Shown here one piece after another: positions 1 through 64,000 of a stretch of 64,000 nucleotides of DNA. Below the pieces are notes generated by a model. It saw only the letters and a program-made list of their open reading frames with translations, was not told the DNA's origin and made no database searches. The translations under genes and the position numbers were made by a program. The DNA comes from a virus, in IMG/VR virus record IMGVR_UViG_3300045921_000730, positions 1 to 64,000 of that record; one strand, 5' to 3'. The number at the start of each line of letters is the position of its first letter. Position 1 is the stretch's first letter.

Positions 1-1121
1 TAAGACAGGAAATTCGAGATAGGTTCAAAAGTCAGCTTGATTCCTGGTTCCAGCAATCTGCTGTTAAATATGGAATAGGGATGTTCAAATCAGATCATGA
101 AACTGGTCGATTGGGTCGGGTTTTTGGTGGCAAAGGCAATCTGATTAGACGTGCAAAGGGACTTATTTCAAAAGAAGAATGGAAACAAAAACGACTTCTT
201 CCGTTGTATCTAATTGGTGAAGCACCAGCTAAGGGGAATCGCAAGTTTGAGTTCCGGGAAGACCATGTTGTCTTCAAGCCATATAACGGTTGTAAAATCA
301 AAATCGATCTTCCTAACATAAGGAAGAACTGGTCGAGAATGTGGAACCAGCTCTTAGTTATGGCTTCTGAGAAGCAATTGCCGATCACTGTTTCTTTAAC
401 TATTGAATCCATCTCTTTTTCTTTTGATGACGTTAAGGTGAAACAAGAGATCAGAAAAATACCAAAACCAATCAAGAATAGATATGCAGGCATTGATCTG
501 AACCCAAATTATATTGGCATTTCTGTTTTTGATGGAACAAAACTGATTGAAACCAGATTGTTTTCATTAAAGACATTAACTGGAAAGAATGCCAGTGCTT
601 CAAAACTTGAACATGAAACAAGAGAAATTGGGCATGCAATAGGTAAGTGGCTTCAACATCTACGAGTTGATAAGTTATTTATTGAAAAGCTAGAATTTAA
701 ACAAGGCGATAAAGGCATTGGCAAAAACTTCAATCGCTTAACACAGAACCAATGGAAGAAAATAACTTTAAGGTCAATTCTAGCCAAATACTTCAAGCTA
801 TACGAAATCAATGCTGCCTATTCATCAACTATTGGCAACATCTTACATCCGGAATTACCAGACCCGGTAGCAGCTAGTACTGAGATTGCACAACGAGGCT
901 ACCGGCTTGTGATACTCAAGAACAAACAGTTCTATCCAAAACTACCAGCAATAAAGTATCTAGAGGACCTATGGAAGGAAACCAAGATACCTTTGGTAGA
1001 GACTTGGAAAGAGCTACATTCTTGGGTCAAAAACTCGAAATTGAAATATCGGGTTCCGGTTCCAAATGAGTCGGTTTTTAGAATTTTCCAGTCACCAGCT
1101 AGTTTGGTTGGTGTTTTATAG
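1..1121 (+). CDS. TnpB-related RuvC-fold nuclease, 5' end outside window
   Basis: The frame is open from the first bases, so the N-terminus lies left of the window; the first in-frame ATG is at 81. Seen: a RuvC-I-like segment AGIDLNPNYIGISVF, a RuvC-II-like LFIEKLEF, and a third segment NAAYSSTIGN followed by PDPVAASTEIAQRG carrying the last acidic residue. An FGGKGNLIRR stretch precedes them. There is no CxxC zinc ribbon. This matches the divergent 'TnpB-related accessory protein' branch of IS200/IS605 OrfB rather than the five classical TnpBs further along. It is probably an RNA-guided or formerly RNA-guided nuclease; activity is unproven. No left or right element end is visible here. Confidence 0.7.
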   Translation, partial: RQEIRDRFKSQLDSWFQQSAVKYGIGMFKSDHETGRLGRVFGGKGNLIRRAKGLISKEEWKQKRLLPLYLIGEAPAKGNRKFEFREDHVVFKPYNGCKIKIDLPNIRKNWSRMWNQLLVMASEKQLPITVSLTIESISFSFDDVKVKQEIRKIPKPIKNRYAGIDLNPNYIGISVFDGTKLIETRLFSLKTLTGKNASASKLEHETREIGHAIGKWLQHLRVDKLFIEKLEFKQGDKGIGKNFNRLTQNQWKKITLRSILAKYFKLYEINAAYSSTIGNILHPELPDPVAASTEIAQRGYRLVILKNKQFYPKLPAIKYLEDLWKETKIPLVETWKELHSWVKNSKLKYRVPVPNESVFRIFQSPASLVGVL

Positions 1122-1160
1122 ATTTGTATTGCTTATATGAATTTATATGGAAAATTTATT

Positions 1161-1976
1161 TTATGTGATCATACCCTTTAATTGTTCAACGTCAATAATT
1201 TTTACATTTAGTTGTTTTGCTTTATCAAGTTTTGTGGACGATCCATTAATATTTTCGGCAACAACAAAAGATGTTGTTTTTGAAACAGATCCAGACACCT
1301 TTCCGCCCAATAAAACAATCTGTTCTTCGAGTTCTTTGGAACGAAAGCCCGTAAAAACAAAAGTAAGATTGTTTAATTTACCTTGTGGTTTTGGTTGATA
1401 TGGAGCCAATATAATATATTTGCTTACTTTACCAAAGAATTCAACAAATTTTGAATAACCATTAGCAATTTTTGTTGCTGTTTTATGATCAAACCCATCA
1501 ACGAGTGTAATATCAAGAACCGATTGACATTTGGTCATATCTCCTTCAAACGCTTCGTAAAGTTTTTTCATTTTACGAATACCAATCCCGCGACCGAACG
1601 CAGGATGTGCCCCCATTAAAACATATAAAGGAATGTTTGTCAGTTTGTCTCGGAGCCCCTTGTAGATCTTTTTTCCGTTTGCTTTTCCAATTACACCACA
1701 AACTTCACTTTCAGTAATTGAAATAATATCTTCTGGTTTCGTAAAACCAACATTATATAAAGCACGAAGACTTCCTTCCTTAAGAGAAGGAATATCAAGC
1801 TCTGCAAAGAAATCAAGAAGTTGCTGGAACAGTACTTCTTCATGAGTATCTTTGTTCTTTAAAACAATATCTACGGCAGTATCATTCCAGCACCAGTTTC
1901 CAGCACCAACGAGTTGATCAATTTGTTGATTAAACCACTTGAGGTATTTTTCGTTATATGAATTCATTATTTTCAT
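1161..1976 (-). CDS. NAD-dependent DNA ligase, C-terminal subunit (HhH + BRCT)
   Basis: A 271-aa protein corresponding to the C-terminal half of bacterial LigA. The middle (about 60-180) has helix-hairpin-helix-like segments (SLRALYNVGF, LVDGFDHKTATKIANGY) for DNA backbone binding. Residues about 195-271 form a BRCT domain (LTFVFTGFRSKELEEQI, LLGGKVSGSVSKTTSFVV). The usual Cys4 zinc finger between OB fold and HhH is not visible; the N-terminus instead has GNWCWNDTAVDIVL. It lies 47 bases downstream of the adenylation/OB gene in another frame, so the ligase is encoded in two pieces, as known for T5-type phages. The two halves presumably assemble to seal nicks. Confidence 0.8.
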   Translation of the reverse strand: MKIMNSYNEKYLKWFNQQIDQLVGAGNWCWNDTAVDIVLKNKDTHEEVLFQQLLDFFAELDIPSLKEGSLRALYNVGFTKPEDIISITESEVCGVIGKANGKKIYKGLRDKLTNIPLYVLMGAHPAFGRGIGIRKMKKLYEAFEGDMTKCQSVLDITLVDGFDHKTATKIANGYSKFVEFFGKVSKYIILAPYQPKPQGKLNNLTFVFTGFRSKELEEQIVLLGGKVSGSVSKTTSFVVAENINGSSTKLDKAKQLNVKIIDVEQLKGMIT

Positions 1977-2023
1977 GACACAAAAAGTTATTTAAAAAGA
2001 AGTTCAACACTCAACAAGTACAA

Positions 2024-3208
2024 TTATGAAATAGGCATAGATTTAATAACTTTGGTTATTAACGGAATAACATCTCCGCTACGGACTATACCAACGATAG
2101 CGCCAGGTCCAATATTATTTTCAACAATGAACTTTGCATTGAATGCTGTGCAATAATTAATTTCTACACCAAGAAGTTTAATTGGGTTTACTTTGAGGCG
2201 CGGTTTGAGATAACCATCTTTACTTACAGACCACTGAACTTCAATCACTTCTGTTTCAGCGTAATTATTAGCATCAGCAATTTTAAATTTTCGTGCATAC
2301 TCAGGATTTAATGTATCTTTGGTTGGTACAATTTTATTTCGTAAGTCGATGTCATTCACTTCAATCACAACACCATCAATTTCGTAAGAAGTTGGAGCGC
2401 GAAATTCGTTGAGAATCTCTGTAAGGGATCCGTCATTTACATCCCTTCCATAAATTAGTTTGTTTTGAGGAATTTTGAAATCGTTTTTTTCGTGTAAACT
2501 ATAAAGAGTTTCGCGTTTGTTAAAATTATGACCGCCAACAACTACTTCATATGCAATAATGTCAATATATTGATAGACAATGTCTGGATTGGTTTCAGCA
2601 TTCATTACACCAGCCATCATATTACGAGGATTTTTGTATGGTTGTCCAGCGCGATTTTTTACTAGCGGTTGAATTTTAGCAAAATTTTCTTTACTGATAA
2701 TAGCTTCTGCTCTAATAACCATTGGTTCTTTTTCAACAACTCGCATGGGCACCTGTTTGATTTTCATTAAATGACGCGTAATATCAGCACCTTCAATTCC
2801 GTCGCCACGAGAATAAGCAATTTTGAATTGGCCACCTTCTCCATACACTAGAAGAACACTAACGCCATCAAGTTTTTCGGTGACAAATAAATTTTGACTA
2901 TATAGATTATACTTTTTAATCCATTTTTCAATGTCGCCCTCGTACGCTTGTGTAAGAGAACCCATAGAAAAAGGAAGTTTTACTTTACTGCCACGAACTT
3001 CACTTCCCACTTTTGCAAAATAAGGGTGCGAAGGCTGCAGCGTTTCTGCATACCTTTTTACAGAGTCGTACTGCTCATCGGACAAAAAGCTTTCTGCTTC
3101 ATTAAAGTACATTTCGTCAGCATTTTTGAGCATGTCTATGATCTCTTCAAAAGAAAGAGATTCAATGCCAAAAGCTTCAAAAGTATCAATAATTTTTCGG
3201 GAAAACAT
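2024..3208 (-). CDS. NAD-dependent DNA ligase, adenylation and OB-fold subunit
   Basis: N-terminal half of a LigA-type ligase. The Ia-like NMN/NAD region is SDEQYDSVKRYAETLQPSHP, the adenylation motif KLDG sits in FVTEKLDGVSVLLVYG, followed by YSRGDGIEGADITR and NPRNMMAGVM; the protein ends with an OB fold (GPGAIVGIVRSGDVIP). I chose the ATG at 3208 because homology begins there. A longer form from a TTG at 3271 would overlap the upstream stop as TTGA and add 21 residues unlike the family. With the gene at 1161-1976 it makes a split ligase for phage DNA replication and repair. Confidence 0.85.
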   Translation of the reverse strand: MFSRKIIDTFEAFGIESLSFEEIIDMLKNADEMYFNEAESFLSDEQYDSVKRYAETLQPSHPYFAKVGSEVRGSKVKLPFSMGSLTQAYEGDIEKWIKKYNLYSQNLFVTEKLDGVSVLLVYGEGGQFKIAYSRGDGIEGADITRHLMKIKQVPMRVVEKEPMVIRAEAIISKENFAKIQPLVKNRAGQPYKNPRNMMAGVMNAETNPDIVYQYIDIIAYEVVVGGHNFNKRETLYSLHEKNDFKIPQNKLIYGRDVNDGSLTEILNEFRAPTSYEIDGVVIEVNDIDLRNKIVPTKDTLNPEYARKFKIADANNYAETEVIEVQWSVSKDGYLKPRLKVNPIKLLGVEINYCTAFNAKFIVENNIGPGAIVGIVRSGDVIPLITKVIKSMPIS

Positions 3209-3267
3209 AAAAGTATCTTTTTGCACGCAGGAGATAAAAGCTACTATAGATGTGTTATTAACAAGTG

Positions 3268-3519
3268 TCAACTGTTGATATATTTCTGGGTTGTAAGTTT
3301 AACGTGTTCGTGTAAACTTTGATTGTCTTGTAAGTACGGAACCAAATAATATATAACCGGTTCATCGTGTGATGAATAACTTACATTAAAAATCCCAGGT
3401 ATTTTGTTAATTAAATCAAACAATTTAGTTTCAGAAACGTTGTCCTTTTCAATAATTTTGTTAAATTCATTTACAGAAAGAAGTAATTTGTAATGTGTTT
3501 TATCAATTTCAGTAATCAT
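3268..3519 (-). CDS. Small hypothetical protein
   Basis: An 83-aa ORF directly upstream of the ligase subunit and two bases after the thymidylate synthase stop, so it looks like part of one minus-strand operon. No motif recognised; mixed charged and hydrophobic, no membrane segment or signal peptide. Real because of its tight packing between two certain genes. Confidence 0.55.
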   Translation of the reverse strand: MITEIDKTHYKLLLSVNEFNKIIEKDNVSETKLFDLINKIPGIFNVSYSSHDEPVIYYLVPYLQDNQSLHEHVKLTTQKYINS

Positions 3520-3521
3520 AG

Positions 3522-4388
3522 TTATACTGCCATTGGTGCTTTAATAGTTGAATGAGAAAAATATCCTTCGAGGTGAATGTCATTCATTGTAAAATCATCA
3601 ATATCTTTAATATCAGGATTTAAAATAACTTTTGGAGACTGAAAAATCACATTTCTCGAAAGTTGTTCATGTATTTGTTCAATGTGATTTAAATAAATGT
3701 GTGCATCACCTGATACGTGTGTAAATGTTCCAGGTTGCAAGTCGCAACATTGTGCTATTAAGTGGGTAAATAAAGAATAACTTGCAATGTTGAACGGGCA
3801 ACCAAGAAAAAAATCGTTTGAGCGTTGATACATTAAGCAATCAAGAAACTTGTCTTGACGGACATAAAATTGAGCAAAAGCATGACAGGGCGGTAAGGCC
3901 ATTTCATCAAGTTCTCCGGGATTCCAAGCCGTAATGATGTGTCTACGATCGTGTGGTTTTGTTTTGATATTTTCAATCAATTTTTTTAATTGATCAATTG
4001 TTTCTCCGTGACTATTTTGCCATGACCGCCACTGCACCCCATAAATTCTTCCAAGATCACCTTCAAATCTTGCGCGCGGTTTCCAATAGTCTGCTTCAGT
4101 ATTTAATGTCCAAATTGTTGTCTTTTCAGAATTTCTGTCGCCAAATAAAATTTCGCGCAATCTTTTTTCGTCATTAGAACCTTCAATGAACCAAAGAAGT
4201 TCGCTCACAATTGCCTTCCAGGCCATCTTTTTTGTTGTCAATAAAGGAAAACCTTTTGTTAAATTATACTTTTGTGTTATTCCAAATAATGACTTTGTTC
4301 CTACAGAAGTTCGGTCGTTGCGAACTTCACCGTGTTCGAGAATATTTTTTAATGCACTTAAGTAAGTGTAATCGTGATTAGTATTCAT
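3522..4388 (-). CDS. thyA: Thymidylate synthase
   Basis: Classical ThyA converting dUMP to dTMP with methylenetetrahydrofolate. Seen: the N-terminal DRTSVGTKSLFG, the RIYGVQWRSW region, the active-site cysteine in ALPPCHAFAQFYV, the downstream SNDFFLGCPFNIASY nucleotide-binding segment, and HIYLNH near the C-terminus. The start is set at the ATG at 4388 (MNTNHDYTYL); an upstream in-frame start would add 17 unrelated residues and overlap the preceding gene. At 288 aa it is the usual family length. It supplies dTMP for phage DNA together with the nearby dCTP deaminase-like and MazG-like genes. Confidence 0.95.
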   Translation of the reverse strand: MNTNHDYTYLSALKNILEHGEVRNDRTSVGTKSLFGITQKYNLTKGFPLLTTKKMAWKAIVSELLWFIEGSNDEKRLREILFGDRNSEKTTIWTLNTEADYWKPRARFEGDLGRIYGVQWRSWQNSHGETIDQLKKLIENIKTKPHDRRHIITAWNPGELDEMALPPCHAFAQFYVRQDKFLDCLMYQRSNDFFLGCPFNIASYSLFTHLIAQCCDLQPGTFTHVSGDAHIYLNHIEQIHEQLSRNVIFQSPKVILNPDIKDIDDFTMNDIHLEGYFSHSTIKAPMAV

Positions 4389-4402
4389 TTTATTATATGT
4401 TA

Positions 4403-4591
4403 TTATATGATTTTGTATAATTGATCTGTTCTTACCCACTTTTTCCAGGTACCATAAGACATATCGACAGGAGTAATTTCATATAAAATATCATCTTTAC
4501 CGCTTGGTAGTTTTTTAATAGCAGTGCGTGATGTTAATTTTACTTCCGTGTTTTCAAAAACATATGTCTGCTGTAAATCGTACAGATCCAT
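4403..4591 (-). CDS. Small hypothetical protein
   Basis: A 62-aa ORF preceded by a good Shine-Dalgarno (aaggagatt) and by a sigma70-type promoter at 4617-4645. No recognised domain; charged, with several aromatic residues (YGTWKKWVR). It appears to be the first gene of the thyA-ligase operon. Confidence 0.6.
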   Translation of the reverse strand: MDLYDLQQTYVFENTEVKLTSRTAIKKLPSGKDDILYEITPVDMSYGTWKKWVRTDQLYKII

Positions 4592-4616
4592 GGTTTATAA
4601 TCTCCTTCTACTATGA

Positions 4617-4645
4617 AGGATACAACACTTTTACAAAGATGTCAA
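4617..4645 (-). promoter_or_regulatory. Sigma70-type promoter upstream of the thyA operon
   Basis: On the minus strand TTGACA (4645-4640), a 17-base spacer, then TATCCT (4622-4617), just before the ribosome binding site of the 62-aa gene. Good -35, weaker -10. Suggests transcription by the host enzyme. Confidence 0.5.
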
Positions 4646-4650
4646 TATTT

Positions 4651-5028
4651 TTATCTAAAACTTAAGAAATAATAATTTTTATGCGTTTCAACTACATGAG
4701 TGGGATCTACTTTAACCAAAGACGTATAAATTTTTATTGTTGCAAAAAACAAATATACTGTATACCAAAAAGCAATACTGAAGAAAATATCAATCAATAA
4801 TGATGATACAAATATTGAAAATAACACACCCATTGTTGTCGTAAACATTCCCGTTCCAAGTATGAAAAGTAAGTGTTTATCAGATTTTCGTATGTCACTA
4901 TGAAATTTATGTATTAAATTAAACAATCGATTAAGATCAACTAATAAAATTAATGACCACGAAATACAAAAACCCATCCAGTAAGCATATATTGTTGGTA
5001 TATGTTCTATTAAAGTAAAAGGCATCAT
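4651..5028 (-). CDS. Multi-pass membrane protein, unknown
   Basis: A 125-aa protein with about three hydrophobic segments: residues ~13-33 (AYWMGFCISWSLILLVDL), ~53-75 (LLFILGTGMFTTTMGVLFSI) and ~77-97. Short charged loops between. No family recognised. Lies just downstream of another membrane protein in the same direction; the two may act together. A holin-like role is possible from topology alone but not supported further. Confidence 0.55.
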   Translation of the reverse strand: MMPFTLIEHIPTIYAYWMGFCISWSLILLVDLNRLFNLIHKFHSDIRKSDKHLLFILGTGMFTTTMGVLFSIFVSSLLIDIFFSIAFWYTVYLFFATIKIYTSLVKVDPTHVVETHKNYYFLSFR

Positions 5029-5039
5029 TTTTTATCTCT

Positions 5040-5333
5040 TTATTCTGATTCGAGTTTTTCTAACCTCTTTTGATGATATTTCAAGAGTTGATTTTGGTCA
5101 TCAATTTTGCCGTCTAGGTTATCTAATCTAAAATCTTGCTCTTCGTTTTTTAAATTTATATCGTTTAAACTTTTTGCTATCATTGCTGATGGTGGTATTT
5201 TAATATTTTTGTTGATGACAAAACCAACAGCAATCCCAAGAATAATAATCAACATTATTCTTACAGACCAATATTTGAGGCAAGCATGAAATCCTTTTTT
5301 GTCTCGTGATAAAAGAAACCAAGTTTTTTTCAT
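5040..5333 (-). CDS. Single-pass membrane protein with coiled-coil tail
   Basis: Start placed at the ATG at 5333 because it has the only good Shine-Dalgarno (aaggacgcaaaa); longer in-frame starts at 5363 and 5399 lack one. The 97-aa product has a basic N-terminus (MKKTWFLLSRDKKG), one transmembrane segment (RIMLIIILGIAVGFVI), then a heptad-like tail (NLDGKIDDQNQLLKYHQKRLEKLE). N-in topology predicted. The shape resembles an i-spanin, but the better spanin pair is at 27.7-28.5 kb. Confidence 0.55.
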   Translation of the reverse strand: MKKTWFLLSRDKKGFHACLKYWSVRIMLIIILGIAVGFVINKNIKIPPSAMIAKSLNDINLKNEEQDFRLDNLDGKIDDQNQLLKYHQKRLEKLESE

Positions 5334-5422
5334 TTTTGCGTCCTTATTTTTTGATCTTGACATTATATATTTATTTATGTGAACTATATTAATCATCATA
5401 TCTTAATTTTTGAAGTGTTTTG

Positions 5423-5430
5423 TATAAATA
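5423..5430 (+). promoter_or_regulatory. Late-promoter-like TATAAATA
   Basis: Exact T4-type late consensus TATAAATA, 11 bases before the ATG at 5441. The leader would be very short, as is common for T4 late genes. Inference from motif and position only. Confidence 0.4.
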
Positions 5431-5440
5431 CATATAAGTT

Positions 5441-5842
5441 ATGAAAACAGAGACATCAAAGATGACAGAACGAAGAATAATGAACGAAGACGCAAACTCA
5501 AATTCATTGTTGGTATCTCAAAAAGCGTCTGTTGTCTTGGATATAAAAGATATAATTGTTGTTGTTAGTACCGCTATATCAATCACGCTTTCGTGGGCAA
5601 CGATGAGTTCAAGAATTACTCTCTTAGAACAAAGAATTCAGCAGTACGAAAAACAATTCGAAAAACTTGAAAATAAATATGAATCTTTGGGAAATAAAGT
5701 CGATGGTGGTGTCAAATATTTAACACCACCAAATAATCAATACGAAAAACAAATCGAAAAGCTTGAAAATAAATATGAATCCTTGGAAAATAAAGTCAAT
5801 AGTGGCGTCAAATATTTGACGCCACCAAACAATCAACACTAA
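5441..5842 (+). CDS. Membrane protein with tandem 33-residue coiled-coil repeats
   Basis: A 133-aa protein: soluble N-terminus, a hydrophobic segment (DIIVVVSTAISITLSWA), then two near-identical tandem copies of a repeat beginning QYEKQ.EKLENKYESL and ending VKYLTPPNNQ. The heptad pattern predicts a coiled coil, the YLTPPNN end a turn. The duplication looks recent because the DNA copies are nearly identical. Plus strand, converging on phoH with overlapping stops. Function unknown. Confidence 0.6.
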   Translation: MKTETSKMTERRIMNEDANSNSLLVSQKASVVLDIKDIIVVVSTAISITLSWATMSSRITLLEQRIQQYEKQFEKLENKYESLGNKVDGGVKYLTPPNNQYEKQIEKLENKYESLENKVNSGVKYLTPPNNQH

Positions 5843-6597
5843 ACCGAAATTCCTAAATCTTCACAGGCAACAATCCAGTTTTTGACTTTTTCGCTTCTAA
5901 CAATATCGTTAGATGTAAATTTAATAACACTAAATGAAGAAATTCGGTTTGCAACTTGAATAAATTTGTCAAATCCTGTTTCTTCGTGGCGGCTTCTTAG
6001 ATCAGTTTGTGGTAGATCGCCAACGATAATAATACGTGAATATTCGCCGAGTCTTGTCATAATTGAATTTAACTCATGGAAGTTCATGTTTTGAGCCTCA
6101 TCAACAATAACAATTGTTCTGTCCCATGTTAAGCCACGAATGAATGATGTTACTGAAAAATGAACTTTCCCAGCATCTTTCATATCTCTATATGTGCTAA
6201 GTCTACCAATCAGTTCATAAAACATGTTTTCGTATGGTAATTCATAATGCATAATTTTTTCGTCAAGCGTTCCGGGCATGTGTCCAATATTTCTTGTTGC
6301 AACAGCAGAACGAATAATAATAATTTTATCTATCGCACTATCTTTTCTTAAGAGTTCATTTAAAGCAAGATACACAGCAAGAAATGTTTTCCCCGTTCCT
6401 GCTGAACCATGGCCACATATATCTTTTCCAGATATAAAGTCATGCATCATTTCACGTTGCGTATCCGTAAGAGGTTGCACGTGCTGTAAATCGTGATAAG
6501 ACCATACTTTTCTTGCAGGACCTTCTCTCATTGCTTGTTCATTAAGGACAAGCGCTTGCGTAAGCTCAATAACATTGCTTCTGCGTTTTTTAGACAT
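5839..6597 (-). CDS. phoH: PhoH-like ATPase
   Basis: A 252-aa PhoH family P-loop ATPase, common in large lytic phages. Walker A: GHGSAGTGKTFLAVYL; Walker B: TIVIVDEAQNMNF; sensor-like IIVGDLPQTDLR. Excellent Shine-Dalgarno (aggaggaaaaca). Bacterial PhoH proteins are linked to RNA metabolism and phosphate stress; the phage role is not settled. Its transcript starts downstream of a terminator at 6761-6794. Confidence 0.9.
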   Translation of the reverse strand: MSKKRRSNVIELTQALVLNEQAMREGPARKVWSYHDLQHVQPLTDTQREMMHDFISGKDICGHGSAGTGKTFLAVYLALNELLRKDSAIDKIIIIRSAVATRNIGHMPGTLDEKIMHYELPYENMFYELIGRLSTYRDMKDAGKVHFSVTSFIRGLTWDRTIVIVDEAQNMNFHELNSIMTRLGEYSRIIIVGDLPQTDLRSRHEETGFDKFIQVANRISSFSVIKFTSNDIVRSEKVKNWIVACEDLGISV

Positions 6598-6760
6598 TGT
6601 TTTCCTCCTAAAAGTAAAAGAATAAGTGTACTACCAGGAATCAAGATAAAGAAAAGAAAAAGCAGAGTGGTGTGGAAAAGAGAAAATTTAAAAAACAATT
6701 TTTTTATTCTCTGTGGTTGAGGTACACTTTTATTTATTTTTGTGGGGCATAAAAATAAAA

Positions 6761-6794
6761 AAGGCTGATCAATCAATATGTTGATCAGCCTTTT
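6761..6794 (-). terminator. Rho-independent terminator
   Basis: A 13-bp perfect stem (aaaggctgatcaa / ttgatcagccttt) with an 8-base loop, followed on the minus strand by a T-rich run. It ends the rhodanese/MazG transcript and insulates phoH. The ~150 bases between it and phoH hold no gene I can support. Confidence 0.85.
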
Positions 6795-6812
6795 AGGAGG
6801 AAAAATAATTAA

Positions 6813-7106
6813 TTATGACCAGTTATCTTTTGATCCTAAATTATAAACGTTACTATAACCAAATTGGATTAAATAATTGCCGGCTGCTTTAACGTTTTCG
6901 TCATCATCACTTTCTCCAAACAGAATAAAGTTAGTAGTCTTTGGATGTTTAAATAAAGATGAAACATTTCTCAAAGAGACGTTAATTGCATTTGGTAAAG
7001 ATCCGTCTCTAAATTGAACAGGACTTCTCACATCAATTAACAACCCGCCCTTATCAATTAATTTCTTTGCTTTCTGTGGTGTAATTCTTTGTACATTAAA
7101 CATCAT
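6813..7106 (-). CDS. Rhodanese-like domain protein without catalytic cysteine
   Basis: A single rhodanese fold: LLIDVRSPVQFRDGSLPNAIN (CH2A-like, DVR...G.IPGA pattern), then FILFGESDDDENVKAAGNYL, a position where active rhodaneses have a C-x5-R loop. The cysteine is absent (ILFGESDDDE), so sulfurtransferase activity is unlikely and a binding role is inferred. Starts at a double ATG, overlapping the MazG-like stop by four bases, with Shine-Dalgarno gaaggag. Confidence 0.75.
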   Translation of the reverse strand: MMFNVQRITPQKAKKLIDKGGLLIDVRSPVQFRDGSLPNAINVSLRNVSSLFKHPKTTNFILFGESDDDENVKAAGNYLIQFGYSNVYNLGSKDNWS

Positions 7107-7666
7107 ACTTCTCCTTCAAGAGCCTTGCGTTCGCTTTCAAGGTTGCGGTTAATTGCTCGATTTGCATCAAACTTATCGGGAAATCTCACACGTAGCTTTT
7201 CAATACCTCGATCTAATAGCCGTTCCCAATCTAAATTGTTTGCATCGCAAAGTATAGCTTGATACCAGTTTAAGTCAAACATTTCTTCACCAAGATGAAC
7301 ACGATTTAATGGTTTTCCTTGAATTACTTGTTGAAGGATTTCAACTAATTCCGTGCTTTCCGTAGCAATTCCTAAAATTCCATGAAATAAACGTGGATCA
7401 ACATTAATTTCAGGTTGAAGAAGTAGTGGTGTGTTTCCTCTCTTGTTTAATTGTTGAGAAATAAGCTCAATTGTGCTTGAACATTCAGACCACGTTTCGG
7501 ATGAAATTGGTTTACCATAAAAGACATTCTTTTTAACCATATCAAGCATGGTTCCGACAGCTATATAAATTTGCAGCAATCGGACTAGACTGTTTTTATC
7601 AAAACTTACTTTTTCAATCGTGCTTTCTGTCCGTGTTGCCAAAGGAATGAATTCTTGCAAATTCAT
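7103..7666 (-). CDS. MazG-like nucleotide pyrophosphohydrolase
   Basis: All-alpha NTP-PPase family. The metal-binding pattern is visible as ATESTELVE (ExxE) and GEEMFDLNWY (EExxD), followed by the typical phage tail segment EKLRVRFPDKFDANRAINR. 187 aa. Known relatives hydrolyse (d)NTPs or alarmones; in phages they are thought to lower ppGpp or clean the nucleotide pool. Cotranscribed with the rhodanese-like gene. Confidence 0.8.
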   Translation of the reverse strand: MNLQEFIPLATRTESTIEKVSFDKNSLVRLLQIYIAVGTMLDMVKKNVFYGKPISSETWSECSSTIELISQQLNKRGNTPLLLQPEINVDPRLFHGILGIATESTELVEILQQVIQGKPLNRVHLGEEMFDLNWYQAILCDANNLDWERLLDRGIEKLRVRFPDKFDANRAINRNLESERKALEGEV

Positions 7667-7725
7667 GGTAAGCCTCCACTAAAATAGTAACAGGGGGGAT
7701 TATATATGATAAGATTTATTTTGAC

Positions 7726-7738
7726 AACTAGCAGCTCA
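7726..7738 (+). repeat. TnpB-element right-end scar abutting a stop codon
   Basis: Ends with acaactagcagctca, matching the right end of the TnpB element at 62974-63005 (acaactagcagttca). Its last three bases are the reverse complement of the TGA stop of the minus-strand gene at 7736-7951. Confidence 0.45.
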
Positions 7739-7951
7739 CTTAAAAATTCTTTCAAAAGAATCAGCTGTTTGTTTTGCTAATTTAATTTTTGTGTTAATAA
7801 TATCAGTTGTCCATTGTATGGACAACTCAATCGATTTGTTGTACAAATTATATTGATGTTGAAAGTACTTTAGAGTGTTAACAGGAGCAGTAGCAAATGG
7901 TTCAAACCATTTGCTGTTTTGTTTAAAAAGGTCTTGTTGAAAAGTATCCAT
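7736..7951 (-). CDS. Small helical protein, faintly phasin-like
   Basis: A 71-aa ORF, probably all helical (MDTFQQDLFKQNSKWFEPF, ELSIQWTTDIINTKIKLAKQ). The pattern of aromatic and amphipathic helices is reminiscent of phasin N-termini, but the similarity is weak and I would not assign function. Its stop codon lies in a right-end scar. Confidence 0.45.
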   Translation of the reverse strand: MDTFQQDLFKQNSKWFEPFATAPVNTLKYFQHQYNLYNKSIELSIQWTTDIINTKIKLAKQTADSFERIFK

Positions 7952-8015
7952 ATTTGTTTTTGATGAATTAACAACGATTAGTTTTGGTCCACCTGTTTTG
8001 TTTTAAGTTAATTTG

Positions 8016-8088
8016 AGCGGCTGGCCGGTCTCGAACCGGCGACATTCTGCTTGGCAAGCAGATATTCTTCCAACTGAATTACAGCCGC
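8016..8088 (-). tRNA. tRNA-Gly(GCC)
   Basis: 73-nt cloverleaf: acceptor GCGGCTG / CAGCCGC, D arm, anticodon stem TCTGC/GCAGA around loop TTGCCAA (anticodon GCC), T arm GCCGG TTCGAGA CCGGC. No CCA encoded (TCAA follows). A TATAAATA on the minus strand at 8151-8158 could be its promoter. Confidence 0.95.
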
Positions 8089-8104
8089 AAAATATTTTTT
8101 GTCA

Positions 8105-8141
8105 ACTACTAGTTTTTGTTTTAAGACGACCAGCAGTTCAC
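8105..8141 (+). repeat. Degenerate right-end scar
   Basis: ctactag...ttttaagacgaccagcagttcac has the loop (ttaagac) and terminal agttcac of the TnpB right ends. The stem is poorly kept. Low-confidence relic. Confidence 0.3.
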
Positions 8142-8150
8142 AATATACTT

Positions 8151-8158
8151 TATTTATA
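8151..8158 (-). promoter_or_regulatory. Late-promoter-like TATAAATA (minus)
   Basis: Exact TATAAATA on the minus strand, 63 bases upstream of tRNA-Gly. Motif-based inference. Confidence 0.3.
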
Positions 8159-8199
8159 TTAAAATTTCTAAATATTTATTGTTATTGAGAGTATATGTT

Positions 8200-8955
8200 A
8201 TGGTACAAAAATATAGGACAATTTGGGTTTCAGATATTCACCTTGGTACAAAAGGATGTCAGGCAAATTTGTTGTTAGATTTCTTAAAACACACCGAAAC
8301 AGATTATTTGATATTAGTTGGTGATATTATAGATTTTTGGGCATTGAAACGAAGTTCTTATTGGCCTGCCGAACACAACACAGTTATTCAAAAAATTCTT
8401 AAATTGTCAAGACATGGAACTAAAGTAATTTTTATACCAGGTAACCACGACGAAACGTTGAGAAGTTATGTTGGTCATAATTTTGGTGATATACAACTTC
8501 ATGAAGAATATATACATCAATTAGCTGACGGAAAAAAAATTTTATGTATTCACGGCGATTTGTTTGATGCTGTAACAGCATATCATAAATGGTTAGCAAT
8601 TGCTGGTGATATAAGTTATAATTTTTTGTTGTGGTTAAATAGACACTTTAATTGCTTAAGAAACAGAATTGGTCTTGGATATTGGTCTTTATCTGCTTTT
8701 ATTAAGTTAAAAGTAAAAAAAGCTGTTAATTTTATCAGTAATTATGAAGAAAATGTTGTAAAATATGCAAAGATTAAAAATGTTGATGGTGTTTTGTGTG
8801 GTCACATACATCACGCTGAAATGAAAATGATAGATAATATTTTATACTTAAATGATGGTGATTGGGTTGAATCCTGCACCGCAATAGTGGAGAACTATAA
8901 TGGAAAACTTGAACTCATACGCTGGACTACCAAAAAGAATATTAATAATAACTGA
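8200..8955 (+). CDS. Metallophosphoesterase, UDP-2,3-diacylglucosamine hydrolase-like
   Basis: Calcineurin-like phosphoesterase with all metal motifs: VSDIHLG (DxH), LVGDIIDFW (GDxxD), FIPGNHDE (GNHD), CIHGDLFD, and CGHIHHAE (GHxH). This arrangement is that of LpxH-type enzymes of lipid A synthesis, which cleave UDP-2,3-diacylglucosamine. Start taken at the ATG at 8200 (MVQKYRTIWVSD) rather than a TTG seven codons upstream. It overlaps the glycosyltransferase gene by 56 bases, so the two are translationally coupled. Probably acquired from a Gram-negative host; substrate inferred, not shown. Confidence 0.8.
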   Translation: MVQKYRTIWVSDIHLGTKGCQANLLLDFLKHTETDYLILVGDIIDFWALKRSSYWPAEHNTVIQKILKLSRHGTKVIFIPGNHDETLRSYVGHNFGDIQLHEEYIHQLADGKKILCIHGDLFDAVTAYHKWLAIAGDISYNFLLWLNRHFNCLRNRIGLGYWSLSAFIKLKVKKAVNFISNYEENVVKYAKIKNVDGVLCGHIHHAEMKMIDNILYLNDGDWVESCTAIVENYNGKLELIRWTTKKNINNN

Positions 8956-9964
8956 TGCGTGGCAGCCTCAGATAAATGGAGTCGTAAGAACATTACAAAC
9001 AACGGTTGATTTAATTACCAAAAAGGGAATTGACGTTTTTGTAATTCATCCAAAAATGTTCGATACGATTGAGTGTCCGTTTTATAAAGAAATTTCTCTT
9101 GTAATAAGTCAAAAACAAGCAACTGAAAAAATTAAGCAAACGGTTGAAACTTTTCGTCCGTTATATATCCACATTGTTACAGAAGGTCCGTTGGGCTACG
9201 CAGGAAGAAAGTTTTGCATTAAAAATAACTTGCGATTTACTACAGCATACCATACCAAATATCCTGAATATATGCAAAAAATGTTTCCTTGGATTCCATT
9301 TATTAAACAAATAACTTATGCATATGTTAAAAATTTCCACAATGCATCATCAAATGTGATGGTTGCTTCAACTGCCCTGCAAGATGAACTTGCAATGAAA
9401 GGATTTAAAAATTTGGTCCTTTGGGGAAGGGGAGCAAATTTGTTGTTGTTTAACCCAGCGGTTCAATCAACTTCTCCTTTTGACCACAAATATGCTTTAT
9501 ATGTCGGTCGGATTTCCAAAGAAAAACAAATTGAGAATTTTCTTAATACCAACACAAAAAAATATGACAACATGAAAAAAGTTGTTGTTGGTGATGGACC
9601 AGAACTAAATCGCTTAATGAAAAAATATCCAAACGTAATTTTTGTAGGAAAAAAGACCGGATTGGAGCTAGCAAATTATTATAGACATGCTTCAGTTTTT
9701 TGCTTTCCAAGCAAGACTGATACATATGGTTTGGTTGTGGCAGAAGCGTTAGCTTCAGGTGTTCCGGTTGCTGCTTACAAAACTCCAAATATTGAAGCTA
9801 TAGTAAATGATCAAGTTGCTGGACTGCACGAAACTGATTTCCAACAAGCAATTGATCTTGCATTGAAAAAAGACAGAACTGCATGCAGAAAGTATGCTGA
9901 AAAGCAGTTTCATTGGGACAAATGTACTAGACAATTCCTTATAAATTTAATATCGGTACAGTGA
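8900..9964 (+). CDS. Glycosyltransferase family 4 (GT-B)
   Basis: 354-aa retaining GT-B enzyme. N-terminal Rossmann half with TDAWQPQINGVVRTL (typical GT4 N-terminal GV.R loop), C-terminal donor half with YVGRISKEKQIENF, VVGDGPELNRL and the acidic-x7-E region KTDTYGLVVAEALASGVPV. Closest in style to alpha-mannosyltransferase or diacylglycerol sugar transferases that accompany LpxH-like genes in alphaproteobacteria (known association, recalled). Shine-Dalgarno tggagaac lies inside the upstream gene. May alter the host envelope after infection. Confidence 0.85.
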   Translation: MENLNSYAGLPKRILIITDAWQPQINGVVRTLQTTVDLITKKGIDVFVIHPKMFDTIECPFYKEISLVISQKQATEKIKQTVETFRPLYIHIVTEGPLGYAGRKFCIKNNLRFTTAYHTKYPEYMQKMFPWIPFIKQITYAYVKNFHNASSNVMVASTALQDELAMKGFKNLVLWGRGANLLLFNPAVQSTSPFDHKYALYVGRISKEKQIENFLNTNTKKYDNMKKVVVGDGPELNRLMKKYPNVIFVGKKTGLELANYYRHASVFCFPSKTDTYGLVVAEALASGVPVAAYKTPNIEAIVNDQVAGLHETDFQQAIDLALKKDRTACRKYAEKQFHWDKCTRQFLINLISVQ

Positions 9965-9992
9965 ACTGAACTACCACTTGTCTAACGAACAA
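9962..9992 (-). repeat. Right-end scar of a TnpB element
   Basis: On the minus strand ttgttcgttagacaagtggtagttcag, the common right-end hairpin (loop ttagac, terminal tagttcag). It touches the stop of the glycosyltransferase gene. No element body is attached. Confidence 0.5.
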
Positions 9993-10034
9993 TAAATATT
10001 TCTATGTAAACGGAGAAGTTTTTAAGAGAAAAAA

Positions 10035-10454
10035 ATGAAAATCAATGAAATTTTGTCAGAAAGTTTTTGGAGCACTGCAAAGGCTGTCGGTTCTGCATTG
10101 GCAGGTGCAGCAACTGGTACTGGCCGAGAGATTGTGAGGGGAGCCAAAGCAGTTGTTTTGCCTGGGGTTCGAATTGTAAAAGCAGGAGCTGAAGGTTATT
10201 CGAGATCTAAAATTAAAACATCTAAACAATCAATTGTGCAGGCCATTGATGAGTTGCTGGCGCGTGGTCTTTCAGATAATGAAATTCAACAACTGATTTC
10301 TCAACGTATTCAATATCAAAAAATGAAAGCGGCAGGTATGTCAGATCAACAAATTCATGATAAACTTAAGTTCGATCAAGAAACAGAAAATTTTGTGAAA
10401 AAACAACTAGAAAAGCAAAAATCTGAAAAACAACAAACGGCTCGAATTAAATAA
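10035..10454 (+). CDS. Candidate internal virion protein with capsid-targeting-like N-terminus
   Basis: A 139-aa protein. The N-terminus MKINEILSE resembles the T4 capsid-targeting peptide (cleavage after L/I-x-E). Next comes an Ala/Gly-rich stretch (VGSALAGAATGTGREIV), then amphipathic helices rich in Q and K (SDNEIQQLISQRIQYQK, MSDQQIHDKLKFD). After the TAA at 10452-10454 the frame stays open for 25 more codons of A/T/Q/K-rich sequence, ending in a double TAA at 10530-10535. So the gene has either lost its tail to a nonsense mutation or is read through. Confidence 0.6.
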   Translation: MKINEILSESFWSTAKAVGSALAGAATGTGREIVRGAKAVVLPGVRIVKAGAEGYSRSKIKTSKQSIVQAIDELLARGLSDNEIQQLISQRIQYQKMKAAGMSDQQIHDKLKFDQETENFVKKQLEKQKSEKQQTARIK

Positions 10455-10573
10455 GCAACTCAAACAGATACAACCCAAGCTACTAAGGCAACACAAACAT
10501 CTCAAGCAACTAAAGCTGCTAAAGCAGCATAATAACTGAAAAGAAAAAGGTGCATGTGAAGTAGTATGAAAGT

Positions 10574-10969
10574 TTAATTGCTTTGGCTACAAGCAAGTTT
10601 CATTGTATTTGCGCCGTGTCCTGGTTGAACATTTTCCCAAAGTCTATTTTTTGCGTTTAAAACTTCAAAAACGACATTTGCATTTTCGTCGTATCCAACA
10701 ATTGAAACAACTCTGTTAATTTTTCTTTTACAATCAATTTCGATAATACCATCAATTAGAAATATTTGTGTTATTTTTTGGTGCGCTTCTGTCGTTTGAC
10801 CAATTTTGTGGATTGAAATTGTTTCAGGATCTATATATGTAACGGAAGTTATATCAACAAAATAATCAATGTATTGATCTCTTCCCACAAATATATAATT
10901 TGAATCTTCAGCCTGTACACTACCACAAAATAAGTTAATTAATAATATCAAAATTATTTTTTTCATCAA
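10574..10969 (-). CDS. Secreted protein, surface-adhesin-E-like domain
   Basis: Signal peptide (MMKKIILILLINLFCGSVQA, cleavage after AQA-like VQA), then a small beta-rich domain: YFVDITSVTYID, IEIDCKRKINRVVS, and a C-terminal W.NVQPGHGANTMKLAC. The spacing of the two cysteines and the W..V.P pattern fits the adhesin E-like fold seen in periplasmic proteins. Two related proteins lie at 22090-22569 and 31439-31900. Exported to the host periplasm; role unknown. Overlaps the deformylase 3' end by 35 bases. Confidence 0.55.
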   Translation of the reverse strand: MMKKIILILLINLFCGSVQAEDSNYIFVGRDQYIDYFVDITSVTYIDPETISIHKIGQTTEAHQKITQIFLIDGIIEIDCKRKINRVVSIVGYDENANVVFEVLNAKNRLWENVQPGHGANTMKLACSQSN

Positions 10970-11468
10970 AGTTTCTCCTTTTTATAAGTTTTTGTTGTTG
11001 CTTTTTGGCTATCTGTAGTTTCAACGGTGAAAGATAATCCACAAATAAAATTCCATTTAAATGGTCAATTTCATGTTGAACACAAACGCTCAATAAGCCG
11101 TTAAGCGTCATGGTTTTATGTTCTTGTTCTGGTGTATAATATGAAACTACAATTTCGTTTGCTCGTTTAACACTAGCAAACAATCCCGGAAAAGAAAGAC
11201 ACCCTTCTTTTAAATTTTGGGTGTCTTTTTTTGACATAATTACAGGATTAATTAAAATAAGTGAGTTATTTAAACTATCTTTTCCTAAACTTTGGTCAAT
11301 AACTATAATTTTTTGTTCTAAACCAACCTGAGGTGCTGAAATTCCAATACCAGAATGTTTATACATTACAGATACCATTTGTTTACCAATATAACCAGCA
11401 TCTGTAAAGTTATCTACTTCTTTACATTTTTTACGTAAGATATCATCAGGGTAATATTTTAATTCCAT
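10935..11468 (-). CDS. def: Peptide deformylase
   Basis: All three signature motifs of the metalloenzyme that removes N-formyl groups: GIGISAPQVG (GxGxAAPQ), EGCLSFPG (metal-binding Cys), and HEIDHLNG (HExxH). 177 aa, usual size. Phage and organelle deformylases are known to keep translation efficient during infection. The C-terminus is Lys/Asn rich. Confidence 0.92.
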   Translation of the reverse strand: MELKYYPDDILRKKCKEVDNFTDAGYIGKQMVSVMYKHSGIGISAPQVGLEQKIIVIDQSLGKDSLNNSLILINPVIMSKKDTQNLKEGCLSFPGLFASVKRANEIVVSYYTPEQEHKTMTLNGLLSVCVQHEIDHLNGILFVDYLSPLKLQIAKKQQQKLIKRRNFDEKNNFDIIN

Positions 11469-11493
11469 TTTAAAAATTTAACTTTATATTATG

Positions 11494-11534
11494 CACCCGA
11501 ATCTCATTTGTTTTTAACACAAGCGATAGTTCAG
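11494..11534 (+). repeat. Right-end scar (CACCCGAATC type)
   Basis: cacccgaatc...cacaagcgatagttcag: same 42-base unit as at 21243-21284 and, reversed, 63026-63065. In frame it reads PES..., as in a TnpB C-terminus, and ends in the right-end tagttcag. Its last tca is the reversed stop of the HNH gene. Confidence 0.5.
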
Positions 11535-12112
11535 GATAGTTTAAGTTTGTGTGCTCTGCTGTGTCGAGGAATTTTTGTTAATAAAAATTCCATTTGATCA
11601 GCCAAAATTCTCCTATTCATTAATAAAAGATATTCAGCTCTTACAGGAGCATAAGGTACGTATAGTAACTTCATGTCTGCTTCCTCAGGAGTTCTGTTAT
11701 CTTTTAATTTGTTGCATGAACTACAAGCAGCCACAACATTTTCCCACCTATTTTTACCTCCGCGAGATTTTGGAAGTATATGATCTCGTGTTAATTTGTC
11801 GGGAGTAAATTCACCACCGCAATATGCACAAATGTTGTGGTCGCGTCTAAAAAGAGCGCGATTGGTTAATATGGGCGTTTTATACAAATGTTTGTTGCCC
11901 ATTTCTCCTTTTGTTGCAATAATTGTATTGAAGTCAAGAAATGAGCGCTCGCCGGTGGCTTTAGAAACGCCACCATAAATTCTATATCCATCAACACCAA
12001 TTGACCACGCAATCAATTCTTTACAGTAATAATATGCTGCATTTTCATATGTAATCCAACGCTGTGGATTACCAGTAATGTCAAGCTGCAAAATTAATGG
12101 CCGTTCGATCAT
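11531..12112 (-). CDS. HNH endonuclease-like protein
   Basis: 193 aa. Classic HNH/zinc finger core: CAYCGGEF, then LTRDHILPKSRGGKNRWENVV, then ACSSCNKLKDNRTPEEA (two CxxC pairs, catalytic DH). N-terminal ~60 residues (YYYCKELIAWSIGVDGYRIYGG) resemble phage and bacterial HNH proteins of the McrA-like group. Could be a homing-type or packaging nuclease; cannot decide. Confidence 0.8.
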   Translation of the reverse strand: MIERPLILQLDITGNPQRWITYENAAYYYCKELIAWSIGVDGYRIYGGVSKATGERSFLDFNTIIATKGEMGNKHLYKTPILTNRALFRRDHNICAYCGGEFTPDKLTRDHILPKSRGGKNRWENVVAACSSCNKLKDNRTPEEADMKLLYVPYAPVRAEYLLLMNRRILADQMEFLLTKIPRHSRAHKLKLS

Positions 12113-12148
12113 GTTATTACCTGTCGAAGAAGTTGTTAATGGTATTTA

Positions 12149-12173
12149 CTGAACTACCGCTTGTATTAACAAC
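12149..12173 (-). repeat. Right-end scar
   Basis: On the minus strand gttgttaatacaagcggtagttcag. Terminal tagttcag kept, loop altered. It lies in the 180-base gap upstream of the HNH gene; a minus-strand TTGACT-17-TATCGT candidate promoter is also in that gap. Confidence 0.4.
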
Positions 12174-12293
12174 TTTTCAAATAATAAAGCAAAGTTATAA
12201 CTTTACGATACACAAAAACATTTGAAGAGTCAAGTGTTTTGGCGTTAGCATCCGAACTTGTTATTTCCAGCAACAGCAATTCGCAGATTCTTT

Positions 12294-13256
12294 TCAGTCT
12301 AAGATTAAACTAATAGACTGTTTATGATCAATTCGTGTAATTGTCTCAGCGAGCAGCCCAGATATTGATATTTGTTCAATCTTTGGATTATTTTTCATAC
12401 TATCAGGTAATTTAACACTATCAGTTATAAACAACATTTTTAGTTTTGAGTTTAAAATGTTTTCGTTTGCTTTTCCCGATAATACACCATGTGTAGCATA
12501 TGCAACTACTTGCTTAGCACCCTTTTCTATCAAAGCATCAGCAGCTTTACCAAGCGTTCCAGCAGTATCGACCATATCGTCTATAATAATACAAGTTTTG
12601 TTTTCAACATCACCAATAATGTTCATTACTTCAGAAACGTTTGCGTTTGGTCTTCTTTTATCAACAATTGCCAAATCAATATTATCCAGATGTTTGGCAA
12701 CTGACCTGGCTCTTGCTACACCCCCAACGTCTGGGGAAATAATAATTGGATTTTCAGATATCCAGTTCTTATAAATTGATGCAACAAACAAATGTGTTGC
12801 TGAAATGTTATCGACAGGGATTTTATAAAACCCTTGAATTTGTGTAGCGTGTAAATCGACAGTAATCAAGTGATCAATACCAGAATACTGCAAAATATCA
12901 GCAACAACTCTCGCTGATATTGGCACTCGTGAATAACCTGGTCTTCTATCTTGTCTTGAATAACCCAAGTATGGGATTACAGCAATGACTCTTTTTGCAC
13001 TAGAACGTTTGAGAGCATCAGCAAGGAGCGCCGTTTCCATTAACGAATCGTTACAGGGCGGCGAAATGCTGGAAACAATAAAAGCTCTTTGGCCTCTTAC
13101 GTTTTGTTGAATTTCAATTCGTGTTTCGCCATCACTAAATTTTTCATTAATAAATTTACTTACATAAGTTTGGGTTCGCTCAATTTCTGTTTTAAGATGT
13201 TTACAAATTCCATCTTTTATAGATGAAGAAACGTTTCCAAAAAATAAAACGCTCAT
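12294..13256 (-). CDS. prs: Ribose-phosphate pyrophosphokinase
   Basis: 320-aa PRPP synthetase making PRPP from ribose 5-phosphate and ATP. Seen: FSDGETRIEIQQNVRG, PYLGYSRQDRR, ITVDLHATQIQGFY (metal-binding DLH), and the PRPP loop CIIIDDMVDTAGTL. Full length. Its sigma70-type promoter (13286-13314) is near consensus. PRPP feeds the phosphoribosyltransferase at 23.6 kb and nucleotide synthesis; phage-borne prs is known in vibriophages such as KVP40. Confidence 0.95.
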   Translation of the reverse strand: MSVLFFGNVSSSIKDGICKHLKTEIERTQTYVSKFINEKFSDGETRIEIQQNVRGQRAFIVSSISPPCNDSLMETALLADALKRSSAKRVIAVIPYLGYSRQDRRPGYSRVPISARVVADILQYSGIDHLITVDLHATQIQGFYKIPVDNISATHLFVASIYKNWISENPIIISPDVGGVARARSVAKHLDNIDLAIVDKRRPNANVSEVMNIIGDVENKTCIIIDDMVDTAGTLGKAADALIEKGAKQVVAYATHGVLSGKANENILNSKLKMLFITDSVKLPDSMKNNPKIEQISISGLLAETITRIDHKQSISLILD

Positions 13257-13285
13257 GGTTATAATTCCTTTATTTTCTTAATTAG

Positions 13286-13314
13286 ATTATAAATACAGTA
13301 ACAATAAATGTCAA
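13286..13314 (-). promoter_or_regulatory. Consensus sigma70-type promoter for prs
   Basis: Minus strand TTGACA (13314-13309), 17-base spacer, TATAAT (13291-13286): exact consensus. It overlaps a plus-strand TATAAATA (13288-13295), so early minus and late plus transcription would share the same 30 bases. Confidence 0.8.
13288..13295 (+). promoter_or_regulatory. Late-promoter-like TATAAATA
   Basis: Exact T4-type late motif, 31 bases before the ATG at 13327 and just upstream of its Shine-Dalgarno (aaggaga). Confidence 0.5.
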
Positions 13315-13326
13315 GGAGATTTTATT

Positions 13327-13581
13327 ATGAATTTACAACAACTACGCGAGCTTGCAGGTATTAAAAGAAATGAAGATGAAATTCTTTTGGATGAAGCAAT
13401 TGAAATTCCAGAAAATATTACTTTAGAAGAAGTTAATAAAATGTTTGATGCTGCAAAAAAAGCTCTTGGTCTAGCCAACAAGTTACGTGACCCAGACGAA
13501 AAGAAAAAGCATATGAGCCAAGTAATGAGTGGACTCAATAAAATTAGAGCTGCGGTTCAAAAATTATCTAAACAACAATAA
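13327..13581 (+). CDS. Small helical phage protein, candidate virion-internal
   Basis: 84-aa acidic/basic helical protein. N-terminus MNLQQLRELAGIK resembles the start of the 53301-53564 protein (INEIRRIAGL) and of other T4-like small virion-associated proteins. Strong Shine-Dalgarno and a late-type promoter. Function unknown. Confidence 0.55.
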   Translation: MNLQQLRELAGIKRNEDEILLDEAIEIPENITLEEVNKMFDAAKKALGLANKLRDPDEKKKHMSQVMSGLNKIRAAVQKLSKQQ

Positions 13582-13613
13582 CTTTTTTATTAATTGTTCA
13601 ACATTACGCACTT

Positions 13614-13652
13614 GAACTACCGCTAAGCGGTAGTTCAGTTATGCGGTAGTTC
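13614..13652 (+). repeat. Nested right-end scars at a stop codon
   Basis: gaactaccgctaagcggtagttcag is a perfect hairpin of two opposed scar ends, followed by a second copy (tatgcggtagttcat). The last tca is the reversed stop of the VWA gene. Confidence 0.55.
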
Positions 13653-14907
13653 ATTCAAATTTCACTGTAGTGCCATGTGGTGCAACAACATTAGTCTTAT
13701 AAGCAAGCCAAAGAGTGGGAGCATAGTCAGGATCCCCCCATGTACTACATTCCATGTCAGTGAAACAAACTAATTGCTTGGGCACAATTTCTTCCCCTTT
13801 CAGAAATTCCCAGATGCAATTGAAGTCTGTTCCTCCATCACCTTTAATTTCATAATCGTAAATTTCTTGGACATTTTCCTCGGTGAACGTCTGGCGGTTG
13901 TAGACTTGAGTATCAAAAGATGCAACGTTAATTTTAAATGAAGCGTGCTGTTGCATAATGCCAACTACTTCTGACATGAATACCTTGATTTCGTCAGGTC
14001 CAATGGACCCAGACGCGTCCAAGAATATATCAGCTTCTACTGTAGGTTCGCGTTGCATTGAAGGAAGAACTGCATCACACAACCAACCACGACGATTCGG
14101 GCGCATATAGGTGAAATCATTCTTAATTTGAGATTCAATTTGTTGAACCAAGAGTTCTTTCCAATTCATCTTGGGTTCTGTCAAATCCTTGATCAAGCGA
14201 CGGACACCAAGGGGAACATTGCCTACGCCATGAGCCTGGACCGAAGACATTATCGCATCACGAAGTTCGTCCCTGATCTCCGACAGTTCTTTCTCAGACA
14301 GACGTGGTTTTCCATTTGGATCTTCATCATCTCCCTCAGTGTCATTACCAGCATCAGATTCCAGGTGCTCATCAAGCACTTGAGATAACAGACTGTCGAT
14401 AGAAATTTTCTCTGCATCTTCCATGAGCCTCTCGTAGATCTCTTCCGCAGACATGTCTTTGAATTGCGGATCAAAGAGGCAAGGAAACGTGGTGATTTTC
14501 TCGCCGATCTTGAATTCAATTAGATCTCGGTTGACTGCATAGTCAGCAGCAATGTTCCAAAGTTGGGCATTGCGATCAAGGCAACGTCCGCTTTTGCCCA
14601 CATGTTCATAGACAGCATGAAGAATTTCATGTCCTATTAAGAAAATCACTTCTCGAGGTTTGAGCATATTGACAAATTTAGAATTGTACCAAAGTGTCCG
14701 CCCATCGGTTGCGGCAGTGGGACACCAGTCAACATCACTCACTAGTCTCAAGCGAGATGCAATATTGCCCCAGAACGGGGTGTGCATAAGCATCGCAATT
14801 CGCGCTACTATGATTGCTTGTTCTGCTTGGCTTTTCTCGGCAGCAGTAGGTTCGCCTTTGATTTTTTCCAACAACGTTGGATCATTGATTTTGGATTTAG
14901 ACGTCAT
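13651..14907 (-). CDS. VWA-like protein with HExxH metallopeptidase-type motif
   Basis: 418 aa. N-terminal part has VIFLIGHEILHAVYEH (HExxH) and resembles the putative metallopeptidase domain that precedes VWA-like domains; the C-terminal part has the MIDAS-type EADIFLDASGSIG (DxSxS) and CFTDMECSTWG. A central acidic segment (SDAGNDTEGDDEDP) separates them. It is the last gene of a three-gene operon with a MoxR ATPase, the usual partner of VWA proteins in protein-complex remodelling. The region is visibly richer in G and C than its neighbours, suggesting separate origin. Confidence 0.8.
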   Translation of the reverse strand: MTSKSKINDPTLLEKIKGEPTAAEKSQAEQAIIVARIAMLMHTPFWGNIASRLRLVSDVDWCPTAATDGRTLWYNSKFVNMLKPREVIFLIGHEILHAVYEHVGKSGRCLDRNAQLWNIAADYAVNRDLIEFKIGEKITTFPCLFDPQFKDMSAEEIYERLMEDAEKISIDSLLSQVLDEHLESDAGNDTEGDDEDPNGKPRLSEKELSEIRDELRDAIMSSVQAHGVGNVPLGVRRLIKDLTEPKMNWKELLVQQIESQIKNDFTYMRPNRRGWLCDAVLPSMQREPTVEADIFLDASGSIGPDEIKVFMSEVVGIMQQHASFKINVASFDTQVYNRQTFTEENVQEIYDYEIKGDGGTDFNCIWEFLKGEEIVPKQLVCFTDMECSTWGDPDYAPTLWLAYKTNVVAPHGTTVKFE

Positions 14908-15073
14908 CTGTGGTTTTCCTTGAACGATCGTACTTTAATAGGTAGTAGACTTTAACTTGTTCCAGCATTTCTTTCAACACCAAATCATTCTCTGCTTGCA
15001 TTCTGATCGAGTGCCAAAGCTGACTCTCTTTCATGGAATTGCGTAGCTTAGATATAGTATTTGGGTCTACCAT
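14897..15073 (-). CDS. 58-aa protein between MoxR and VWA genes
   Basis: ATG at 15073, stop TAA at 14897-14899, in the same direction as both neighbours. Starts three bases after the MoxR stop and overlaps the VWA gene start by 11 bases, so it is almost certainly translated. Begins MVDPNTISKLRNSMKES and is highly charged and helical (AENDLVLKEMLEQVKVYYL). No family recognised; may be an adaptor of the ATPase/VWA pair. Confidence 0.65.
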   Translation of the reverse strand: MVDPNTISKLRNSMKESQLWHSIRMQAENDLVLKEMLEQVKVYYLLKYDRSRKTTDDV

Positions 15074-15076
15074 TTC

Positions 15077-16168
15077 TTAAACTTGTGTGGCCTTAAGGAT
15101 CAATGAACCAAAGCGTTCATGGAACTCCTTAAAGTTGGTCAGTTTAGAAGGCGTGAACGGAAGGTGATACTGTTGCAACATGACGCGAATTGCCATCACC
15201 ATCACTTCAGTCGTCAAACAATCCATAAAGAACCGTAGTACATTGTCTGCCTTGTTGTACCAGTTTTTATCCTTTTCGTCGTGTGCTGCCTTGAGTTCAT
15301 AAGCACAGGAAATTGCCAAAGAATACATCGCAGAGATTTCTTTGGTTTTCAACTTTTTGACTTTTCCTTCCAGCACATCCTTCGGATTTGGAAGATTCGA
15401 TGAATTCTTACGGTGAGCCAGGAACTTCAATGCCATCCCCTCACCGACGGTGCCTGCAATTAAATCCGCAATCACAGATTCGTCGAGTTGTGGGTCTTTT
15501 AGGAATTCTGAAACGAATTCCCATGAACGAGGAGTAGCAAAGGATCTGCTAGAGCTTTTTGGATCGAAATCAAATAGACTGTTCTTGCTAAACTCGATAA
15601 AGCTCACTACGTCTGGGTGGATTTGATTATCCATTGCCCAGCGTGACCAAGAATCTGCGTCAACCCGCAACTCAACGTGAACAAACCGATTGGCTAGTGG
15701 AGCAGGTTGACGATAAGTCACGCCCCTATCTGAGTCTCGGTTACCTGCAGCGAAAATTACACAATTCTCAGGGAGCTTGTATGTCCCAACTCCTCGATCA
15801 AGGACTAGTTGATATGCCGCAGCTTGTACAGAAGGCGCAGCTGAGTTCATTTCGTCGAGGAAAAGGAACACCACAGGGTACTTGGACGCTTCCTCTTCCG
15901 TAGGAAGATCGACCGGAGGAGCCCATTCCATCTTATTGGATTCTTTGTTATAGTATGGAATACCTCGGAGGTCGGTCTGTTCACATTGCGAAAGACGCAC
16001 ATCATAAAACCTACCGCCCATCTCAGCGCAAAGTTGCGCTACCATAGAACTCTTACCTACACCCATCGGACCCCAGATGAATACTGGTCGCTTAATACGA
16101 GCACACGAACGCAACACTTTCATAAGTTGTTGACCAGTCACAGTACGGGTCGTTGAAATTTCAGCCAT
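15077..16168 (-). CDS. MoxR-type AAA+ ATPase
   Basis: 363 aa. Walker A in FIWGPMGVGKSSMVAQL, Walker B in PVVFLFLDEMNSA, sensor 1 in NCVIFAAGNRDSD, arginine-finger region LANRFVHVEL. Belongs to the MoxR/RavA-like class that works with VWA proteins to remodel or activate other complexes; the VWA partner is two genes downstream. In many large phages a similar ATPase is found with this same metallopeptidase-VWA protein (recalled). Promoter at 16227-16254. Confidence 0.85.
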   Translation of the reverse strand: MAEISTTRTVTGQQLMKVLRSCARIKRPVFIWGPMGVGKSSMVAQLCAEMGGRFYDVRLSQCEQTDLRGIPYYNKESNKMEWAPPVDLPTEEEASKYPVVFLFLDEMNSAAPSVQAAAYQLVLDRGVGTYKLPENCVIFAAGNRDSDRGVTYRQPAPLANRFVHVELRVDADSWSRWAMDNQIHPDVVSFIEFSKNSLFDFDPKSSSRSFATPRSWEFVSEFLKDPQLDESVIADLIAGTVGEGMALKFLAHRKNSSNLPNPKDVLEGKVKKLKTKEISAMYSLAISCAYELKAAHDEKDKNWYNKADNVLRFFMDCLTTEVMVMAIRVMLQQYHLPFTPSKLTNFKEFHERFGSLILKATQV

Positions 16169-16226
16169 TCTGGTTTCTCCTTGATTAAATGAGAGGGTTT
16201 AGTGTTGGTTATCACCGTTATGGAGC

Positions 16227-16254
16227 ATTGTATAGAAATTTAGGTAAAAGTCAA
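16227..16254 (-). promoter_or_regulatory. Sigma70-type promoter of the MoxR operon
   Basis: Minus strand TTGACT (16254-16249), 16-base spacer, TACAAT (16232-16227), about 60 bases before the MoxR start. The rest of the 16169-16373 gap holds no gene I can support. Confidence 0.55.
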
Positions 16255-16373
16255 CTAATTTTTTAATTCACTGATTTGAAAAGATTTTTTTAAAAAACAC
16301 CGACATGGTACAGACTAACAGCAAGAGCTTGTTTGTTCCAGTTATCAAAGCAGCCCTCTTAGACCGACGAAAT

Positions 16374-16748
16374 TCAATCGTCGAAAAAATGTGCCAACAT
16401 CAAATGTGGATTTTTAATCCAGTCTTGTAAGCCTTCGTTTGCTTTTGAATCGTACACTTTTTTAAATAGAAAGCTGAATAATTGATCGGGACTATACTTG
16501 GTGAGATCAAACGGAAGGTGCATTCCTAAATCAATGCCTTTCTTTTGAGCTTCAATCTGAAGGTTCTTCAAGCCGACCTTTTGTGACTGTGTAATTCTAT
16601 TATGCATGCAGAAAACTGAAGCGATGGACAATGCCATGTGTCTATGCATGAATAGACCTCTCCAATAGCACATTTCGTCACCAAAAAGAACTGGTTTAAG
16701 ACTTAGTAAGCTAAAAGTCATTTCCATTTCAAATGGTTGCATAGTCAT
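16374..16748 (-). CDS. Hypothetical protein coupled to a nucleotidyltransferase
   Basis: 124 aa, starts inside the 3' end of the nucleotidyltransferase gene (20-base overlap). No motif recognised. Contains several Met/His/Cys residues (CYWRGLFMHRHMALS) and a predicted helical C-terminus. Likely works with its upstream neighbour. Confidence 0.5.
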   Translation of the reverse strand: MTMQPFEMEMTFSLLSLKPVLFGDEMCYWRGLFMHRHMALSIASVFCMHNRITQSQKVGLKNLQIEAQKKGIDLGMHLPFDLTKYSPDQLFSFLFKKVYDSKANEGLQDWIKNPHLMLAHFFDD

Positions 16749-17337
16749 TTATTCCTCTAAAGTCTACATTGACAGAACCAGATACAAGCAGCGCCTTTAA
16801 TTCAGGGCAAGGTACATACCCCATTGTCATGTACTTGATTGTTCTCGAAACCAAAGAAGGTGTAACTTTTAAAACCCTAAGAGTTTTGGTCTTTATATCT
16901 TCTAAGGTGTGCTCTCCAAAAAGAAATTGCTTCCCATCAGTCAAGACCTTACATACTTCAAAATCAAATGTATCAAGCACTTTCTGAGGGCTGTCGAAGA
17001 ATTCTTTTTGTATCAGCTGAACGATATGTTTAGAATTGTTGTTGAAAATGGTAATAGCGTTTGGTGAAACGTGAAGAATATCCCATGTTTCAAGAGTTTT
17101 AACTTCAAATTCAATTAAAGGCCAGCTACCGATGCTTGTTTCACGGTTTTTCTGGTGAGTCATTTTTTGTTTTAATCTATCAAACGATTCTTGATCTTTG
17201 AACCAAACATCAATGTCTGAACCCCCGGCAGGAAGCCCTTGATACCATTTCAGTGCTGCTCCACCCGCAATCCAAGGACCTCGCTCCATGTCTGGAGCAA
17301 TTAACTCAACAATCTCTCGATCGTCTGCATGAATCAT
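16729..17337 (-). CDS. Nucleotidyltransferase-like protein
   Basis: 202 aa. GPWIAGGAALKWYQG and GGSDIDVWF give the GG/GS...DxD core of the Pol-beta-type nucleotidyltransferase fold; a third acidic residue may be in LIEFEVKTLETW. The C-terminal part (DFEVCKVLTDGKQFLFG) is like phage relatives. The acceptor (tRNA, protein or antibiotic-like molecule) cannot be read from the sequence. Confidence 0.7.
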   Translation of the reverse strand: MIHADDREIVELIAPDMERGPWIAGGAALKWYQGLPAGGSDIDVWFKDQESFDRLKQKMTHQKNRETSIGSWPLIEFEVKTLETWDILHVSPNAITIFNNNSKHIVQLIQKEFFDSPQKVLDTFDFEVCKVLTDGKQFLFGEHTLEDIKTKTLRVLKVTPSLVSRTIKYMTMGYVPCPELKALLVSGSVNVDFRGINDYATI

Positions 17338-17459
17338 TTTAACCTCATGAAAGTTCTAAACTACCATTAGAGGACTATCAATTGCATTTCCAATTGCCTG
17401 ATGTTTCTTGATGAAATGAGAATTGATTTTTCTTTCCGCTGATCGCTAAAACTAACGCT

Positions 17460-17693
17460 TTAAATGTCTCTTTGGGAGGTAATGTTTGAAGTGTTGACAC
17501 CACGTTCAAACATTGAGAACAGTTTTTCAAATTCTAGATTATAGATCTCTTTCAATCCAATTAGCGCATTGGCGACTTTATCGTTTGTCCAATCGCGATC
17601 CAACACTCCTTCAGAAATTGAACCCAGGTGATCCACAAGACCCCAACAGGTCATGAGTTGTTGTTCAAATTCAAACCGATCAAATTTTTGCAT
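17460..17693 (-). CDS. Small hypothetical protein
   Basis: 77-aa helical ORF (RFEFEQQLMTCWGLVDHLG...). No family recognised; follows the general phage pattern of small regulators. Codon use and strand fit its neighbours. Confidence 0.45.
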   Translation of the reverse strand: MQKFDRFEFEQQLMTCWGLVDHLGSISEGVLDRDWTNDKVANALIGLKEIYNLEFEKLFSMFERGVNTSNITSQRDI

Positions 17694-17800
17694 CGTCTGT
17701 TTCCTTTCCCAAAGTTAAATTTTTTGCGCTCTGTGGACAAACAAATTCTCCCCAGTTGAAAAATTATACTCCAACTGGGGAGACAATTGCAACGATTTGA

Positions 17801-17953
17801 TCAAAGATTAAAATACTTTCTGCTTTGGGCAAGAAAATACTTTTTTTCTCTTTCTTCCAAATCAAAATTATTTTGTGATTGAGAAAGATACATTTCCAAA
17901 TCGCTGCGATACTTTAGACGATCTTGAAACCAAGAAATAATTTTGGAAAACAT
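17801..17953 (-). CDS. 50-aa protein resembling DUF3563
   Basis: ATG at 17953 with Shine-Dalgarno ggagatt, stop TGA at 17801-17803. Starts MFSKIISWFQDRLKYR; the pattern YLSQSQNNFDLEEREKKY resembles the short proteobacterial DUF3563 proteins (helical, ...YLAQ..D..DLE.R...). Sits 12 bases downstream of the Hsp20 gene, probably in its operon. Confidence 0.5.
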   Translation of the reverse strand: MFSKIISWFQDRLKYRSDLEMYLSQSQNNFDLEEREKKYFLAQSRKYFNL

Positions 17954-17965
17954 ATTTAATCTCCT

Positions 17966-18421
17966 TTATTCGATTGTTAGTTTTCTAATTGTTTCCTGCG
18001 GTTCGTTGCGTTTGATGTTGATGTGAAGTAAACCATCCTCGAGTTTAGCGGACGTAATTTCATCACCATCACTTAACTGCCACTTACGGACGAATTGACG
18101 TGAAGCAATACCCTTTACAAGATATTTTTCATCCGTTTTTGTTTCCTTTTTTGCAGCGATTGTAAGAACGTTTGTTGAATTTACTTCAATAGTAATTTCT
18201 TCTTTCTTAAAACCAGCAACAGCAAGAGAAATTACATAACCATCTTCAGTTTTAATAATATCGTATGGTGGATAGTTTACTGAACGGATTCCAACGGGGA
18301 ACGTTTTATCGAGCGTTTCAAACGCTCTTTCAGCATCTAACCACATTGAATTAATATCAGAAATCCACTTGTTAATGTCTGTTGTTGTATTTTTGAAAAG
18401 GGTTGGAAAGTATTTTGTCAT
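17966..18421 (-). CDS. Small heat-shock protein (Hsp20/IbpA family)
   Basis: 151 aa. Alpha-crystallin domain about residues 45-140: PPYDIIKTEDGYVISLAVAG, FKKEEITIEV, LTIAAKKETKT, and the conserved C-terminal ADGLLHI-like LEDGLLHINIKR. Shine-Dalgarno aaaggaga. Holdase chaperone; phage sHSPs are widespread in T4-like cyanophages and jumbo phages and probably aid virion protein folding. Confidence 0.92.
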   Translation of the reverse strand: MTKYFPTLFKNTTTDINKWISDINSMWLDAERAFETLDKTFPVGIRSVNYPPYDIIKTEDGYVISLAVAGFKKEEITIEVNSTNVLTIAAKKETKTDEKYLVKGIASRQFVRKWQLSDGDEITSAKLEDGLLHINIKRNEPQETIRKLTIE

Positions 18422-18509
18422 AATAATATTCTCCTTTGAGCAATATTGTTTTTATAACTTCTATAACATCTCCACCACGGCTGATGTTATAGTTTCTCGA
18501 TAATTTGTT

Positions 18510-19364
18510 TTAGTGCTCTTTGAGCCACTCTAACAAATTATCTTGAATACTTTTACCTGCACTAAACTCTTCTGTATTTATAATTGCAACACGTTTCCAT
18601 TTATTTACATTATTACAATTATCAAATCTCGTGTCCATCATATTCGGATATGATGGAAGTGTGTTTGGTATTTTATCATGCCACACTGGGAAACTATATC
18701 CCTTAGGTACTGTTTGTATTACACCTGAACGTTTGTATTTATATAAATTAATTAATGCTGTAAACCAATCATCTCCATAAAATTCACACCACTGCGAAGC
18801 AAAACGAAAATGTATTTCAATTATTCCATTTCCCAAAAATTCAAAATTCATTGCTCCATTATAATATGGGAATAGTTGTATATTCCATGTAAGTACTTTG
18901 TTAATTATATCGAGATGTTCTTTTTTAGTTTCAGTAAGTTCCCAACACCAAAACCTATTTTCTGGTAAAGTGTGACCTATTGCCGTCGCTGACCAAAAAA
19001 CAACATTATCATGTACCAATACGTCTACCGAACGATGCTCTCCTTCAAACAGAGGCATAAAATAATACCCGGGTTTATATTTTGCTACATATTCTTGTTC
19101 GTTTTCGATTTTGAAGCCGCCACCCATTCCATAAAGATTATATATGGGTTTACAAAAAACAGGATATTTCTTTGGAAGAATACCCATTGGACCAGATTCA
19201 TAATTCAGTAGTTGTGAAACGACTAGTTTGTTTGAGTACTGACGTAAATTAATACATTTTTCCCAGACAGCCTCATCATAAATTGGTATGTCGACGCTTT
19301 CGGCTTGTCGACTCCACTTTTCATATTTGAAAGTTTCCCACGGTTCTGGAGTTAAAAAGGGCAT
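18510..19364 (-). CDS. Possible ATP-grasp-fold protein
   Basis: 284 aa. Suggestive elements in order: PVFCKPIYNLYGMGGGFKIE (Lys and Gly-rich loop), YFMPLFEGEHRSVDVLVHDN, and AMNFEFLGNGIIEIHFRFA (acidic metal ligands N..E.....E.H.R). These fit an ATP-grasp carboxylate ligase, but the similarity is by eye and weak. One base downstream of the nucleotidyltransferase gene at 19366 in the same direction. Confidence 0.45.
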   Translation of the reverse strand: MPFLTPEPWETFKYEKWSRQAESVDIPIYDEAVWEKCINLRQYSNKLVVSQLLNYESGPMGILPKKYPVFCKPIYNLYGMGGGFKIENEQEYVAKYKPGYYFMPLFEGEHRSVDVLVHDNVVFWSATAIGHTLPENRFWCWELTETKKEHLDIINKVLTWNIQLFPYYNGAMNFEFLGNGIIEIHFRFASQWCEFYGDDWFTALINLYKYKRSGVIQTVPKGYSFPVWHDKIPNTLPSYPNMMDTRFDNCNNVNKWKRVAIINTEEFSAGKSIQDNLLEWLKEH

Positions 19365-19365
19365 T

Positions 19366-19947
19366 TTATTTTTTATTTAAATTCATTTTAACTATATCAA
19401 ACATATGCTTAACGTCTTCTTCTTTGACGTTGCCGATGTTTAACGGAGAGGCTTTTTTAAATGTGTCGAAATTATCACGCAAGACTGCATAACGCAAATC
19501 TGTTCCTGATATTCCTGGTGTTCGTTCACCAGAACTTATTGCTATTAAGTCTAATCCTTTTTCGTTAGCATATTTTTTCAGCCTATCGAAGAGACTTCTT
19601 TCTTTTTCGTCTTCAAAATAATCACCACCCGCAAAGTAAATTAATTTTTTAATATTTGGTTTTTTGGATACTTCATCAACAACAGAAAACATATTTGATG
19701 TTGCATCGATGTTGATATCCGGAATTGCTTTTTTGATATACATAACTTTATCTTCTAAGCGAACAGGGTTTTTTTGATTATCAAAAGTTTTAGATACGTA
19801 AATTTTATACGGAATATTTTCTTTTTCGGCATATTGTTTAATTTTTAAAAAGTGTTCAATATGTCCCTTTGTTGGTGGCGAATAACGACCAAACGCAAAA
19901 ACAAAAGCATCACTTTGTTGTTCAATTAAAAATTTAATGAATGACAT
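19366..19947 (-). CDS. Cytidylyltransferase/NMNAT-like nucleotidyltransferase
   Basis: HxGH-superfamily enzyme: FAFGRYSPPTKGHIEHFL (T/HxGH motif) and a C-terminal ERTPGISGTDLR (ISGT.xR motif). The ATG at 19947 overlaps the upstream stop as TAATG. Its start MSFIKFLIE matches the capsid-targeting-like motif. It could adenylylate NMN or a related phosphate; substrate not determinable. Coupled to a ligase-fold protein. Confidence 0.75.
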   Translation of the reverse strand: MSFIKFLIEQQSDAFVFAFGRYSPPTKGHIEHFLKIKQYAEKENIPYKIYVSKTFDNQKNPVRLEDKVMYIKKAIPDINIDATSNMFSVVDEVSKKPNIKKLIYFAGGDYFEDEKERSLFDRLKKYANEKGLDLIAISSGERTPGISGTDLRYAVLRDNFDTFKKASPLNIGNVKEEDVKHMFDIVKMNLNKK

Positions 19948-21194
19948 TATTTTTTCCATTCTTTTGGTTGCGTAAAATTAATTCGTGAAAAATCTAACCT
20001 ATCAACTAATTTTACAACATCGTTGGTTTTTGAGTCTGCAAGAACTAAACCTTCTCCAGACGTTCCTCTATATTTACCTTCTTCTTTGAAGAAAGTTTCA
20101 ATGTCTTCAAGAGATTTTAACTTGCTTAAAATCATTAGTTTAATTTTTGTTAGTAAGTTAAAAATATCAAATAATAAAGTTAATTGTTTTTTTGTTTGTT
20201 TGATCATTTTAAGATAACGTTCTTTGGTTTTACTAACCTCTTCCTTTTTTGCTTGTGTTTTATATTTTTCAATATCAGCATTGAATCTTGTTTGAATGTA
20301 CGATTCAAAATCGGTGATGTGTTGTTCAACATTATCAACTAAACGACCTTGACGAATTTTTGAATTAATGTGCATTTTAATTAACTCTTTTAACTTTGAA
20401 TCGTCGTGTATTGCTTGAAGAAAACTTTTATCTATTTGTTGATATGTTTGCATTACAAGTTGTAAAAGTTTATTAATGTCTGAAACATCCTTTGGCGAAT
20501 GTGAAATTGTTTTTGTTGCATCGACAATTTTATTGCTTCGCCAAAAAACATTTGGTGAATGTTTTAAAGAAGATAAGTTTGGATTATATGTTGCGTGCAT
20601 TTCTTCAAACGTATTTCCAACATATTCTGTATGAAAAACAACACCCATTTTTGCATTTTTAATTTGGTTTCCGATGTTGGAATTTTCTAACACAGCATAT
20701 GTTAATACGTTTGGTGTAAAAACAATGTGTTCGTTTCCATTGATTTTTGCTTGTTGCAAATCAGCTTTAGTAAAGAGAAAATCGCCTTGAAGTATTGTAT
20801 TAATACCAATCTCCGGCAAATATTGAAGTGCTGTTGAAAGTTTTTCAGCTAATCCCTCCGTATTTTCTTCATAAATTTTATTTGCTGTTTCTTTTGTATA
20901 TCGTTTTCCGTTTTTAGAAAGTGCTGACTTTGTTCCAACAAAAAATTGGCCAGCATTTAATTCATTTTTTGGTATTTTCCCAGCAACAATACTTGGAGCA
21001 CCATCAATTTTAATCGTTGCAATAAGGTTAGTTTCTTTTTTTCCGGAAGTGAACGAAAGAAGTTGTGTTAAAAAATGTACAGCACGATCAATTCCTTGGT
21101 TATCAAAAACTAGGTCTTCGATGTGTTCGAGATGTTTTAGTTTTTGTTTTACAACAGTTTCCGTTTCAAATAAAAATTGTTTAAAAGATAACAT
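19947..21194 (-). CDS. Ligase/nucleotidyltransferase-fold protein (DUF6267-like)
   Basis: 415 aa from the ATG at 21194 (MLSFKQFLFE, with Shine-Dalgarno gaggat); an upstream in-frame extension is untypical. KHLEHIEDLVFDNQG and then IKIDGAPSIVAGK give a K-DG motif like the adenylation lysine of ATP/NAD ligases; the C-terminal SGEGLVLADSKTNDVVKLV resembles motifs IV-V. A long helical insert lies between (about 230-370). Similar proteins occur in T4-like cyanophages. I infer covalent nucleotidyl transfer. The N-terminus also fits a capsid-targeting peptide. Confidence 0.65.
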   Translation of the reverse strand: MLSFKQFLFETETVVKQKLKHLEHIEDLVFDNQGIDRAVHFLTQLLSFTSGKKETNLIATIKIDGAPSIVAGKIPKNELNAGQFFVGTKSALSKNGKRYTKETANKIYEENTEGLAEKLSTALQYLPEIGINTILQGDFLFTKADLQQAKINGNEHIVFTPNVLTYAVLENSNIGNQIKNAKMGVVFHTEYVGNTFEEMHATYNPNLSSLKHSPNVFWRSNKIVDATKTISHSPKDVSDINKLLQLVMQTYQQIDKSFLQAIHDDSKLKELIKMHINSKIRQGRLVDNVEQHITDFESYIQTRFNADIEKYKTQAKKEEVSKTKERYLKMIKQTKKQLTLLFDIFNLLTKIKLMILSKLKSLEDIETFFKEEGKYRGTSGEGLVLADSKTNDVVKLVDRLDFSRINFTQPKEWKK

Positions 21195-21242
21195 TAAATA
21201 AATCCTCACCAGACGGAGGTATTTATCACTTTTGGTTGATGG

Positions 21243-21284
21243 CACCCGAATCCCGCTTGTTCTTAAGAACAAGTGGTAGTTCAG
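21243..21284 (+). repeat. Right-end scar (CACCCGAATC type)
   Basis: cacccgaatcccgcttgttcttaagaacaagtggtagttcag contains the hairpin CTTGTTC/GAACAAG. Reads in frame as a TnpB C-terminal tail (PESRLF...). Same unit as 11494-11534. Confidence 0.6.
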
Positions 21285-21369
21285 CTTATTGTAGAATACG
21301 GACTTAACCTCTTGCTCACCCGTAAGAGTTATCATAAAAAACCTACATTTGTAGGATAACTAATTGTTT

Positions 21370-21501
21370 TTAACGACCTCGTCCTGTTTTACGAAACGTT
21401 TGTTGCTTTCTTTGGGGGAAGTTTGGATTGAACTTTTGAGGCAGTGTAGGTGGTGCCTTTTTTTGAGGTGGTGTCGGTTTGTTTGGTTTATTGTTACTCA
21501 T
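21370..21501 (-). CDS. 43-aa Pro/Lys/Gln-rich basic protein
   Basis: ATG at 21501 with Shine-Dalgarno gaggga; stop TAA at 21370-21372. Sequence begins MSNNKPNKPTPPQKKAPP and ends RKQQTFRKTGRGR. Disordered and strongly basic, suggesting nucleic acid binding. A small hairpin (cctacatttgtagg, 21340-21353) lies downstream. Confidence 0.5.
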   Translation of the reverse strand: MSNNKPNKPTPPQKKAPPTLPQKFNPNFPQRKQQTFRKTGRGR

Positions 21502-21582
21502 ATGTTTCCCTCATAAAAAAATTATACACGCCCTGTTACTTCTTATTACGCATACAATGATCAAAATTTCAAAGAATGTGTT

Positions 21583-21659
21583 TGGTGCTGTCTCTCAGAT
21601 TCGAACTGAGGACCTGTCGCTTACAAGGCGACTGCTCTGGCCAGCTGAGCTAAGACAGC
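21583..21659 (-). tRNA. tRNA-Thr(TGT), CCA encoded
   Basis: Acceptor GCTGTCT/AGACAGC, D arm, anticodon stem GTCGC/GCGAC around CTTGTAA (anticodon TGT), T arm CTCAG TTCGAAT CTGAG. Discriminator A and a genomic CCA (21585-21583). Confidence 0.95.
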
Positions 21660-21675
21660 ATGAACTACTAATTAT

Positions 21676-21870
21676 TTATTCCCTAATCCAACTAAGATTT
21701 TTAAATTCACCGCTGGGTAAACTTTTAGTTAATGTAAGAAAAGTTTCCCATTCAGAATTATTATCCATTCTTGGAAACAAATTTTCAACACCATAAAAAG
21801 TTTTATCTTCAATAAAAACACGATGCTCGAACGTGTTGTTTTTATAAGTTTCTTTGACAAGAATGACCAT
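21676..21870 (-). CDS. Small hypothetical protein
   Basis: 64 aa; its ATG overlaps the DUF1289 stop as TAATG. Mostly beta-type (HRVFIEDKTFYGVENLF). No family recognised. Confidence 0.5.
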   Translation of the reverse strand: MVILVKETYKNNTFEHRVFIEDKTFYGVENLFPRMDNNSEWETFLTLTKSLPSGEFKNLSWIRE

Positions 21871-22037
21871 TAGGATTCCTTTTCAAACATCTGTTCCCAA
21901 CATCTGTTAGTTATTTGCTCACGTTCTTCGGGAGTATAGTTTATCCAATTTTGGATTTCAACAAGGGTTCTAAAACAACCAATACAAGTATTTGTTTTTT
22001 CGTCAAGTTGACACACTCTTATGCAAGGACTCAACAT
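21870..22037 (-). CDS. DUF1289 family protein
   Basis: From the ATG at 22037: MLSPCIRVCQLDEKTNTCIGCFRTLVEI... then W.NYTPEER. The four cysteines (PCIxVC...CIGC) match the small proteobacterial DUF1289 family, thought to bind a metal or Fe-S centre. An in-frame GTG at 22079 is less likely because it runs into a repeat. Confidence 0.75.
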   Translation of the reverse strand: MLSPCIRVCQLDEKTNTCIGCFRTLVEIQNWINYTPEEREQITNRCWEQMFEKES

Positions 22038-22074
22038 AATTAAAATATCTCTTATTTTTGTCAGTGTTGTTTTT

Positions 22075-22092
22075 CGCACAAGCGGTAGTTCA
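22075..22092 (+). repeat. Right-end scar supplying a stop codon
   Basis: cgcacaagcggtagttca; the last tca is the reversed TGA stop of the secreted-protein gene 22090-22569. Confidence 0.4.
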
Positions 22093-22569
22093 TTTGAAAA
22101 AAGACCAAAATTTCTTTTTTCGATTGCATGCTATTTTGCTTGCTTGAAATAGTGGTGATGTTTCATCAAAATAACGAACTTCAATTTCGTCTATATTATA
22201 TATAGAATAATTTTCAAATTCACCGAACAATTTATATGATGTTGATGAAAGAATAATTGTTTTTCTAGTATAACAATCAACCATAATTTCAAGATAAGTT
22301 CTTCTACCCGATGGTAGTGTGATTTTTGTTTCTTTATCGAAAATATCTTTAAATTGAACGCCTGCGACAACCATGCGGACTACTGTTGTTTCAAGAGTTT
22401 TTAATGTTTCAATTGATGCAGTATCAAGATATAAATGAGAAAAATCTGACGTTCCTACATAAACAACAGACTTTTGTTTTTTATCAAATAAAAAATCAGG
22501 GTGTTGAGCACTAACGTTATGCCAACAAAAAATTAACATTACGGTGATCAACACCCTTATCACGATCAT
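22090..22569 (-). CDS. Secreted protein, adhesin-E-like paralogue
   Basis: 159 aa with signal peptide (MIVIRVLITVMLIFCWHNVSA). Beta-rich body: VVYVGTSDFSHLYLDTASIE, YLEIMVDCYTRKTIIL, and a second cysteine near the end (SKIACNRK), the same order as in the proteins at 10574-10969 and 31439-31900. Periplasmic or surface location in the infected cell predicted. Confidence 0.5.
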   Translation of the reverse strand: MIVIRVLITVMLIFCWHNVSAQHPDFLFDKKQKSVVYVGTSDFSHLYLDTASIETLKTLETTVVRMVVAGVQFKDIFDKETKITLPSGRRTYLEIMVDCYTRKTIILSSTSYKLFGEFENYSIYNIDEIEVRYFDETSPLFQASKIACNRKKKFWSFFK

Positions 22570-22585
22570 CTCTACAAGATTTAAA

Positions 22586-23098
22586 TTAAACTTCTTTCCA
22601 TATCATCAGTTTCTTAGATTCTTTATCGAGACGAACATTAATCTTGCCAATTTGTTGCTGGATAGTAGGTTCCATGCTTTGAATAAACCGCTTGGATTGA
22701 CGAAGAACAGCAACTGATACATTATGGTCCTTGATAAAGGATTCCACCGACATGGGAGTGGTTGGAATTGCTAAAAATGCTGCTTGAATTTTGTTTCCCT
22801 TTCGACCGCGCTTCTGTGGCACCTTGATTACAGACTTCTTTGTTGCTGTTTCAGGCTTTGTATGAATTGTTGCTGTGGACTTTGTTTGAGAAGCACTCGG
22901 AGTAAATAGGTTTTGATACTTTTGAACATCAAAATTTTGTGATGCAATAAACGTGCCTTGATCACGAAGTTGACGAGCAACAGATAATTCATCAGCAGAA
23001 AGATGAAATGCAGTACAAATTTGTTCGTCGGTTGGCTTGAAATGATCAATTAAAGCAAAACGATCATTCCATGATAGATGTGGCGCTTGTTTAGACAC
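22586..23098 (-). CDS. Conserved phage protein, possible DNA-binding
   Basis: 170 aa. N-terminal FKPTDEQICTAFHLSADELSVA looks like a helix-turn-helix; a Thr/Ser/Lys-rich linker and a basic patch (VPQKRGRKGNK, AT-hook-like RGRK) precede a C-terminal region with IKDHNVSVAVLRQSKRF. Similar proteins occur in T4-like marine phages. Regulatory role inferred. Confidence 0.5.
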   Translation of the reverse strand: MSKQAPHLSWNDRFALIDHFKPTDEQICTAFHLSADELSVARQLRDQGTFIASQNFDVQKYQNLFTPSASQTKSTATIHTKPETATKKSVIKVPQKRGRKGNKIQAAFLAIPTTPMSVESFIKDHNVSVAVLRQSKRFIQSMEPTIQQQIGKINVRLDKESKKLMIWKEV

Positions 23099-23121
23099 GG
23101 TAAACCTCCTAATTTAAAATA

Positions 23122-23301
23122 TTAGTGAATAGCTACAGAAATTGAATTTAGTGGACAAATAAAAATCCCTCTTGGACTTTCATATGTCTCGATCCAATCA
23201 CAAAATGGACTAAACATTTCAAAGAATGCGGAAAGTTGAGAATTAAATTCTTCATCTTCAGCAGAAAGAAGTTCTGTTTCTTCCGTCATGTTTTCCATCA
23301 T
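23122..23301 (-). CDS. 59-aa acidic hypothetical protein
   Basis: ATG at 23301 with Shine-Dalgarno aggaaatt; stop TAA at 23122-23124. Begins MMENMTEETELLSAEDEEF; contains FFEMFSPFCDWIETYESP. Well placed in an otherwise empty 280-base gap. No family recognised. Confidence 0.5.
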   Translation of the reverse strand: MMENMTEETELLSAEDEEFNSQLSAFFEMFSPFCDWIETYESPRGIFICPLNSISVAIH

Positions 23302-23377
23302 AAATTTCCTTTTAGGTTAAAAACACAAAGAGATTATCTAGTAAAATGATTACTGAGACAACAGATACAACTATTTT

Positions 23378-23599
23378 TTATTTGGAAATATAAGGGCCCC
23401 ATTTTTCCATGGGACACTCGGATTTAGCAAGTTTAGTTTTTGCAGGCAAAAAACATCCGCATGCTGTACAAATATTCAGATCATTTTTTGCTTCACATGC
23501 GTTACAAATGTCCATTCTGGATTGAGCAATTTCGTCATCAACCAGTTCTAACTTACCAGCAAAAGCGTCTTTGGCAGCGTCAAAAATATTATAACTCAT
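23378..23599 (-). CDS. Small zinc-ribbon-like protein
   Basis: Start at the ATG 23599 (MSYNIFDAAKDAF), overlapping the phosphoribosyltransferase end by 11 bases. Cysteine pairs: ICNACEAK, ICTACGCFLPAKTK, SECPMEKW. This phage-type C4-C6 ribbon recurs in large phages; likely protein- or nucleic-acid-binding. Confidence 0.6.
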   Translation of the reverse strand: MSYNIFDAAKDAFAGKLELVDDEIAQSRMDICNACEAKNDLNICTACGCFLPAKTKLAKSECPMEKWGPYISK

Positions 23600-24047
23600 T
23601 TTTCGTCTCGTAAGGAAAAACAACCCATGGAGAATCTTCTGGAATTGTAATCCATCTAAAATCAGGAACAAACAATGGAATGTTAAATTTCTTATAATAA
23701 AGACAGCAAGTATAAACACTTTTCTTTTGCTGTTCTTCTAAAACTGTCTTAACTTCTTTTAGCGTATTTCCAGTATCACAAATTTCGTCAACCAACAAAA
23801 CAATATTACCACCAATTTCAGGAATAAAGTTTTTGTGTTGCTTTTCGCCAGCTCCAGATTTAGATGAATAACTGATTGGCTCAAAAGGTATTCCAAGCAT
23901 GTGAGATAACATGACGCCAGGAATTAACCCTCCGCGCGAAATCCCAACAACGACTTCAAAGTTAAAATCAAGCCTTTCAAAAACATCTGCAAATGCTAAG
24001 CAAGCATTATGCATATCATTATATGTCGGCGCATATATGTTTTTCAT
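23589..24047 (-). CDS. Purine-type phosphoribosyltransferase
   Basis: 152 aa. PRPP-binding loop VLLVDEICDTGNTLKEV and an upstream FEVVVGISRGGLIPGVML, as in xanthine-guanine PRTs. Uses PRPP, which the phage makes with its own Prs. Salvage of guanine or xanthine is the likely reaction; base specificity is inferred. Confidence 0.85.
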   Translation of the reverse strand: MKNIYAPTYNDMHNACLAFADVFERLDFNFEVVVGISRGGLIPGVMLSHMLGIPFEPISYSSKSGAGEKQHKNFIPEIGGNIVLLVDEICDTGNTLKEVKTVLEEQQKKSVYTCCLYYKKFNIPLFVPDFRWITIPEDSPWVVFPYETKNEL

Positions 24048-24140
24048 TTAAACATCTCCAGAGATTAATTCTTAACAAGAATATACTCCATATATTTTAA
24101 AAAAGCAACAAAAAATTTAACCAAATATCACCAAAGAAAG

Positions 24141-24171
24141 CCGCCTGTTCTTTAGACAAGCGGTAGTTCAG
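24141..24171 (+). repeat. Right-end scar
   Basis: ccgcctgttctttagacaagcggtagttcag: stem, ttctttaga loop, tagttcag terminus. In frame it reads CSLDKR-stop, matching the TnpB end CSLDN-stop at 62997. Confidence 0.6.
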
Positions 24172-24189
24172 ACGTCTGGTGGTTAACAG

Positions 24190-24804
24190 TTAAATAACTG
24201 AATTAAATATTTTTCTAATCCGTCTTGCTGTTTCTAGAGCATATTTAGCGTCATCTAAAGCGTTGTGTTTATCGCGTACCGGTAAACCAAGTTGTTTAAA
24301 AAGATCGTCTGAGTTAAAAACATTTAAAGCAATGTATCCTAGCGTGCTTGTATCAACATGTCTGTTACCGAAATGTAAATTAATTCCTTCACTTCTCATC
24401 AACCGTCTAAGAAACCAAATATCAAATGTTGCAACGTTGTGTCCAAGAAGACGAATGCTGTTTGCTGGTCCCCAATACTTAATAATTAAATTGCCTATTT
24501 CTTCAACGGCATTTTTAGTGGAAATTCCGTGCTCGTCAAGATACTCTTTTGAAAGTCCGTGCACTGATTCAGCTTTTTCGCTCCATAAACTTTTTCTGTC
24601 CCATTGAATTTCAACATACAACTCTTCAACCGGCGTTAGTTTTTCGGCGTTAGCCACAACAAGTCCAAAAGAAACAGCCTGATAATATTCTTTTGTGGAA
24701 GAGTTAAAACTCGGATCATCTTCATTAAAAAAAAGACCAGAAGTTTCACAATCAATTGCCAACAAATATTGAAAATATCCGCGCGGTTTATCTTTTGGAC
24801 TCAT
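24190..24804 (-). CDS. DEDDh 3'-5' exonuclease
   Basis: 204 aa DnaQ-like fold. Exo I: LLAIDCETSG (DxE); Exo II: GHNVATFDIWFL (hN..FD); Exo III: HNALDDAKYALE (HxxxxxD). Length and motifs resemble RNase T/oligoribonuclease-type stand-alone exonucleases. Could degrade RNA or single-stranded DNA. Confidence 0.85.
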   Translation of the reverse strand: MSPKDKPRGYFQYLLAIDCETSGLFFNEDDPSFNSSTKEYYQAVSFGLVVANAEKLTPVEELYVEIQWDRKSLWSEKAESVHGLSKEYLDEHGISTKNAVEEIGNLIIKYWGPANSIRLLGHNVATFDIWFLRRLMRSEGINLHFGNRHVDTSTLGYIALNVFNSDDLFKQLGLPVRDKHNALDDAKYALETARRIRKIFNSVI

Positions 24805-24814
24805 TTATTTTCCT

Positions 24815-25390
24815 TCAAATGAAAGTTTGCTTCCCTGCTGGTTTACTTGTTGCCATACCATCGAGTGTAGTTGCTTGTTCTAGAGTTTTGGCTAATTCTG
24901 TATAATGCGTGCCCTGTTGGTGATTCCATCCGCCTTGATATACGTGTGCATTCTGAGCCTCAAAAAATGCAATTTGTCCGATTCGTGTTCCTCGTTCAAT
25001 TGCTGTTTGACCACCAAACGTGTAAATTGTACATCCGACGTGTCCTTTGAAACCAGTATCATATAGGCCTGATGTAATGAATATCCCATTTCTGGTGAAT
25101 GTTGAGCGTGTAAATAAGATTGCACACATACCTTCAGGTACTTCAACATACATGTCTGACATTACATCATAAACACTCATGGCGTCCAAACGCCATATGT
25201 TGTTAATACATGGAATATCATAAATCTCACGCATTTGTTTGGTTGTTTCGCCAACATATGCCGGCTCAAGCTTAACGCGTTTCATGACATCTGCCGTAAA
25301 ATCAATTGCGTTTGGTTGTATTTGTTTTTCGGGATTATGAATTCCAGTAATCCATTTATTTTCGATCACAACCTTTGGATTAATAAACAT
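24815..25390 (-). CDS. dCTP deaminase/dUTPase-like protein
   Basis: 191 aa trimeric dUTPase-fold. ILFTRSTFTRNGIFITSG and YDTGFKGHVGC correspond to the RSS..R.G and GF.G conserved segments of Dcd; QIAFFEAQN follows. Produces or clears dUTP, feeding thymidylate synthase. The exact reaction (deaminase or dUTPase) is not resolved. Confidence 0.75.
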   Translation of the reverse strand: MFINPKVVIENKWITGIHNPEKQIQPNAIDFTADVMKRVKLEPAYVGETTKQMREIYDIPCINNIWRLDAMSVYDVMSDMYVEVPEGMCAILFTRSTFTRNGIFITSGLYDTGFKGHVGCTIYTFGGQTAIERGTRIGQIAFFEAQNAHVYQGGWNHQQGTHYTELAKTLEQATTLDGMATSKPAGKQTFI

Positions 25391-25392
25391 TA

Positions 25393-26217
25393 TTATTCTC
25401 CTTCAAATATTTTTAGTGTCATCATAACGTTATGATGAATTCTTTTTTGTGTTGCTTCATCGCTCACGTACGGATAATCAAATTGAACGTGCGCTTTTGG
25501 TTTTGAAACATATAAAAAGCTATCAGCGTTGTATGTATATTCGTGACCAAGAATAGCCATCCAAACTGGATTTGAACTATCGCAACTGTTTAGCGTTTTC
25601 ATTTTTAACAATGGTGGAATTTCTAGTCCGGGCCCGGCATTCAATCCAAGATAATGATGATATTTGTTGAAGTTGAAAATGCCTCTGTCAATTAAGATTT
25701 GCGTCATCACAACACGAGCATATGCAGCCGGAATATGTGGAAGCGCATTGGGAATGCCTAATATGGACATACCAATCATGTCTACGAGATGTGTTCCAGC
25801 AGCCCACCGATATGCTTTGATCCAATCTTCCATGTCACCTTTTTTGCTTTGAGGAACAAACATTGTACGGAATCCATTGTTGTGAATTAGATCAGCCCAC
25901 TCATGTGCTGCATCAATTGTTTTTTGTGAATGTTCAAACGGATAGTCAGGAAGCACAATACAGGAAGCTTCAATTTTATTTGCCAAATCAATTAGTTTTT
26001 CAGGCGCATACGAACGGCCAAGTTCAAAAGCACCATTATCACAAATAATAAAATCTCCTCTTTTACTCATTTTCAAATAGAAGTTTGCATAAACTGGATC
26101 TTTATCAATTAAATGTGCTAAAGCTAAATGAGTACGAGATTGAGAAGCATAATTTTCAAGATATGCTGTTGGTGCAATAATGCAAAAAGATGGTTTAGAT
26201 GGTAGTGTTTTAAACAT
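25393..26217 (-). CDS. tRNA-guanine-transglycosylase-like/DpdA-like protein
   Basis: 274 aa TIM-barrel pattern: FIICDNGAFELGRS, CIVLPDYPFEHSQKT, MFVPQSK, MIGMSILG, LGLNAGPGLEIPPLL and a late aspartate in SCDSSNPVWM. This order matches the TGT superfamily and its phage branch DpdA, which exchanges guanine for 7-deazaguanines in DNA. No FolE, QueC, QueD or QueE is visible here, so precursor supply is unknown. Call by motif recognition. Confidence 0.55.
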   Translation of the reverse strand: MFKTLPSKPSFCIIAPTAYLENYASQSRTHLALAHLIDKDPVYANFYLKMSKRGDFIICDNGAFELGRSYAPEKLIDLANKIEASCIVLPDYPFEHSQKTIDAAHEWADLIHNNGFRTMFVPQSKKGDMEDWIKAYRWAAGTHLVDMIGMSILGIPNALPHIPAAYARVVMTQILIDRGIFNFNKYHHYLGLNAGPGLEIPPLLKMKTLNSCDSSNPVWMAILGHEYTYNADSFLYVSKPKAHVQFDYPYVSDEATQKRIHHNVMMTLKIFEGE

Positions 26218-26249
26218 CTTGTGCTATCTCCCATATTGTAAATAAGTAA

Positions 26250-26516
26250 TCATACAAATGATGCAAAAATCCTTGTACAAAGAATATATGCATTTAGCAA
26301 TGTGTAGGCAACGCCAACAACGAGCCACTCTTTTCTGTTGGAGAGATAACTATCAATTGTCCATACGCCGTTTCCAATAAGAAAGAAAATCCACGGAATG
26401 ACTGATGTGCTTGCCGTTGATGGAAATTGGAGCAAAAATGTTCCTGTAAGGAGGAAAGAAGCACCAATCCACAGAGAAGCGCTAGCAATAATTTTTAGTA
26501 TTGTTTGTTTTAACAT
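26250..26516 (-). CDS. Small multi-pass membrane protein
   Basis: 88 aa with three hydrophobic segments (ASLWIGASFLLTGTFLLQF; VIPWIFFLIGNGVWTI; WLVVGVAYTLLNAYILCT). Has its own sigma70-type promoter at 26541-26569. No family recognised. Confidence 0.55.
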   Translation of the reverse strand: MLKQTILKIIASASLWIGASFLLTGTFLLQFPSTASTSVIPWIFFLIGNGVWTIDSYLSNRKEWLVVGVAYTLLNAYILCTRIFASFV

Positions 26517-26540
26517 AAAATTCTTTCAAAAACAAACAAT

Positions 26541-26569
26541 ATTATGTTAGGTTTTTTTAAAAAAGTCAA
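26541..26569 (-). promoter_or_regulatory. Sigma70-type promoter
   Basis: Minus strand TTGACT (26569-26564), 17-base spacer, CATAAT (26546-26541), 25 bases before the membrane-protein start. Confidence 0.55.
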
Positions 26570-26577
26570 CAATTACT

Positions 26578-27285
26578 TTATGAAAAGTCTTTAATTTTTA
26601 TCGTTTCGATAAGATTACCATCTTTCCAAACGGTTAGTATGGCATGTTCGGATGACTTTTCTTTGATGTGAACGACACCGCCGTGCCGTCTTGCTTTATT
26701 AACAATTTTTTCAACCAAATCGTCGATTGTTGTATCAACAACTTCTGTTGTTCCAGCACCAGGGATTTCAACGAAAATCCTTTTGTGTGTTGAAGCCTCA
26801 GTAATTGTATATGTTATTCTCCAGGGCCCGTCCAGTCCGCGAGCATCAGCAAGTTCTTTTACTGAATATTGAATCAATTCTTCATATTGTTTCCATGCTT
26901 TTTTGTTTTCAGGAGTTGGAACTTTAACGCCTGCCACTTCATATGCTTTATTTAATAAGTGTAAAGCATTTTTCCAGTTTTGTTCTAGGTCTTTAGCACC
27001 TTTACGAATATTTTTTCTAATTTCATGAACAACCAAACCGGGTAATTCATCTAGTTCTTCCGTTATTATATTTTCGATTGTTTTTTGTATTAAAGTTCTG
27101 TATCCGTAAACTTTTTCGCTATTTGTATCTTTAATAATTACTTTTTCAGGACGAAGTTTGGTTTTGGATCCAACGTCACGTTGTTTTGGATCTAATGTGT
27201 TGTGAAACTTCATTGGACGAGCAGTCTTGTCAAATTCGTTTTGTCTGGCTGGTCCTTTTAGTTTTATTTTCTTTCCAGTGTCCAT
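26578..27285 (-). CDS. Hypothetical phage protein
   Basis: 235 aa, basic N-terminus (MDTGKKIKLKGPARQNEF), a helical middle and a beta-rich C-terminus with a histidine-containing turn (RRHGGVVHIKEKSS). Overlaps the upstream gene by 22 bases. Not recognised; possibly structural. Confidence 0.45.
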   Translation of the reverse strand: MDTGKKIKLKGPARQNEFDKTARPMKFHNTLDPKQRDVGSKTKLRPEKVIIKDTNSEKVYGYRTLIQKTIENIITEELDELPGLVVHEIRKNIRKGAKDLEQNWKNALHLLNKAYEVAGVKVPTPENKKAWKQYEELIQYSVKELADARGLDGPWRITYTITEASTHKRIFVEIPGAGTTEVVDTTIDDLVEKIVNKARRHGGVVHIKEKSSEHAILTVWKDGNLIETIKIKDFS

Positions 27286-27620
27286 TCGTATCCTTGACCC
27301 ACATATTTCGATTTAACTACTTTCCATCCTGCTTTTTCCATTTGTTTTACAACTTCACGCATTTTTGAGCGTTCGTTAATGTCTTTTGCGTATATTTTTG
27401 TTCTTGATACAACTGAAGATATGTTTCGTTTAATAGCATCGTAAGCACTATATGCAAGAACTCCCGTTAAAAACGAATGAGCACTAGCAAATCTTATTAA
27501 TCCTTTGCCTATATTTGAAATAATACCTTCGTTGAGTTGTTCGAACTTTATTGTATCGTCTTCTATAACAAGCGATGTTAATTTTCCGTCAAACGACCCT
27601 TCCCAAATTTTTTGTTTCAT
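27264..27620 (-). CDS. Hypothetical protein, capsid-targeting-like N-terminus
   Basis: 118 aa. MKQKIWEGSFDG begins with a short I-x-E segment, then a hydrophobic stretch (FASAHSFLTGVLAYSAY) and a basic C-terminus (MEKAGWKVVKSKYVGQGYEW). Possibly an internal virion protein; function unknown. Confidence 0.4.
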   Translation of the reverse strand: MKQKIWEGSFDGKLTSLVIEDDTIKFEQLNEGIISNIGKGLIRFASAHSFLTGVLAYSAYDAIKRNISSVVSRTKIYAKDINERSKMREVVKQMEKAGWKVVKSKYVGQGYEWTLERK

Positions 27621-27654
27621 TTGCTATATAATAATTAAAAAGTGTATTATATAT

Positions 27655-28023
27655 TTATTTTGAATCGTTCGTAATAGTTTCTACGCGTTGTTTATTCGCA
27701 AAATAAATTTCGTCAACTTCTTTTTGTAAATTTTGCGTATTAACGTTTGCTTTCTTGTATTGGTCTAATATTGATTCATAAATTGAAATTAGACTTAATA
27801 ATTGTTCAATATCGGCATGCCAATACAACACAACTTTACCAGGATCATTAACATCGCCGTCGGTCAGTTTTGATATATATAAATCTGGTTTTTTTACTTC
27901 CGGTGGCGGAGGGCTAACATAAACCGGTCTATCAACATAAACAATTTCTGGTTTAACAATGTATTTTGTAGTCGGTTGACATGCAACCAAAAAAAGACAT
28001 AACGAAAGTAATATTTTTTTCAT
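27655..28023 (-). CDS. o-spanin-like outer-membrane lipoprotein
   Basis: 122 aa with a lipoprotein signal peptide, lipobox LVAC (MKKILLSLCLFLVAC), a Pro/Val-rich stretch (VYVDRPVYVSPPPPEVKKP) and a helical C-terminus. Its ATG overlaps the stop of the membrane/coiled-coil gene upstream as ATGA. This order and topology is that of an i-spanin/o-spanin pair, which fuses inner and outer membranes at lysis. Confidence 0.7.
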   Translation of the reverse strand: MKKILLSLCLFLVACQPTTKYIVKPEIVYVDRPVYVSPPPPEVKKPDLYISKLTDGDVNDPGKVVLYWHADIEQLLSLISIYESILDQYKKANVNTQNLQKEVDEIYFANKQRVETITNDSK

Positions 28024-28454
28024 TTTGGACTTTCTTTGTTAATTTGTTTACCAATACTAACCAAATATTGAATTGCTTGCTCACACGTTTGAGGTTTATT
28101 TGGATTTTCGAGAATTTGTTTAATTCGAAGAGCAGAAGTTGCCTGTGATGCAGCAATTCTTGTTTTTAAAGATTCAAATTGTCTTAGTTGTTGTTGCGAA
28201 GCCTCAGACCATTTAGAAATTGCTTGATTAAATTTTTGAATTTCTTGTTGGAAGATTTCATTTGCTTCTTGGCATCCTTCCAGCTGCCCTTGTAAGGTTG
28301 ATATTTCAACTTTTAGATTTATATTGATTTCTTCAAGTTTTTTAATTTCGTTTTTTAAACCAATATAATGAAAAATAAAGAAAACAATCCCCAACAAAGC
28401 AATAATATGGATCCAATATTTTCTTAAAATTGTTAAAAGAAATTTAGTAAACAT
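28020..28454 (-). CDS. i-spanin-like membrane protein
   Basis: 144 aa: short cytoplasmic N-terminus, one transmembrane segment (WIHIIALLGIVFFIFHYIGL), then a long periplasmic coiled coil (EIKKLEEININLKVEISTLQG...) with two cysteines. Overlaps the o-spanin-like gene by four bases. The endolysin is elsewhere (54852-55421), unusual but known in large phages. Confidence 0.7.
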   Translation of the reverse strand: MFTKFLLTILRKYWIHIIALLGIVFFIFHYIGLKNEIKKLEEININLKVEISTLQGQLEGCQEANEIFQQEIQKFNQAISKWSEASQQQLRQFESLKTRIAASQATSALRIKQILENPNKPQTCEQAIQYLVSIGKQINKESPK

Positions 28455-28459
28455 AATAA

Positions 28460-28645
28460 TTATTCTGTATTTTTATTTTTAACAGCATTTGATAAAATTT
28501 TAATATTATAATCGTGAATATTCACAGAAGACTTTAATCTTTTGTTTTCGTGTTCAACAATATTTATTCTTTTTTTTAAAATCAAAATTGTATCCGACAA
28601 TTTCTTTAATTCTTCTTTAATTGTTTTTAAGTTTTTATCATCCAT
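28460..28645 (-). CDS. Small coiled-coil protein
   Basis: 61 aa, almost entirely heptad-like (IKEELKKLSDTILILKKRIN). Five bases upstream of the i-spanin gene, so likely in the lysis operon. A TATAAATA at 28721-28714 (minus) could drive this set. Confidence 0.5.
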   Translation of the reverse strand: MDDKNLKTIKEELKKLSDTILILKKRINIVEHENKRLKSSVNIHDYNIKILSNAVKNKNTE

Positions 28646-28713
28646 GAAATAAATTTCCTTTACAAACTATGACAGAACTTTTTTGTCTGAAAAAGAATAA
28701 ATAGTTTATTGAG

Positions 28714-28721
28714 TATTTATA
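28714..28721 (-). promoter_or_regulatory. Late-promoter-like TATAAATA before the spanin operon
   Basis: Exact minus-strand late motif 69 bases upstream of the coiled-coil gene; late timing would suit lysis genes. Confidence 0.45.
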
Positions 28722-28726
28722 GTTAT

Positions 28727-29017
28727 TTATTTTCTTTTTCTTTTTCTTTCTTTTGTATCCTTGTGATGGTCAAAATAGTTTATTGGTTTTTTTGAGACCC
28801 ATCTTATAAACTTTTGCATTTCTTCGTGTTCAATTAATCGTTCAATTGTATTGTAATAGTTGTATAATTCTTTTTCGCTGAACGTTGAGTGAATTTTTTC
28901 GTGGCAGATCCTATGAACTTTAATTGTTTCTTTACCTTTAAAGGTTTTTGGAATCAAATGGTGTTCATCGATCCACTCGGTACCGAGTTCACGATTACAA
29001 ATTGGACACGTTAACAA
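28727..29017 (-). CDS. Small HNH-type protein
   Basis: 96 aa. LTCPICNRELGTE, then DEHHLIPKTFKGKETIKVHRICHEKIHSTF: CxxC plus H-H...C..H, a compact HNH/zinc-binding fold known from bacteria and phages. Very basic tail (HKDTKERKRKRK). Nuclease activity plausible. Confidence 0.7.
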   Translation of the reverse strand: MLTCPICNRELGTEWIDEHHLIPKTFKGKETIKVHRICHEKIHSTFSEKELYNYYNTIERLIEHEEMQKFIRWVSKKPINYFDHHKDTKERKRKRK

Positions 29018-29092
29018 TTTACAACTCCTTCAAGAACGCGTCTAATTACTCCACTTTGGTTTAAAAGTGAATTGCCGGCTCAAGGCAGTAAT

Positions 29093-29569
29093 TCACTCAG
29101 AATCTTTGCATATTACTTCAATCGGAGGAATTTTGATTCCAGCAAACGTATAATCCTTTTTTTGAACAAAACGTGCTTGTAGTGTGTAAGCAACTCGTTC
29201 CAATTCATATTTTTCTTTGCAAGTTTCTTTTGGAGCGTGGTCGTATTCATCTTGAATATAATGAATTAATTCATGAAAAATAATACTTTGAAGTTTTGCA
29301 TCCGTTTCGATTTTTTCAAACGGAAGATTTTTACTTAAATAAATTGTTTTGTCATTACTGACAAAGCCGCTGTACCAACCTATGATTTTACAATCTTCAA
29401 TTGTACATTGTGCTTTTAATTGAAGTTGTGAGTGTTCAATAACAACAATCTGAGGAGGCAAAATTTCGGGATAATTTTCATGCGAAATCTCTGGATGTTG
29501 GTATTGCATATAACTTTGTAAGCCGACTGTAATTAAAAATTTTACTAAACTTGCTGAAAGCGTTTCCAT
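29093..29569 (-). CDS. Putative zinc metalloprotease-like protein
   Basis: 158 aa with SIIFHELIHYIQDEY (HExxH with a downstream glutamate ELERVAY). Similar short bacterial and phage proteins carry this gluzincin-like core (DUF6647-type). A weak N-terminal hydrophobic segment is present; two cysteine pairs suggest export. Substrate unknown. Confidence 0.55.
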   Translation of the reverse strand: METLSASLVKFLITVGLQSYMQYQHPEISHENYPEILPPQIVVIEHSQLQLKAQCTIEDCKIIGWYSGFVSNDKTIYLSKNLPFEKIETDAKLQSIIFHELIHYIQDEYDHAPKETCKEKYELERVAYTLQARFVQKKDYTFAGIKIPPIEVICKDSE

Positions 29570-29586
29570 AATTTTTCTCCGCTGAA

Positions 29587-29889
29587 TTAAAACTTGAAAT
29601 GATATTTAATTTCTTCAATACATTGATTAACACCATTAATCCATCTGTCTTGTGCTTCGGACACTTGGTTTGAACCGACCGATTCACAACAACCGATACA
29701 CTCTTTAACAATTAAATGTTTCAATTCTTCCATCTTTTGCATTTGACGAATTTGTTCGTCTTGTCGAACAAGATCAGCAAAGCGGAGTATTTTTCGCATT
29801 TCGTCTGCAAATTTATATTCGAGCATCTGAAAGTTTTCGTGAATAATTCCAGATTCTTTTGCTAGGTCAATTAGTTTTGAAAAATCCAT
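29587..29889 (-). CDS. Hypothetical helical protein
   Basis: 100 aa, helical, with CIGCCESVG in the middle. No family recognised. The family A mini-element at 29954 lies 65 bases upstream of its start. Confidence 0.45.
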   Translation of the reverse strand: MDFSKLIDLAKESGIIHENFQMLEYKFADEMRKILRFADLVRQDEQIRQMQKMEELKHLIVKECIGCCESVGSNQVSEAQDRWINGVNQCIEEIKYHFKF

Positions 29890-29953
29890 TTAATATACCT
29901 TTTATCGACTGCTGAACCTCTAAACAACAAGCAGTTTCCTTAATGTGAATATT

Positions 29954-30163
29954 ATGAACTACCGCGTAGCTAAAGACAACGCGGTTTCTGAACTCATCGA
30001 CCCAGCTAACATCACCGGCGCCTCCTTCGGTTTTTGTTTAGAGTCCGACTGCGTTCCACAACCAGACATTTTATTTATGACTACAAATTAATTAGATATC
30101 AATAGGCCAATTCATCCACGCGACTGAAGATCACGTGGTTTTCTCAGCCTTAAGTTTGATAAA
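29954..30163 (-). mobile_element. Mini-element family A, copy 1
   Basis: 210-bp unit in minus orientation: left-end hairpin CCACGTGA/TCGCGTGG preceded by TTTAT, late-promoter-like CATAAATA, a 36-codon frame ending ALSLATR-stop like the TnpB at 40818, and the right-end hairpin ACCGCG/CGCGGT closed by tagttcat. No nuclease gene. The 20 bases beyond the right end would be the guide if it makes an omega-RNA. Confidence 0.8.
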
Positions 30164-30186
30164 TGTACGCATGTGATTAACATTTT

Positions 30187-31350
30187 TTAATTATACTCTG
30201 TACCACCCTTACGAAGAAGATAATCTTCATTTACACTTTTGAGAATTACACGACCAAGCTCGATGTGTGTTCTTTCTTTGACAGGTTTTACAACAACCCC
30301 TTCTCGGACGTGAAGATTTTTTCCAGAAATTGTTTCTTTGCCAGATGTATATTGAAGCATAACTTCTCTCGAGAAAGGTCCGCGATAAATTAACGGAACA
30401 CTATTGATTCCCATTGCCATACATGCTTGAACCATATCATCATAATCATAATATAATTGTTTACCGCGATATCCAACAACCATATCAAAAGCACGAAAAT
30501 CCCTCTTATCAACATTGTAAGATAGATCTTGAACTCCTTTGCCAATCACTTCACCAAGAATAAACGTTGGAGAATCAATAACACCGCCGTCGTTTTTGAT
30601 CATGTTTACAAAACTTTCAAGCTTTTCAAATATTTGAAGTTCGGTAAGTGTCTTGATATAAACGTTGTCTTGATTTTTTATGTTGTCCTTAAAGCAAAGA
30701 CCTTTACTACCGAGTCCTTTACTAAACACAACAAACTTAGTACGAATATGGTTCTCGTTCCAATCTTTGTTTGGAAGGATTCCAATTGCACAAAAAGTTC
30801 CGTGTAGTTTTTCCGTCATTACGACTTCTTCGCCAAGCCGAAGAACGTCAGGAAAGTTTTTAAAATTTTCAATATCATAAGCAATCGTAAGATCTCTACC
30901 AGCATTGTATACTTCACCTGCAAACGTTGCTGGAATCGGAGGTTCCCATTTTACAATACCAAGAACTTCTGCAATGTCGTCTCCTTCCTTTACAGGAATT
31001 TCGCTCCCATCCTCAAGCATTAGATAAAAGTTCATAGATGAGGTGTGTTTTAATGAAAAAATTAACCCTTCACTTAATACCCCGCGAAGACGGATTTCTT
31101 TAACTCTGTTTCCAGTTTTACTAGCAAGTTTGCCTTTGTGGTTCTCGTAATCCCACAGGTTCAACTGTTTTAAAATCCATTCCGGAACAATTGAATTTGG
31201 AGGAATAAAGACAGCAAGATCACCTGCTTTATATTCACCCTTCTTTACGATGGAACGATAATCACCAATCACAGCTAGCTCAATAGCATCAGCATTAGCA
31301 ATTGGTTCAATGTCGCGAATCTTGCATACTTTTACAGAAAAAGTACTCAT
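30187..31350 (-). CDS. RNA ligase (DRB0094/Rnl5-like)
   Basis: 387 aa. N-terminal OB-like domain (SVKVCKIRDIEPIANADAIEL, YKAGDLAVFIPPNSIVP) followed by an adenylation domain with motif I EEVVMTEKLHGTFCAIG, a motif III-like FRAFDMVV and motif V EGVVVKPVKE. This layout matches the Deinococcus-type RNA ligase group found in many jumbo phages. Seals RNA nicks, perhaps repairing tRNAs cut by host defence. Confidence 0.85.
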   Translation of the reverse strand: MSTFSVKVCKIRDIEPIANADAIELAVIGDYRSIVKKGEYKAGDLAVFIPPNSIVPEWILKQLNLWDYENHKGKLASKTGNRVKEIRLRGVLSEGLIFSLKHTSSMNFYLMLEDGSEIPVKEGDDIAEVLGIVKWEPPIPATFAGEVYNAGRDLTIAYDIENFKNFPDVLRLGEEVVMTEKLHGTFCAIGILPNKDWNENHIRTKFVVFSKGLGSKGLCFKDNIKNQDNVYIKTLTELQIFEKLESFVNMIKNDGGVIDSPTFILGEVIGKGVQDLSYNVDKRDFRAFDMVVGYRGKQLYYDYDDMVQACMAMGINSVPLIYRGPFSREVMLQYTSGKETISGKNLHVREGVVVKPVKERTHIELGRVILKSVNEDYLLRKGGTEYN

Positions 31351-31438
31351 TTATTCACCCCGCTGTGTTGTGTGTATTTGCGATATCTATTAATTAGATC
31401 AATGTCATTATACTTTAAGTATACAAAAAGATCAATAA

Positions 31439-31900
31439 TTAAATTTTATCGCCATAAATCAAACACATGTCCCACATTGGCGTTCGAGGATTCAACGTTT
31501 GTTTTTCGTTGTTTACTCTATGAGGTTCCCATGCATAGTTTGAACTATCAATTGTCCATCTTTGGATTGACATTGCAAATTTGTTCTTGCAATCAATGCG
31601 CCAAAGTTGAGCAAATATTTTACCTGTTCCTTTAATTGGAACAGCAACATAAGGATCTTCGCGAATCCAAACTGAAATTTTCCCGTTTTCAATTTTTAAA
31701 GTTGATTTTTCATATGAAAATTTGTTACTGAATTGGTCTGCTTTAATGAAAACCCATTCGTTATTTCCAAATGAAGGGGGTTCCATTAACAAATCGTCGT
31801 CTGTTTCAGCACCAAATGCAGCATAGCAACCAAAGATTAAAGCAACTATAATGCACACTAAAATAAATTCTTTCCATTGACGTTTGGCATAGTAATCCAT
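31439..31900 (-). CDS. Membrane-anchored or secreted protein, adhesin-E-like paralogue
   Basis: 153 aa. N-terminal hydrophobic segment (FILVCIIVALIFGCYAAFGA) as signal anchor or uncleaved signal; then beta-rich NNEWVFIKADQFSNKFSY, AQLWRIDCKNKFAM and a final cysteine. Same order as the proteins at 10574 and 22090. Confidence 0.45.
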   Translation of the reverse strand: MDYYAKRQWKEFILVCIIVALIFGCYAAFGAETDDDLLMEPPSFGNNEWVFIKADQFSNKFSYEKSTLKIENGKISVWIREDPYVAVPIKGTGKIFAQLWRIDCKNKFAMSIQRWTIDSSNYAWEPHRVNNEKQTLNPRTPMWDMCLIYGDKI

Positions 31901-31928
31901 TTTTTAGTTCCTTTTCATTATCTGTTAT

Positions 31929-32147
31929 TTAATTCATCCGTTGTTCTTTAATGCAACGCGGATATTTTGCATTAATATGTTTTTTTACGGCTTGCATTGC
32001 TTCCTTACATTGTGCTTCTGTGTCGTATTCAATCATCAAAGTAATGTTTGTTGGTGGCGAAGCAGAAAGTGATTGATTTGGCGAAACGTGAATAAGACCA
32101 TAATAATTTGTATTTAAAATAAAACTAAGAATCCAAATTTCTTTCAC
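31929..32147 (-). CDS. Small hypothetical protein
   Basis: 72 aa: a beta-type N-terminus and a helix with two cysteines (EAQCKEAMQAVKKH...YPRCIK). Resembles short phage proteins that handle thiol residues; no family assigned. Confidence 0.4.
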   Translation of the reverse strand: MKEIWILSFILNTNYYGLIHVSPNQSLSASPPTNITLMIEYDTEAQCKEAMQAVKKHINAKYPRCIKEQRMN

Positions 32148-32231
32148 AAAAGATGTCTCCTATTAATTGGAAAAATAAATTATTGCCGAAGTAAAATTCG
32201 GCAATTTTCTGTTAAAATCAAAACAGATATG

Positions 32232-32615
32232 TTAATCATTCTCACGAAAATAATCTTCTAGTCGGAGTAAATGTTTAGATCCTGGAGTTGCATACCACCA
32301 TTCTTTTCCATCAAAAAGATATAAAAACATCCAACTTTTTTTATGAGCAAGCAAGTGATCAAGTTCTTTAAAATTTGTTGGTTTTACAATTTCCCAATCT
32401 TCCTTTTCGTCTCGAAAATAAAAAGTACTTTCTTCAATCAGATCTTCTATTGAAGAAGCATCGCCATATGAAATCAAATTACTAATTTTTTCATATGTGT
32501 TGTAGTGTGCATGCAGAGACTTTCCAACTCCTTCAGGATATCCATCATAATGGCAATAGATGGAGGTATATGTTTGATCTGGATTAATTGTTGCTACAAT
32601 AGCATTAGAAGACAT
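32232..32615 (-). CDS. Conserved hypothetical phage protein
   Basis: Start at the ATG 32615 (MSSNAIVATIN) because it has Shine-Dalgarno aaaggaaaa; an in-frame ATG five codons upstream is worse. Contains SIYCHYDGYPEGVGKSLHAHY, a signature of a widespread phage protein of unknown function (YCHWDGYPE.VG). 127 aa, soluble. Confidence 0.65.
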   Translation of the reverse strand: MSSNAIVATINPDQTYTSIYCHYDGYPEGVGKSLHAHYNTYEKISNLISYGDASSIEDLIEESTFYFRDEKEDWEIVKPTNFKELDHLLAHKKSWMFLYLFDGKEWWYATPGSKHLLRLEDYFREND

Positions 32616-32632
32616 TATTTTTCCTTTCAAAG

Positions 32633-32681
32633 AGTGAACTACGATTCATCTGAATCGCCACTCGTCTAAAGAACATGTGGC
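32633..32681 (-). repeat. Right-end scar
   Basis: On the minus strand gccacatgttctttagacgagtggc then ...gtagttcac: right-end loop ttctttagac with an extended arm. It sits between the promoter at 32703-32731 and the gene starting at 32615. Confidence 0.45.
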
Positions 32682-32702
32682 TTTTTTTGATGGTATTTGT
32701 AA

Positions 32703-32731
32703 ATAATACACTAACTAACAATCAATGTCAA
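32703..32731 (-). promoter_or_regulatory. Sigma70-type promoter
   Basis: Minus strand TTGACA (32731-32726), 17-base spacer, TATTAT (32708-32703), 88 bases upstream of the 32232-32615 gene. Confidence 0.55.
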
Positions 32732-33249
32732 CAACTAAATCCTTTGCTTAAATCTGTTCCCAGAAGGATTTTGTTTGCAAGAGAACTTCCCACTTTACCC
32801 AAAACAATTAATTGTTCTATGGAGTACATTTTGTGTGTGAAAGCATTTTCAACTACATCTCTTACGTATGAAAACTGTTGATATATCTTAGTATAAACAT
32901 TGGTAGAAGGTTCAATGTCCTTGCCAAGTTCATAAAAAGCATCTTTGCCTATTGAAATAAAGTATGAAGGCGATAAACCAAAGCGTTGTGCTACAAATGG
33001 CGTGAGTGATGAGATAAGTAAACAAGTATCACCCGTGTCTTTAAGGTGTTTATATTTTTCCAGCGTTGTCTCAGATGGAGCATATTTCATTTCAATTACC
33101 GATTTGTTGTATCCAAGAGATGGATCATCAAACTTATCTGCCGTAAGACGAACTACATAACTCTCAACATCTTCATCAAGAGGATGATTAATTTCTTGCT
33201 CGCTTTCTGTAATTAATTTATAACATGCTTGAAAGTAGTATCTGTTCAT
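32728..33249 (-). CDS. Hypothetical protein
   Basis: 173 aa. MNRYYFQACYKLITE has an I-T-E at position 15, compatible with the capsid-targeting pattern. Body mixed alpha/beta (CLLISSLTPFVAQRFGLSPSYF). No family recognised. Confidence 0.4.
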   Translation of the reverse strand: MNRYYFQACYKLITESEQEINHPLDEDVESYVVRLTADKFDDPSLGYNKSVIEMKYAPSETTLEKYKHLKDTGDTCLLISSLTPFVAQRFGLSPSYFISIGKDAFYELGKDIEPSTNVYTKIYQQFSYVRDVVENAFTHKMYSIEQLIVLGKVGSSLANKILLGTDLSKGFSC

Positions 33250-33316
33250 TGCATTTACACCTAATAATTCAAGAAAACTTAGTATTATTTATTGTGTTAA
33301 CCCAAGAAGCCAGCAT

Positions 33317-34114
33317 TCACTGCAGCTGCAAAGTTAAGCATTTTGCTCCACCGCCTGATTTTAAAAATTCAGTTAAAGGTACACGAATAACTTCATAATT
33401 TTTATAGTAAAGATGTGTTTCAAGTTGTTCCGACATGTTGTTAACAAAAATCGTATTTTCTACACACACCGCATTGCATGCAAACATCATTGCATCTTGC
33501 TGTGAAACAGCAATTGCTTTGTGTTGTAGAACTGAAGAAATTAAAAGGTTACTTTTTTCATCAAATGCTTCGGGATAATAAAGAACATCACCTCCTGAAA
33601 GAGGGCAAAAGCATGTGTCCAAGTGATAGAATTTAGGATTAATTAATTTTAGTTGGTGTAAATTTGGAAGATGCTGTTGCAAAATATCTGTGGCTTGTTT
33701 TGTGCCTCTAAAACCATAACCATACCAATATTGGTTTTGAGCATCTTTTAAACATTCGCCAGCACCTTCAAATAAGTCTGGAATGTCAATTACATTCCAT
33801 CCATTTTGTTTAAACCATTTCATAAAATATGGTTTTTCTTGTTTTCTTTCTTTATTAGCAAATTCTCCAAATAAAGCCACGTTGTTTTTAATATCACACA
33901 AAGCACCATTTGCTGTAAAAACCATATCAGGCAAATTTTTTATTGGGTCGATCAATTCAACAATTGCATATTTTTTGATAGTATTATAAAAATTTTCCCA
34001 TTGCTCAACAGCCAACTCATGACTTACATTGTGGATGTTCCCTTTCATCCAAGGGTTAATAACATAGTTAACATCGAAGTATTTGGGACGACACATTAAG
34101 AGTTTTGTTTTCAT
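33317..34114 (-). CDS. Amidinotransferase/DDAH-like enzyme
   Basis: 265 aa five-bladed propeller pattern of the guanidine-modifying superfamily: DMVFTANGAL, FEGAGECL, a His in YHLDTCFCPLSGGD, and the C-terminal nucleophile in SGGGAKCLTLQL. Closest in style to dimethylarginine dimethylaminohydrolases, which hydrolyse modified arginine, or to arginine deiminase-like enzymes. Unusual cargo for a phage. The substrate is inferred. Confidence 0.8.
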   Translation of the reverse strand: MKTKLLMCRPKYFDVNYVINPWMKGNIHNVSHELAVEQWENFYNTIKKYAIVELIDPIKNLPDMVFTANGALCDIKNNVALFGEFANKERKQEKPYFMKWFKQNGWNVIDIPDLFEGAGECLKDAQNQYWYGYGFRGTKQATDILQQHLPNLHQLKLINPKFYHLDTCFCPLSGGDVLYYPEAFDEKSNLLISSVLQHKAIAVSQQDAMMFACNAVCVENTIFVNNMSEQLETHLYYKNYEVIRVPLTEFLKSGGGAKCLTLQLQ

Positions 34115-34173
34115 ACGATTACCTCATGAGTTTGACATCTAATAGTTAATGTGTTTAATTTTTTTGGTAAAAA

Positions 34174-34197
34174 AAGAGGAGACATATGTCTCCTCTT
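34174..34197 (-). terminator. Rho-independent terminator
   Basis: Perfect 24-base palindrome aagaggagacat/atgtctcctctt, followed on the minus strand by seven Ts. Ends the transcript of the secreted-protein genes at 34269-35612. Confidence 0.85.
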
Positions 34198-34268
34198 ATT
34201 TAAGACTCTTTAGAAAACTGATGTTGTCTAAAGACTGTTAGTTTTTTGAGTTATTTATACAAAACCTA

Positions 34269-34877
34269 TTAATTGCTTGTCTTTACAGTCTTACCAAAAC
34301 CATCAACAACAGGCTTATTGACTACAACCTTTTGCATTTCGTCGTCACGTAGAGCGCATGGCTGTCCAACACGCTTGTAAGCAGCACGAACAACTTCGTT
34401 TTCACACATAACTTCCTTGGCTGCTGCTGTATCGCCAAACGTACGAAGTTCACGAGCGTTCAGACGGTTAACGCAATCGGTGTCCTTCCAAGTTGTGCCA
34501 GCTGAGAAACCAAAACCAACACCAGCACCGCCAATTGACGTTGAACCCATACACGTTTCAGTTAGAGTTGTTGTTAGGTTTGGAGCAACAACACCCGGTA
34601 CATTCTTGAGCTCATATCCGCCTTGATAACGAACAGTAGTTTCGGCTGGGTTGTTAATTGTTAGAGCTTGGTTGTTGCCTTGCAGCTGACCTTGAACGGT
34701 TGTGTTATTGGTGCTTGAAGAAACACCACTAACAGAAGAATTGCTATTAGCTTGTGTGCCAGAAGCAAAACCAGAATTGTTTTGCGTTTGAGCATAAGCT
34801 GGATTAACACCAGCAACCGTTACAACACCAACTAAAGTTGCTACTGCGCCTGCATAAAAAAGATCTAGAATTTTCAT
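34269..34877 (-). CDS. Secreted protein with signal peptide
   Basis: 202 aa. Signal peptide (AVATLVGVVTVAGVNPAYA), an Asn/Ser/Gln-rich linker, then a conserved region with four cysteines: TETCMGSTSIGGAGVGFGFSAG, DCVNRLNARELRTFG, MCENEVVRAAY, PCALRDDE. Similar proteins occur in other large phages. Shine-Dalgarno aggagaaat. Exported to the periplasm or virion surface; role unknown. Confidence 0.6.
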   Translation of the reverse strand: MKILDLFYAGAVATLVGVVTVAGVNPAYAQTQNNSGFASGTQANSNSSVSGVSSSTNNTTVQGQLQGNNQALTINNPAETTVRYQGGYELKNVPGVVAPNLTTTLTETCMGSTSIGGAGVGFGFSAGTTWKDTDCVNRLNARELRTFGDTAAAKEVMCENEVVRAAYKRVGQPCALRDDEMQKVVVNKPVVDGFGKTVKTSN

Positions 34878-34907
34878 TTTATTTCTCCTATAAAGTATTT
34901 AACAATG

Positions 34908-34931
34908 GGCAGGAGAAATATTTCTCCTGCC
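34908..34931. repeat. Perfect palindrome between two secreted-protein genes
   Basis: ggcaggagaaat/atttctcctgcc, 24 bases, in the 70-base gap between the genes at 34269 and 34950. On the minus strand no T-run follows, so it is more likely an mRNA-processing or stabilising hairpin than a terminator. Confidence 0.6.
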
Positions 34932-34949
34932 TTTTACTACAACACAAAA

Positions 34950-35612
34950 TTAGTGACCAATCTTACCCTTAGCAAAGGCACTACCTTGTTGGGTGCCAAC
35001 GCCAAAACCAGATACAATATCACCAGGAGCAGTAGTTACACCCCAGTTGTTAACATGTGAAAACCCGTTGCTCGTTGCGGATGAAGTAGTGGACTTAGAT
35101 GGGGAAAGTGTATTCTTATAGTTGGAGTATGAATTATTCTCAGCTATACCGTAGCTGCCAGACACGGCATTGCCTGTGCCTATTACACCAGCACCACTCC
35201 CGGTGTTAACACCAACAAGAGACGTGTTATCAATTTTGCCACCATAATGTTCACCGTTTGTGTCAGTTACTGTGATTGAACCATTACCGGTTTGTTGACC
35301 AAAAGCACCAGCCCCGCCTTGTCCAATACCATTGGCCCAAGTAGTGGTGCTACCATTTGTATAGGCATATGTTGAACCACTGCCCTCATAATTACCAGCG
35401 TTGGCACTACCACCCACACCGGTTGTGTTCAATGCGGAACCACCGACGGAATGTGTACTGAAATCAACACCAGAACCAGAAATGTTTGATACGGAAAAAG
35501 AGCCTACAGAAACAGTTGCTGATGAAGTTACAGCAGCATTATAAGATGGACCTGTTGCCATTGCGGCACCAGCAAAACCAGAAATTACAACAGCAAGAAT
35601 CGTTTTATTCAT
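34950..35612 (-). CDS. Gly/Ser/Thr-rich secreted protein
   Basis: 220 aa. Signal peptide (MNKTILAVVISGFAGAAMA) and a low-complexity beta-type body (SVSNISGSGVDFSTHSVGGS, GIGQGGAGAFGQQTGNGSI) resembling adhesin passenger or curlin-like repeats. Upstream lies the family B unit with its sigma70-type promoter, about 250 bases before the start. Possibly a surface fibre or biofilm-like factor made during infection. Confidence 0.55.
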   Translation of the reverse strand: MNKTILAVVISGFAGAAMATGPSYNAAVTSSATVSVGSFSVSNISGSGVDFSTHSVGGSALNTTGVGGSANAGNYEGSGSTYAYTNGSTTTWANGIGQGGAGAFGQQTGNGSITVTDTNGEHYGGKIDNTSLVGVNTGSGAGVIGTGNAVSGSYGIAENNSYSNYKNTLSPSKSTTSSATSNGFSHVNNWGVTTAPGDIVSGFGVGTQQGSAFAKGKIGH

Positions 35613-35690
35613 ATTTTTTTCCTTTCAAAAAAGTTAAATTACTTATTCGTTCATTACTGAACTTGACAACAACTTACCACAGATCAAAAC

Positions 35691-35891
35691 TGGACTACTG
35701 CTTGTTCTTAAGAAGAAGCAGAGGTCACCTAATGACAACCGTGATTCCTGCTTCATCGTGGCATCTACTTCAGCCACTCCACAGGCGTAGATTCGGCCAG
35801 TCCCCAACCTATATATTTTATTTTTTTGTACTCATTTGTTGCAAAATGGGTTCTTAATTAAAATTATAACAGACTTTCATCCACTTGTCAA
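35691..35891 (-). mobile_element. Family B unit, copy 1: promoter + tnpB 3' remnant + right-end hairpin
   Basis: Minus orientation. A consensus promoter TTGACA (35891-35886), 17 bases, TATAAT (35868-35863) leads into a stretch whose translation (RIYACGVAEVDATMKQESRL) is a typical TnpB C-terminus. It is closed by the right-end hairpin. About 80% alike to 40355-40551 by eye. It fills most of the 367-base gap upstream of the 34950-35612 gene and provides that gene's most evident promoter. May encode an omega-RNA. Confidence 0.7.
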
Positions 35892-35979
35892 CAACAACTT
35901 GTCAATTTTTAATTATTCTTAACAAAAACTTACTTTCTGAGCCGAATTCCTTACAACAGAACTCGTATTTTCACAGACA

Positions 35980-36207
35980 TTAAATCCTTTGAACTACCGC
36001 TTGTCTAAAGAACAAGTAGCTTTCTTTGGTAGTATTTGTAAATTCATTAAGGTCAAAATCTGTTTTTTCAGACACACGAACTCGAACATTGTTCGTTTTA
36101 TTGACAAGATACCCCTGTCGAATTTCTTCAACAGACAAAGAATGTTTTGTAATAAAACGATAATATTTTGATTTTACAAGGAATTTTCGTTCAATTTCTA
36201 CGCCCAT
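35980..36207 (-). pseudogene. Truncated CYTH-domain gene
   Basis: Begins MGVEIERKFLVKSKYY, the hallmark of CYTH (adenylate cyclase/thiamine triphosphatase) domains, and continues to NNVRVRV, then runs into a right-end scar (35991-36020) and stops. Only about 75 of the usual ~150 residues remain and the catalytic C-terminal strands are missing. Directly downstream of a TnpB gene, so element activity probably removed the rest. Confidence 0.65.
35991..36020 (-). repeat. Right-end scar inside the CYTH remnant
   Basis: On the minus strand ttgttctttagacaagcggtagttc, preceded by ctac. Same scar as at 24141-24171 in the other orientation. Confidence 0.6.
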
Positions 36208-36247
36208 ATTGTATTTGTTTTTCTGTGAAAGACGATAAATAGTATAA

Positions 36248-37477
36248 TTATGTCGTTTTATAAAAATCAATAAAACTAACTAAACGCTTCAACGAGGATG
36301 CCTTAGGCATTTCTACCTTTGGTCTTAATTCCTCTCGACGTCTGTAATCGGCTAATTCGTCCGATGTAAATCCATAAAGATCGTCAAGACCTTTAAGTAA
36401 AATGTTCATTGCAGCATTCAAGTCTCGATCATGTAATGAACCACAAGACGGGCAGGTCCATTCTCTTACCGAGAGTTCCATGCTAGCCATCTTGTGACCA
36501 CAACATGAGCAAAGTTTTGAACTCGGATAGAAGGTGTCAATCTGTTGAAATGACCGACCATACCAGTTGCTCTTGTATGCAACCATAGACACAAAGGATG
36601 ACCAAGAAACATCTTGTATGGACTTAGCCAATCTGCGGTTCTTTACCATGCCCTTAACGTTCAGCTTTTCCATGCAAATGGTATCGTAGTTGTTCACTAA
36701 CCAAGTAGATAGATTATGGTAGAACCAGTTTCGTTGATTGGTTATTTTTTGATGGTTTTTAGCAACCTTGATTCTTTGCTTATTCCAACGATTTGACCCT
36801 TTAACCTTACGACTTAAATGCTGCTGTGCTCTTTTAAGTTTAGATTGGCTTTCTCTAAACCACCTTGGGTTTGAAATCTTCAGGCCATTACTCATGACTA
36901 TCAAGTCTTTCAACCCGAGATCAATACCGATAGAGCGACCGGTATTTGGTTTCAATTCTAGCTCTTCTTCAACTAGAACTGAAACAAAATACTGACCAGA
37001 AGGATTTCTTGAAATTGTCACTGATTTAGGGGCGCCATTGAATTTCCGATCAACCACCATCTTCATTGGAGACATTTTCGTGAGTTTGATTGTTCCAGCA
37101 TCTAAATCAAATGCCTTCATTCCACCCAATGATGCAGCAGGGATCCTAAACGAATCACGTGATTTCCCTTTGCATTTGAACTTCATCCGCCCAAGTTTAA
37201 CGGCTCGTTTCTTGTTGAAGAATTGCTTTTTGGTCTCATCAAAGTCCATTCGCCTTTGTTGCAAAGCATAACTGATGACTTCTTTTAGCCAAGGATATCT
37301 AGGATCGTCTTTCAAGGTCTTTTCAGTGACTGTTTGAGTTGGACCATCCTTAGACCAAGAATTAAAGTTGGCTACCAGTTGATTCCAGACGAATCGGACG
37401 CAACCAAAGTTCTGCAACAAGAATTGCTCTTGCTCTTTTGTTGGATACAGTCGGTATTTGTAAGCTCTTAGAATCAT
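36248..37477 (-). CDS. tnpB: TnpB nuclease (IS605/IS607 OrfB), copy 1
   Basis: 409 aa from the ATG at 37477 (MILRAYKYRLYPTKEQ); a longer in-frame start adds 28 residues foreign to the family. Catalytic RuvC residues are intact: SIGIDLGLKDLIVMS, ICMEKLNVKGM and HDRDLNAAMN; the zinc ribbon is CSCCGH...CPSCGS. Closest to the copy at 48470-49711. In known TnpBs the protein uses an omega-RNA from its own 3' end to cut target DNA. No clear left or right ends of the TTYAT/tagttca type were found here. Confidence 0.9.
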   Translation of the reverse strand: MILRAYKYRLYPTKEQEQFLLQNFGCVRFVWNQLVANFNSWSKDGPTQTVTEKTLKDDPRYPWLKEVISYALQQRRMDFDETKKQFFNKKRAVKLGRMKFKCKGKSRDSFRIPAASLGGMKAFDLDAGTIKLTKMSPMKMVVDRKFNGAPKSVTISRNPSGQYFVSVLVEEELELKPNTGRSIGIDLGLKDLIVMSNGLKISNPRWFRESQSKLKRAQQHLSRKVKGSNRWNKQRIKVAKNHQKITNQRNWFYHNLSTWLVNNYDTICMEKLNVKGMVKNRRLAKSIQDVSWSSFVSMVAYKSNWYGRSFQQIDTFYPSSKLCSCCGHKMASMELSVREWTCPSCGSLHDRDLNAAMNILLKGLDDLYGFTSDELADYRRREELRPKVEMPKASSLKRLVSFIDFYKTT

Positions 37478-37681
37478 TGAACCTGTATAAATAAAATCGT
37501 ATGGGACAGCCCAGTCACCTGTAGCTGAGGTTGGAGTTCCTGCTAAGAACTTCCTAACCATACATCTATTTATGCAAAAAGATATTTGGTCATCGCTTCT
37601 ATATAATTTTTACAGGAATTTTATAGTTGTTGATTGAAATGGAAATTTACATACAATATTGATACTTTAAGGAAGACAACG

Positions 37682-37873
37682 ATGAACATCAAACCTGAAA
37701 ACGAAACAGCCACACCAACACTTTCCCTAATCCAAAAATTACTTTCTTGGGTTGATAAGCCTTGGAAAGTTCTTGGGTTAATTATGATTGTTGTAGTTGT
37801 CGTTGGAACATATATTGTGTGGGAAAGCAGAGAAAAATTTGTTGACGCTATAATCGAAGTTATTAAAAATTAA
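37682..37873 (+). CDS. Small single-pass membrane protein
   Basis: Start at the ATG 37682 (Shine-Dalgarno taaggaagac). 63 aa, N-terminal soluble, one transmembrane segment (VLGLIMIVVVVVGTYIVW) and a charged tail. Type and size fit a phage holin or accessory membrane peptide, unproven. Confidence 0.5.
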   Translation: MNIKPENETATPTLSLIQKLLSWVDKPWKVLGLIMIVVVVVGTYIVWESREKFVDAIIEVIKN

Positions 37874-37952
37874 GTTAAAATTTTCAAAAAAAGATGAATT
37901 AAACAAGCACATACAGACAAATTAATACTTCTGTGATTTGTCGTAAGCAGAA

Positions 37953-37984
37953 AAAAAGAGCAGAATTAATTCTGCTCTTTTTTC
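37953..37984. terminator. Bidirectional terminator
   Basis: Stem aaaagagcagaatt/aattctgctctttt with A-run before and T-run after, between convergent genes ending at 37873 and 38006. Works in both directions. Confidence 0.85.
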
Positions 37985-38005
37985 ATTGGGTAAAATAACT
38001 TCAGC

Positions 38006-38188
38006 TTAGATTAGGGTAGAAGCCTTATAGCCATGGCTCTTCCAAAAAACACGGATCTTACCATTGCGTGCTACTTCTTGATCACGAATTGTAACAATCG
38101 ATTCAGTCTTACGAATCTTTGTTTGACCAAGAACACGAACACGAGCACCTGCCGGAATTGTAATTTGCTTGCCAATATAGTTCTTCAT
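38006..38188 (-). CDS. Small basic phage protein
   Basis: 60 aa with a beta-barrel-like pattern (ITIPAGARVRVLG, IRVFWKSHGYKAST), as in short conserved phage proteins of unknown function. Has a consensus-like promoter at 38236-38264. Confidence 0.55.
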   Translation of the reverse strand: MKNYIGKQITIPAGARVRVLGQTKIRKTESIVTIRDQEVARNGKIRVFWKSHGYKASTLI

Positions 38189-38235
38189 AATTTATTTCTC
38201 CTTATGTCTAATGTGTCATATATATGACACGACAA

Positions 38236-38264
38236 ATTATATTACAGTTACATTTAAAAATCAA
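38236..38264 (-). promoter_or_regulatory. Sigma70-type promoter
   Basis: Minus strand TTGATT (38264-38259), 17-base spacer, TATAAT (38241-38236). Confidence 0.65.
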
Positions 38265-38471
38265 CTACTCTGGTTTGTACACAAATACAGTTGTACAATA
38301 CACATACCCATTTTCCACCCTTGTGCAGTGGCTAGACATTGGTGTTGAAGTTCCAACAAGATTTTGTGCTGCTTGAATGTTTTGTTGCTTCAAATCTCTA
38401 TCGCTAACTCCAACATCAAATTTACAACCGCTTAGTACCAACGCAATTGAACCCAAAATTAATCTTTTCAT
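38265..38471 (-). CDS. Small lipoprotein
   Basis: 68 aa. Lipobox LSGC (MKRLILGSIALVLSGC); after the anchor a short soluble part with two more cysteines (HCTRVENGYVYCTT). Outer-membrane or periplasmic location predicted. Function unknown; lipoproteins of this type in phages often mediate superinfection exclusion (inference). Confidence 0.6.
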   Translation of the reverse strand: MKRLILGSIALVLSGCKFDVGVSDRDLKQQNIQAAQNLVGTSTPMSSHCTRVENGYVYCTTVFVYKPE

Positions 38472-38486
38472 ATAATTACCACATTA

Positions 38487-38520
38487 AAACCTGATGTTGT
38501 TTAGACATGAGGATGAATTG
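38487..38520 (+). repeat. Solo left-end hairpin of a TnpB element
   Basis: aaacctgatgttgtttagacatgaggatgaattg matches the left ends at 50039 and 61688, and TTCAT precedes it by 16 bases. TTCAT here is the reversed ATGAA start of the lipoprotein gene. No tnpB follows. Confidence 0.6.
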
Positions 38521-38568
38521 TGGATTCCTCCTTTCTTCAATATATTCACACAAAAAATACCAACTTCT

Positions 38569-38779
38569 ATGAACTACCACGCAGTTAAAGACGACACGGT
38601 TTCCGAACTTATCGACCCAGCTAACATCACTGGTGCCTCCTTCGGTTTTTGTTTAATGTCCGACTGCGTCCCACAACCAGACATTATCATTTATAATCAT
38701 AAACCAATTAGATACCATTGTGTTGATTCGTCCATATGACTGAAGATCATGTGGTTTTCTCAACCTTAAAGACAATAAA
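38569..38779 (-). mobile_element. Mini-element family A, copy 2
   Basis: Divergent copy (about 85% like copy 1 by eye). Right-end stem ACCGTG/CGTGGT is kept by two G-U pairs. Left end preceded by TTTTAT. Promoter-like TATAAATG instead of CATAAATA. Lies 98 bases upstream of the lipoprotein gene, same orientation. Confidence 0.75.
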
Positions 38780-38803
38780 ACTTCTATTTTTTTATTAGGG
38801 TTT

Positions 38804-39226
38804 TTATTCCTCTTTAAATTGTTCACAGATAGGATCTAACCACCCGCTTAACGTATCTTTATTCAATGCTAACATGAGCCGTTGTCCTTCATTGAGTGGT
38901 ATCTCGTCTTTAAACAAGTTAAAATAATCTCTGCATAAAATTTCTTGTTTTTCAACATCAAGATCATTTATGTCTACATAGCCATCGTTATCGTTTTCTT
39001 CTTCTCCGCTTTCGTTTATGAGATAACTAACGTAACGTTCTACCCAGAGTGTCGTTAAAGCATGGTCAAGATTAATAATTGCGTCTTTGTATTCTTTGCT
39101 AGTGTTCTTTAATTCTTCTACTTCTTCTAGCTGTTGAACTTGTTGATATGCAAAATAGCTGATAGAAACGGGCACAACAATGAATAGTACGCCAAGAGTC
39201 GTTAAAGCTATTTTACGAATGTTCAT
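38804..39226 (-). CDS. Membrane-anchored protein
   Basis: 140 aa. One N-terminal transmembrane segment (TTLGVLFIVVPVSISYFAY) followed by a helical, acidic periplasmic part (EEENDNDGYVDINDLD, an EF-hand-like acidic run). No family recognised. Confidence 0.5.
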   Translation of the reverse strand: MNIRKIALTTLGVLFIVVPVSISYFAYQQVQQLEEVEELKNTSKEYKDAIINLDHALTTLWVERYVSYLINESGEEENDNDGYVDINDLDVEKQEILCRDYFNLFKDEIPLNEGQRLMLALNKDTLSGWLDPICEQFKEE

Positions 39227-39355
39227 TTTATTACTCCTTTTTCCAGTTACATAATCTATGTATTAAAAAATAGGTATGGGGAATCAATAATCAACGAATA
39301 GGTAATTTAACTTTTTTGTTGTGCCTATAATTTGAATTTATAATGTTTGAACTTG

Positions 39356-40279
39356 TTAAAATTTTCTTCCAAAGCCAATCATGAACAAATCTTGATCTCT
39401 GTTATAAAACGACGTAATTCTTGTAAATGTTCCACCAACAAAATAATCACCAAAATCTCTAACTATTCTGATAGAACCAGCCATCATTAGTTTTATTTGT
39501 TCAGTTGATCTTTTGTTATCAACAGCAAGATAAGGACCAATACCACCACTCAGTGTCCACTGTTCTGATGGCTTATAATCATACCAACCCTGAAAATACA
39601 TTCCAGTTCTATCAACAAGACCGGTATTACCTTCATAAAGTAAACCACCACCAAATGAAATGCGAGAAATGTTATACTGTTGTTTGATGTCTAACATCAC
39701 TGGTGTGGCATTTTTTTGTGTACCAATTTGTGTTGTACGAGAAGAACCTGACCAAACGCTCAAATATACTTTATCGAATACTTTTTCAGAATTGTTTACA
39801 GAATTATTCCAATCTTTACCAATACCAAACAATACACTATTTGAATTTGTGGTTGTCATTAAAATATTATTGTATTGAGCACGAAGATACCATCCATCTT
39901 GTAAATAATACTTAAGCGTTGCTGATGAAATTAAACCAACGTGGAAATCATTTAAACGATTTTCGTTTTGAAGTGTATTGTTGTTACTAATATATGGACC
40001 AGTACCAACTTGGTAATAAAGTGAATTCGTAATTTTGTCAGTATACCAGCCTTGTACAGCAAAGCCGTCCCTGTGATTATTTTCGCTGTGACCTTCGTTT
40101 AAGTAAGAAAACCCCACACCAAATTTATTGTTGATTTGTGAAATAAATCCGCTTTGTAATGTCCAAGTCGTATTAGGAGCATCAGCATTTTGTAAAGCAC
40201 CGCCTTGAAAATATACTTCACCACCATTAGCAAACGCTGTTGAACAAAACAATAATGGAAAAAGAGTTATGTATTTCAT
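39356..40279 (-). CDS. Outer-membrane beta-barrel protein
   Basis: 307 aa. Signal peptide (MKYITLFPLLFCSTAFA), alternating amphipathic strands throughout and a C-terminal phenylalanine (MIGFGRKF), the insertion signal of outer-membrane proteins. The protein appears internally duplicated: FGVGFSYLNEG...GWYTDK...GTGPYIS and FGGGLLYEGN...GWYDYK...GIGPYLA. A phage gene for a host outer-membrane barrel is unusual; receptor masking or envelope change are possible. Its leader contains family B copy 2. Confidence 0.7.
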   Translation of the reverse strand: MKYITLFPLLFCSTAFANGGEVYFQGGALQNADAPNTTWTLQSGFISQINNKFGVGFSYLNEGHSENNHRDGFAVQGWYTDKITNSLYYQVGTGPYISNNNTLQNENRLNDFHVGLISSATLKYYLQDGWYLRAQYNNILMTTTNSNSVLFGIGKDWNNSVNNSEKVFDKVYLSVWSGSSRTTQIGTQKNATPVMLDIKQQYNISRISFGGGLLYEGNTGLVDRTGMYFQGWYDYKPSEQWTLSGGIGPYLAVDNKRSTEQIKLMMAGSIRIVRDFGDYFVGGTFTRITSFYNRDQDLFMIGFGRKF

Positions 40280-40295
40280 GCACTTTCCTTTGATG

Positions 40296-40344
40296 TGGTG
40301 CTCTGTAGAGGAATCAAACCTCTGTAAGCTGTTTACGAAATAGC
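40296..40344 (-). pseudogene. 3' fragment of a tRNA gene, Thr(CGT)-like
   Basis: Minus strand: anticodon arm GCTAT TTCGTAA ACAGC (anticodon CGT), T arm AGAGG TTTGATT CCTCT, acceptor 3' strand ACAGAGC, A, CCA. The acceptor 5' strand and a proper D arm are missing. In their place the family B right end (tagttcag) ends nine bases upstream. A tRNA gene was therefore cut or replaced by the element. Confidence 0.65.
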
Positions 40345-40354
40345 TATAATACTA

Positions 40355-40551
40355 CTGAACTACCACTTGTTCTTAAGAACAACTGGGGTCACCCAACGGT
40401 AACCTTGATTCCTGTTTCATTGTGGCATTTATTTCAGCCACTCTACAGGAGTAAATTCGGCCAGTTCCCAACCTATATGTTTTATTTGTTTCCATTTGTT
40501 GCAAAACGTGTTCCTAATTAAAATAATAACACACTTTCATCCACATGTCAA
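40355..40551 (-). mobile_element. Family B unit, copy 2
   Basis: Same unit as 35691-35891: promoter TTGACA (40551-40546), 17 bases, TATTAT; TnpB-C-terminus-like frame (MKQESRLPLGD... ending in TAA in the hairpin), right end ttgttcttaagaacaagtggtagttcag. It fills most of the gap upstream of the beta-barrel gene. The -10 is about 245 bases before the barrel gene start, as in copy 1. Confidence 0.7.
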
Positions 40552-40580
40552 CAAGTAGGATTTGTGTGGATAGTACTAAG

Positions 40581-40796
40581 TTACTGTTGAGGAAACTCTT
40601 CTAACGTACCAATCGATCGTAGTTTTGCAGGAATATCAGTACCATCAATCATGACAAGTTTTCCGTCAACCTCACCCGCCATGTATTTACCGCCACCAAC
40701 AGCACGACCATTAAAAAGAACCGGTTTTACAACTTTGCCGTTTAGTTTACGAAGACGACCGTGTACTTTATCACTTGAAGATTTTGGTGCTGCCAT
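40581..40796 (-). CDS. Small conserved phage protein
   Basis: 71 aa, Shine-Dalgarno aaaggagaaa. Begins MAAPKSSSDKVHGRLRKLN; contains GRAVGGGKYMAGEVDGKLVM. Beta-rich, basic N-terminus; function unknown. A TnpB element ends 16 bases upstream of its start. Confidence 0.55.
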   Translation of the reverse strand: MAAPKSSSDKVHGRLRKLNGKVVKPVLFNGRAVGGGKYMAGEVDGKLVMIDGTDIPAKLRSIGTLEEFPQQ

Positions 40797-40817
40797 GTGT
40801 TTCTCCTTTGATATAAA

Positions 40818-42083
40818 CTACCGCGTAGCTAAAGACAACGCGGTTTTCCTGCTCCCCATGTCAACTCCAAAAATGCTTGAAGATCTCTCGATTTTAGCGA
40901 CATGTTTTTGCAAGGACGTTGGGATCACTCCCACTTCGGGCATCTCACCCGAAGGAATAAGTTGATCATAGCAATCTAGCTGACCAAAGTTTTTAATGTT
41001 GATAGCAGCATTTAAGTCTCGATCATGTTCAGTACCACAACCAGGGCAATGCCATTCCCGAGTACCAAGATCAAGTTTCTCAAGTTTGTGCCCACAGCAC
41101 GAACACGTCTTGCTAGATGGAACAAACGGATCAATTTGATGGAATGTCCTACCAGCAGAGGCTGACTTGCAGGAAATCATGGAAACAAGCGTTGACCAAG
41201 CAGTTTCATGGATTTTTCTTGAGAGTTTTCTGTTCTTCAACATTCCAGAAGCATTCAAGTTCTCCATGTAAATGGTATCAAAGTTTTGAATCAAGTAGGA
41301 GCTAATGTTGTGGTAGTACCAATTTCTAATGTTGGCAATCTTCTCGTAGCACTTAGCTACTTTGATTCGTTGAGCTTCTCTGTTCTTACTGCCTTTAGTC
41401 TTTCTTGCTAAAATGCGCTGCTGCTTCTTAAGTGCTAACTTGGCTTTCGCTAGCATTGCTTCAGGATGTTGGAATTTGAGTCCGGTTGAAAGGACGCAGA
41501 GGTCCTTCAAACCAAGATCAATCCCCACTTCTTGCTCGGTAGAAGGTAGAACTGAAACATCTTCTTCTACCAAGATGGAAACAAAAAACTTACCTGACGG
41601 AGTCTTTGACACTGTAGCTGATTTGATGGTTCCTTCGAACTTTCTGTCTAGAGCAATCTTGACATTCTTGATCTTTGGTAACTTGACTGTGCTGTTCTCA
41701 AAATCAACTTTGACATCACGAGTCCTGTAGGACTGATAATTTGATTTAGACTTGAATCTGGGTGCTTGTAGCTTTGGACCTTTTCGTTTTCCGGTGATAG
41801 AATTTAAGAAGTTTTGGTATGCTGTGTGCAGGTCTTCGGCTGCATGTTTCAAACACCAGTCGTCAATTTCTCTGAGCCAAGCAGTTTCTGGTTGTTTCTT
41901 GAGTTGAGTAATCTGTACGTTGATGTCGTAGTTGTTCAGATGTTTTTCTTTGTTGGCAAATCGTTGTTTGTTTTCGTGGAGGTAATGGTTGAAAATCCAA
42001 CGCTTGGCACCAAAGAACTGTGTTAGCAGCGCCTCTTCTGCTTTGTTTGGATACAACCTATACTTGTATGCTCTTAATTCCAC
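40818..42083 (-). CDS. tnpB: TnpB nuclease, copy 2
   Basis: 421 aa from a GTG at 42083 (MELRAYKYRLYPNKAEE). RuvC-I VGIDLGLKDLCVLS, RuvC-II IYMENLNASGML, zinc ribbon CSCCGHKLEKLDLG...CPGCGT, RuvC-III EHDRDLNAAINI: all catalytic acids present. Its last codons (TALSLATR-stop) form the right-end hairpin, so the omega-RNA scaffold would overlap the 3' end of the gene. N-terminal third is nearly identical to the copy at 50149. Confidence 0.92.
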   Translation of the reverse strand: MELRAYKYRLYPNKAEEALLTQFFGAKRWIFNHYLHENKQRFANKEKHLNNYDINVQITQLKKQPETAWLREIDDWCLKHAAEDLHTAYQNFLNSITGKRKGPKLQAPRFKSKSNYQSYRTRDVKVDFENSTVKLPKIKNVKIALDRKFEGTIKSATVSKTPSGKFFVSILVEEDVSVLPSTEQEVGIDLGLKDLCVLSTGLKFQHPEAMLAKAKLALKKQQRILARKTKGSKNREAQRIKVAKCYEKIANIRNWYYHNISSYLIQNFDTIYMENLNASGMLKNRKLSRKIHETAWSTLVSMISCKSASAGRTFHQIDPFVPSSKTCSCCGHKLEKLDLGTREWHCPGCGTEHDRDLNAAINIKNFGQLDCYDQLIPSGEMPEVGVIPTSLQKHVAKIERSSSIFGVDMGSRKTALSLATR

Positions 42084-42112
42084 TTGACAAACCTTTGTTG
42101 TTCTGTTATAAT
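42084..42112 (+). promoter_or_regulatory. Outward sigma70-type promoter at the tnpB start
   Basis: Plus strand TTGACA (42084-42089), 17-base spacer, TATAAT (42107-42112): exact consensus, reading away from tnpB; the -35 abuts the tnpB GTG. Similar outward promoters occur at 49712 and 50120. Confidence 0.65.
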
Positions 42113-42288
42113 CTATTTATGCTTTTTCATGTTTCGATATGACAATTTCAGGAGATTTTTCGATGTTGTTTGATCTAGATCAAAAACTTGACCAATTCAT
42201 CCACGCGACTAAAAATCACGTGGTTTCCTTGGTCTAATTGATATGAATTATCAGAACTTCCGATACAAATACCGGAACCGTAGTTTTG

Positions 42289-42361
42289 CTCCCCGACCAG
42301 GGCTCGAACCCGGGACCTGCGGATTAACAGTCCGTTGCTCTACCGACTGAGCTATCGGGGA
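42289..42361 (-). tRNA. tRNA-Asn(GTT)
   Basis: 73 nt. Acceptor TCCCCGA/TCGGGGA, D arm GCTC/GAGC, anticodon stem ACGGA/TCCGC-like around CTGTTAA (anticodon GTT), T arm CCGGG TTCGAGC CCTGG. CCA not encoded. Confidence 0.95.
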
Positions 42362-42448
42362 ATAAATAGCTAATTGTTCTTAAGAAGAATTAGCTAATAC
42401 ATTACTATACTACTAAACAAAAGACAACAATCAACGTTCTGTATTAAA

Positions 42449-42660
42449 ATGAACTACCACGAAGCTAAAAACTTTATGGTTTCCGAGCTCATCGACTCGA
42501 CCTAACCGCATCGACGCCTCCTTCGGTTTTTGTTTAATGTCCGACTGCGTCCCACAACCAGACATTTTATTTATGACTACAAATTAATTAGATACCAATG
42601 TGCTGATTCATCCATGTGACTGAAGATCACGTGGTTTTCTCAACCTTAAGTTTGATAAAT
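42449..42660 (-). mobile_element. Mini-element family A, copy 3 (degenerate)
   Basis: Same layout; the 36-codon frame is shifted by indels near 42500, so it cannot be a conserved protein, yet the right-end stem ACCATAAAG/CTTCGTGGT remains pairable. Left end preceded by TTTAT. Lies 88 bases upstream of tRNA-Asn, same orientation. Confidence 0.75.
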
Positions 42661-42700
42661 AAAAAACGACAACAACATTACTTATGTATACGTTTCAAAT

Positions 42701-42868
42701 ATGACAACACCCGAAAAACAGTATCTTAAATTTCCTCGTTTGTGTTTTGTATGTAAAAAAATTGTTCCTTATATACGGCGTGAAAAATATATTTGTAGTG
42801 AACAATGCGAGAAAAAATTTAACAAAAAAATAAAACTAAAAACAACTTTACGTTGTTGTGGTGGTTAA
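42701..42868 (+). CDS. 55-aa zinc-finger-like protein
   Basis: ATG at 42701, stop TAA at 42866-42868. LCFVCKKIVP...YICSEQCEKKF is a C-x2-C...C-x3-C treble-clef-like finger; basic tail ends RCCGG. Converges on the minus gene at 42865 with four shared bases. Weak ribosome binding site. Confidence 0.5.
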   Translation: MTTPEKQYLKFPRLCFVCKKIVPYIRREKYICSEQCEKKFNKKIKLKTTLRCCGG

Positions 42869-43122
42869 AATAGTTGCTTTCTACTATGCGAAGCGCCGCA
42901 ACGACCACAATACCACCACTCCCAACCTAAGCCATTGTTGTAATACTTTGTCTTTTCGTGTTCACCGTATATTTTAATACAATCTTCTTGTAGTTGTTTT
43001 AATGCTGGAAAATATACTTCTTCGTCATATTGTTTCATTAATTCTTCAGTTTTTTTACGGCGTTCATTATCAATTTCAAGTCGTCGTTTCCATATGTCGT
43101 GCATCACATTAATCGATGTCAT
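42865..43122 (-). CDS. Small phage protein with CxxC motif
   Basis: 85 aa. Helical charged N-terminus, then GLGWEWWYCGRCGASHSRKQLF. The lone CxxC with a His may bind zinc as a dimer. Small-operon neighbour of two hypothetical genes. Confidence 0.5.
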   Translation of the reverse strand: MTSINVMHDIWKRRLEIDNERRKKTEELMKQYDEEVYFPALKQLQEDCIKIYGEHEKTKYYNNGLGWEWWYCGRCGASHSRKQLF

Positions 43123-43124
43123 TT

Positions 43125-43388
43125 TTATTCGTCCCTTGGATCATATTCATATTGTTTAAAATGTTTTTTTAAAACGGCAAGCTTGTCTTCATACTCGGCA
43201 ATTGCTTGTAATTCTTTTTCAATGGCACCGATATAATCGGTATGATCATGAATTGCCAATGGATTGTTTAACATTACATTTATGTTCATTTTGTGACGAG
43301 CAATATTTCCTTCAAAATAAGAAGTCAATGTTGTAAGTATGGCTAATTTTATAGATGAATTGGTGATCATATTATTTTCCTCAGACAT
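43125..43388 (-). CDS. Hypothetical phage protein
   Basis: 87-aa helical protein (SSIKLAILTTLTSYFEGNIARHK; EKELQAIAEYEDKLAVLKKH). Its ATG overlaps the upstream stop by one base. This type of short protein recurs in T4-like marine phages, function unknown. Confidence 0.5.
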   Translation of the reverse strand: MSEENNMITNSSIKLAILTTLTSYFEGNIARHKMNINVMLNNPLAIHDHTDYIGAIEKELQAIAEYEDKLAVLKKHFKQYEYDPRDE

Positions 43389-43930
43389 TAAAAAACTTGA
43401 CTTAATTTTGCAACAAACGTATTATCCTTTGTAGCTTTTAATATAATATCTTCTTTTTTTACTTTCCTATAAAATTTTTCTGTTGTCAACAAGACGTTGT
43501 TCATTTCACACTCACCTTGAAAAACAAGATATGTATTGATGATACCATCATATTTTATTTGTTTTGTTTCGTTTTGATTTAATTTAAATATTTCAATGTT
43601 ATAATTTTTCTTGAAGTCAAGAGCCCACACATTTGTGAATTTTGTTTTTTCATAATATCGAACATAATAATATCTAAGATGTTTTAATTCAGTTGTAATA
43701 TTATACGGTTTTTCGGTTGTAAAATAATTATATTCAAGAACTTTTTGTTTGTCGGGGTGTGAAAGAATTATCGTATTTCCTGCATGTCGATTAGGAACCC
43801 CAAACGTGAATAACGTTTTTATTTTTTCCTGGTCAACAAACTCTTCTAAATATTCTTGATTGTCATCAATATCAACATACTGACGACAAAGACCAAATTC
43901 TGTTCCTCTCATTGTATTATAATATATCAT
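43388..43930 (-). CDS. Hypothetical protein
   Basis: 180 aa, beta-rich with many aromatic residues (YYYVRYYEKTKFTNVW; NTYLVFQGECEMNNVLL). The second half has a cupin-like look, but I do not assign it. Divergent from the PP-loop operon, with a 24-base intergenic gap. Confidence 0.45.
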   Translation of the reverse strand: MIYYNTMRGTEFGLCRQYVDIDDNQEYLEEFVDQEKIKTLFTFGVPNRHAGNTIILSHPDKQKVLEYNYFTTEKPYNITTELKHLRYYYVRYYEKTKFTNVWALDFKKNYNIEIFKLNQNETKQIKYDGIINTYLVFQGECEMNNVLLTTEKFYRKVKKEDIILKATKDNTFVAKLSQVF

Positions 43931-43954
43931 AATTTATTATTCTCCACTGATACC

Positions 43955-44815
43955 ATGAATATTACTTATAATAATTATTTTTCGTGTTTTGGGTCAGGAT
44001 CGACATTTACTGTAAAAAGAAACAAAATCACAAGACCTCCCAACACCTTTCTGGAAGAAGCATGCATTGCCGCTGAAGAAATATACAAAAACAGAAACGA
44101 AATTCTTTATTTGATGTATAGTGGTGGAATAGATAGCGAATTTATGTTAAGTGTATTTTTGTCTTTAAATATTCCATTTGTCCCTGTAATAATAGATCTT
44201 CAACCAAACTATAATTTACATGATACAAAATATGCTTTTTCTTTCTGTAAACAAAATAGTTTAACTCCTTTAATTATTTCTATTGATTTCGACGAATTTG
44301 TAATGACGGGCAAAATAAATGAAATAGCAGAAACAGCTGAATGTGCATGGTATCAATTGCCAACAACTTTATTTGCAGAACAACAGCTAAAAGGAAGCGT
44401 GATAACAGCCAGTGGTGAACCCGATTTCGTAAAAAAAGATAACAAATGGTTTTATTATGAACTAGAAGAAATAAAAGCAAGAATAAACTGGAGAGAGAAA
44501 AATAATATTGATGGAACTCCTTTTTTTATGTCATATACTCCAGAAATGTGTTATAGTTTTATTGAAGATGATATCTTTGCAAGTTTGTTAAATAACCACA
44601 GGCCTGGATATCAACATTCGTTCAATTATAAAAAGAATTTATATCGAAAATTTTTTCCGTTAAAAAATAGGCCTAAATATACAGGATTTGAAATAATTGA
44701 AAAAAGCGAAATCTTTCAACATCCAAATTTAAAAAAATTTAATGTTTATCAACAAAAATGGGGCGGAATTTACGAAACGACATATGAAGAATTCAAGCAA
44801 CAACTTTCTTTTTAG
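43955..44815 (+). CDS. PP-loop ATP pyrophosphatase-like protein
   Basis: 286 aa from the ATG at 43955 (MNITYNNYFSCFGSG). PP-loop ILYLMYSGGIDSEFMLSVFL, then FVPVIIDLQ; typical of QueC/asparagine synthase/ThiI-like adenylating enzymes. The rest does not match one subfamily. First gene of a plus-strand operon with a desaturase and a GNAT, overlapping the next gene by 32 bases. Probably activates a carboxylate or nucleobase; substrate unknown. Confidence 0.7.
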   Translation: MNITYNNYFSCFGSGSTFTVKRNKITRPPNTFLEEACIAAEEIYKNRNEILYLMYSGGIDSEFMLSVFLSLNIPFVPVIIDLQPNYNLHDTKYAFSFCKQNSLTPLIISIDFDEFVMTGKINEIAETAECAWYQLPTTLFAEQQLKGSVITASGEPDFVKKDNKWFYYELEEIKARINWREKNNIDGTPFFMSYTPEMCYSFIEDDIFASLLNNHRPGYQHSFNYKKNLYRKFFPLKNRPKYTGFEIIEKSEIFQHPNLKKFNVYQQKWGGIYETTYEEFKQQLSF

Positions 44816-45566
44816 TTTAAAATTAAATCAATATTTAATTATTTTACATATTTTAGGAATATATAGTTTAATTAATTTAAATAACGTTTCTTTATCGCAA
44901 GTTATCATTCCATTTGTTATCGGTTATTTTATAACGATGATACTTGGTGTAAGTATTGGATACCACAGATTAATTTCGCACGGAAGTTTTAAAACGAATG
45001 TTTTTTGGAAAATTGTCTTGTTATTTTCGGGAATGTTGAGTTTTCAAGGAAGTCCTTTATTTTGGGGCGCCTTGCACAGAAATTATCATCACAAGCATGC
45101 CGATACCGATAAAGACCCACACAGTCCAAAGCACGGATTATTTCATAGTTATATGGGATGGCTTTGGAAAATAAAAAGAACAGACATTTCTTTCCGTCGC
45201 GTTCCAGATCTATTAAGGGATAAGATTGTATTATTTTTTCATAAACATCAAACTTATTTGTTGTTTGCTGTTTGTTTATTAGTGGGAATAATTAATATTA
45301 ATTGGTTATTATATGGAATAATTTTACCAGCATTAATAACATTTCATGGTTGGTGCATGGTGACAAGTTTAAGTCATTCGTCTAAATTTTCATACAGAAA
45401 TTATCAAACAAAAGATAATAGTTTAAATATTGTTTGGTTGTGGCCTTTGGTGTTTGGCGAAGCATGGCACAATAATCATCATGGAAAGGAAAGAAACTAT
45501 TCTACACAACAAAAATGGTTTGAATTTGACCCAGCCAAATTTGTAATTGAACGAATAAAACAATGA
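44784..45566 (+). CDS. Fatty acid desaturase (delta-9 type)
   Basis: 260 aa integral membrane di-iron enzyme. All three histidine boxes present: GYHRLISHGSF (HxxxxH), HRNYHHKHAD (HxxHH), EAWHNNHHG (HxxHH). Four hydrophobic segments (VIIPFVIGYFITMILG; LLFAVCLLVGIININWLLYG and others). Start at the ATG 44784. Overlaps the GNAT gene as ATGA. Introduces a double bond in acyl chains, changing membrane fluidity. Rare cargo for a phage. Confidence 0.9.
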   Translation: MKNSSNNFLFSLKLNQYLIILHILGIYSLINLNNVSLSQVIIPFVIGYFITMILGVSIGYHRLISHGSFKTNVFWKIVLLFSGMLSFQGSPLFWGALHRNYHHKHADTDKDPHSPKHGLFHSYMGWLWKIKRTDISFRRVPDLLRDKIVLFFHKHQTYLLFAVCLLVGIININWLLYGIILPALITFHGWCMVTSLSHSSKFSYRNYQTKDNSLNIVWLWPLVFGEAWHNNHHGKERNYSTQQKWFEFDPAKFVIERIKQ

Positions 45567-46012
45567 AAACAATCGACGAATATACAGATAGAAATAATAA
45601 TCATCACAAAATTATTTATATAAAAAATATACATTCTACGCCATATAGAGAATGGTTCCTTCAAACATGTAAAGAAGTTATTGAACAGGGCCATGCATAT
45701 GATGTCTGGGATTACTCGAATATAAAATATAGTTCAATCATTTGGCTCAAAAATGACAAACCCTTTTTACATTTTTCGTTTGTTATTCAACGGCGATATA
45801 AAATGTTGGCAGACATATTCATATATGCCTCACCAGAGGCCAGATATAAAAAATACCCCTTAAAATTAATGGAATATGCCAAACAATGGGGAAAAGAAAA
45901 TGGTTTTGTTTGTTCGTCGGGTTTAATTCACGTTAACAATAAACAAAGCATTAATTTTTGGGAAAAAATTGGCGGCAAAAAACCTTTTTACTTTGCAATA
46001 ATAGATTTTTAA
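45563..46012 (+). CDS. GNAT-like acetyltransferase
   Basis: 149 aa. MLADIFIYASPEARYKKYPLKLMEYA corresponds to the motif-A acetyl-CoA-binding region and the C-terminal IHVNNKQSINFWEKIGGK to motif B. Coupled to the desaturase. Acceptor unknown. Confidence 0.65.
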   Translation: MKTIDEYTDRNNNHHKIIYIKNIHSTPYREWFLQTCKEVIEQGHAYDVWDYSNIKYSSIIWLKNDKPFLHFSFVIQRRYKMLADIFIYASPEARYKKYPLKLMEYAKQWGKENGFVCSSGLIHVNNKQSINFWEKIGGKKPFYFAIIDF

Positions 46013-46257
46013 TTTAATAATAAAATCTTGTATGCATTAAGAGCGCTATCAATGTCAGCATAAAAATTTGCTTCATCGTCTGTAACAGATCCGTTGGCAG
46101 CATTTATAAATTGTGATGTATATCTAATAGTCGGTGCAATGGCTGGAAATACTTGTTTGATTTCAAGAGTTTTAACGACACCTTCTCTTACACCATCATT
46201 TAAACTAACATGCCAAACAGTTTGACCAACATCAAATTGATATGTAATGGTTGTCAT
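46009..46257 (-). CDS. Small phage protein, beta-type
   Basis: 82 aa. VGQTVWHVSLNDGVREGVVKTL suggests an SH3-like or DUF-type phage fold. Converges with the GNAT gene by four bases. Function unknown. Confidence 0.5.
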   Translation of the reverse strand: MTTITYQFDVGQTVWHVSLNDGVREGVVKTLEIKQVFPAIAPTIRYTSQFINAANGSVTDDEANFYADIDSALNAYKILLLN

Positions 46258-46258
46258 T

Positions 46259-46603
46259 TTAATCTCCCGTATATGGATCTAATCCGATTTTTTGTCGGCG
46301 TTCCAGATGATGCTTACGTGATTTAATTATATCTTCAGCCGTCTCTGGTGATAATTTTTTATGCATTTCGTATTTTTCGGGATGAAACTTTTGTTTCATT
46401 TCAAAGACAAATTTGTCAAAAACACCAATATTCAAAGGAACGTTCAAGCCCTTGTCGCGAATTCTTTTTGAGACTATATTCTCAAACGCACGAATTCCAC
46501 CCTTATCTTCCTTAATAGCATTTAACAATTGTTTTTGTTCTTCTTTTGTAAGAAGATCGTCGATTGTTAACGAAGATCCTTCATAAATTTGTTTTAATAA
46601 CAT
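46259..46603 (-). CDS. Hypothetical protein, capsid-targeting-like N-terminus
   Basis: 114 aa. MLLKQIYEGSS has I-Y-E at position 8. Body helical and basic (FVFEMKQKFHPEKYEMHKKLS). Candidate internal virion protein. Confidence 0.45.
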   Translation of the reverse strand: MLLKQIYEGSSLTIDDLLTKEEQKQLLNAIKEDKGGIRAFENIVSKRIRDKGLNVPLNIGVFDKFVFEMKQKFHPEKYEMHKKLSPETAEDIIKSRKHHLERRQKIGLDPYTGD

Positions 46604-46657
46604 ATTAATATAAACTCCTTTTCATATTATTTATCAATTTTGTATAGAAAATGTAGT

Positions 46658-46981
46658 TTAAATACTGAAACTTTCACCGCAGCCACAACGTCCAGTTTCT
46701 GCTTTATTATTAATAATAATTTTCTTTTTAAATTTATCTGAAGTCATGTCTACAACAACATCTTTTAAGAGCTCTGTGTCTTCATTTGGTACGAAAACAA
46801 AAATGTTTCCAAATTGAAAGCGTTGAACATTAACAGAATCAAGTTGATTAATTACTTTGAGTTCATATTTAAAGCCAGAACAACCAAATTTTTTAACTGA
46901 TAATAAAATACCAATTAATTCAGGGGTTATCGTAAGTAATCTTTCAAAATGCTTTTGTGCTTCTGATGTAATTGTTATCAT
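46658..46981 (-). CDS. A-type iron-sulfur carrier (IscA/ErpA/HesB)
   Basis: 107 aa. The three ligand cysteines are seen: FGCSGFKYEL and the C-terminal RCGCGESF. ITSEAQKHFERLL is a typical start. Carries Fe-S clusters; hesB/iscA-like genes are known in marine T4-like phages. Overlaps the upstream gene as ATGA. Confidence 0.85.
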   Translation of the reverse strand: MITITSEAQKHFERLLTITPELIGILLSVKKFGCSGFKYELKVINQLDSVNVQRFQFGNIFVFVPNEDTELLKDVVVDMTSDKFKKKIIINNKAETGRCGCGESFSI

Positions 46982-48255
46982 ACTGTTGTCCGCATAAGTG
47001 CTTGTTTTAATTTTGTTTTTAACCTGTGATCATGTACCATATTTATTATTGATCTTTTTACCGCTTTACTTTCAACACTATTCACTGCTTCTTCTATGAC
47101 TTTTATGGTTTGTTTTTGTTTTGGAATAAGTTTTAGTATTTGAGGATGTCGTTTAACAATTTTTATTAAAATCTGTTCTTCTAATAAATCTTCTCTTACA
47201 TATGCAACCAAAGAAGGTTGTTTGAAGATTATTGATTCAATTAATTCTTTAGTTTGAAATTCTGGATCCATTACCTGAATTAACTCGGGGCGGTATTTCA
47301 CTGCTTCTTGTTGGAAATATCTGGTTTGTTGTAAATCAGAACGGATCAATGTTTTAGCAGCTTTAAAAGAAATTGAAAAAGCAATGTCGATTATTTCTTC
47401 GTTTTGAAATTCTGGAGGCATCAATCTAATCAATTCGATTTTTGTTTCGGAACTTTCACGTGGTTTGCGCAAAGCATTTATGTATGCTTGCTGCGACGGA
47501 TTTTCCATTAAATATATAATGCCATATTTTTCTCCAATTGAATTAAATGCTTTTTTGATTTCAGGAAACGAATGTACGAGTTTCATTAAACTCACCATTC
47601 GATCGGATTCGTCTCTGAATTGACTTGTTTCAAAATGAAATTGATATCTCCCGGCTGGCGTATAGACGATATACAAATCACCTTGTTGGCTATAGGTCAA
47701 GAAAAAATTTTTAGATGATGTTGAGGCGGTGCACCATGCAGTACCTTTTCCAAACCAACAGGATGCCTCTGCTGTTCTAGGAATTAAAACTTTAATTTGT
47801 TCCCCTTGATAGAACAGTTCTGCTTGTTTAGTTTCAAAAAAATTTTGCTCTTTTGTTTTTTCTTCTTGTCTTTTTGACAGAGGAACATCCGCATCTCTTA
47901 CTTTTTTTAATTCTAAAAACAAATCGCTTGTTGTTTTATATCGATTGATGTCTCGAAAGGACAGTTTGTTTTTATACCTTTCAAAATCACAGAGGTCTTG
48001 ATAAATTCGTGTCAAATCTTCAAGATAAAAATTGTTTTGTGTATATTTGTTTGCAATCCACTGCAGATATTTGTATTTTTTTGATGGATCGTATTTTTTT
48101 AATATGTCAAGAACATAATGAGCATTATTAATAATGCTATTATCAGAAGAATGATCTAAACAGTCTTGACTTCGAGTAGGATCGGAATTAAAAGCAAGTA
48201 TTAATTTTTTGTTGAGTGTTTTAACGATAAAATCATCACGTAAGATTGATTTCAT
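46978..48255 (-). CDS. Phage protein with WCT-motif domain and DUF4116-like repeats
   Basis: 425 aa. Middle region EASCWFGKGTAWCTASTSSKNFF followed by YSQQGDLYIVYTP is a conserved phage/giant-virus signature (SC..G..T.WCT) of unknown function. The C-terminal third is made of helical repeats (ELIQVMDPEFQTKELIE...; AYVREDLLEEQILI...) resembling DUF4116. Confidence 0.5.
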   Translation of the reverse strand: MKSILRDDFIVKTLNKKLILAFNSDPTRSQDCLDHSSDNSIINNAHYVLDILKKYDPSKKYKYLQWIANKYTQNNFYLEDLTRIYQDLCDFERYKNKLSFRDINRYKTTSDLFLELKKVRDADVPLSKRQEEKTKEQNFFETKQAELFYQGEQIKVLIPRTAEASCWFGKGTAWCTASTSSKNFFLTYSQQGDLYIVYTPAGRYQFHFETSQFRDESDRMVSLMKLVHSFPEIKKAFNSIGEKYGIIYLMENPSQQAYINALRKPRESSETKIELIRLMPPEFQNEEIIDIAFSISFKAAKTLIRSDLQQTRYFQQEAVKYRPELIQVMDPEFQTKELIESIIFKQPSLVAYVREDLLEEQILIKIVKRHPQILKLIPKQKQTIKVIEEAVNSVESKAVKRSIINMVHDHRLKTKLKQALMRTTV

Positions 48256-48363
48256 AATTTATTTTATTTTTTAAATTTATTTAAAATATTTACTGACTAG
48301 CACAAAATATTTTGTGGTTTTCTGAATCTAGAAGAGCGGTGAAACGAACGTTTCATCTATTTT

Positions 48364-48453
48364 TTATTTTGACATCCAGAGATTTTTAGCAAATTGTTCA
48401 GCAGCGATCAACAAACTTTCTTCAGAAAATTTATATAATTCAGGTATAATCAT
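48364..48453 (-). CDS. Short ORF, possible remnant next to TnpB
   Basis: ATG at 48453, 29 codons (MIIPELYKFSEESLLIAAEQ...), stop at 48364-48366. The frame stays open upstream into the tnpB 3' end. Could be the C-terminus of a gene interrupted by the element. The other ~120 bases of this gap show nothing I can support. Confidence 0.25.
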   Translation of the reverse strand: MIIPELYKFSEESLLIAAEQFAKNLWMSK

Positions 48454-48469
48454 GCGATTCCATAAAATC

Positions 48470-49711
48470 TTATAAAATCGCTGGACACTTCAACGAAGTA
48501 GCCAATGTCGTACCGACCACTGGTCTTAGCACTTCTCGATGTCTGTTCTCGACTGATTCGGCCGAGTTCAATTCTCTGTTGCCTCTTTTGATCCAGTTGA
48601 CCAGATCTCTAGAAGCTTCTTGTTCGATGTTCTTAGCAGCATTCAAGTCACGATCATGCACTGAACCACAAGATGGGCAGGTCCATTGACAGACATCTAG
48701 TGATTTCTTTCCATCATGATGACCACAAGTAGAACAAACTTGACTAGAAGCAAAGTAACGATCAACCTTGGCAAATTCCTTACCATACCAATCACATTTG
48801 TAGCTGATCTTAGTGACCAGTGAAGACCAACTCGCATCTGCAATGTTCTTGTTTCGAGTCTTATTTTTAGACTGCATCATCTCTTGAACAGCTAGATCTT
48901 CAAGATAGATGTAGTCGTAGTTCTCGACAAGCCACTTAGAAAACTCATGTTGCAGGTGTTCTCGTCGGTTGGTGATTTTCAAATAGATACGATTGACCTT
49001 CAGCTGCTGTCTCTTACGACGATTGCTTCCCTTTTGTTTGCGACTCAAATGCTGTTGTGCTTTCTTCAGTTTCACTTGGCTTTCGTGAAACCATCTTGGA
49101 TTAGTTAGTCTATGGCCGTCACTAAGAACGGCTAGATCAGCTAGACCAAGATCAATACCTACAGCATGATAGGTATTTGGTAAAGGTTCTGGTTTTGCTT
49201 CTTCAACCAGAACTGAAACAAAATACTGACCAGAAGGGTTTCTTGAAACTGTCACTGATTTAGGTATTCCATTGAATTTCCTGTCAACAACCATCTTCAT
49301 TGGAGTCATCTTTGGGATGACAATTTGACCAGTCTCGCACATCTCAAGATTTGCTTTTGGAAGCACAGAACCAGGAATCCTAAACGAATCTCGTGATTTC
49401 CCTTTGCATTTGAACTTCATTCGGCCAAGTTTAACTGCTCGTTTCTTGTTGAAGAATTGCTTCTTGGCCTCTTCAAAGTCCATTCGTTTTTGTTGCAAAG
49501 CGTAGCTAATGACTTCTTTCAACCAAGGATATCTAGGATCGTCTTTCAAGGTCTTTTCTGTGACCGTCTGAACTGGTTTGTCCTTAGACCAAGAATTGAA
49601 GTTAGCTACAAGTTGGTTCCAAACAAAGTGGACTGCACCAAAGTTTTGTAGCAAGAATTGCTCTTGCTCTTTGGTTGGATATAACCGATACTTGTATGCT
49701 CTTAGGACCAT
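48470..49711 (-). CDS. tnpB: TnpB nuclease, copy 3 (IS607-associated)
   Basis: 413 aa, ATG at 49711 (MVLRAYKYRLYPTKEQEQ). Catalytic set complete: VGIDLGLADLAVLS, IYLEDLAVQEMM, CSTCGHHDGKK...CPSCGS, HDRDLNAAKNI. Nearly identical N-terminal half to the copy at 36248. The gene 11 bases upstream is a fragment of an IS607-type serine recombinase, so this is an immobilised IS607 derivative. Confidence 0.9.
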   Translation of the reverse strand: MVLRAYKYRLYPTKEQEQFLLQNFGAVHFVWNQLVANFNSWSKDKPVQTVTEKTLKDDPRYPWLKEVISYALQQKRMDFEEAKKQFFNKKRAVKLGRMKFKCKGKSRDSFRIPGSVLPKANLEMCETGQIVIPKMTPMKMVVDRKFNGIPKSVTVSRNPSGQYFVSVLVEEAKPEPLPNTYHAVGIDLGLADLAVLSDGHRLTNPRWFHESQVKLKKAQQHLSRKQKGSNRRKRQQLKVNRIYLKITNRREHLQHEFSKWLVENYDYIYLEDLAVQEMMQSKNKTRNKNIADASWSSLVTKISYKCDWYGKEFAKVDRYFASSQVCSTCGHHDGKKSLDVCQWTCPSCGSVHDRDLNAAKNIEQEASRDLVNWIKRGNRELNSAESVENRHREVLRPVVGTTLATSLKCPAIL

Positions 49712-49739
49712 TTGACTAATCTTTATTGGTTTTTACTAT
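49712..49739 (+). promoter_or_regulatory. Outward sigma70-type promoter at the tnpB start
   Basis: Plus strand TTGACT (49712-49717), 16-base spacer, TACTAT (49734-49739), reading away from tnpB. A minus-strand TATAAATA (49744-49737) overlaps it and could drive tnpB late. Confidence 0.45.
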
Positions 49740-50022
49740 TTATACTTTCTTTGATTTCCAACTCCTTGATTAGTTGCTCCGTCTTTCTCTTACTTCTTCG
49801 TTGGCCATAAATCCTAGCACTAAAGGAAGTGATGATAGAGACAAAGTCCTGAATCAAATCTTCCTTTTCGTCTTGAACACAATTCACTACTTCAATTTCA
49901 ATTCCGTTTTTCTTCAGCAAGATTTCTAAGTAGTTGGAGAATGTTTGAACATCAGCGGACGGCTGTCCACCATATGGATGACCAACAAACGTTGTTTCTC
50001 TTAAAAATTTAATAAAATTCAT
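49723..50022 (-). pseudogene. IS607-type serine recombinase fragment with virion-like N-terminus
   Basis: 99 aa. From about residue 31 on (EILLKKNGIEIEVVN, DLIQDFVSIITSFSARIYGQ, RRSKRKTEQLI) it is the C-terminal part of an IS607 OrfA/TnpA. The catalytic serine domain is absent. The first residues MNFIKFLRE look like the capsid-targeting motif shared with other window proteins. So a deletion appears to have fused two unrelated genes. No recombinase activity expected. Confidence 0.65.
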
Positions 50023-50109
50023 ATAATTCCCGCAAGGAAACCTAATGTTCTTTAGACGTCAGGATGAATTGCGGACCTTTCATTAGTTAAATTGAAAAAT
50101 TCTAACTTA

Positions 50110-50117
50110 TATAAATA
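50110..50117 (+). promoter_or_regulatory. Late-promoter-like TATAAATA before tnpB
   Basis: Exact motif 32 bases before the tnpB GTG. Overlapping on the minus strand is TTGACA (50148-50143), 17 bases, TATACT (50125-50120), an outward sigma70-type promoter toward the gene at 49723. Confidence 0.5.
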
Positions 50118-50148
50118 ATAGTATATAGTAATTCAAATTTATTGTCAA

Positions 50149-51417
50149 GTGAATCAGCTTAGAGCCTACAAATATCGCCTTTATCCAACCAAAGATCAAG
50201 AGCAAATTCTAGCTCAATTCTTTGGTGCTAAACGTTGGGTCTTCAACCATTTTCTTCACGAAAACAAACAACGATTTGCTAACAAAGAAAAACATCTGAA
50301 CAATTACGACATCAACGTACAGATTACCCAACTCAAGAAACAACCAGAAACTGCATGGCTTCGTGAAATCGATGATTGGTGTTTGAAACATGCAGCCGTA
50401 GATCTGCACACAGCATACCAAAACTTCTTCAAGTCCATAACAGGAAAACGAAAAGGACCAAAGCTACAAGTGCCTAAATACATGTCTAAAGACTCACGTC
50501 AGTCCTATAGGACTAGAGGCGTTAAAGTTGACATTGAGAACAGCACAGTCAAGTTACCTAAGATCAAGAATGTTAAGGTTGTTATTCACCGCAAATTCAT
50601 CGGAACTATCAAATCCGCTACAATCTCTAAGAACCCTGATGGTCAGTATTACATTTCAGTTCTAGTTGAAGAAGATATCAAGTCTTTACCATCAACCAAA
50701 ACCGAAATTGGTATTGATCTTGGAATTAAGGACTTGCTCATATTGAGCAATGGTGTCAAGTTTCAACATCCCAAGAAAATGCTAGAGAAAGCCAATCTAG
50801 CATTGAAGAAGCAGCAAAAGAAACTAGCAAGAAAGACGAAAAGCAGTAATAACCGAGCTAAACAAAGAACTAAGGTAGCTAGAGCGTATGCTAGGATATC
50901 TAGAATCCGCAACAACTACTATCATGAGATTTCGACGTATCTGGTTAGAAACTTCGATGCCATCTACATGGAAAATCTAAACGTGAAGAGCATACTTCAA
51001 AATAGGAAACTTTCACGAGCAATTCATGAAGCATCTTGGTCTACATTAGTCTCTATGATCTCCTACAAGTGCAATTTCTACGCCAGACCTTTCCACCAAA
51101 TAGATCGCTTTGCCGCTTCTTCAAAAACATGCTCATGTTGTGGTCACGAATTAGAGAAACTTGATCTAGGAACCAGAGATTGGACTTGCCCATCATGTGG
51201 TGCCCAGCACGATCGAGATATCAATGCTGCCATCAACATCAAAAACCTTGGTCAAATAGATCTTTATGACCAACTAATTCCTTCGGGTGCAACAACCGAA
51301 GTGGGATCTTCGATCCCAAAGGCTCTAGTGAAATGGACTACTAAAACCGAGAGGTCTCCAAGTGTTTTTGGAGTTAGTCCAGGGACGGAGCAAGCAAGAC
51401 GTTCTTTAGACGTCTAG
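50149..51417 (+). CDS. tnpB: TnpB nuclease, copy 4
   Basis: 422 aa from a GTG (MNQLRAYKYRLYPTKDQEQ). RuvC-I IGIDLGIKDLLILS, RuvC-II IYMENLNVKSI, zinc ribbon CSCCGHELEKLDLG...CPSCGA, RuvC-III QHDRDINAAINI. Intact. The stop codon lies in the right-end hairpin (RRSLDV-stop). N-terminal third nearly identical to the 40818 copy, so the two exchanged sequence recently or are close relatives. Confidence 0.92.
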   Translation: MNQLRAYKYRLYPTKDQEQILAQFFGAKRWVFNHFLHENKQRFANKEKHLNNYDINVQITQLKKQPETAWLREIDDWCLKHAAVDLHTAYQNFFKSITGKRKGPKLQVPKYMSKDSRQSYRTRGVKVDIENSTVKLPKIKNVKVVIHRKFIGTIKSATISKNPDGQYYISVLVEEDIKSLPSTKTEIGIDLGIKDLLILSNGVKFQHPKKMLEKANLALKKQQKKLARKTKSSNNRAKQRTKVARAYARISRIRNNYYHEISTYLVRNFDAIYMENLNVKSILQNRKLSRAIHEASWSTLVSMISYKCNFYARPFHQIDRFAASSKTCSCCGHELEKLDLGTRDWTCPSCGAQHDRDINAAINIKNLGQIDLYDQLIPSGATTEVGSSIPKALVKWTTKTERSPSVFGVSPGTEQARRSLDV

Positions 51418-51477
51418 TAGTTGACATAATTACCACGAAAAAATTTGTTGTCGTTTAAACGTCTAACAGTTGACTAA

Positions 51478-51900
51478 TTAGTCTTGTTTTTTTGATGTAT
51501 GTTTTTGAGGATTATATTTACGATATTTTTTATTTCTTGTTTTAAGATAATCGCGACGATATACTTTTGCTGCTATTTCTTTGCTTACACTTTCAGTTAA
51601 TGTGTTATGAAAAATATCATGAATTGCTTGTTTGTATTTACCATTATTATATTCACTTACAGCCTTCTCATCCTGTATATCAAAATTAAATTCATGAAAT
51701 ACATTAGATTTACCTTTGACAATAACAGGCCAGGCATCAATCATTATGGCTAGACCGTCTTTAATTTTGAGGACGTCACCGTCTTTGATATCATCGTTTG
51801 TTTGTGTTTCATAATATGCGTCTCTGTGAGACATGCTTGATAAATCATGTACTTTATATTTTCGTTCTGTTGATTCAAGCAATTCACGTAGCAATTTCAT
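51478..51900 (-). CDS. Candidate internal virion protein
   Basis: 140 aa. N-terminus MKLLRELLE fits L-x-E cleavage. Then a beta-type domain (DGDVLKIKDGLAIMIDAW) and a strongly basic tail (RRDYLKTRNKKYRKYN). Four bases downstream of the DUF3008-like gene. Confidence 0.5.
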   Translation of the reverse strand: MKLLRELLESTERKYKVHDLSSMSHRDAYYETQTNDDIKDGDVLKIKDGLAIMIDAWPVIVKGKSNVFHEFNFDIQDEKAVSEYNNGKYKQAIHDIFHNTLTESVSKEIAAKVYRRDYLKTRNKKYRKYNPQKHTSKKQD

Positions 51901-51904
51901 ATAA

Positions 51905-52420
51905 TTATCCCATTTTCTTCCACATTACTGCAGCAGCAACACGCTTGCCGGCTTCTTCAGAACCATACTGTTTTGCAGCTTTCTTTTCGATTTCTTTAAA
52001 TTTTTTACCTGGAGCACCAATATCTTCTCCGCGCTTTGCACGTTTTACAATGTGAGACTTTTCTGCAGTCGTCAAATGTGCTGATGGACGAGAACTTTCT
52101 TCGTCTTCGTAACGCTTACCAGTTTTTGGACACATGCGTTCAATAATTTGTTGAACGTTTGATAGATCTTCATCTGTCAAAACGCTTTCAAAAATAAGAT
52201 AATCTGTAAACGAAAATTGAAAGCTTTCTTTTACTTTTTCTGGAAGTCCATGATGTTTTGTGCCAGCAAATTTTTTTGCTTCTGATTTAGTAATAGATTT
52301 TGAGATTGATTTAATTTTATCAGCAACAGAATCAGGTAAGTCTTTTAATTTTAAAGCACCAGTTTTAAGTGCATAAACCATTCCCATTAATCTTTGCTGC
52401 TTAATAGATTTTGCTGGCAT
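51905..52420 (-). CDS. DUF3008-like phage protein
   Basis: 171 aa. N-terminus MPAKSIKQQRLMGMVYALKTG and EAKKFAGTKHHGLPEKV are the DUF3008 signature common in T4-like phages. C-terminal EKKAAKQYGSEEAGKRVAAAV is another phage-typical stretch. Basic, probably virion-associated. Shine-Dalgarno gaggagtaat. Confidence 0.7.
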   Translation of the reverse strand: MPAKSIKQQRLMGMVYALKTGALKLKDLPDSVADKIKSISKSITKSEAKKFAGTKHHGLPEKVKESFQFSFTDYLIFESVLTDEDLSNVQQIIERMCPKTGKRYEDEESSRPSAHLTTAEKSHIVKRAKRGEDIGAPGKKFKEIEKKAAKQYGSEEAGKRVAAAVMWKKMG

Positions 52421-52437
52421 AATAATTACTCCTCGTA

Positions 52438-52971
52438 TTAAACGCGCTTCAATGTACTATACAAATTACGTAGTGCTGCACTTTGTGTATTATTTATTTT
52501 ATTATTAATATTTTTGTACTTTTTTGGTTGTTTTGGTGTTTTTTCTTCAACAATTAATTTTGCATCACCTGTCTTAACCAGAAACTTTGCTGGAGGACCC
52601 GAATGTATTGTAATAAATCTTATTCCATTTTTATACTGTTTCGATTTATCGGAAAAATTAAAATTAACAACAATTGATAATTGTTTGGAAGAACTTTTCA
52701 TAACTGCATATATATCCTTTTTGCTATTTTTCTTTTCTTCAAGATATTGTCGATATTTTTTTGCCACTCTTTCTATAACATCCAAAGCATCGTCTTCTAT
52801 TGATTCACGTACTTCTCTTCCTTGAAGACGTTCAGTAAAAAAGTGTGTAGATATAAAAACATCTACATCCAAATAAGAAAAAATTTGTTTAACTTTTTGT
52901 TTAAAAGAATTTACTGTATAATAATCTTCGTTGGCTCTTTCTAACAAAGAAAATATTTCATTCACCTTCAC
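52438..52971 (-). CDS. Hypothetical protein, capsid-targeting-like N-terminus
   Basis: 177 aa from a GTG at 52971 (MKVNEIFSLLE). Contains STHFFTERLQGREV and a beta-rich IVVNFNFSDK...NGIRFITIHSG, a pattern seen in T4-like phage proteins of unknown role. Basic C-terminus. Confidence 0.5.
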   Translation of the reverse strand: MKVNEIFSLLERANEDYYTVNSFKQKVKQIFSYLDVDVFISTHFFTERLQGREVRESIEDDALDVIERVAKKYRQYLEEKKNSKKDIYAVMKSSSKQLSIVVNFNFSDKSKQYKNGIRFITIHSGPPAKFLVKTGDAKLIVEEKTPKQPKKYKNINNKINNTQSAALRNLYSTLKRV

Positions 52972-53083
52972 AATATTGTTCTCCGTTTTCTATTTCACCT
53001 ATTAAATTACGAAGATTATATGCAGCATCCAGTTGTTCTTCACAATCGTTTTCTTCAAGAATATCAATAATTGTTTCAATCAT
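52958..53083 (-). CDS. 41-aa acidic ORF
   Basis: ATG at 53083, stop TGA at 52958-52960 overlapping the next gene by 14 bases. MIETIIDILEENDCEEQLDAA... helical, acidic. Supported by position only. Confidence 0.35.
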   Translation of the reverse strand: MIETIIDILEENDCEEQLDAAYNLRNLIGEIENGEQYCEGE

Positions 53084-53121
53084 TTCTATTAGTTAATTTA
53101 ATTGATGTTCTGTCATTGATT

Positions 53122-53304
53122 TTATCCCAACAAAAGCTGCTTACCGCTTTCATTAATTGGTACAATTGTTGCTCGTTCTTGTTCCGCTAATGGCAAAGAC
53201 AAAAGATAAAGCTCTGCAAGCCTTTGAGATGGTTGTGGAATACCGACACGAACACCATTCACGAGAACAACGTATTTTACTTGATCAATTTCTGTTAAAT
53301 TCAT
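53122..53304 (-). CDS. Small hypothetical protein
   Basis: 60 aa (VKYVVLVNGVRVGIPQPSQRLAEL), overlapping the upstream stop as ATGA. Resembles small phage ORFs; no family. Confidence 0.45.
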   Translation of the reverse strand: MNLTEIDQVKYVVLVNGVRVGIPQPSQRLAELYLLSLPLAEQERATIVPINESGKQLLLG

Positions 53305-53564
53305 TTGTATGTCTTGAGATGCTCATGCATAACATCACAACAATGCTTTGCACATTCGTGCAGATCTTGATATTGTTTCTTTTGTTCCGGAGTAATATTT
53401 TGTGTATCTTTTAAACGGTCCTTACACATCTTAATTACATCTTGAAGACAAGAACAACAATTTTCAAATAGCTTTTTTTCATCAGCCATGTGTTGTTCAA
53501 GTTCTTCTGCTTCTGTTAAAGTTGTTAGACCTGCAATACGACGAATTTCATTGATTGAAAACAT
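53301..53564 (-). CDS. Small Cys-rich helical protein, candidate virion-internal
   Basis: 87 aa. MFSINEIRRIAGLTTLTEAEE begins like the protein at 13327. Helices carry cysteine pairs (FENCCSCLQDVIKMC; CAKHCCDVMHEH) that could bind metal. Shine-Dalgarno gtaggagaat. Confidence 0.5.
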   Translation of the reverse strand: MFSINEIRRIAGLTTLTEAEELEQHMADEKKLFENCCSCLQDVIKMCKDRLKDTQNITPEQKKQYQDLHECAKHCCDVMHEHLKTYK

Positions 53565-53621
53565 TTTTGATTCTCCTACGTCTCTAATTTGAATGGATAA
53601 TACTATATTATTTATTAATGT

Positions 53622-54620
53622 TCATGCAAAAGTTGTTGTAATTACACGACCCTTACGCTCGAAAGATGATGGAACTAAACTATCAACAACAAACGCTCTC
53701 TGAAGCCATCTATCAAACCCATTGAATTTTGCTTTAAAAGGAGTTCTTCCATGAACGGCAACGTTATTATCAACAATTAGCAAATCGCCTGGCTCTAAAC
53801 ATATAGAGACATATTGTTGATTAACAATGCTCTGTAACTCCTTTAGTGCGTTTGTTGCTTCTTCATTTATGCCAACCATCAAATCTTCATCATAGACAAA
53901 TTTTGTTTTATCATGATTGAATACCGACATTAACGGACCAAATTTTCCTTCATTGGTACCAGGCGGTAAAAAAGATTTGTCAGGTCTTGTTTTGAACAGC
54001 GGTTGCGTCAATAAATCAATTGTTTTTTGTGAAGCATGTTCTAAAATTATATCTTTATGACATAATAAAGTGTAAGCATTATTATCACCGCGTAAACACA
54101 TAAGAAACAAATATGATGGCATGTAAGGGTGAAATGCTTGTTCTGTATGAAATGCTAAATGTACAGAAGATGATGTCGATTGTTGTGTTGTTGAATTTTG
54201 TTTAACAGGAAGTATGTTCTGAACAATTGTTCCGCCGTGTTCTGGAAGATAACCTATTGGTTCTCCGAAGAATTTTGCAATACTTAACAACAACATTTCC
54301 GAAACGAAAGTTTTTGTTGTGGGCGTTGTTGGTGTTATAGGCGTTTGTGGAAGATCATCTATAAGCAGATTTTTTAATAGAATGCCACCGGAAGAACTTG
54401 AATACAACTTAAATAAGTTTAAAAAATCTTGAAGATTAAAATACTGACCAACATTAACATGATATTTCGTATAACTTTCCAGAGCCGTTGTTTTCCATTT
54501 TAATATTTTTTTCTGTTCTTTTTCAACTAACGACATAAACCCCACCACGTCTTCAAACGGAGACAGTGGTGGTGGATTAATATTTTCTGATAACACATAA
54601 TAAGTTGGTAATTTAAACAT
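53622..54620 (-). CDS. Fe(II)/2-oxoglutarate oxygenase (TauD/clavaminate-synthase-like)
   Basis: 332 aa. Metal triad: HTEQAFHPYMPSYLFLMC (HxE) and the distal His in VDNNVAVHGRTPF, followed by the 2OG-binding Arg in FDRWLQRAFV. This pattern is that of the AsnO/VioC group, which hydroxylate Asn or Arg. Start MFKLPTYYVLSE also fits the capsid-targeting pattern. A rare phage gene; substrate unknown. Confidence 0.8.
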   Translation of the reverse strand: MFKLPTYYVLSENINPPPLSPFEDVVGFMSLVEKEQKKILKWKTTALESYTKYHVNVGQYFNLQDFLNLFKLYSSSSGGILLKNLLIDDLPQTPITPTTPTTKTFVSEMLLLSIAKFFGEPIGYLPEHGGTIVQNILPVKQNSTTQQSTSSSVHLAFHTEQAFHPYMPSYLFLMCLRGDNNAYTLLCHKDIILEHASQKTIDLLTQPLFKTRPDKSFLPPGTNEGKFGPLMSVFNHDKTKFVYDEDLMVGINEEATNALKELQSIVNQQYVSICLEPGDLLIVDNNVAVHGRTPFKAKFNGFDRWLQRAFVVDSLVPSSFERKGRVITTTFA

Positions 54621-54639
54621 TACAAATCAAAAACGAAAT

Positions 54640-54849
54640 ATGAACTACCGCGTAGCTAAAGACAACGCGGTTTCCGAACTCATCGACCCAGCTAACATCA
54701 CCGGCGCCTCCTTCGGTTTTTGTTTAGAGTCCGACTGCGTTCCACAACCAGACATTTTATTTATGACTACAAATTAATTAGATACCAATAGGCCGATTCA
54801 TCCATGTGATTGAAGATCACGTGGTTTTCTCAGCCTTAAGTTTGATAAA
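54640..54849 (-). mobile_element. Mini-element family A, copy 4
   Basis: Near-identical to copies 1, 5 and 6. TTTAT at the left boundary. Right end only 20 bases upstream of the oxygenase start, same orientation. Confidence 0.85.
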
Positions 54850-54851
54850 AA

Positions 54852-55421
54852 TTAACTAACTGAGTTAGGACGTGTTAAAGCATAAGCTCGATTTCTCCAC
54901 CCGTTTCTGAAAACACTAAGCCTTGGATTTCTTTCAATTAAACGCTCATAAAATCTCCACGCTTCATCTGCATAGGCAGTCAACAAACGACGTTCTTCAT
55001 CACCATCACCAACAGCATTTATTGCAACAAAAGAAGCATTTCCGAGAACGCCATCAACCGTTAATCTTAAACCAAAAGTATTATTAAGTGCTGTTTGGAG
55101 AAGTCTGTGAGCACGGTCAGCACCCATGTTAACAGATAAATCAAATACTTTTGTAGCTATTGTCTGGTCATTAATGCGACCATACTGGTATCTATCCCAC
55201 CAATGACGACGATAAATTTGTGAAGCTTGCTCGCGCGTCATGTTAACAATATCTTCAATATCAACTCTTCCGTCACGATTTAAATCACCCTCTTGCGGGA
55301 AACCTCTTAAAAATCTAAGACTAATTCCGAAGTTTGTTGCGCCACCTGGATCATCTGGATGATTTACAAATCCACCCTCGTGCAACAAAATATGAGGAAT
55401 TGCTCGTTCAAATGTAGCCAT
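54852..55421 (-). CDS. Endolysin, GH108 muramidase with dockerin-like loop
   Basis: 189 aa. Catalytic motif LLHEGGFVNHPDDPGGATNFGI is the GH108 signature (E in HEGG). Between it and YRRHWWDRYQY sits GDLNRDGRVDIEDIVNMT, a calcium-binding dockerin-type EF-hand loop. No signal peptide, so release needs a holin. Shine-Dalgarno aaaggagata. Cleaves peptidoglycan at lysis. Confidence 0.88.
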   Translation of the reverse strand: MATFERAIPHILLHEGGFVNHPDDPGGATNFGISLRFLRGFPQEGDLNRDGRVDIEDIVNMTREQASQIYRRHWWDRYQYGRINDQTIATKVFDLSVNMGADRAHRLLQTALNNTFGLRLTVDGVLGNASFVAINAVGDGDEERRLLTAYADEAWRFYERLIERNPRLSVFRNGWRNRAYALTRPNSVS

Positions 55422-55446
55422 TATATATCTCCTTTATTTTTTAAAA

Positions 55447-55656
55447 ATAAACTACCGCGTAGCTAAAGACAACGCGGTTTCTGAACTCATCGACCCAGCT
55501 AACATCACCGGCGCCTCCTTCGGTTTTTGTTTAGAGTCCGACTGCGTTCCACAACCAGACATTTTATTTATGACTACAAATTAATTAGATACCAATAGGC
55601 CGATTCATCCATGTGATTGAAGATCACGTGGTTTTCTCAGCCTTAAGTTTGATAAA
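55447..55656 (-). mobile_element. Mini-element family A, copy 5
   Basis: Near-identical to copy 4; the terminal g of gaactacc is replaced (aaactacc). TTTTAT at the left boundary. Right end 26 bases upstream of the endolysin start, so copies 4 and 5 bracket the endolysin gene as 210-bp direct repeats. Confidence 0.85.
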
Positions 55657-55808
55657 ACAAAATGTCACCGCAAGCACCGCTTGTCTATCCACGTGGGTTT
55701 AAAATGGACATAAAAGTTAACGCCAGTTGTATTTTTGATGAAAATTGTGTAAACTACGGTCATGTAATAAATGTTGTGTTTGATAAATTGAAGAAAGAAG
55801 TGGACAAC

Positions 55809-56576
55809 ATGAATACTGAGATTCAACGAATTGTAGATTTTCGTGGGAACCAGCATTGGTACTTGAATGGAAAACTTCATCGTGAAGATGGACCTGCTGT
55901 TATCAATGCTGATGGTTCTGAAGAATGGTACTTGAATGGAAAACGACATCGGGTAGATGGACCTGCAATTACTTGCAACAGAGGGTCTAAAGATTGGTAC
56001 TTGAATGGAAAACGGCACCGTGAGGATGGGCCTGCAATTATTTTAGCTGATGGGACTCAAATCTGGTATCTAAAAGGAAAACTCCACCGCAAAGATGGAC
56101 CGGCGGTTATCTATCCCGACGGGTCTAAACGTTGGTACAACCACGGAAAATATCATCGCGAAGATGGGCCTGCCTATATTAACAGCGATGGTTCTGAGCA
56201 ATGGTACTTGCACGGGAAACTCCATCGCGAAGATGGGCCTGCAGCTATTCGTAGTGATGGATCTGAAGAATGGTACTCACACGGGGTACTTCATCACGAA
56301 GATGGACCTGCGGTTATTCGCAACGATGGTTCTGAGTATTGGTATATGTATGGAAAACTTCATCGTGAAGATGGACCTGCTGTTATTAATGCTGATGGTT
56401 CTAAATATTGGCATAAACACGGGAAACTTCATTGTGAAAATGGACCTGCTGTTATCAATGCTGATGGGTCTAAGGTTTGGTACCTATATGATGTCAAACT
56501 TTCCTTTAATGAGTGGTTAGAAAGATTGAAATTCAATGAAGAAGAGAAACTATTATTAATTCTGAAGTTTGTATGA
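55809..56576 (+). CDS. Tandem-repeat protein (MORN-like WYxxGKxHREDGPA repeats), paralogue 1
   Basis: 255 aa from the ATG at 55809 (MNTEIQRIVDFRGNQ), chosen by comparison with its paralogues; an in-frame ATG at 55662 is less likely. About nine 23-residue repeats of the type WYLNGKLHREDGPAVINADG, then a capping segment EWLERLKFNEEEKLLLILKF. Resembles MORN_2-like repeats seen in phages and giant viruses. A rigid beta-scaffold for binding is inferred. The ~150 bases before it hold no supported gene. Confidence 0.7.
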   Translation: MNTEIQRIVDFRGNQHWYLNGKLHREDGPAVINADGSEEWYLNGKRHRVDGPAITCNRGSKDWYLNGKRHREDGPAIILADGTQIWYLKGKLHRKDGPAVIYPDGSKRWYNHGKYHREDGPAYINSDGSEQWYLHGKLHREDGPAAIRSDGSEEWYSHGVLHHEDGPAVIRNDGSEYWYMYGKLHREDGPAVINADGSKYWHKHGKLHCENGPAVINADGSKVWYLYDVKLSFNEWLERLKFNEEEKLLLILKFV

Positions 56577-56616
56577 ACAACGGTTAACATAACACAACAA
56601 AACAGAAACAAGTGAC

Positions 56617-57384
56617 ATGAATATTGAGATTGAGCCAGTCGTAGATTCTGAAGGAAATCGGTATTGGTACTTGAACGGGGAACTTCGCCGCGAAGATGGA
56701 TCTGTGGTTATGTATAACAACGATTCTGAGTATTGGTATGTGAACGGAAAACTTCACCGCAAAGATGGACCTGTCGTTGTTTATAGTGATGGTTCTGAGA
56801 TCTGGTATTTGGATGGAAAACGACATCGGGTAGATGGACCTGCAATTGTTTATAACGATGGTTCCGAAGAATGGTACTTCAACGGAAAACTTCACCGTGA
56901 AGATGGACCTGCCATTGTTTATAGCAATAGTTCAAAACATTGGTATAAACATGGAAAACGACATCGCACAGATGGGCCTGCAATTGTCTATGTTGATGGC
57001 ACCAAAGAATGGTATCTTAATGGAAAGCGACACCGGCTAGACGGACCTGCTATTATCAGTGCTACTGGTACTGAAGAATGGTACTTGAATGGAGAACGAC
57101 ACCGTGAAGATGGACCTGCGGTTGTGTATAGCGATGGGTCTAAGCGTTGGTATAAACATGGGAGATACCATCGTGAAGATGGACCCGCCATTGTTTATAG
57201 CAATGGTTCTCAATATTGGTACTTGAATGGAAAGCGACACCGGGAAGACGGACCTGCAATTGTCCATGGAGATGGTACTATGTTGTGGTTTTTAAATGAT
57301 ATTAGATTCTCTTTTGAGAAATGGTTAGAAAAAAGCAATTTTAGTGAAGAAGAAAAGCTACTTTTGATTCTGAAGTTTGGATAA
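56617..57384 (+). CDS. Tandem-repeat protein, paralogue 2
   Basis: 255 aa (MNIEIEPVVDSEGNRYWYL), about nine repeats, cap KWLEKSNFSEEEKLLLILKF. A 40-base spacer from gene 1 is homologous to the 40-base spacer to gene 3, so the array arose by tandem gene duplication. Repeat DNA is about 69 bp per unit and diverged, giving room for recombination. Confidence 0.7.
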   Translation: MNIEIEPVVDSEGNRYWYLNGELRREDGSVVMYNNDSEYWYVNGKLHRKDGPVVVYSDGSEIWYLDGKRHRVDGPAIVYNDGSEEWYFNGKLHREDGPAIVYSNSSKHWYKHGKRHRTDGPAIVYVDGTKEWYLNGKRHRLDGPAIISATGTEEWYLNGERHREDGPAVVYSDGSKRWYKHGRYHREDGPAIVYSNGSQYWYLNGKRHREDGPAIVHGDGTMLWFLNDIRFSFEKWLEKSNFSEEEKLLLILKFG

Positions 57385-57424
57385 ACAATGCTTAACACAG
57401 CGCGCCAAAATAAAAACAAGCGAC

Positions 57425-57916
57425 ATGAACACTGAACTTAAACGAATTGTAGATTCCCATGGGAACCAACTCTGGTACTTGCACAGTGTGCTTCACCGTG
57501 AAGATGGACCTGCGATTATATATCGTGATGGTTCCGAGTGTTGGTATAAACATGGGAAATACCATCGCGAAGATGGACCTGCTATTGTGTATAGTAATGG
57601 TAATAAGTACTGGTACTTGAACGGAAAACTTCATCGTAAAGATGGACCTGCAATTGTCTATAACAATGGTTCTAACTTGTGGTACTTGAATGGAAAACTC
57701 CATCGTGAAGATGGACCTGCGATTGTGTATAATGATGGTACCAAGTATTGGTACTTGCACGGGAAGCTTCATCGGGAAAATGGACCTGCTATTATTAGTG
57801 CCGACGGTTCTGAAAAATGGTACTTAGGTGGTGTTGAGTTTACTTTTAATGAATGGTTAGAAAAAGTCAAAACCAGCGAAGAAGAGAAACTATTATTAAT
57901 TCTGAAATTTAGATAA
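57425..57916 (+). CDS. Tandem-repeat protein, paralogue 3 (shorter)
   Basis: 163 aa from the ATG at 57425 (MNTELKRIVDSHGNQ), about five repeats, cap EWLEKVKTSEEEKLLLILKF. The start is preceded by aaacaagcgac as in paralogue 2. The changed repeat number between paralogues suggests slippage or selection. Confidence 0.7.
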   Translation: MNTELKRIVDSHGNQLWYLHSVLHREDGPAIIYRDGSECWYKHGKYHREDGPAIVYSNGNKYWYLNGKLHRKDGPAIVYNNGSNLWYLNGKLHREDGPAIVYNDGTKYWYLHGKLHRENGPAIISADGSEKWYLGGVEFTFNEWLEKVKTSEEEKLLLILKFR

Positions 57917-58051
57917 AAATGATAGAGTGAACAGCGTTCAGGGATACAAGTAGCTTTGTTGAAGTGTTGAGCAACTTTGATAAATTTTTGTGAACTTACA
58001 TAATTGTTGTAGAAACAAACCGCATAAATACTATAAAAAGGGTATTGAATT

Positions 58052-59161
58052 ATGTTAAAACTTTTATCGGATTTTGATTTTATTATACGAGAAGGTAGAA
58101 CCAAAACAAATTATTATAATAATGTTAAATTCAAAAGCTTTGCTGCTTTTATGGAAGCATTGGAACGAGAGGGTTTAGTTCAACCCAAAGAATGTATTGA
58201 CGGGCTTCCCGCTGGTACACTTATGCTCGGCGAAAAAGAATATTATGGTTGGGTCGACATGGTCGGTTCTAACAAAATTAAACTTCTCACACAAGGATCA
58301 CCATATTTACAACAAAATTCAACAAAACATATGATTGTAAAAGGAGAACCAGCTTACTTAGAAATATTTGAGTCCGTTTTAAAACGTCATTCTTTGTTTG
58401 AAGGTTATGTCGAAGAGACTATAAAACCGAAAGACGTAAAGGTTGTTATTAATTATCATAAAAAACTAAATCCGTCTTTGTGGCAAGAAAAAGATGGTAA
58501 ATATCAACTGATTCCAAAAGTTGAGACAAATTTAAAGAAGATTGCTAATGAATTTATTGAATATTTAAAGCTTCCAAAATTAGAAATTGTTGACCTTACA
58601 ATTACAGGAAGCAACGCTAATTATAATTGGACATCATATTCAGATGTAGATTTACATATAATTATTAACTTTGAAAAAGCTAAAAAACATTACGGTGAGT
58701 TATTAGAAGACTATTTGTCAGCAAAAAGAAAATTGTGGGATCATACGCACGATATTAAAATTTACAACAATCCAGTTGAAGTTTATATCGAAAAAAGCAG
58801 CGAAAAACACATTTCAACAGGCGTTTATTCAATTAAAAATCGTAAATGGATTGAAGAACCGCAGCACAAAGAGCCAACATACAATGAAAATAACATAAAA
58901 GAAAAAACAGCAAAATATATGAATGAAATTGACGAGTTGTATTCTGCTTCTGGGTGTGATAGTTCTTATGCAGGAAAATTAATGGACAAGTTAAAAACTT
59001 ATAGACAAGCCGGTCTTGACCGAGCTGGCGAATTTTCAACTGAAAATCTTGTTTTTAAAACGCTTCGCAACAGTGGTTATATTGAAAAACTAGCACAATG
59101 TAAAGTAAAAGGAATTGATGCGAAGTTATCTATCGAAGATGAAGAGTGGTGGAAATATTGA
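58052..59161 (+). CDS. Pol-beta-type nucleotidyltransferase, candidate virion-internal
   Basis: 369 aa. Core LTITGSNANYNWTSYSDVDLHII (GS...DxD) and a third acidic residue in DIKIYNNPVEVYIE. N-terminal ~120 residues are a separate region (GWVDMVGSNKIKLLTQG). MLKLLSDFDFIIRE fits the capsid-targeting pattern. Similar phage proteins have no known substrate. Upstream CATAAATA at 58024-58031 is a late-promoter candidate. Confidence 0.7.
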   Translation: MLKLLSDFDFIIREGRTKTNYYNNVKFKSFAAFMEALEREGLVQPKECIDGLPAGTLMLGEKEYYGWVDMVGSNKIKLLTQGSPYLQQNSTKHMIVKGEPAYLEIFESVLKRHSLFEGYVEETIKPKDVKVVINYHKKLNPSLWQEKDGKYQLIPKVETNLKKIANEFIEYLKLPKLEIVDLTITGSNANYNWTSYSDVDLHIIINFEKAKKHYGELLEDYLSAKRKLWDHTHDIKIYNNPVEVYIEKSSEKHISTGVYSIKNRKWIEEPQHKEPTYNENNIKEKTAKYMNEIDELYSASGCDSSYAGKLMDKLKTYRQAGLDRAGEFSTENLVFKTLRNSGYIEKLAQCKVKGIDAKLSIEDEEWWKY

Positions 59162-59174
59162 AAGGAGAAAAACT

Positions 59175-59300
59175 ATGTTAGGATTTATTACTGGTGTTGT
59201 TGTTGGTGTTGTTGTTGGTGCAGCATTTGCACCATTTTGGATTAAAGTTTTTAATACTGGAAAACAAAAGGTAGAAAAAATTTTTGAAAAGAAAAACTAG
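59175..59300 (+). CDS. 41-aa single-pass membrane peptide
   Basis: Start at the ATG 59175, Shine-Dalgarno aaaggaga. MLGFITGVVVGVVVGAAFAPF is a Gly-Val transmembrane helix with a basic tail (KQKVEKIFEKKN). Typical phage membrane peptide; followed by a terminator. Confidence 0.6.
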   Translation: MLGFITGVVVGVVVGAAFAPFWIKVFNTGKQKVEKIFEKKN

Positions 59301-59326
59301 TTGTCTTTTAAAAACAATTTATATAT

Positions 59327-59367
59327 GATTCTGCTGTGTACTAATATACGGCAGAATCAATTTTTTT
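59327..59367 (+). terminator. Rho-independent terminator
   Basis: Stem gattctgctgt/acggcagaatc with a T7 run at 59361-59367. The family A copy 6 begins in its T-run. Confidence 0.85.
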
Positions 59368-59574
59368 ATCAAACTTAAGGCTGAGAAAACCACGTGATCT
59401 TCAGTCACGTGGATGAATCAGCACATTGGTATCTAATTAATTTGTAGTCATAAATAAAATGTCTGGTTGTGGAACGCAGTCGGACTCTAAACAAAAACCG
59501 AAGGAGGCGCCGGTGATGTTAGCTGGGTCGATGAGTTCGGAAACCGCGTTGTCTTTAGCTACGCGGTAGTTCAT
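59365..59574 (+). mobile_element. Mini-element family A, copy 6
   Basis: Plus orientation, near-identical to copy 1. TTTAT at the left boundary is part of the terminator T-run. Right end 40 bases upstream of the gene at 59614, same orientation. Confidence 0.85.
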
Positions 59575-59613
59575 AAATTTGTGTGATTTAAAAGATAAAG
59601 GTTTAAAATCAAA

Positions 59614-60372
59614 ATGATTAAACATCCCCTGTTTCCCAACGGAAACATCTATCTTTCTGGCGGCATGCAACATGCTCGTGACCTTGGGACTGGTTGGAGG
59701 AAAATTTGTAGTGAACGTTTAAAACAGCTTGGTTTTTTTCCAATTGATATTGCTGATTTAGACATCAAATATTCACAGACTCATGGAGAACTTTACCGTT
59801 TTATATCTGACGATGAACTTCTCCAACGAAAATCAAACATCAGAAAACATTTTATTGAAACAGATATTAATTTAATTAGAAATGATACTGACGCTTTGAT
59901 TGTTCTATATGATGAAAGTGTAAGGCTCGGCGCAGGAACCACAAGCGAAGTTCACGAAGCATTTATGTTAGATATTCCAACATTTTTAATTAATAAATAC
60001 AAATCTCTTTCTGAGATTCCTGGTTGGATGCAAGCGGAAACAACAAAAATATTTAACGAGTGGGAAGATTTATATTCGTATCTTGAAAATCTTCCTTCGG
60101 GCATTTTAAAACGAGACATTTATGGAAATCGTCGTTCTGGAAATTTTTATCTCTGTTCTCTCTGTGGAGCAGTTGAAGAAAAACACAAAACGCACTATGT
60201 ATCAAAAATCTCGCCTCTATATTGTAAAACATGTGTTGAACTAGTGAAAACAACACACGAAACACATTATGACAGATACAAATTTTTCTTAGACTGCCTT
60301 GAGGCTGAAGCAGCTACTGAATACAAACGATCTTTTGCAAACGATCAACAACGAATCCATAATGACGATTAA
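59614..60372 (+). CDS. Nucleoside 2-deoxyribosyltransferase-like protein with zinc ribbon
   Basis: 252 aa. N-terminal NIYLSGGMQHARDLGTGWRK, a central FIETDINLIRNDTDALIVLYD and LGAGTTSEVHEAFML are the deoxyribosyltransferase/SLOG-like fold (DALIV.YD, GT..E). C-terminal CSLCGAVEEKHK...YCKTCVEL is a zinc ribbon. Possibly base exchange in deoxynucleosides or nucleotide sensing. Confidence 0.65.
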   Translation: MIKHPLFPNGNIYLSGGMQHARDLGTGWRKICSERLKQLGFFPIDIADLDIKYSQTHGELYRFISDDELLQRKSNIRKHFIETDINLIRNDTDALIVLYDESVRLGAGTTSEVHEAFMLDIPTFLINKYKSLSEIPGWMQAETTKIFNEWEDLYSYLENLPSGILKRDIYGNRRSGNFYLCSLCGAVEEKHKTHYVSKISPLYCKTCVELVKTTHETHYDRYKFFLDCLEAEAATEYKRSFANDQQRIHNDD

Positions 60373-60462
60373 CTATATTTGTGACGTATCAAACAAAAAT
60401 TTGTCAAATTTTTAATATGCTTTTGTCATTGCAACAAACACAAACAAATAAGGAAAATTATT

Positions 60463-60789
60463 ATGCCATACATTAAACAACAAAGTCGTGATGTACTCGA
60501 TCCTTGTATTTTAAATTTATTAAATGCACTTCGTGAACTCGAAAGTGATGATGAAAAAAATAGCATGAGTGGAAATTTAAATTATGTTTTCACCAAACTT
60601 CTTGCTACAATTTATGGTTCCGGCAATTACGATGATCGAAGCGATGCGATCAAAACGTTGGAGTGTGCAAAGATTGAATTTTATCGCAAATACATGCAAC
60701 AATATGAAGATCAAAAAGAATTTGAAAATGGATCAGTTGACGTGTGCCTGGAACCAATCATAACAACAACGGGAGTTGTTAAAAAGTGA
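60463..60789 (+). CDS. Conserved phage protein (DUF6899-like)
   Basis: 108 aa. MPYIKQQSRDVLDPCI, GNLNYVFTKLLATIY, and IEFYRKYMQQYEDQKEFENG are the signature of a short protein common in large phages. Shine-Dalgarno aaggaaaat. Overlaps the next start as GTGA. Function unknown. Confidence 0.65.
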   Translation: MPYIKQQSRDVLDPCILNLLNALRELESDDEKNSMSGNLNYVFTKLLATIYGSGNYDDRSDAIKTLECAKIEFYRKYMQQYEDQKEFENGSVDVCLEPIITTTGVVKK

Positions 60790-61313
60790 AAATCTTTGAA
60801 ATTTTAACACAAAGTAAGGGCACATATGCTGGTGTAAGATATGATGCTGATTCTGTCAATAGACTTAAAAATTTTATTGTACAACACAAAATCCCAAATC
60901 CGATTAAACCACAAAATTTCCATACAACATTACTTTATAGTAGAAAATATTTACCAAACTATAAGCCATGCGGGAAATTACAAACACCATTTTCTGTTAT
61001 CCCAAGCGAATTTGTTATCTGGAAAACCAACGCGTCTGGCGGTGCTGAAAATAACTCACCTCAAACTAATTGTCTTGTACTTAAATGTCAATCGTCCGAT
61101 CTGGTTAACAGACACAATGAATTAATGAATATTCATCAAGCAATATATGATTATCCCGAATATGTGCCACATATAACGCTATCGTACGATGTTGGTGATT
61201 TTGATATATCTACTCTCTCAGCTCCTCACACCATCGGTACTCTTTATGCGGACGAAGAGTATGGTGAGGAATTAAATTTAAACTGGGCAAAAACAAAAGG
61301 AACAAAACAATGA
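60786..61313 (+). CDS. 2H phosphoesterase-like protein, Acb1 candidate
   Basis: 175 aa from a GTG. Two HxT motifs: NFHTTLLYSRKYLP (His46/Thr48) and VPHITLSYDVGDF (His129/Thr131), the twin catalytic pairs of 2H phosphoesterases. Length and order resemble T4 57B (Acb1), which cuts the cyclic nucleotides of CBASS. The N-terminus MKIFEILTQ is like the capsid-targeting motif but lacks the Glu. Anti-CBASS role is inferred. Confidence 0.65.
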   Translation: MKIFEILTQSKGTYAGVRYDADSVNRLKNFIVQHKIPNPIKPQNFHTTLLYSRKYLPNYKPCGKLQTPFSVIPSEFVIWKTNASGGAENNSPQTNCLVLKCQSSDLVNRHNELMNIHQAIYDYPEYVPHITLSYDVGDFDISTLSAPHTIGTLYADEEYGEELNLNWAKTKGTKQ

Positions 61314-61675
61314 ATGAATTTCCTTATTTATCAATGGTTGCAGCATCTGAAATATCTGAAGAAGATAAACAATCATTTAAACTTTTGTCAGATAAAGCAA
61401 TCAAGTTCGGTTTTGTTGAACGTTTGTCTAACGAAGGAATACTTCAAGCAATTGAAAACATTGCATATGAAATCGCAAAAATGTCTCTTTACACTTTTTT
61501 TAAAAATCCTGATGTTGCAGAATTTACTACGCCGGAAGAATTTTATGAAGATGAAGTGATAGGCGAGGATCTTGAAAAACTTGACGAAATTATTTGGAAC
61601 GTTGCTTTAGCGTCTGGAATCCATCCCGATCTGTTAAATGTTATGATTGATGTAAAGTGCGATGAATTTATATAA
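61310..61675 (+). CDS. Hypothetical acidic protein
   Basis: 121 aa, helical and acidic (FTTPEEFYEDEVIGEDLEKL). ATGA overlap with the 2H gene, so coexpressed. Not recognised; acidic small partners of this type could be inhibitors or adaptors. Confidence 0.45.
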   Translation: MNEFPYLSMVAASEISEEDKQSFKLLSDKAIKFGFVERLSNEGILQAIENIAYEIAKMSLYTFFKNPDVAEFTTPEEFYEDEVIGEDLEKLDEIIWNVALASGIHPDLLNVMIDVKCDEFI

Positions 61676-61772
61676 TCAATTCAAGAAAACCTGATGTTCT
61701 TTAGACGTCAGGATGAATTGAATTTTTTAGTCCTCTTGAGTTTCAATATACCGTTTAATTGTCTCACTATTA

Positions 61773-61780
61773 TATAAATA
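61773..61780 (+). promoter_or_regulatory. Late-promoter-like TATAAATA before tnpB
   Basis: Exact motif 27 bases before the ATG at 61807. Confidence 0.5.
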
Positions 61781-61806
61781 ATATATGACAAAGGTATTTA
61801 TATAAA

Positions 61807-62997
61807 ATGTTCATCAGACAAAATTACAGAATATATCCTAACAAAGAGCAGACCTCAATTCTGAACCAATGGCTTGGTCAGGGTAGATATATTTGGAATT
61901 TCATGTTAACCAAGAACATAGAAACATACCAAGAAACTAAAAAGTTTATTTTTGAAATAGACATGAATAATCTTCTACCTGGTTTGAAACGGCAAGAAGA
62001 AACATCTTGGTTAAAAGAAATACCAGCACAATGTTTACAACAGAAGTGTCAAGATTTGTCACAAGCATTAAAACAGTCTTTTAAGACAAATAAAAGCAAA
62101 AAGGGATTTCCAAAATTTAAGTCAAAAAAGACTGATGAATCTGGCATCAGATTCCCATCATTCAAATTTGAGGGTGACAGGATCAAGTTACCTAAAATGT
62201 CACAAGGAATCAAAATTAAGTTACATCGTGATTTGCTTGGGAAGAAATCATCAGTTACTATATTTCGAGATAAAACCGGAGTCTTCTGGGCATCTATACT
62301 TGTTTCTATTGATGATGTTGTCCCAACGAACACTATTTCTAATGTGGTAGGTATTGATGTCGGATTAAAAGAATTCGCGGTCACATCAGACGCTGAAATA
62401 ATCAAAAACCCGAAATTTCTAAAAAGAACGGCAAAGAAACTAGCAAAAGCTCAAGCAAAACATAGTAGAAAAGAAAAAGGTTCGTCAAACAAAGAAAAAC
62501 AAAGAATTAAAGTTGCAAAAATTTACAGAAAAATAAGCAATCAACGTAAAGATTTTATCAATCAAGTTGCTAGTTCGATAGGCAAGACAAACGACTTGAT
62601 TGTAGTTGAAAATCTCAATGTAAAAGGTATGATGAAAAATCCTAACCTAGCTAAATCTATTTCAGATGTTAGTTGGGGAATGTTTTTATCCGCTTTAAAG
62701 TGGCATTGTAAGAAACGGGGCAAACACTTCGTTGAGATTTCACAATGGTATCCTTCAAGCAAAATGTGTTCATGTTGTGGAAATAAAAAATCAGATTTGT
62801 CCTTGAGCGACAGAACATACGAATGTAAAGAATGTGGTTTCACGATGGATAGAGATTTAAATGCTGCCATTAACATTCTGAAAGAAGGTATCAACCTTTT
62901 CAATACCGTAGGAACTACGGAAATTAACGCCTGTGGAGATATGAGTTCTGAAGTAGGGAACTCAGCCCAGGAAGCTAGTTGTTCTTTAGACAACTAG
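61807..62997 (+). CDS. tnpB: TnpB nuclease, copy 5
   Basis: 396 aa, ATG (MFIRQNYRIYPNKEQ). RuvC-I VVGIDVGLKEFAVTSD, RuvC-II LIVVENLNVKGMM, zinc ribbon CSCCGNKKSDLS...CKECGF, RuvC-III MDRDLNAAINIL. The C-terminal INACGDMSSE...SCSLDN resembles the family B and solo-scar peptides, so this copy or a relative is the likely source of those. More A/T-rich and diverged from the other four. Confidence 0.92.
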   Translation: MFIRQNYRIYPNKEQTSILNQWLGQGRYIWNFMLTKNIETYQETKKFIFEIDMNNLLPGLKRQEETSWLKEIPAQCLQQKCQDLSQALKQSFKTNKSKKGFPKFKSKKTDESGIRFPSFKFEGDRIKLPKMSQGIKIKLHRDLLGKKSSVTIFRDKTGVFWASILVSIDDVVPTNTISNVVGIDVGLKEFAVTSDAEIIKNPKFLKRTAKKLAKAQAKHSRKEKGSSNKEKQRIKVAKIYRKISNQRKDFINQVASSIGKTNDLIVVENLNVKGMMKNPNLAKSISDVSWGMFLSALKWHCKKRGKHFVEISQWYPSSKMCSCCGNKKSDLSLSDRTYECKECGFTMDRDLNAAINILKEGINLFNTVGTTEINACGDMSSEVGNSAQEASCSLDN

Positions 62998-63025
62998 CAG
63001 TTCACAGATAAACTGTTAAAAAAAT

Positions 63026-63065
63026 GATCTGTCGCTTGTCTGAAAAACAAGTGGGATTCGGGTGC
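63026..63065 (-). repeat. Right-end scar (CACCCGAATC type), reversed
   Basis: On the minus strand gcacccgaatcccacttg, then tttttcagacaagcgacagatc; same unit as 11494 and 21243. The terminal tagttcag is changed to cagatc. Confidence 0.45.
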
Positions 63066-63131
63066 ATCTTACTAAAGAAATAATCGACGCATTGGTGAGC
63101 AATAACGGTTGACTGAATACTTAAAATCGAC

Positions 63132-63139
63132 TATAAATA
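63132..63139 (+). promoter_or_regulatory. Late-promoter-like TATAAATA before the tmRNA
   Basis: Exact motif just upstream of the tmRNA acceptor piece. Confidence 0.55.
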
Positions 63140-63144
63140 TATAT

Positions 63145-63438
63145 GTTAGTGAGTAATCACTGACAATGAGTGTATGAAGCAATCTGTAGACGGGCAAGAC
63201 ACGAGTTCGAATCTCGTCGCCTCCACAAATATTAACTCATGGGGGCGTTATGGAATCGATTGACGGGCGAAGGAAAGTGGACACTTCGAGAGACGACTGA
63301 CGTAATCAGCGTAAAACCTTAAATGCAAACGATGCATTTTATAATGAGGAATTCCGCCTAGCAGCGTAAACCTCAGGGGGAGCGTAGATTCCTTCTTACC
63401 CAACATCTACCGAAAGGACAGTCTTAAGACTGTCCTTT
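63145..63438 (+). ncRNA. ssrA: Two-piece (circularly permuted) tmRNA
   Basis: The acceptor piece comes first: T arm ACGAG TTCGAAT CTCGT and acceptor 3' strand CGCCTCC + A (63201-63225). After a 15-base intervening stretch comes the coding piece, whose 5' end GGGGGCG (63241-63247) pairs with it. The third pair is G-U (63243/63222), the alanine identity element. The tag frame, resume codon GCA at 63325, reads ANDAFYNEEFRLAA-stop. A terminator follows. CCA is not encoded. This order is that of permuted alphaproteobacterial ssrA. Rescues stalled ribosomes and tags proteins for proteolysis. Confidence 0.9.
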
Positions 63439-63446
63439 TTGTTTTT
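63413..63446 (+). terminator. Rho-independent terminator of the tmRNA
   Basis: aaaggacagtctt/aagactgtccttt, then tttgttttt. Confidence 0.9.
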
Positions 63447-63654
63447 ATCATCTTCAGGGCTGAGAAAACCACGTGATCTTCAGTCGCGTGGATGAATCAG
63501 CCCATTGGTATCTAATTAATTTGTAGTCATAAATAGTAATGTCTGGTTGTGGGACGCAGTCGGACTCTAAACAAAAACCGAAGGAGGCGCCGGTGATGTT
63601 AGCTGGGTCGATGAGTTCGGAAACCGCGTTGTCTTTAGCTACGCGGTAGTTCAT
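63444..63654 (+). mobile_element. Mini-element family A, copy 7
   Basis: Plus orientation. Starts in the tmRNA terminator T-run (TTTAT). Left flank differs (catcttcagggctgag), rest as in copy 1; promoter-like CATAAATA kept. Right end 93 bases upstream of the ClpP-like gene, same orientation. Confidence 0.85.
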
Positions 63655-63746
63655 TTTAAATTTTTCTCTCTTAATGAAACCCATTTCCGCATATTAAAAG
63701 CAGATATTATTTTCAGCTGTAAATACTCAAAAAAAGGAGTGTTAAA

Positions 63747-64000
63747 ATGAATAAAAATAATGTTTACGTTGAAAACGATGATGATGATGTAAAGAATCCT
63801 TTACCCTTAGTAGTAAAACAAAAATACGCTTACAAATCTTTTGAGCAAACGTTTACAGCACACCAAATTCATTTTTACATTACAGATGATATCGGTGAAC
63901 CGAGCGACTATGTTGAAATGATCCACCGCATTCTAACAGCGTCTCAAAACGATGTTATTTTTATTCATTTAAATACGGCTGGTGGAAGATTAGATACAGG
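63747..64000 (+). CDS. ClpP/SDH-like serine protease, 3' end outside window
   Basis: ATG at 63747 with Shine-Dalgarno aaaaggagt; open to the window end. 84 residues visible: acidic N-terminus, then IHFYITDDIGEPSDYVEMIHRI and VIFIHLNTAGGRLDTG, which matches the strand-turn region of ClpP-like proteases before the catalytic serine. Such proteins are common in jumbo phages; could process the prohead or degrade host proteins. Confidence 0.65.
   Translation, partial: MNKNNVYVENDDDDVKNPLPLVVKQKYAYKSFEQTFTAHQIHFYITDDIGEPSDYVEMIHRILTASQNDVIFIHLNTAGGRLDT

Follow-up and report, generated by a model that had tools for sequence, protein, structure and literature searches.

Stand-alone omega-RNA mini-elements as candidate TnpB guide-RNA genes in a giant phage genome

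The DNA analyzed here, a stretch of 64 kb that we call the window, is the first part of a 244,293-bp virus record (244 kb) belonging to a giant phage, in which a tail sheath is encoded. An earlier note had described seven mini-elements of ~210 bases in the window. The presence of all seven was confirmed, and left-end and right-end hairpins were found in every one of them, together with the box CATAAATA (TATAAATG in the copy at 38569). The identity of the window copies to the one at 59365 was 87-98% over 200-214 bp, far above chance.

29954..30163, - strand: mini-element copy 1, with left end, late-promoter-like box, omega-RNA scaffold and right end; TTTAT to its left
38569..38780, - strand: mini-element copy 2, diverged, with box TATAAATG
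42449..42659, - strand: mini-element copy 3, diverged, frame lost and structure kept
54640..54849, - strand: mini-element copy 4, right end ~20 bp before the start of the gene at 53622-54620
55447..55656, - strand: mini-element copy 5, right end TTTAT, the usual left-flank motif
59365..59574, + strand: mini-element copy 6, ~40 bp upstream of the gene at 59614-60372
63444..63654, + strand: mini-element copy 7, directly 3' of a tmRNA-like gene
168464 (-), 195366 (+), 202026 (+), 233126 (+) and 243114 (-), record positions: other copies of the family

The number of seven holds for the window, but the family in the whole record amounts to 12 copies and a relic at 153540. One of them, at 168464, is devoid of a left end. 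The sequence TTAT is found immediately to the left of 11/11 copies having a left end, which fits the fixed-motif insertion of IS200/IS605 elements. A pair of right-end-like hairpins (record 195292-195345 and 195630-195683) lies on either side of the mini-element at 195366. The tmRNA-like gene (window 63118-63441, + strand) matched the Rfam permuted tmRNA RF04321 with 121 bits and the beta tmRNA with 108 bits, and ends 2 bp before the mini-element at 63444; ARAGORN gave no report of it. Other repeats were also apparent. A 346-aa ORF at window 81-1121 is repeated, whole or in part, at record positions 64454, 86888, 119640 and 169730, with no Pfam or PHROG match. In a near-identical relative (L044, 6692-7460) regions located here at 12 kb and 206 kb are joined at a copy of this type of ORF, which suggests a rearrangement there. 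Besides, a long array of 69-bp (23-codon) repeats runs through neighbouring ORFs at window 55792-57921.

Seven TnpB genes were identified in the record, and no Y1 transposase was found when the 244-kb record was searched. The earlier note had assumed a single resident TnpB as partner of the mini-elements, the one located inside the window, and had pointed out that the short frame of the copies ends like it:

40818..42083, - strand: TnpB gene of another lineage, 35% identical as protein to the TnpB at 231805

A resident partner does appear to exist, but it is a different gene. The TnpB gene at 40818 has left-end and right-end hairpins in common with the family but not the 5' part of the scaffold, and shares only approximately its last 35-40 bp with the copies. 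We have rejected it as cognate partner and replaced it by the TnpB at 231805-233025 (- strand), outside the window, since the 3' end of this gene is 97% identical to the copies over the last 118 bp. Its product can be aligned to ISDra2 TnpB across the nuclease domain, HDRD motif included. TnpB 231805 is likely to use the RNAs of the copies in trans. A DNA search near tnpB 40818 gave, among the matches listed, only those of the neighbouring tRNA-Asn. Two further groups of IS605-like sequences were noted. Family B, a second IS605, comprises the TnpB at 61807 and short derivatives with both ends (61665-63005, 99524-99761, 136477-136658 and 160002-160113), and the one at 99524 looks like an internal deletion retaining the tnpB tail. 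Family C consists of a TnpB and right-end fragments (record 233838-235061, 35689-35894, 40352-40554 and 201897-202021).

The proposal that the 3' part of each mini-element is an omega-RNA scaffold was borne out by its similarity to the 3' end of tnpB 231805 and by a covariance model, a check that the earlier note had suggested, built from 12 sequences. The scaffold is ~114 nt long:

29954..30067, - strand: omega-RNA scaffold of copy 1, 141.7 bits (copy used in building the model)
38569..38682, - strand: omega-RNA scaffold of copy 2, 133 bits
42449..42563, - strand: omega-RNA scaffold of copy 3, 126.8 bits
54640..54753, - strand: omega-RNA scaffold of copy 4, 142.4 bits
55447..55560, - strand: omega-RNA scaffold of copy 5, 139.2 bits
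59461..59574, + strand: omega-RNA scaffold of copy 6, 142.4 bits
63541..63654, + strand: omega-RNA scaffold of copy 7, 141.9 bits
59575..59590, + strand: predicted 16-nt guide of copy 6 (in the other copies alike, the 16 nt past the right end), its length set by analogy with ISDra2 (PMC8612924)

The model also matched TnpB 3' ends in other phage contigs, with 92.7 and 52.7 bits. The stems covary, and the aligned copies show some compensatory changes. In other phages 30-31 of 32 pairs are kept when the arms are aligned by hand, a procedure biased towards structure, and pairs are lost in the control, in which arms were swapped between lineages. A loop-to-tail pseudoknot was apparent as well, with GAA facing TTC or GAG facing CTC, apart from a small number of variants. 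At the third base of the loop, the pair was A-U in 29 distinct sequences and G-C in 7, with no exception, although these counts do not equal a number of events because the sequences are related; both phage contigs and a Desulfobacterales genome are represented in the G-C set. This is the same tie as in the structure of ISDra2 TnpB (PMC10097598), in which a loop ~100 nt further upstream is base-paired to the guide-proximal tail. No Rfam family matched the scaffold in the window at the gathering threshold. Our analysis indicates that the copies almost certainly encode omega-RNA scaffolds. Two stand-alone scaffold copies with a left-end-like hairpin were also seen, at L151 2586-2696 and L167 1501-1611 (Desulfobacterales MAG); by eye both have sigma-70-like boxes ending ~8 nt before the scaffold, and a promoter was flagged by a scan in L167 only.

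The mini-elements had also been described as holding a 36-codon frame, MSGCGTQSDSKQKPKEAPVMLAGSMSSETALSLATR. It is identical in five window copies, but its end is altered in the one at 38569 (SSLTAW) and it is frameshifted in the one at 42449. An intact frame in several copies could be taken as a sign of small protein genes yielding a functional peptide. We find this highly improbable, because the variable sites are spread 10/9/9 over the codon positions, without any coding signal, because several copies have lost the start codon or the frame and retained the structure, and because what it encodes is the C-terminal tail of TnpB 231805-233025. The mean difference was 0.081 in the 5' scaffold against 0.187 in the spacer. 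As the earlier note had maintained, it is RNA structure rather than protein that appears to be conserved, and the frame is best read as a by-product.

Upstream of the scaffold, each window copy carries the box that had been likened to a late promoter:

30072..30079, - strand: CATAAATA box of copy 1, with a 5-nt spacer to TCTGG
38688..38695, - strand: TATAAATG box of copy 2, with a 6-nt spacer
42568..42575, - strand: CATAAATA box of copy 3
54758..54765, - strand: CATAAATA box of copy 4
55565..55572, - strand: CATAAATA box of copy 5
59449..59456, + strand: CATAAATA box of copy 6
63528..63535, + strand: CATAAATA box of copy 7

In 12/12 copies of the record the sequence ATAAAT(A/G) is found 5, 6 or 8 nt upstream of TCTGG, the start of the scaffold, although these are not twelve independent observations of a common promoter because the copies share ancestry. 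The two components of a T4-type late promoter are present, a TATAAATA-like box at a suitable distance and, at 128318-129040, a gp55-like late sigma factor encoded by the phage (phrog_234, E 4.5e-28). From the start distance of T4 late promoters, transcription would be expected to begin with the first base of the scaffold or one adjacent to it. The box is also found within 80 bp of 6/7 tnpB genes versus 22/221 other predicted genes (p 1.3e-5). Late transcription of the copies is likely.

We gathered further scaffold loci in viral contigs by pattern scans. Among them, stand-alone copies having an equally spaced box were found in L135, L136/L142/L143 (one orthologous locus), L138, L140 and L146, all but the last representing four phage lineages other than this one. 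The box is not universal, since many stand-alone copies in other contigs lack it (L139, L144, L149, L173, L174, L177, L181 and L183). Among TnpB-fused copies it was present in 0/~10, a contrast with the stand-alone ones that is weak when taken alone (p 0.04, a value that predates the classification of the second scan); the box has a background frequency of 0.0002 per position, and its fixed spacing in stand-alone copies is far from that. Inspection of the 200 bp upstream in L135, L136, L138 and L140 revealed no left end resembling the one of the mini-elements. Some contigs with stand-alone copies, which may be fragments, had no visible TnpB. Comparing L136 and L142 at their orthologous locus, we found 5/111 differences in the scaffold, 0/13 in the promoter and 0/16 in the guide versus 105/900 in the flanks. 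Promoter, scaffold and guide together gave 5/140 against the same 105/900 (p 0.001), a contrast slightly understated because the 900 flank sites include promoter and guide. We considered whether a terminator-like hairpin after the L138 guide closes a complete small-RNA gene and discarded this, as the hairpin reads better on the opposite strand.

One case of occupied and empty alleles in close relatives was available. The contig L146 contains a mini-element that is missing here (~122371) and on either side of it is 98.5-99.2% identical to the record, a comparison that rests on blastn blocks and on the junction sequences. The occupied junctions read ATTTAT/element...TTCAT/CTGCGCC and the empty one in this record ATTCAT/CTGCGCC, so that the sequence proposed as guide for the copy in L146 lies uninterrupted in this record. 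This match does not amount to evidence of cleavage, because insertion geometry alone produces it. As to the T/C difference in the motif, it could be a single-base substitution or what a recombinational loss left behind. No near relative covering the window copies was found through the endolysin and RNA-ligase neighbours. When phage records were searched at the DNA level with the element, there was no match, and an exact search of viral contigs with its core gave none either.

The properties of the mini-elements could also be explained if they were non-autonomous IS200/IS605 passengers (PATE/MITE-like) in which the omega-RNA is a leftover that TnpB does not use. They would be kept and spread because both ends are present and because they supply a late promoter and a 5' leader downstream. 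The TTAT to the left of copies having a left end agrees with this, and PATE-like elements with a tnpB end and a right end are known (PMC7290912). In 11/12 copies the next gene 3' has the same orientation, often 19-93 bp away (p 0.006), and a mini-element may serve it as promoter and leader; this arrangement fits a passenger promoter and a guide role alike, and both can hold together. Against mere passengers, the 77-nt 5' part of the scaffold, which is not obviously needed for transposition, varies no more than the end hairpins, the stand-alone copies keep the pseudoknot and the covariation of the stems, and copies without a visible left end persist, one of them with a conserved guide. We regard this explanation as rather unlikely. 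That the RNAs are decoys, occupying and inhibiting TnpB from the host or from rival elements as RNA anti-CRISPRs do, is much less probable still. Solitary phage RNA mimics of CRISPR repeats are known (Racrs, PMC10651486) and the contigs with stand-alone copies and no TnpB in sight would suit them, but this phage encodes an intact cognate TnpB. Besides, the copies have a complete scaffold, and in the one orthologous pair in which this could be tested the 16 nt next to it are conserved, which would be unnecessary for a decoy.

The earlier reading is partly supported as a whole, and we favour, with moderate confidence, that the mini-elements are stand-alone TnpB guide-RNA genes, transcribed late and acting in trans, with homing or the exclusion of phages without the insertion as a plausible role. 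They would derive from an ancestral loss of the tnpB reading frame between the left end and the omega-RNA, with a T4-type late promoter now placed to start transcription at the first scaffold base, and would still be mobile as IS200/IS605-type elements. As no Y1 transposase was found in the record, new insertions would need one from the host or from another element. The gp55-like sigma factor would transcribe the guide genes late, along with the box-bearing tnpB gene, and TnpB 231805-233025 or a close relative would bind the scaffold in trans and take the adjoining ~16-20 nt as guide. Such a guide would fit the uninterrupted insertion site. Related genomes without the element would therefore be cut, and then repaired from, or out-competed by, genomes bearing it, while copies located just upstream of genes could double as promoter and 5' leader. 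We infer homing, gene drive or exclusion from the known behaviour of TnpB (PMC8612924, PMC11870625). A wider version is possible, and we put it forward tentatively: a distributed system of the phage, in which one late-expressed TnpB would be armed by many separate guide genes behind late promoters, every one of them directed against the insertion-free allele of a rival phage, and in some phages the guide genes would have become fixed, apparently without a left end, and conserved with their guides.

Two points are the main ones that this explanation leaves unexplained. The guide of the copy at 55447 would in principle match its own locus, and an active TnpB should cut there, because the TTTAT of its right end is the usual left-flank motif. 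At ~122371 cutting is uncertain, since the empty allele has TTCAT and the occupied one TTTAT. Within this genome we noticed no second target that carried the expected motif, and a search for self-targets gave many low-complexity near matches, none of them meaningful by inspection.

Cas12 is regarded as a descendant of TnpB, whose guide is as a rule linked to the gene of the nuclease itself. If the interpretation is right, guide genes detached from the nuclease, multiplied and with promoters of their own would be a natural intermediate between transposon guides and multi-guide immune systems, and phages could exclude relatives at many sites. The loci offer guides, scaffolds and one empty target that are directly testable. 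Stand-alone (trans) omega-RNA loci of IscB are a similar case, being guide RNAs without an adjoining nuclease gene, although with a different nuclease family and in a bacterial host. A close relative in RNA is the omega-RNA (reRNA) of ISDra2 TnpB, with a scaffold of 116 nt compared with the ~114 nt found here, both comprising ~115 nt from the tnpB 3' end and the right end (PMC8612924, PMC10097598). The loop-to-tail pseudoknot is common to both, and the guide is expected in both from the DNA past the right end. Unlike ISDra2, the RNA occurs here without tnpB in cis, in twelve copies, each with its own late-promoter-like box. The PATE-like elements of IS605 are also short, consist of a left end, the last part of tnpB and a right end, and are movable in trans (PMC7290912), whereas in the mini-elements the part that is kept matches an omega-RNA scaffold over its full length, with a putative promoter at the 5' end, and the family is amplified in a phage genome. 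In the plasmid TnpB gene drive (PMC11870625), TnpB aimed at the uninterrupted site likewise favours the copies bearing the element, but there nuclease and guide belong to one element, while here the guides would be distributed over many loci, with one nuclease and in a virus. A phage homing endonuclease (PMC11620839) is also a phage nuclease that interferes with co-infecting relatives; its target is specified by the protein, and the one proposed here would be specified by RNA and defined by the insertion.

Follow-up and report, generated by a model that had tools for sequence, protein, structure and literature searches.

Two short repeats in a large phage genome, here called B1 and B2, very probably descend from an IS200/IS605-type TnpB element by an internal deletion that removed the core of tnpB. 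This holds for their origin as well as their anatomy, and PATEs (palindrome-associated transposable elements) are the closest named kind of element. Each unit retains a promoter at its left end and a scaffold of omega-RNA size next to its right end. It is rather probable, taken as a whole, that the units serve two functions, as promoters for the genes downstream and as sources of omega RNA that acts in trans; the guide part of this proposal is held with less confidence.

The window studied comprises bases 1-64,000 of a 244,293-bp virus record. Genome-wide tests were carried out over the full 244,293-bp record, read in pieces, and coordinates prefixed G000 are positions of that record. The record is that of a phage: an NAD-dependent DNA ligase, an RNA ligase and further phage families were detected, and, judged by the DNA ligase, its closest cultured relatives, at 40-45% identity, are jumbo phages that infect Sinorhizobium, Stenotrophomonas, Agrobacterium and Xanthomonas. 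The 6-kb stretch surrounding B1 and B2 has zero nucleotide matches in INPHARED. Seven tnpB genes are present in the phage record, and no match to PF01797, the Y1 transposase (TnpA), was found anywhere in it. Mobility of the B units would thus need a transposase from elsewhere. A host TnpA acting in trans is one possible source of mobilisation.

Unit B1 occupies positions 35691-35894 of the window and unit B2 positions 40356-40554, both on the minus strand, as are all features of the B1 and B2 regions given below. They can be aligned over 206 nt with 84% identity, and their boundaries are set where this similarity breaks off; the flanks are 45% (left) and 43% (right) identical. The original prediction described two repeat copies that combine a promoter with a TnpB C-terminal frame and, at the right end, a hairpin, and the alignment, the frames and the hairpins of both units agree with it. 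Further copies, for which it proposed a search of the full genome, do exist and raise family B in the 244-kb record from two members to four. Copy 3 (G000:234923-235058) belongs to a complete tnpB, of which it forms the 3' end. Copy 4 (B4, G000:201897-202021) consists of scaffold and right end without a promoter, and is located directly behind another gene.

Beyond this genome, a degenerate 20-nt scaffold pattern matched only the tnpB of the sister fragment among other viruses, with no further B units, and a longer B-scaffold pattern gave zero matches there. No Rfam family covers the B units. No empty-site relative was found for B1 or B2, and the sister fragment L029 offers no clean comparison of this kind, as a family-A piece sits at the corresponding place here.

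The complete tnpB, TnpB-B, is a frame of 400 codons at G000:233838-235037. It aligns to solved TnpB structures with an E-value of 2e-59, and its RuvC motifs are present as GIDVG, ALEDLN and HDRDVNA, with D/E/D kept. TnpB-B is the cognate TnpB of the B units and, by these motifs, its RuvC signature is intact.

Evidence for descent from this element can be found at both ends of the units. The last 135 nt of the TnpB-B element are 86% identical to B1 and 89% identical to B2, and both units join the parent at the identical position in tnpB, 135 nt upstream of the right end. When the 29-nt B1 promoter was scanned against all positions on both strands (about 488,000), the top match outside the B units was the left end of TnpB-B, at 21 of 29 bases. 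This site, TAGACA-17-TAGAAT at G000:233773-233801, has the same spacing and lies 65 nt before the open frame; with the B2 promoter as query it scores 20/29, tied with three others. No common motif was seen when the left flanks of B1, B2 and TnpB-B were compared. The 135-nt match, the left-end promoter match and the fused frame of B2, described next, indicate that the B promoter is the parent's tnpB promoter and that the B units are core-deleted TnpB elements. PATEs have both ends homologous to a parent with the core deleted, and near-terminal palindromes on an element too short for a transposase. The two matches to TnpB-B correspond to the first trait, and the B units show the second, a left-end hairpin-like sequence being recognised by inspection. 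The earlier description of the units as nuclease-less and TnpB-derived is supported by this homology.

In B2, a start codon is joined to the TnpB C-terminus in an uninterrupted TnpB-like frame of 40 codons (METNKTYRLGTGRIYSC...MKQESRLPLGDPSCS, followed by a stop; ORF reading, 40373-40495). This frame is the largest coding content of the B units, and a transposase could not fit in them. Because it is intact and has a start codon, units encoding a TnpB C-terminal peptide of about 40 amino acids were considered as small-protein genes. In B1, however, the TnpB-like frame, which contains YRLGTGRIYACGVAEVDATMKQESRL, is broken by a stop after five codons, and the C-terminal part is left without the start codon of B2. 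The idea is refuted for B1, was rejected, and is very hard to credit for the units at large.

The left-end promoters were identified by motif scan and genome-wide comparison. That of B1 (35863-35891) reads TTGACA-17-TATAAT and matches the consensus at 12/12 positions, with the -35 hexamer TTGACA at 35891-35886 and the -10 hexamer TATAAT at 35868-35863. That of B2 (40523-40551) reads TTGACA-17-TATTAT and matches at 11/12, with the -35 hexamer at 40551-40546 and the -10 hexamer TATTAT at 40528-40523. Both have a 17-bp spacer and an extended -10 (TGn). Sites of at least 11/12 with spacer 17 and TGn occur three times genome-wide, compared with 0.3 expected in Markov sequence, and B1 and B2 are two of these three. 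Sites of 12/12 occur five times against 0.25 expected, so the phage has host-type promoters at several sites, those of B1 and B2 ranking among the best. A consensus sigma70 promoter, unlike that of family A, had been predicted, and both parts of this claim stand as far as motifs go: family A and most tnpB starts have ATAAATA-type late-like motifs. Its implication that the promoter is peculiar to family B does not, since by homology it comes from the left end of the parent element, where it is the promoter of tnpB. Neither is the promoter a feature of the whole family, as copy 4 has none, an outcome that the original prediction had itself named as refuting.

The B units could be passive PATE relics, dead or mobilised in trans, that serve neither as guides nor as promoters and keep promoter and scaffold only through recent divergence. 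Divergence between B1 and B2 is about uniform over the unit (83-92% identity) and not confined to the part outside the scaffold, as relics would show. The right end of B1 is TCCA where TTCA is expected, its frame is broken, and many right-end-only and left-end-only scraps are found across the genome. On the other hand, hexamers, 17-bp spacing and TGn are near consensus in both copies, nearer than the parent's TAGACA-17-TAGAAT. Compensatory changes in a B1 stem and the co-oriented placement before genes, both described below, also argue against relics, which are possible but rather doubtful.

The omega-RNA-like scaffolds (B1, 35691-35826; B2, 40356-40490) each combine about 135 nt from the end of tnpB with the right end. 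Compared with shuffled sequences, B1 folds weakly better (z -1.3), B2 and the 3' end of TnpB-B (B3) have z-scores of -3.6 and -3.3, and B4 is at 0.0. The consensus fold of the four scaffolds includes two compensatory pair changes, with both sides altered, in the right-end stem of B1. An omega RNA combines the tnpB 3' end and the right end in about 130-150 nt with a conserved fold, and the 135 nt and the consensus fold of the B scaffolds are of this kind. TnpB produces omega RNA out of its own mRNA (PMC10278001). The retained length also agrees with the reRNA of ISDra2, which is about 150 nt including a 16-nt guide (PMC8612924). The z-scores, from four sequences, are suggestive of a functional B2, an intermediate B1 and a decayed B4; given its weak fold and its TCCA right end, B1 may be decaying.

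The predicted 16-nt guides are the flanking bases past the right end, at 35675-35690 for B1, with the boundary inferred from TTCA/TCCA, and at 40340-40355 for B2, as read from the sequence. Within the genome itself, the B1 guide has no other match with fewer than two mismatches and the B2 guide has no near match. Neither had an exact match in IMG/VR, a single collection in which close relatives are hardly represented.

The units might be standalone guide genes that supply TnpB-B in trans with extra guides, for homing or for cutting rivals without insertion, and that do not serve the downstream genes. They have an intact cognate TnpB, a suitable scaffold length and their own promoter, and defective TldR loci have been proposed to contribute gRNAs in trans (PMC13418256). 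Yet no target was found in IMG/VR or the phage's own genome, and the right-end hairpin has no terminator tail, so that read-through into the genes is expected. An exclusive guide role is quite improbable.

Between B2 and its gene lies a sequence resembling a tRNA 3' half, with T-arm, acceptor strand and CCA (40296-40340). A split or permuted tRNA was considered for the 3' halves that follow B2 and TnpB-B and set aside, as no plausible 5' halves exist in the genome. Targeting of a tRNA-Pro gene by the TnpB-B guide was likewise unsupported, since the tRNA similarity begins several bases inside the guide.

Downstream of B1 lies an ORF for a Gly/Ser-rich protein with a signal-peptide-like N-terminus and no family hit (34950-35612). 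It is followed by a gene for a second exported-looking protein (phrog_20531; 34269-34877) and by an intrinsic-terminator-like site that closes the transcription unit (34174-34197). Downstream of B2 is an ORF for an exported-looking protein of 307 amino acids (39356-40279); no terminator was found for this unit. Signal peptides were judged by eye. The distance from the -10 end to the downstream ATG is 251 nt for B1 and 244 nt for B2, close to the 245-250 bases before exported-protein genes first noted, and the right end is 79 nt (B1) or 77 nt (B2) from the ATG. The label "beta-barrel" once given to the product of the B2 gene was not confirmed: the 307-aa protein has no domain hit, and models predicted for the two exported proteins from single sequences reached a pLDDT of about 31-33 and were set aside. 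No relatives of either exported protein were found.

No U-tract follows the right-end hairpin of the B units, so transcription would be expected to run on into the exported-protein genes, and the B promoters presumably read through to them. Upstream of genes in this phage, the ATAAATA motif is enriched in sense orientation (61 genes, as against 26 antisense occurrences), and no such late-like motif is present within 260 nt before the first gene behind B1 or B2.

Units of this kind could be kept only because their left-end promoter drives newly acquired, moron-like exported-protein genes, in which case the scaffold would be an inert 5' leader. Theirs is the sole strong promoter upstream of both genes, a terminator stands behind the B1 operon, the late motif is absent before both genes, and the placement bias is common to families A and D. 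A promoter role alone does not account for a full omega-RNA-length scaffold in both units, for the compensatory changes in one stem or for the presence of a cognate nuclease gene, and it appears unlikely.

Families A and D appear, by the same kind of homology, to have arisen like B, from other TnpBs of the same phage. Family A minis are up to 97% identical to the last 116-117 nt of TnpB-A (231808-233172). For the D99 unit, 57 nt at the left end and 160 nt at the 3' end are 100% and 99.4% identical, respectively, to TnpB-D (61789-62994), which makes it a recent core deletion.

Of 33 hand-collected units and pieces other than tnpB, 19 are followed within 110 nt by a same-strand gene, where random intergenic positions would give 10.7 +/- 2.7 (p about 0.001), a figure based on mechanical ORFs and including related copies. 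Co-orientation with the next gene is seen in 20/22 units of families A, B and D, which have a left end with promoter (a few of these entries are themselves partial), and in 5/11 of the right-end-only C and T pieces (Fisher p = 0.008). The placement had been thought special to two envelope genes, whereas gene-adjacent placement is common to families A and D and is a general trait of minis in this phage. It favours a promoter role and could also reflect a bias of insertion or survival.

The dual function proposed at the outset could work as follows. An internal deletion would have brought the tnpB promoter and start codon, at the left end, up to the final ~135 nt of tnpB and the right end, leaving a scaffold of about omega-RNA size. 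Host RNA polymerase would start at the left-end promoter, about 166 nt ahead of the right end. The 5' part of the transcript would fold as an omega RNA with flanking sequence as its guide, and TnpB-B could use the omega RNA of B1 and B2 in trans. Transcription would then pass the right-end hairpin into the exported-protein genes, for which the B promoter is the only good one in sight. Origin, anatomy, promoter homology, retained scaffold and placement can be read from the DNA itself, and the predicted transcription, omega-RNA processing, use in trans and drive of downstream genes are derived from them. Promoter with leader, guide-RNA gene, or both, as listed in the original prediction, is still the correct set of readings.

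Several known systems resemble the B units in part. PATEs, known for example from Haloquadratum (PMC3119063) and Halanaerobium (PMC7290912), are IS605-type elements that have lost their core, and some of them keep a remnant of C-terminal coding sequence. Like them, the B units are short and transposase-free, with near-terminal palindromes at both ends, a deleted TnpB-element core and a C-terminal coding remnant. Unlike PATEs, they are located in a phage, retain a left-end promoter and a whole scaffold of omega-RNA size, share their genome with an intact cognate tnpB, and are mostly co-oriented just before genes. As in the ISDra2 reRNA or omega RNA (PMC8612924, PMC10278001), the B scaffold joins the tnpB 3' end to the right end, and the flank behind it supplies the guide; in contrast to ISDra2, it is at a separate locus without tnpB and has its own promoter, and its RNA and targeting are predicted.

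Prophage TldR-gRNA systems (PMC13418256) are similar in that a TnpB-derived putative guide RNA is found in a phage, beside surface-protein genes. They differ in that no nuclease-dead TnpB lies beside the B units, TnpB-B keeps its catalytic motifs, and no promoter target was found. The nuclease-dead TnpB homologue typical of a TldR-gRNA repressor was not found for family B, since TnpB-B has its D/E/D motifs. Phage morons are alike in having accessory genes for exported proteins, a host-type promoter and, as in the B1 unit, a terminator; unlike in morons, the promoter derives from a TnpB mini-element, and no terminator was detected for the B2 unit.

PATEs were described before omega RNA was known, and have so far been treated as dead IS605 scraps. 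In this one genome, intact nuclease genes and minis that bear promoter and scaffold occur side by side for several TnpB families. The genome thus makes directly testable whether minis are trans guide-RNA genes and portable promoters for phage accessory genes. A broader and more speculative picture, which we regard as unlikely though conceivable, is that the jumbo phage runs several TnpB systems in parallel. Each would comprise a single intact nuclease gene and a dispersed set of guide-RNA units without nuclease, and these units would have become mobile promoters, early for B and late-like for A and D, whose transcript would at once arm TnpB with a guide and express an accessory gene.

Core deletion has produced a very recent derivative of TnpB-D, the parent gene of family D, at G000:99480-99758 (locus L007; G000 denotes coordinates in the whole record). 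When this derivative is compared with the full element at window 61789-62994, the left end is 100% identical and the 3' 160 nt are 99.4% identical. Between TnpB-D and a unit of family A, another set of TnpB-derived mini-elements, Rfam predicts a tmRNA of the permuted, two-piece form that matches the betaproteobacterial type (window 63118-63441); ARAGORN does not predict it.

An example of a host-type promoter other than that of the mini-element B1 can be found at window 42084-42112 (plus strand). It is also a perfect 12/12 match with an extended -10 (TGn), and it is sited at the start of the tnpB gene 40818-42083, directed away from that gene. Many 69-nt (23-codon) tandem repeats make up the genes at window 55768-57821, where they form three consecutive arrays.

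A sister-phage fragment of 16.7 kb, L029 (IMGVR_UViG_3300009702_000119), is collinear with G000:156-170 kb. It carries a homologue, 59% identical, of TnpB-B, the intact parent gene of family B; the corresponding site in the G000 phage holds a family-A piece. The left end of the homologue has an ATAAATA-type motif in place of the host-type promoter.

Four right-end hairpins (window 11531 and 22090; G000 97460 and 99754) each point at a convergent gene and into its 3' end. Read in reverse complement, the right-end TTCA at these sites coincides with the TGA stop of the convergent gene or is no more than a few bases away from it.

The right ends of both the family-B mini-element B2 and intact TnpB-B are followed by a tRNA 3' half, at window 40296-40340 and G000:235059-235100 (tRNA-Pro-like), respectively. 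Only five T-arm motifs were found in the entire record. Because the right-end terminus GGTAGTTCAG is similar to a tRNA D-arm, this sequence resemblance suggests that right ends may possibly recombine with tRNA genes.
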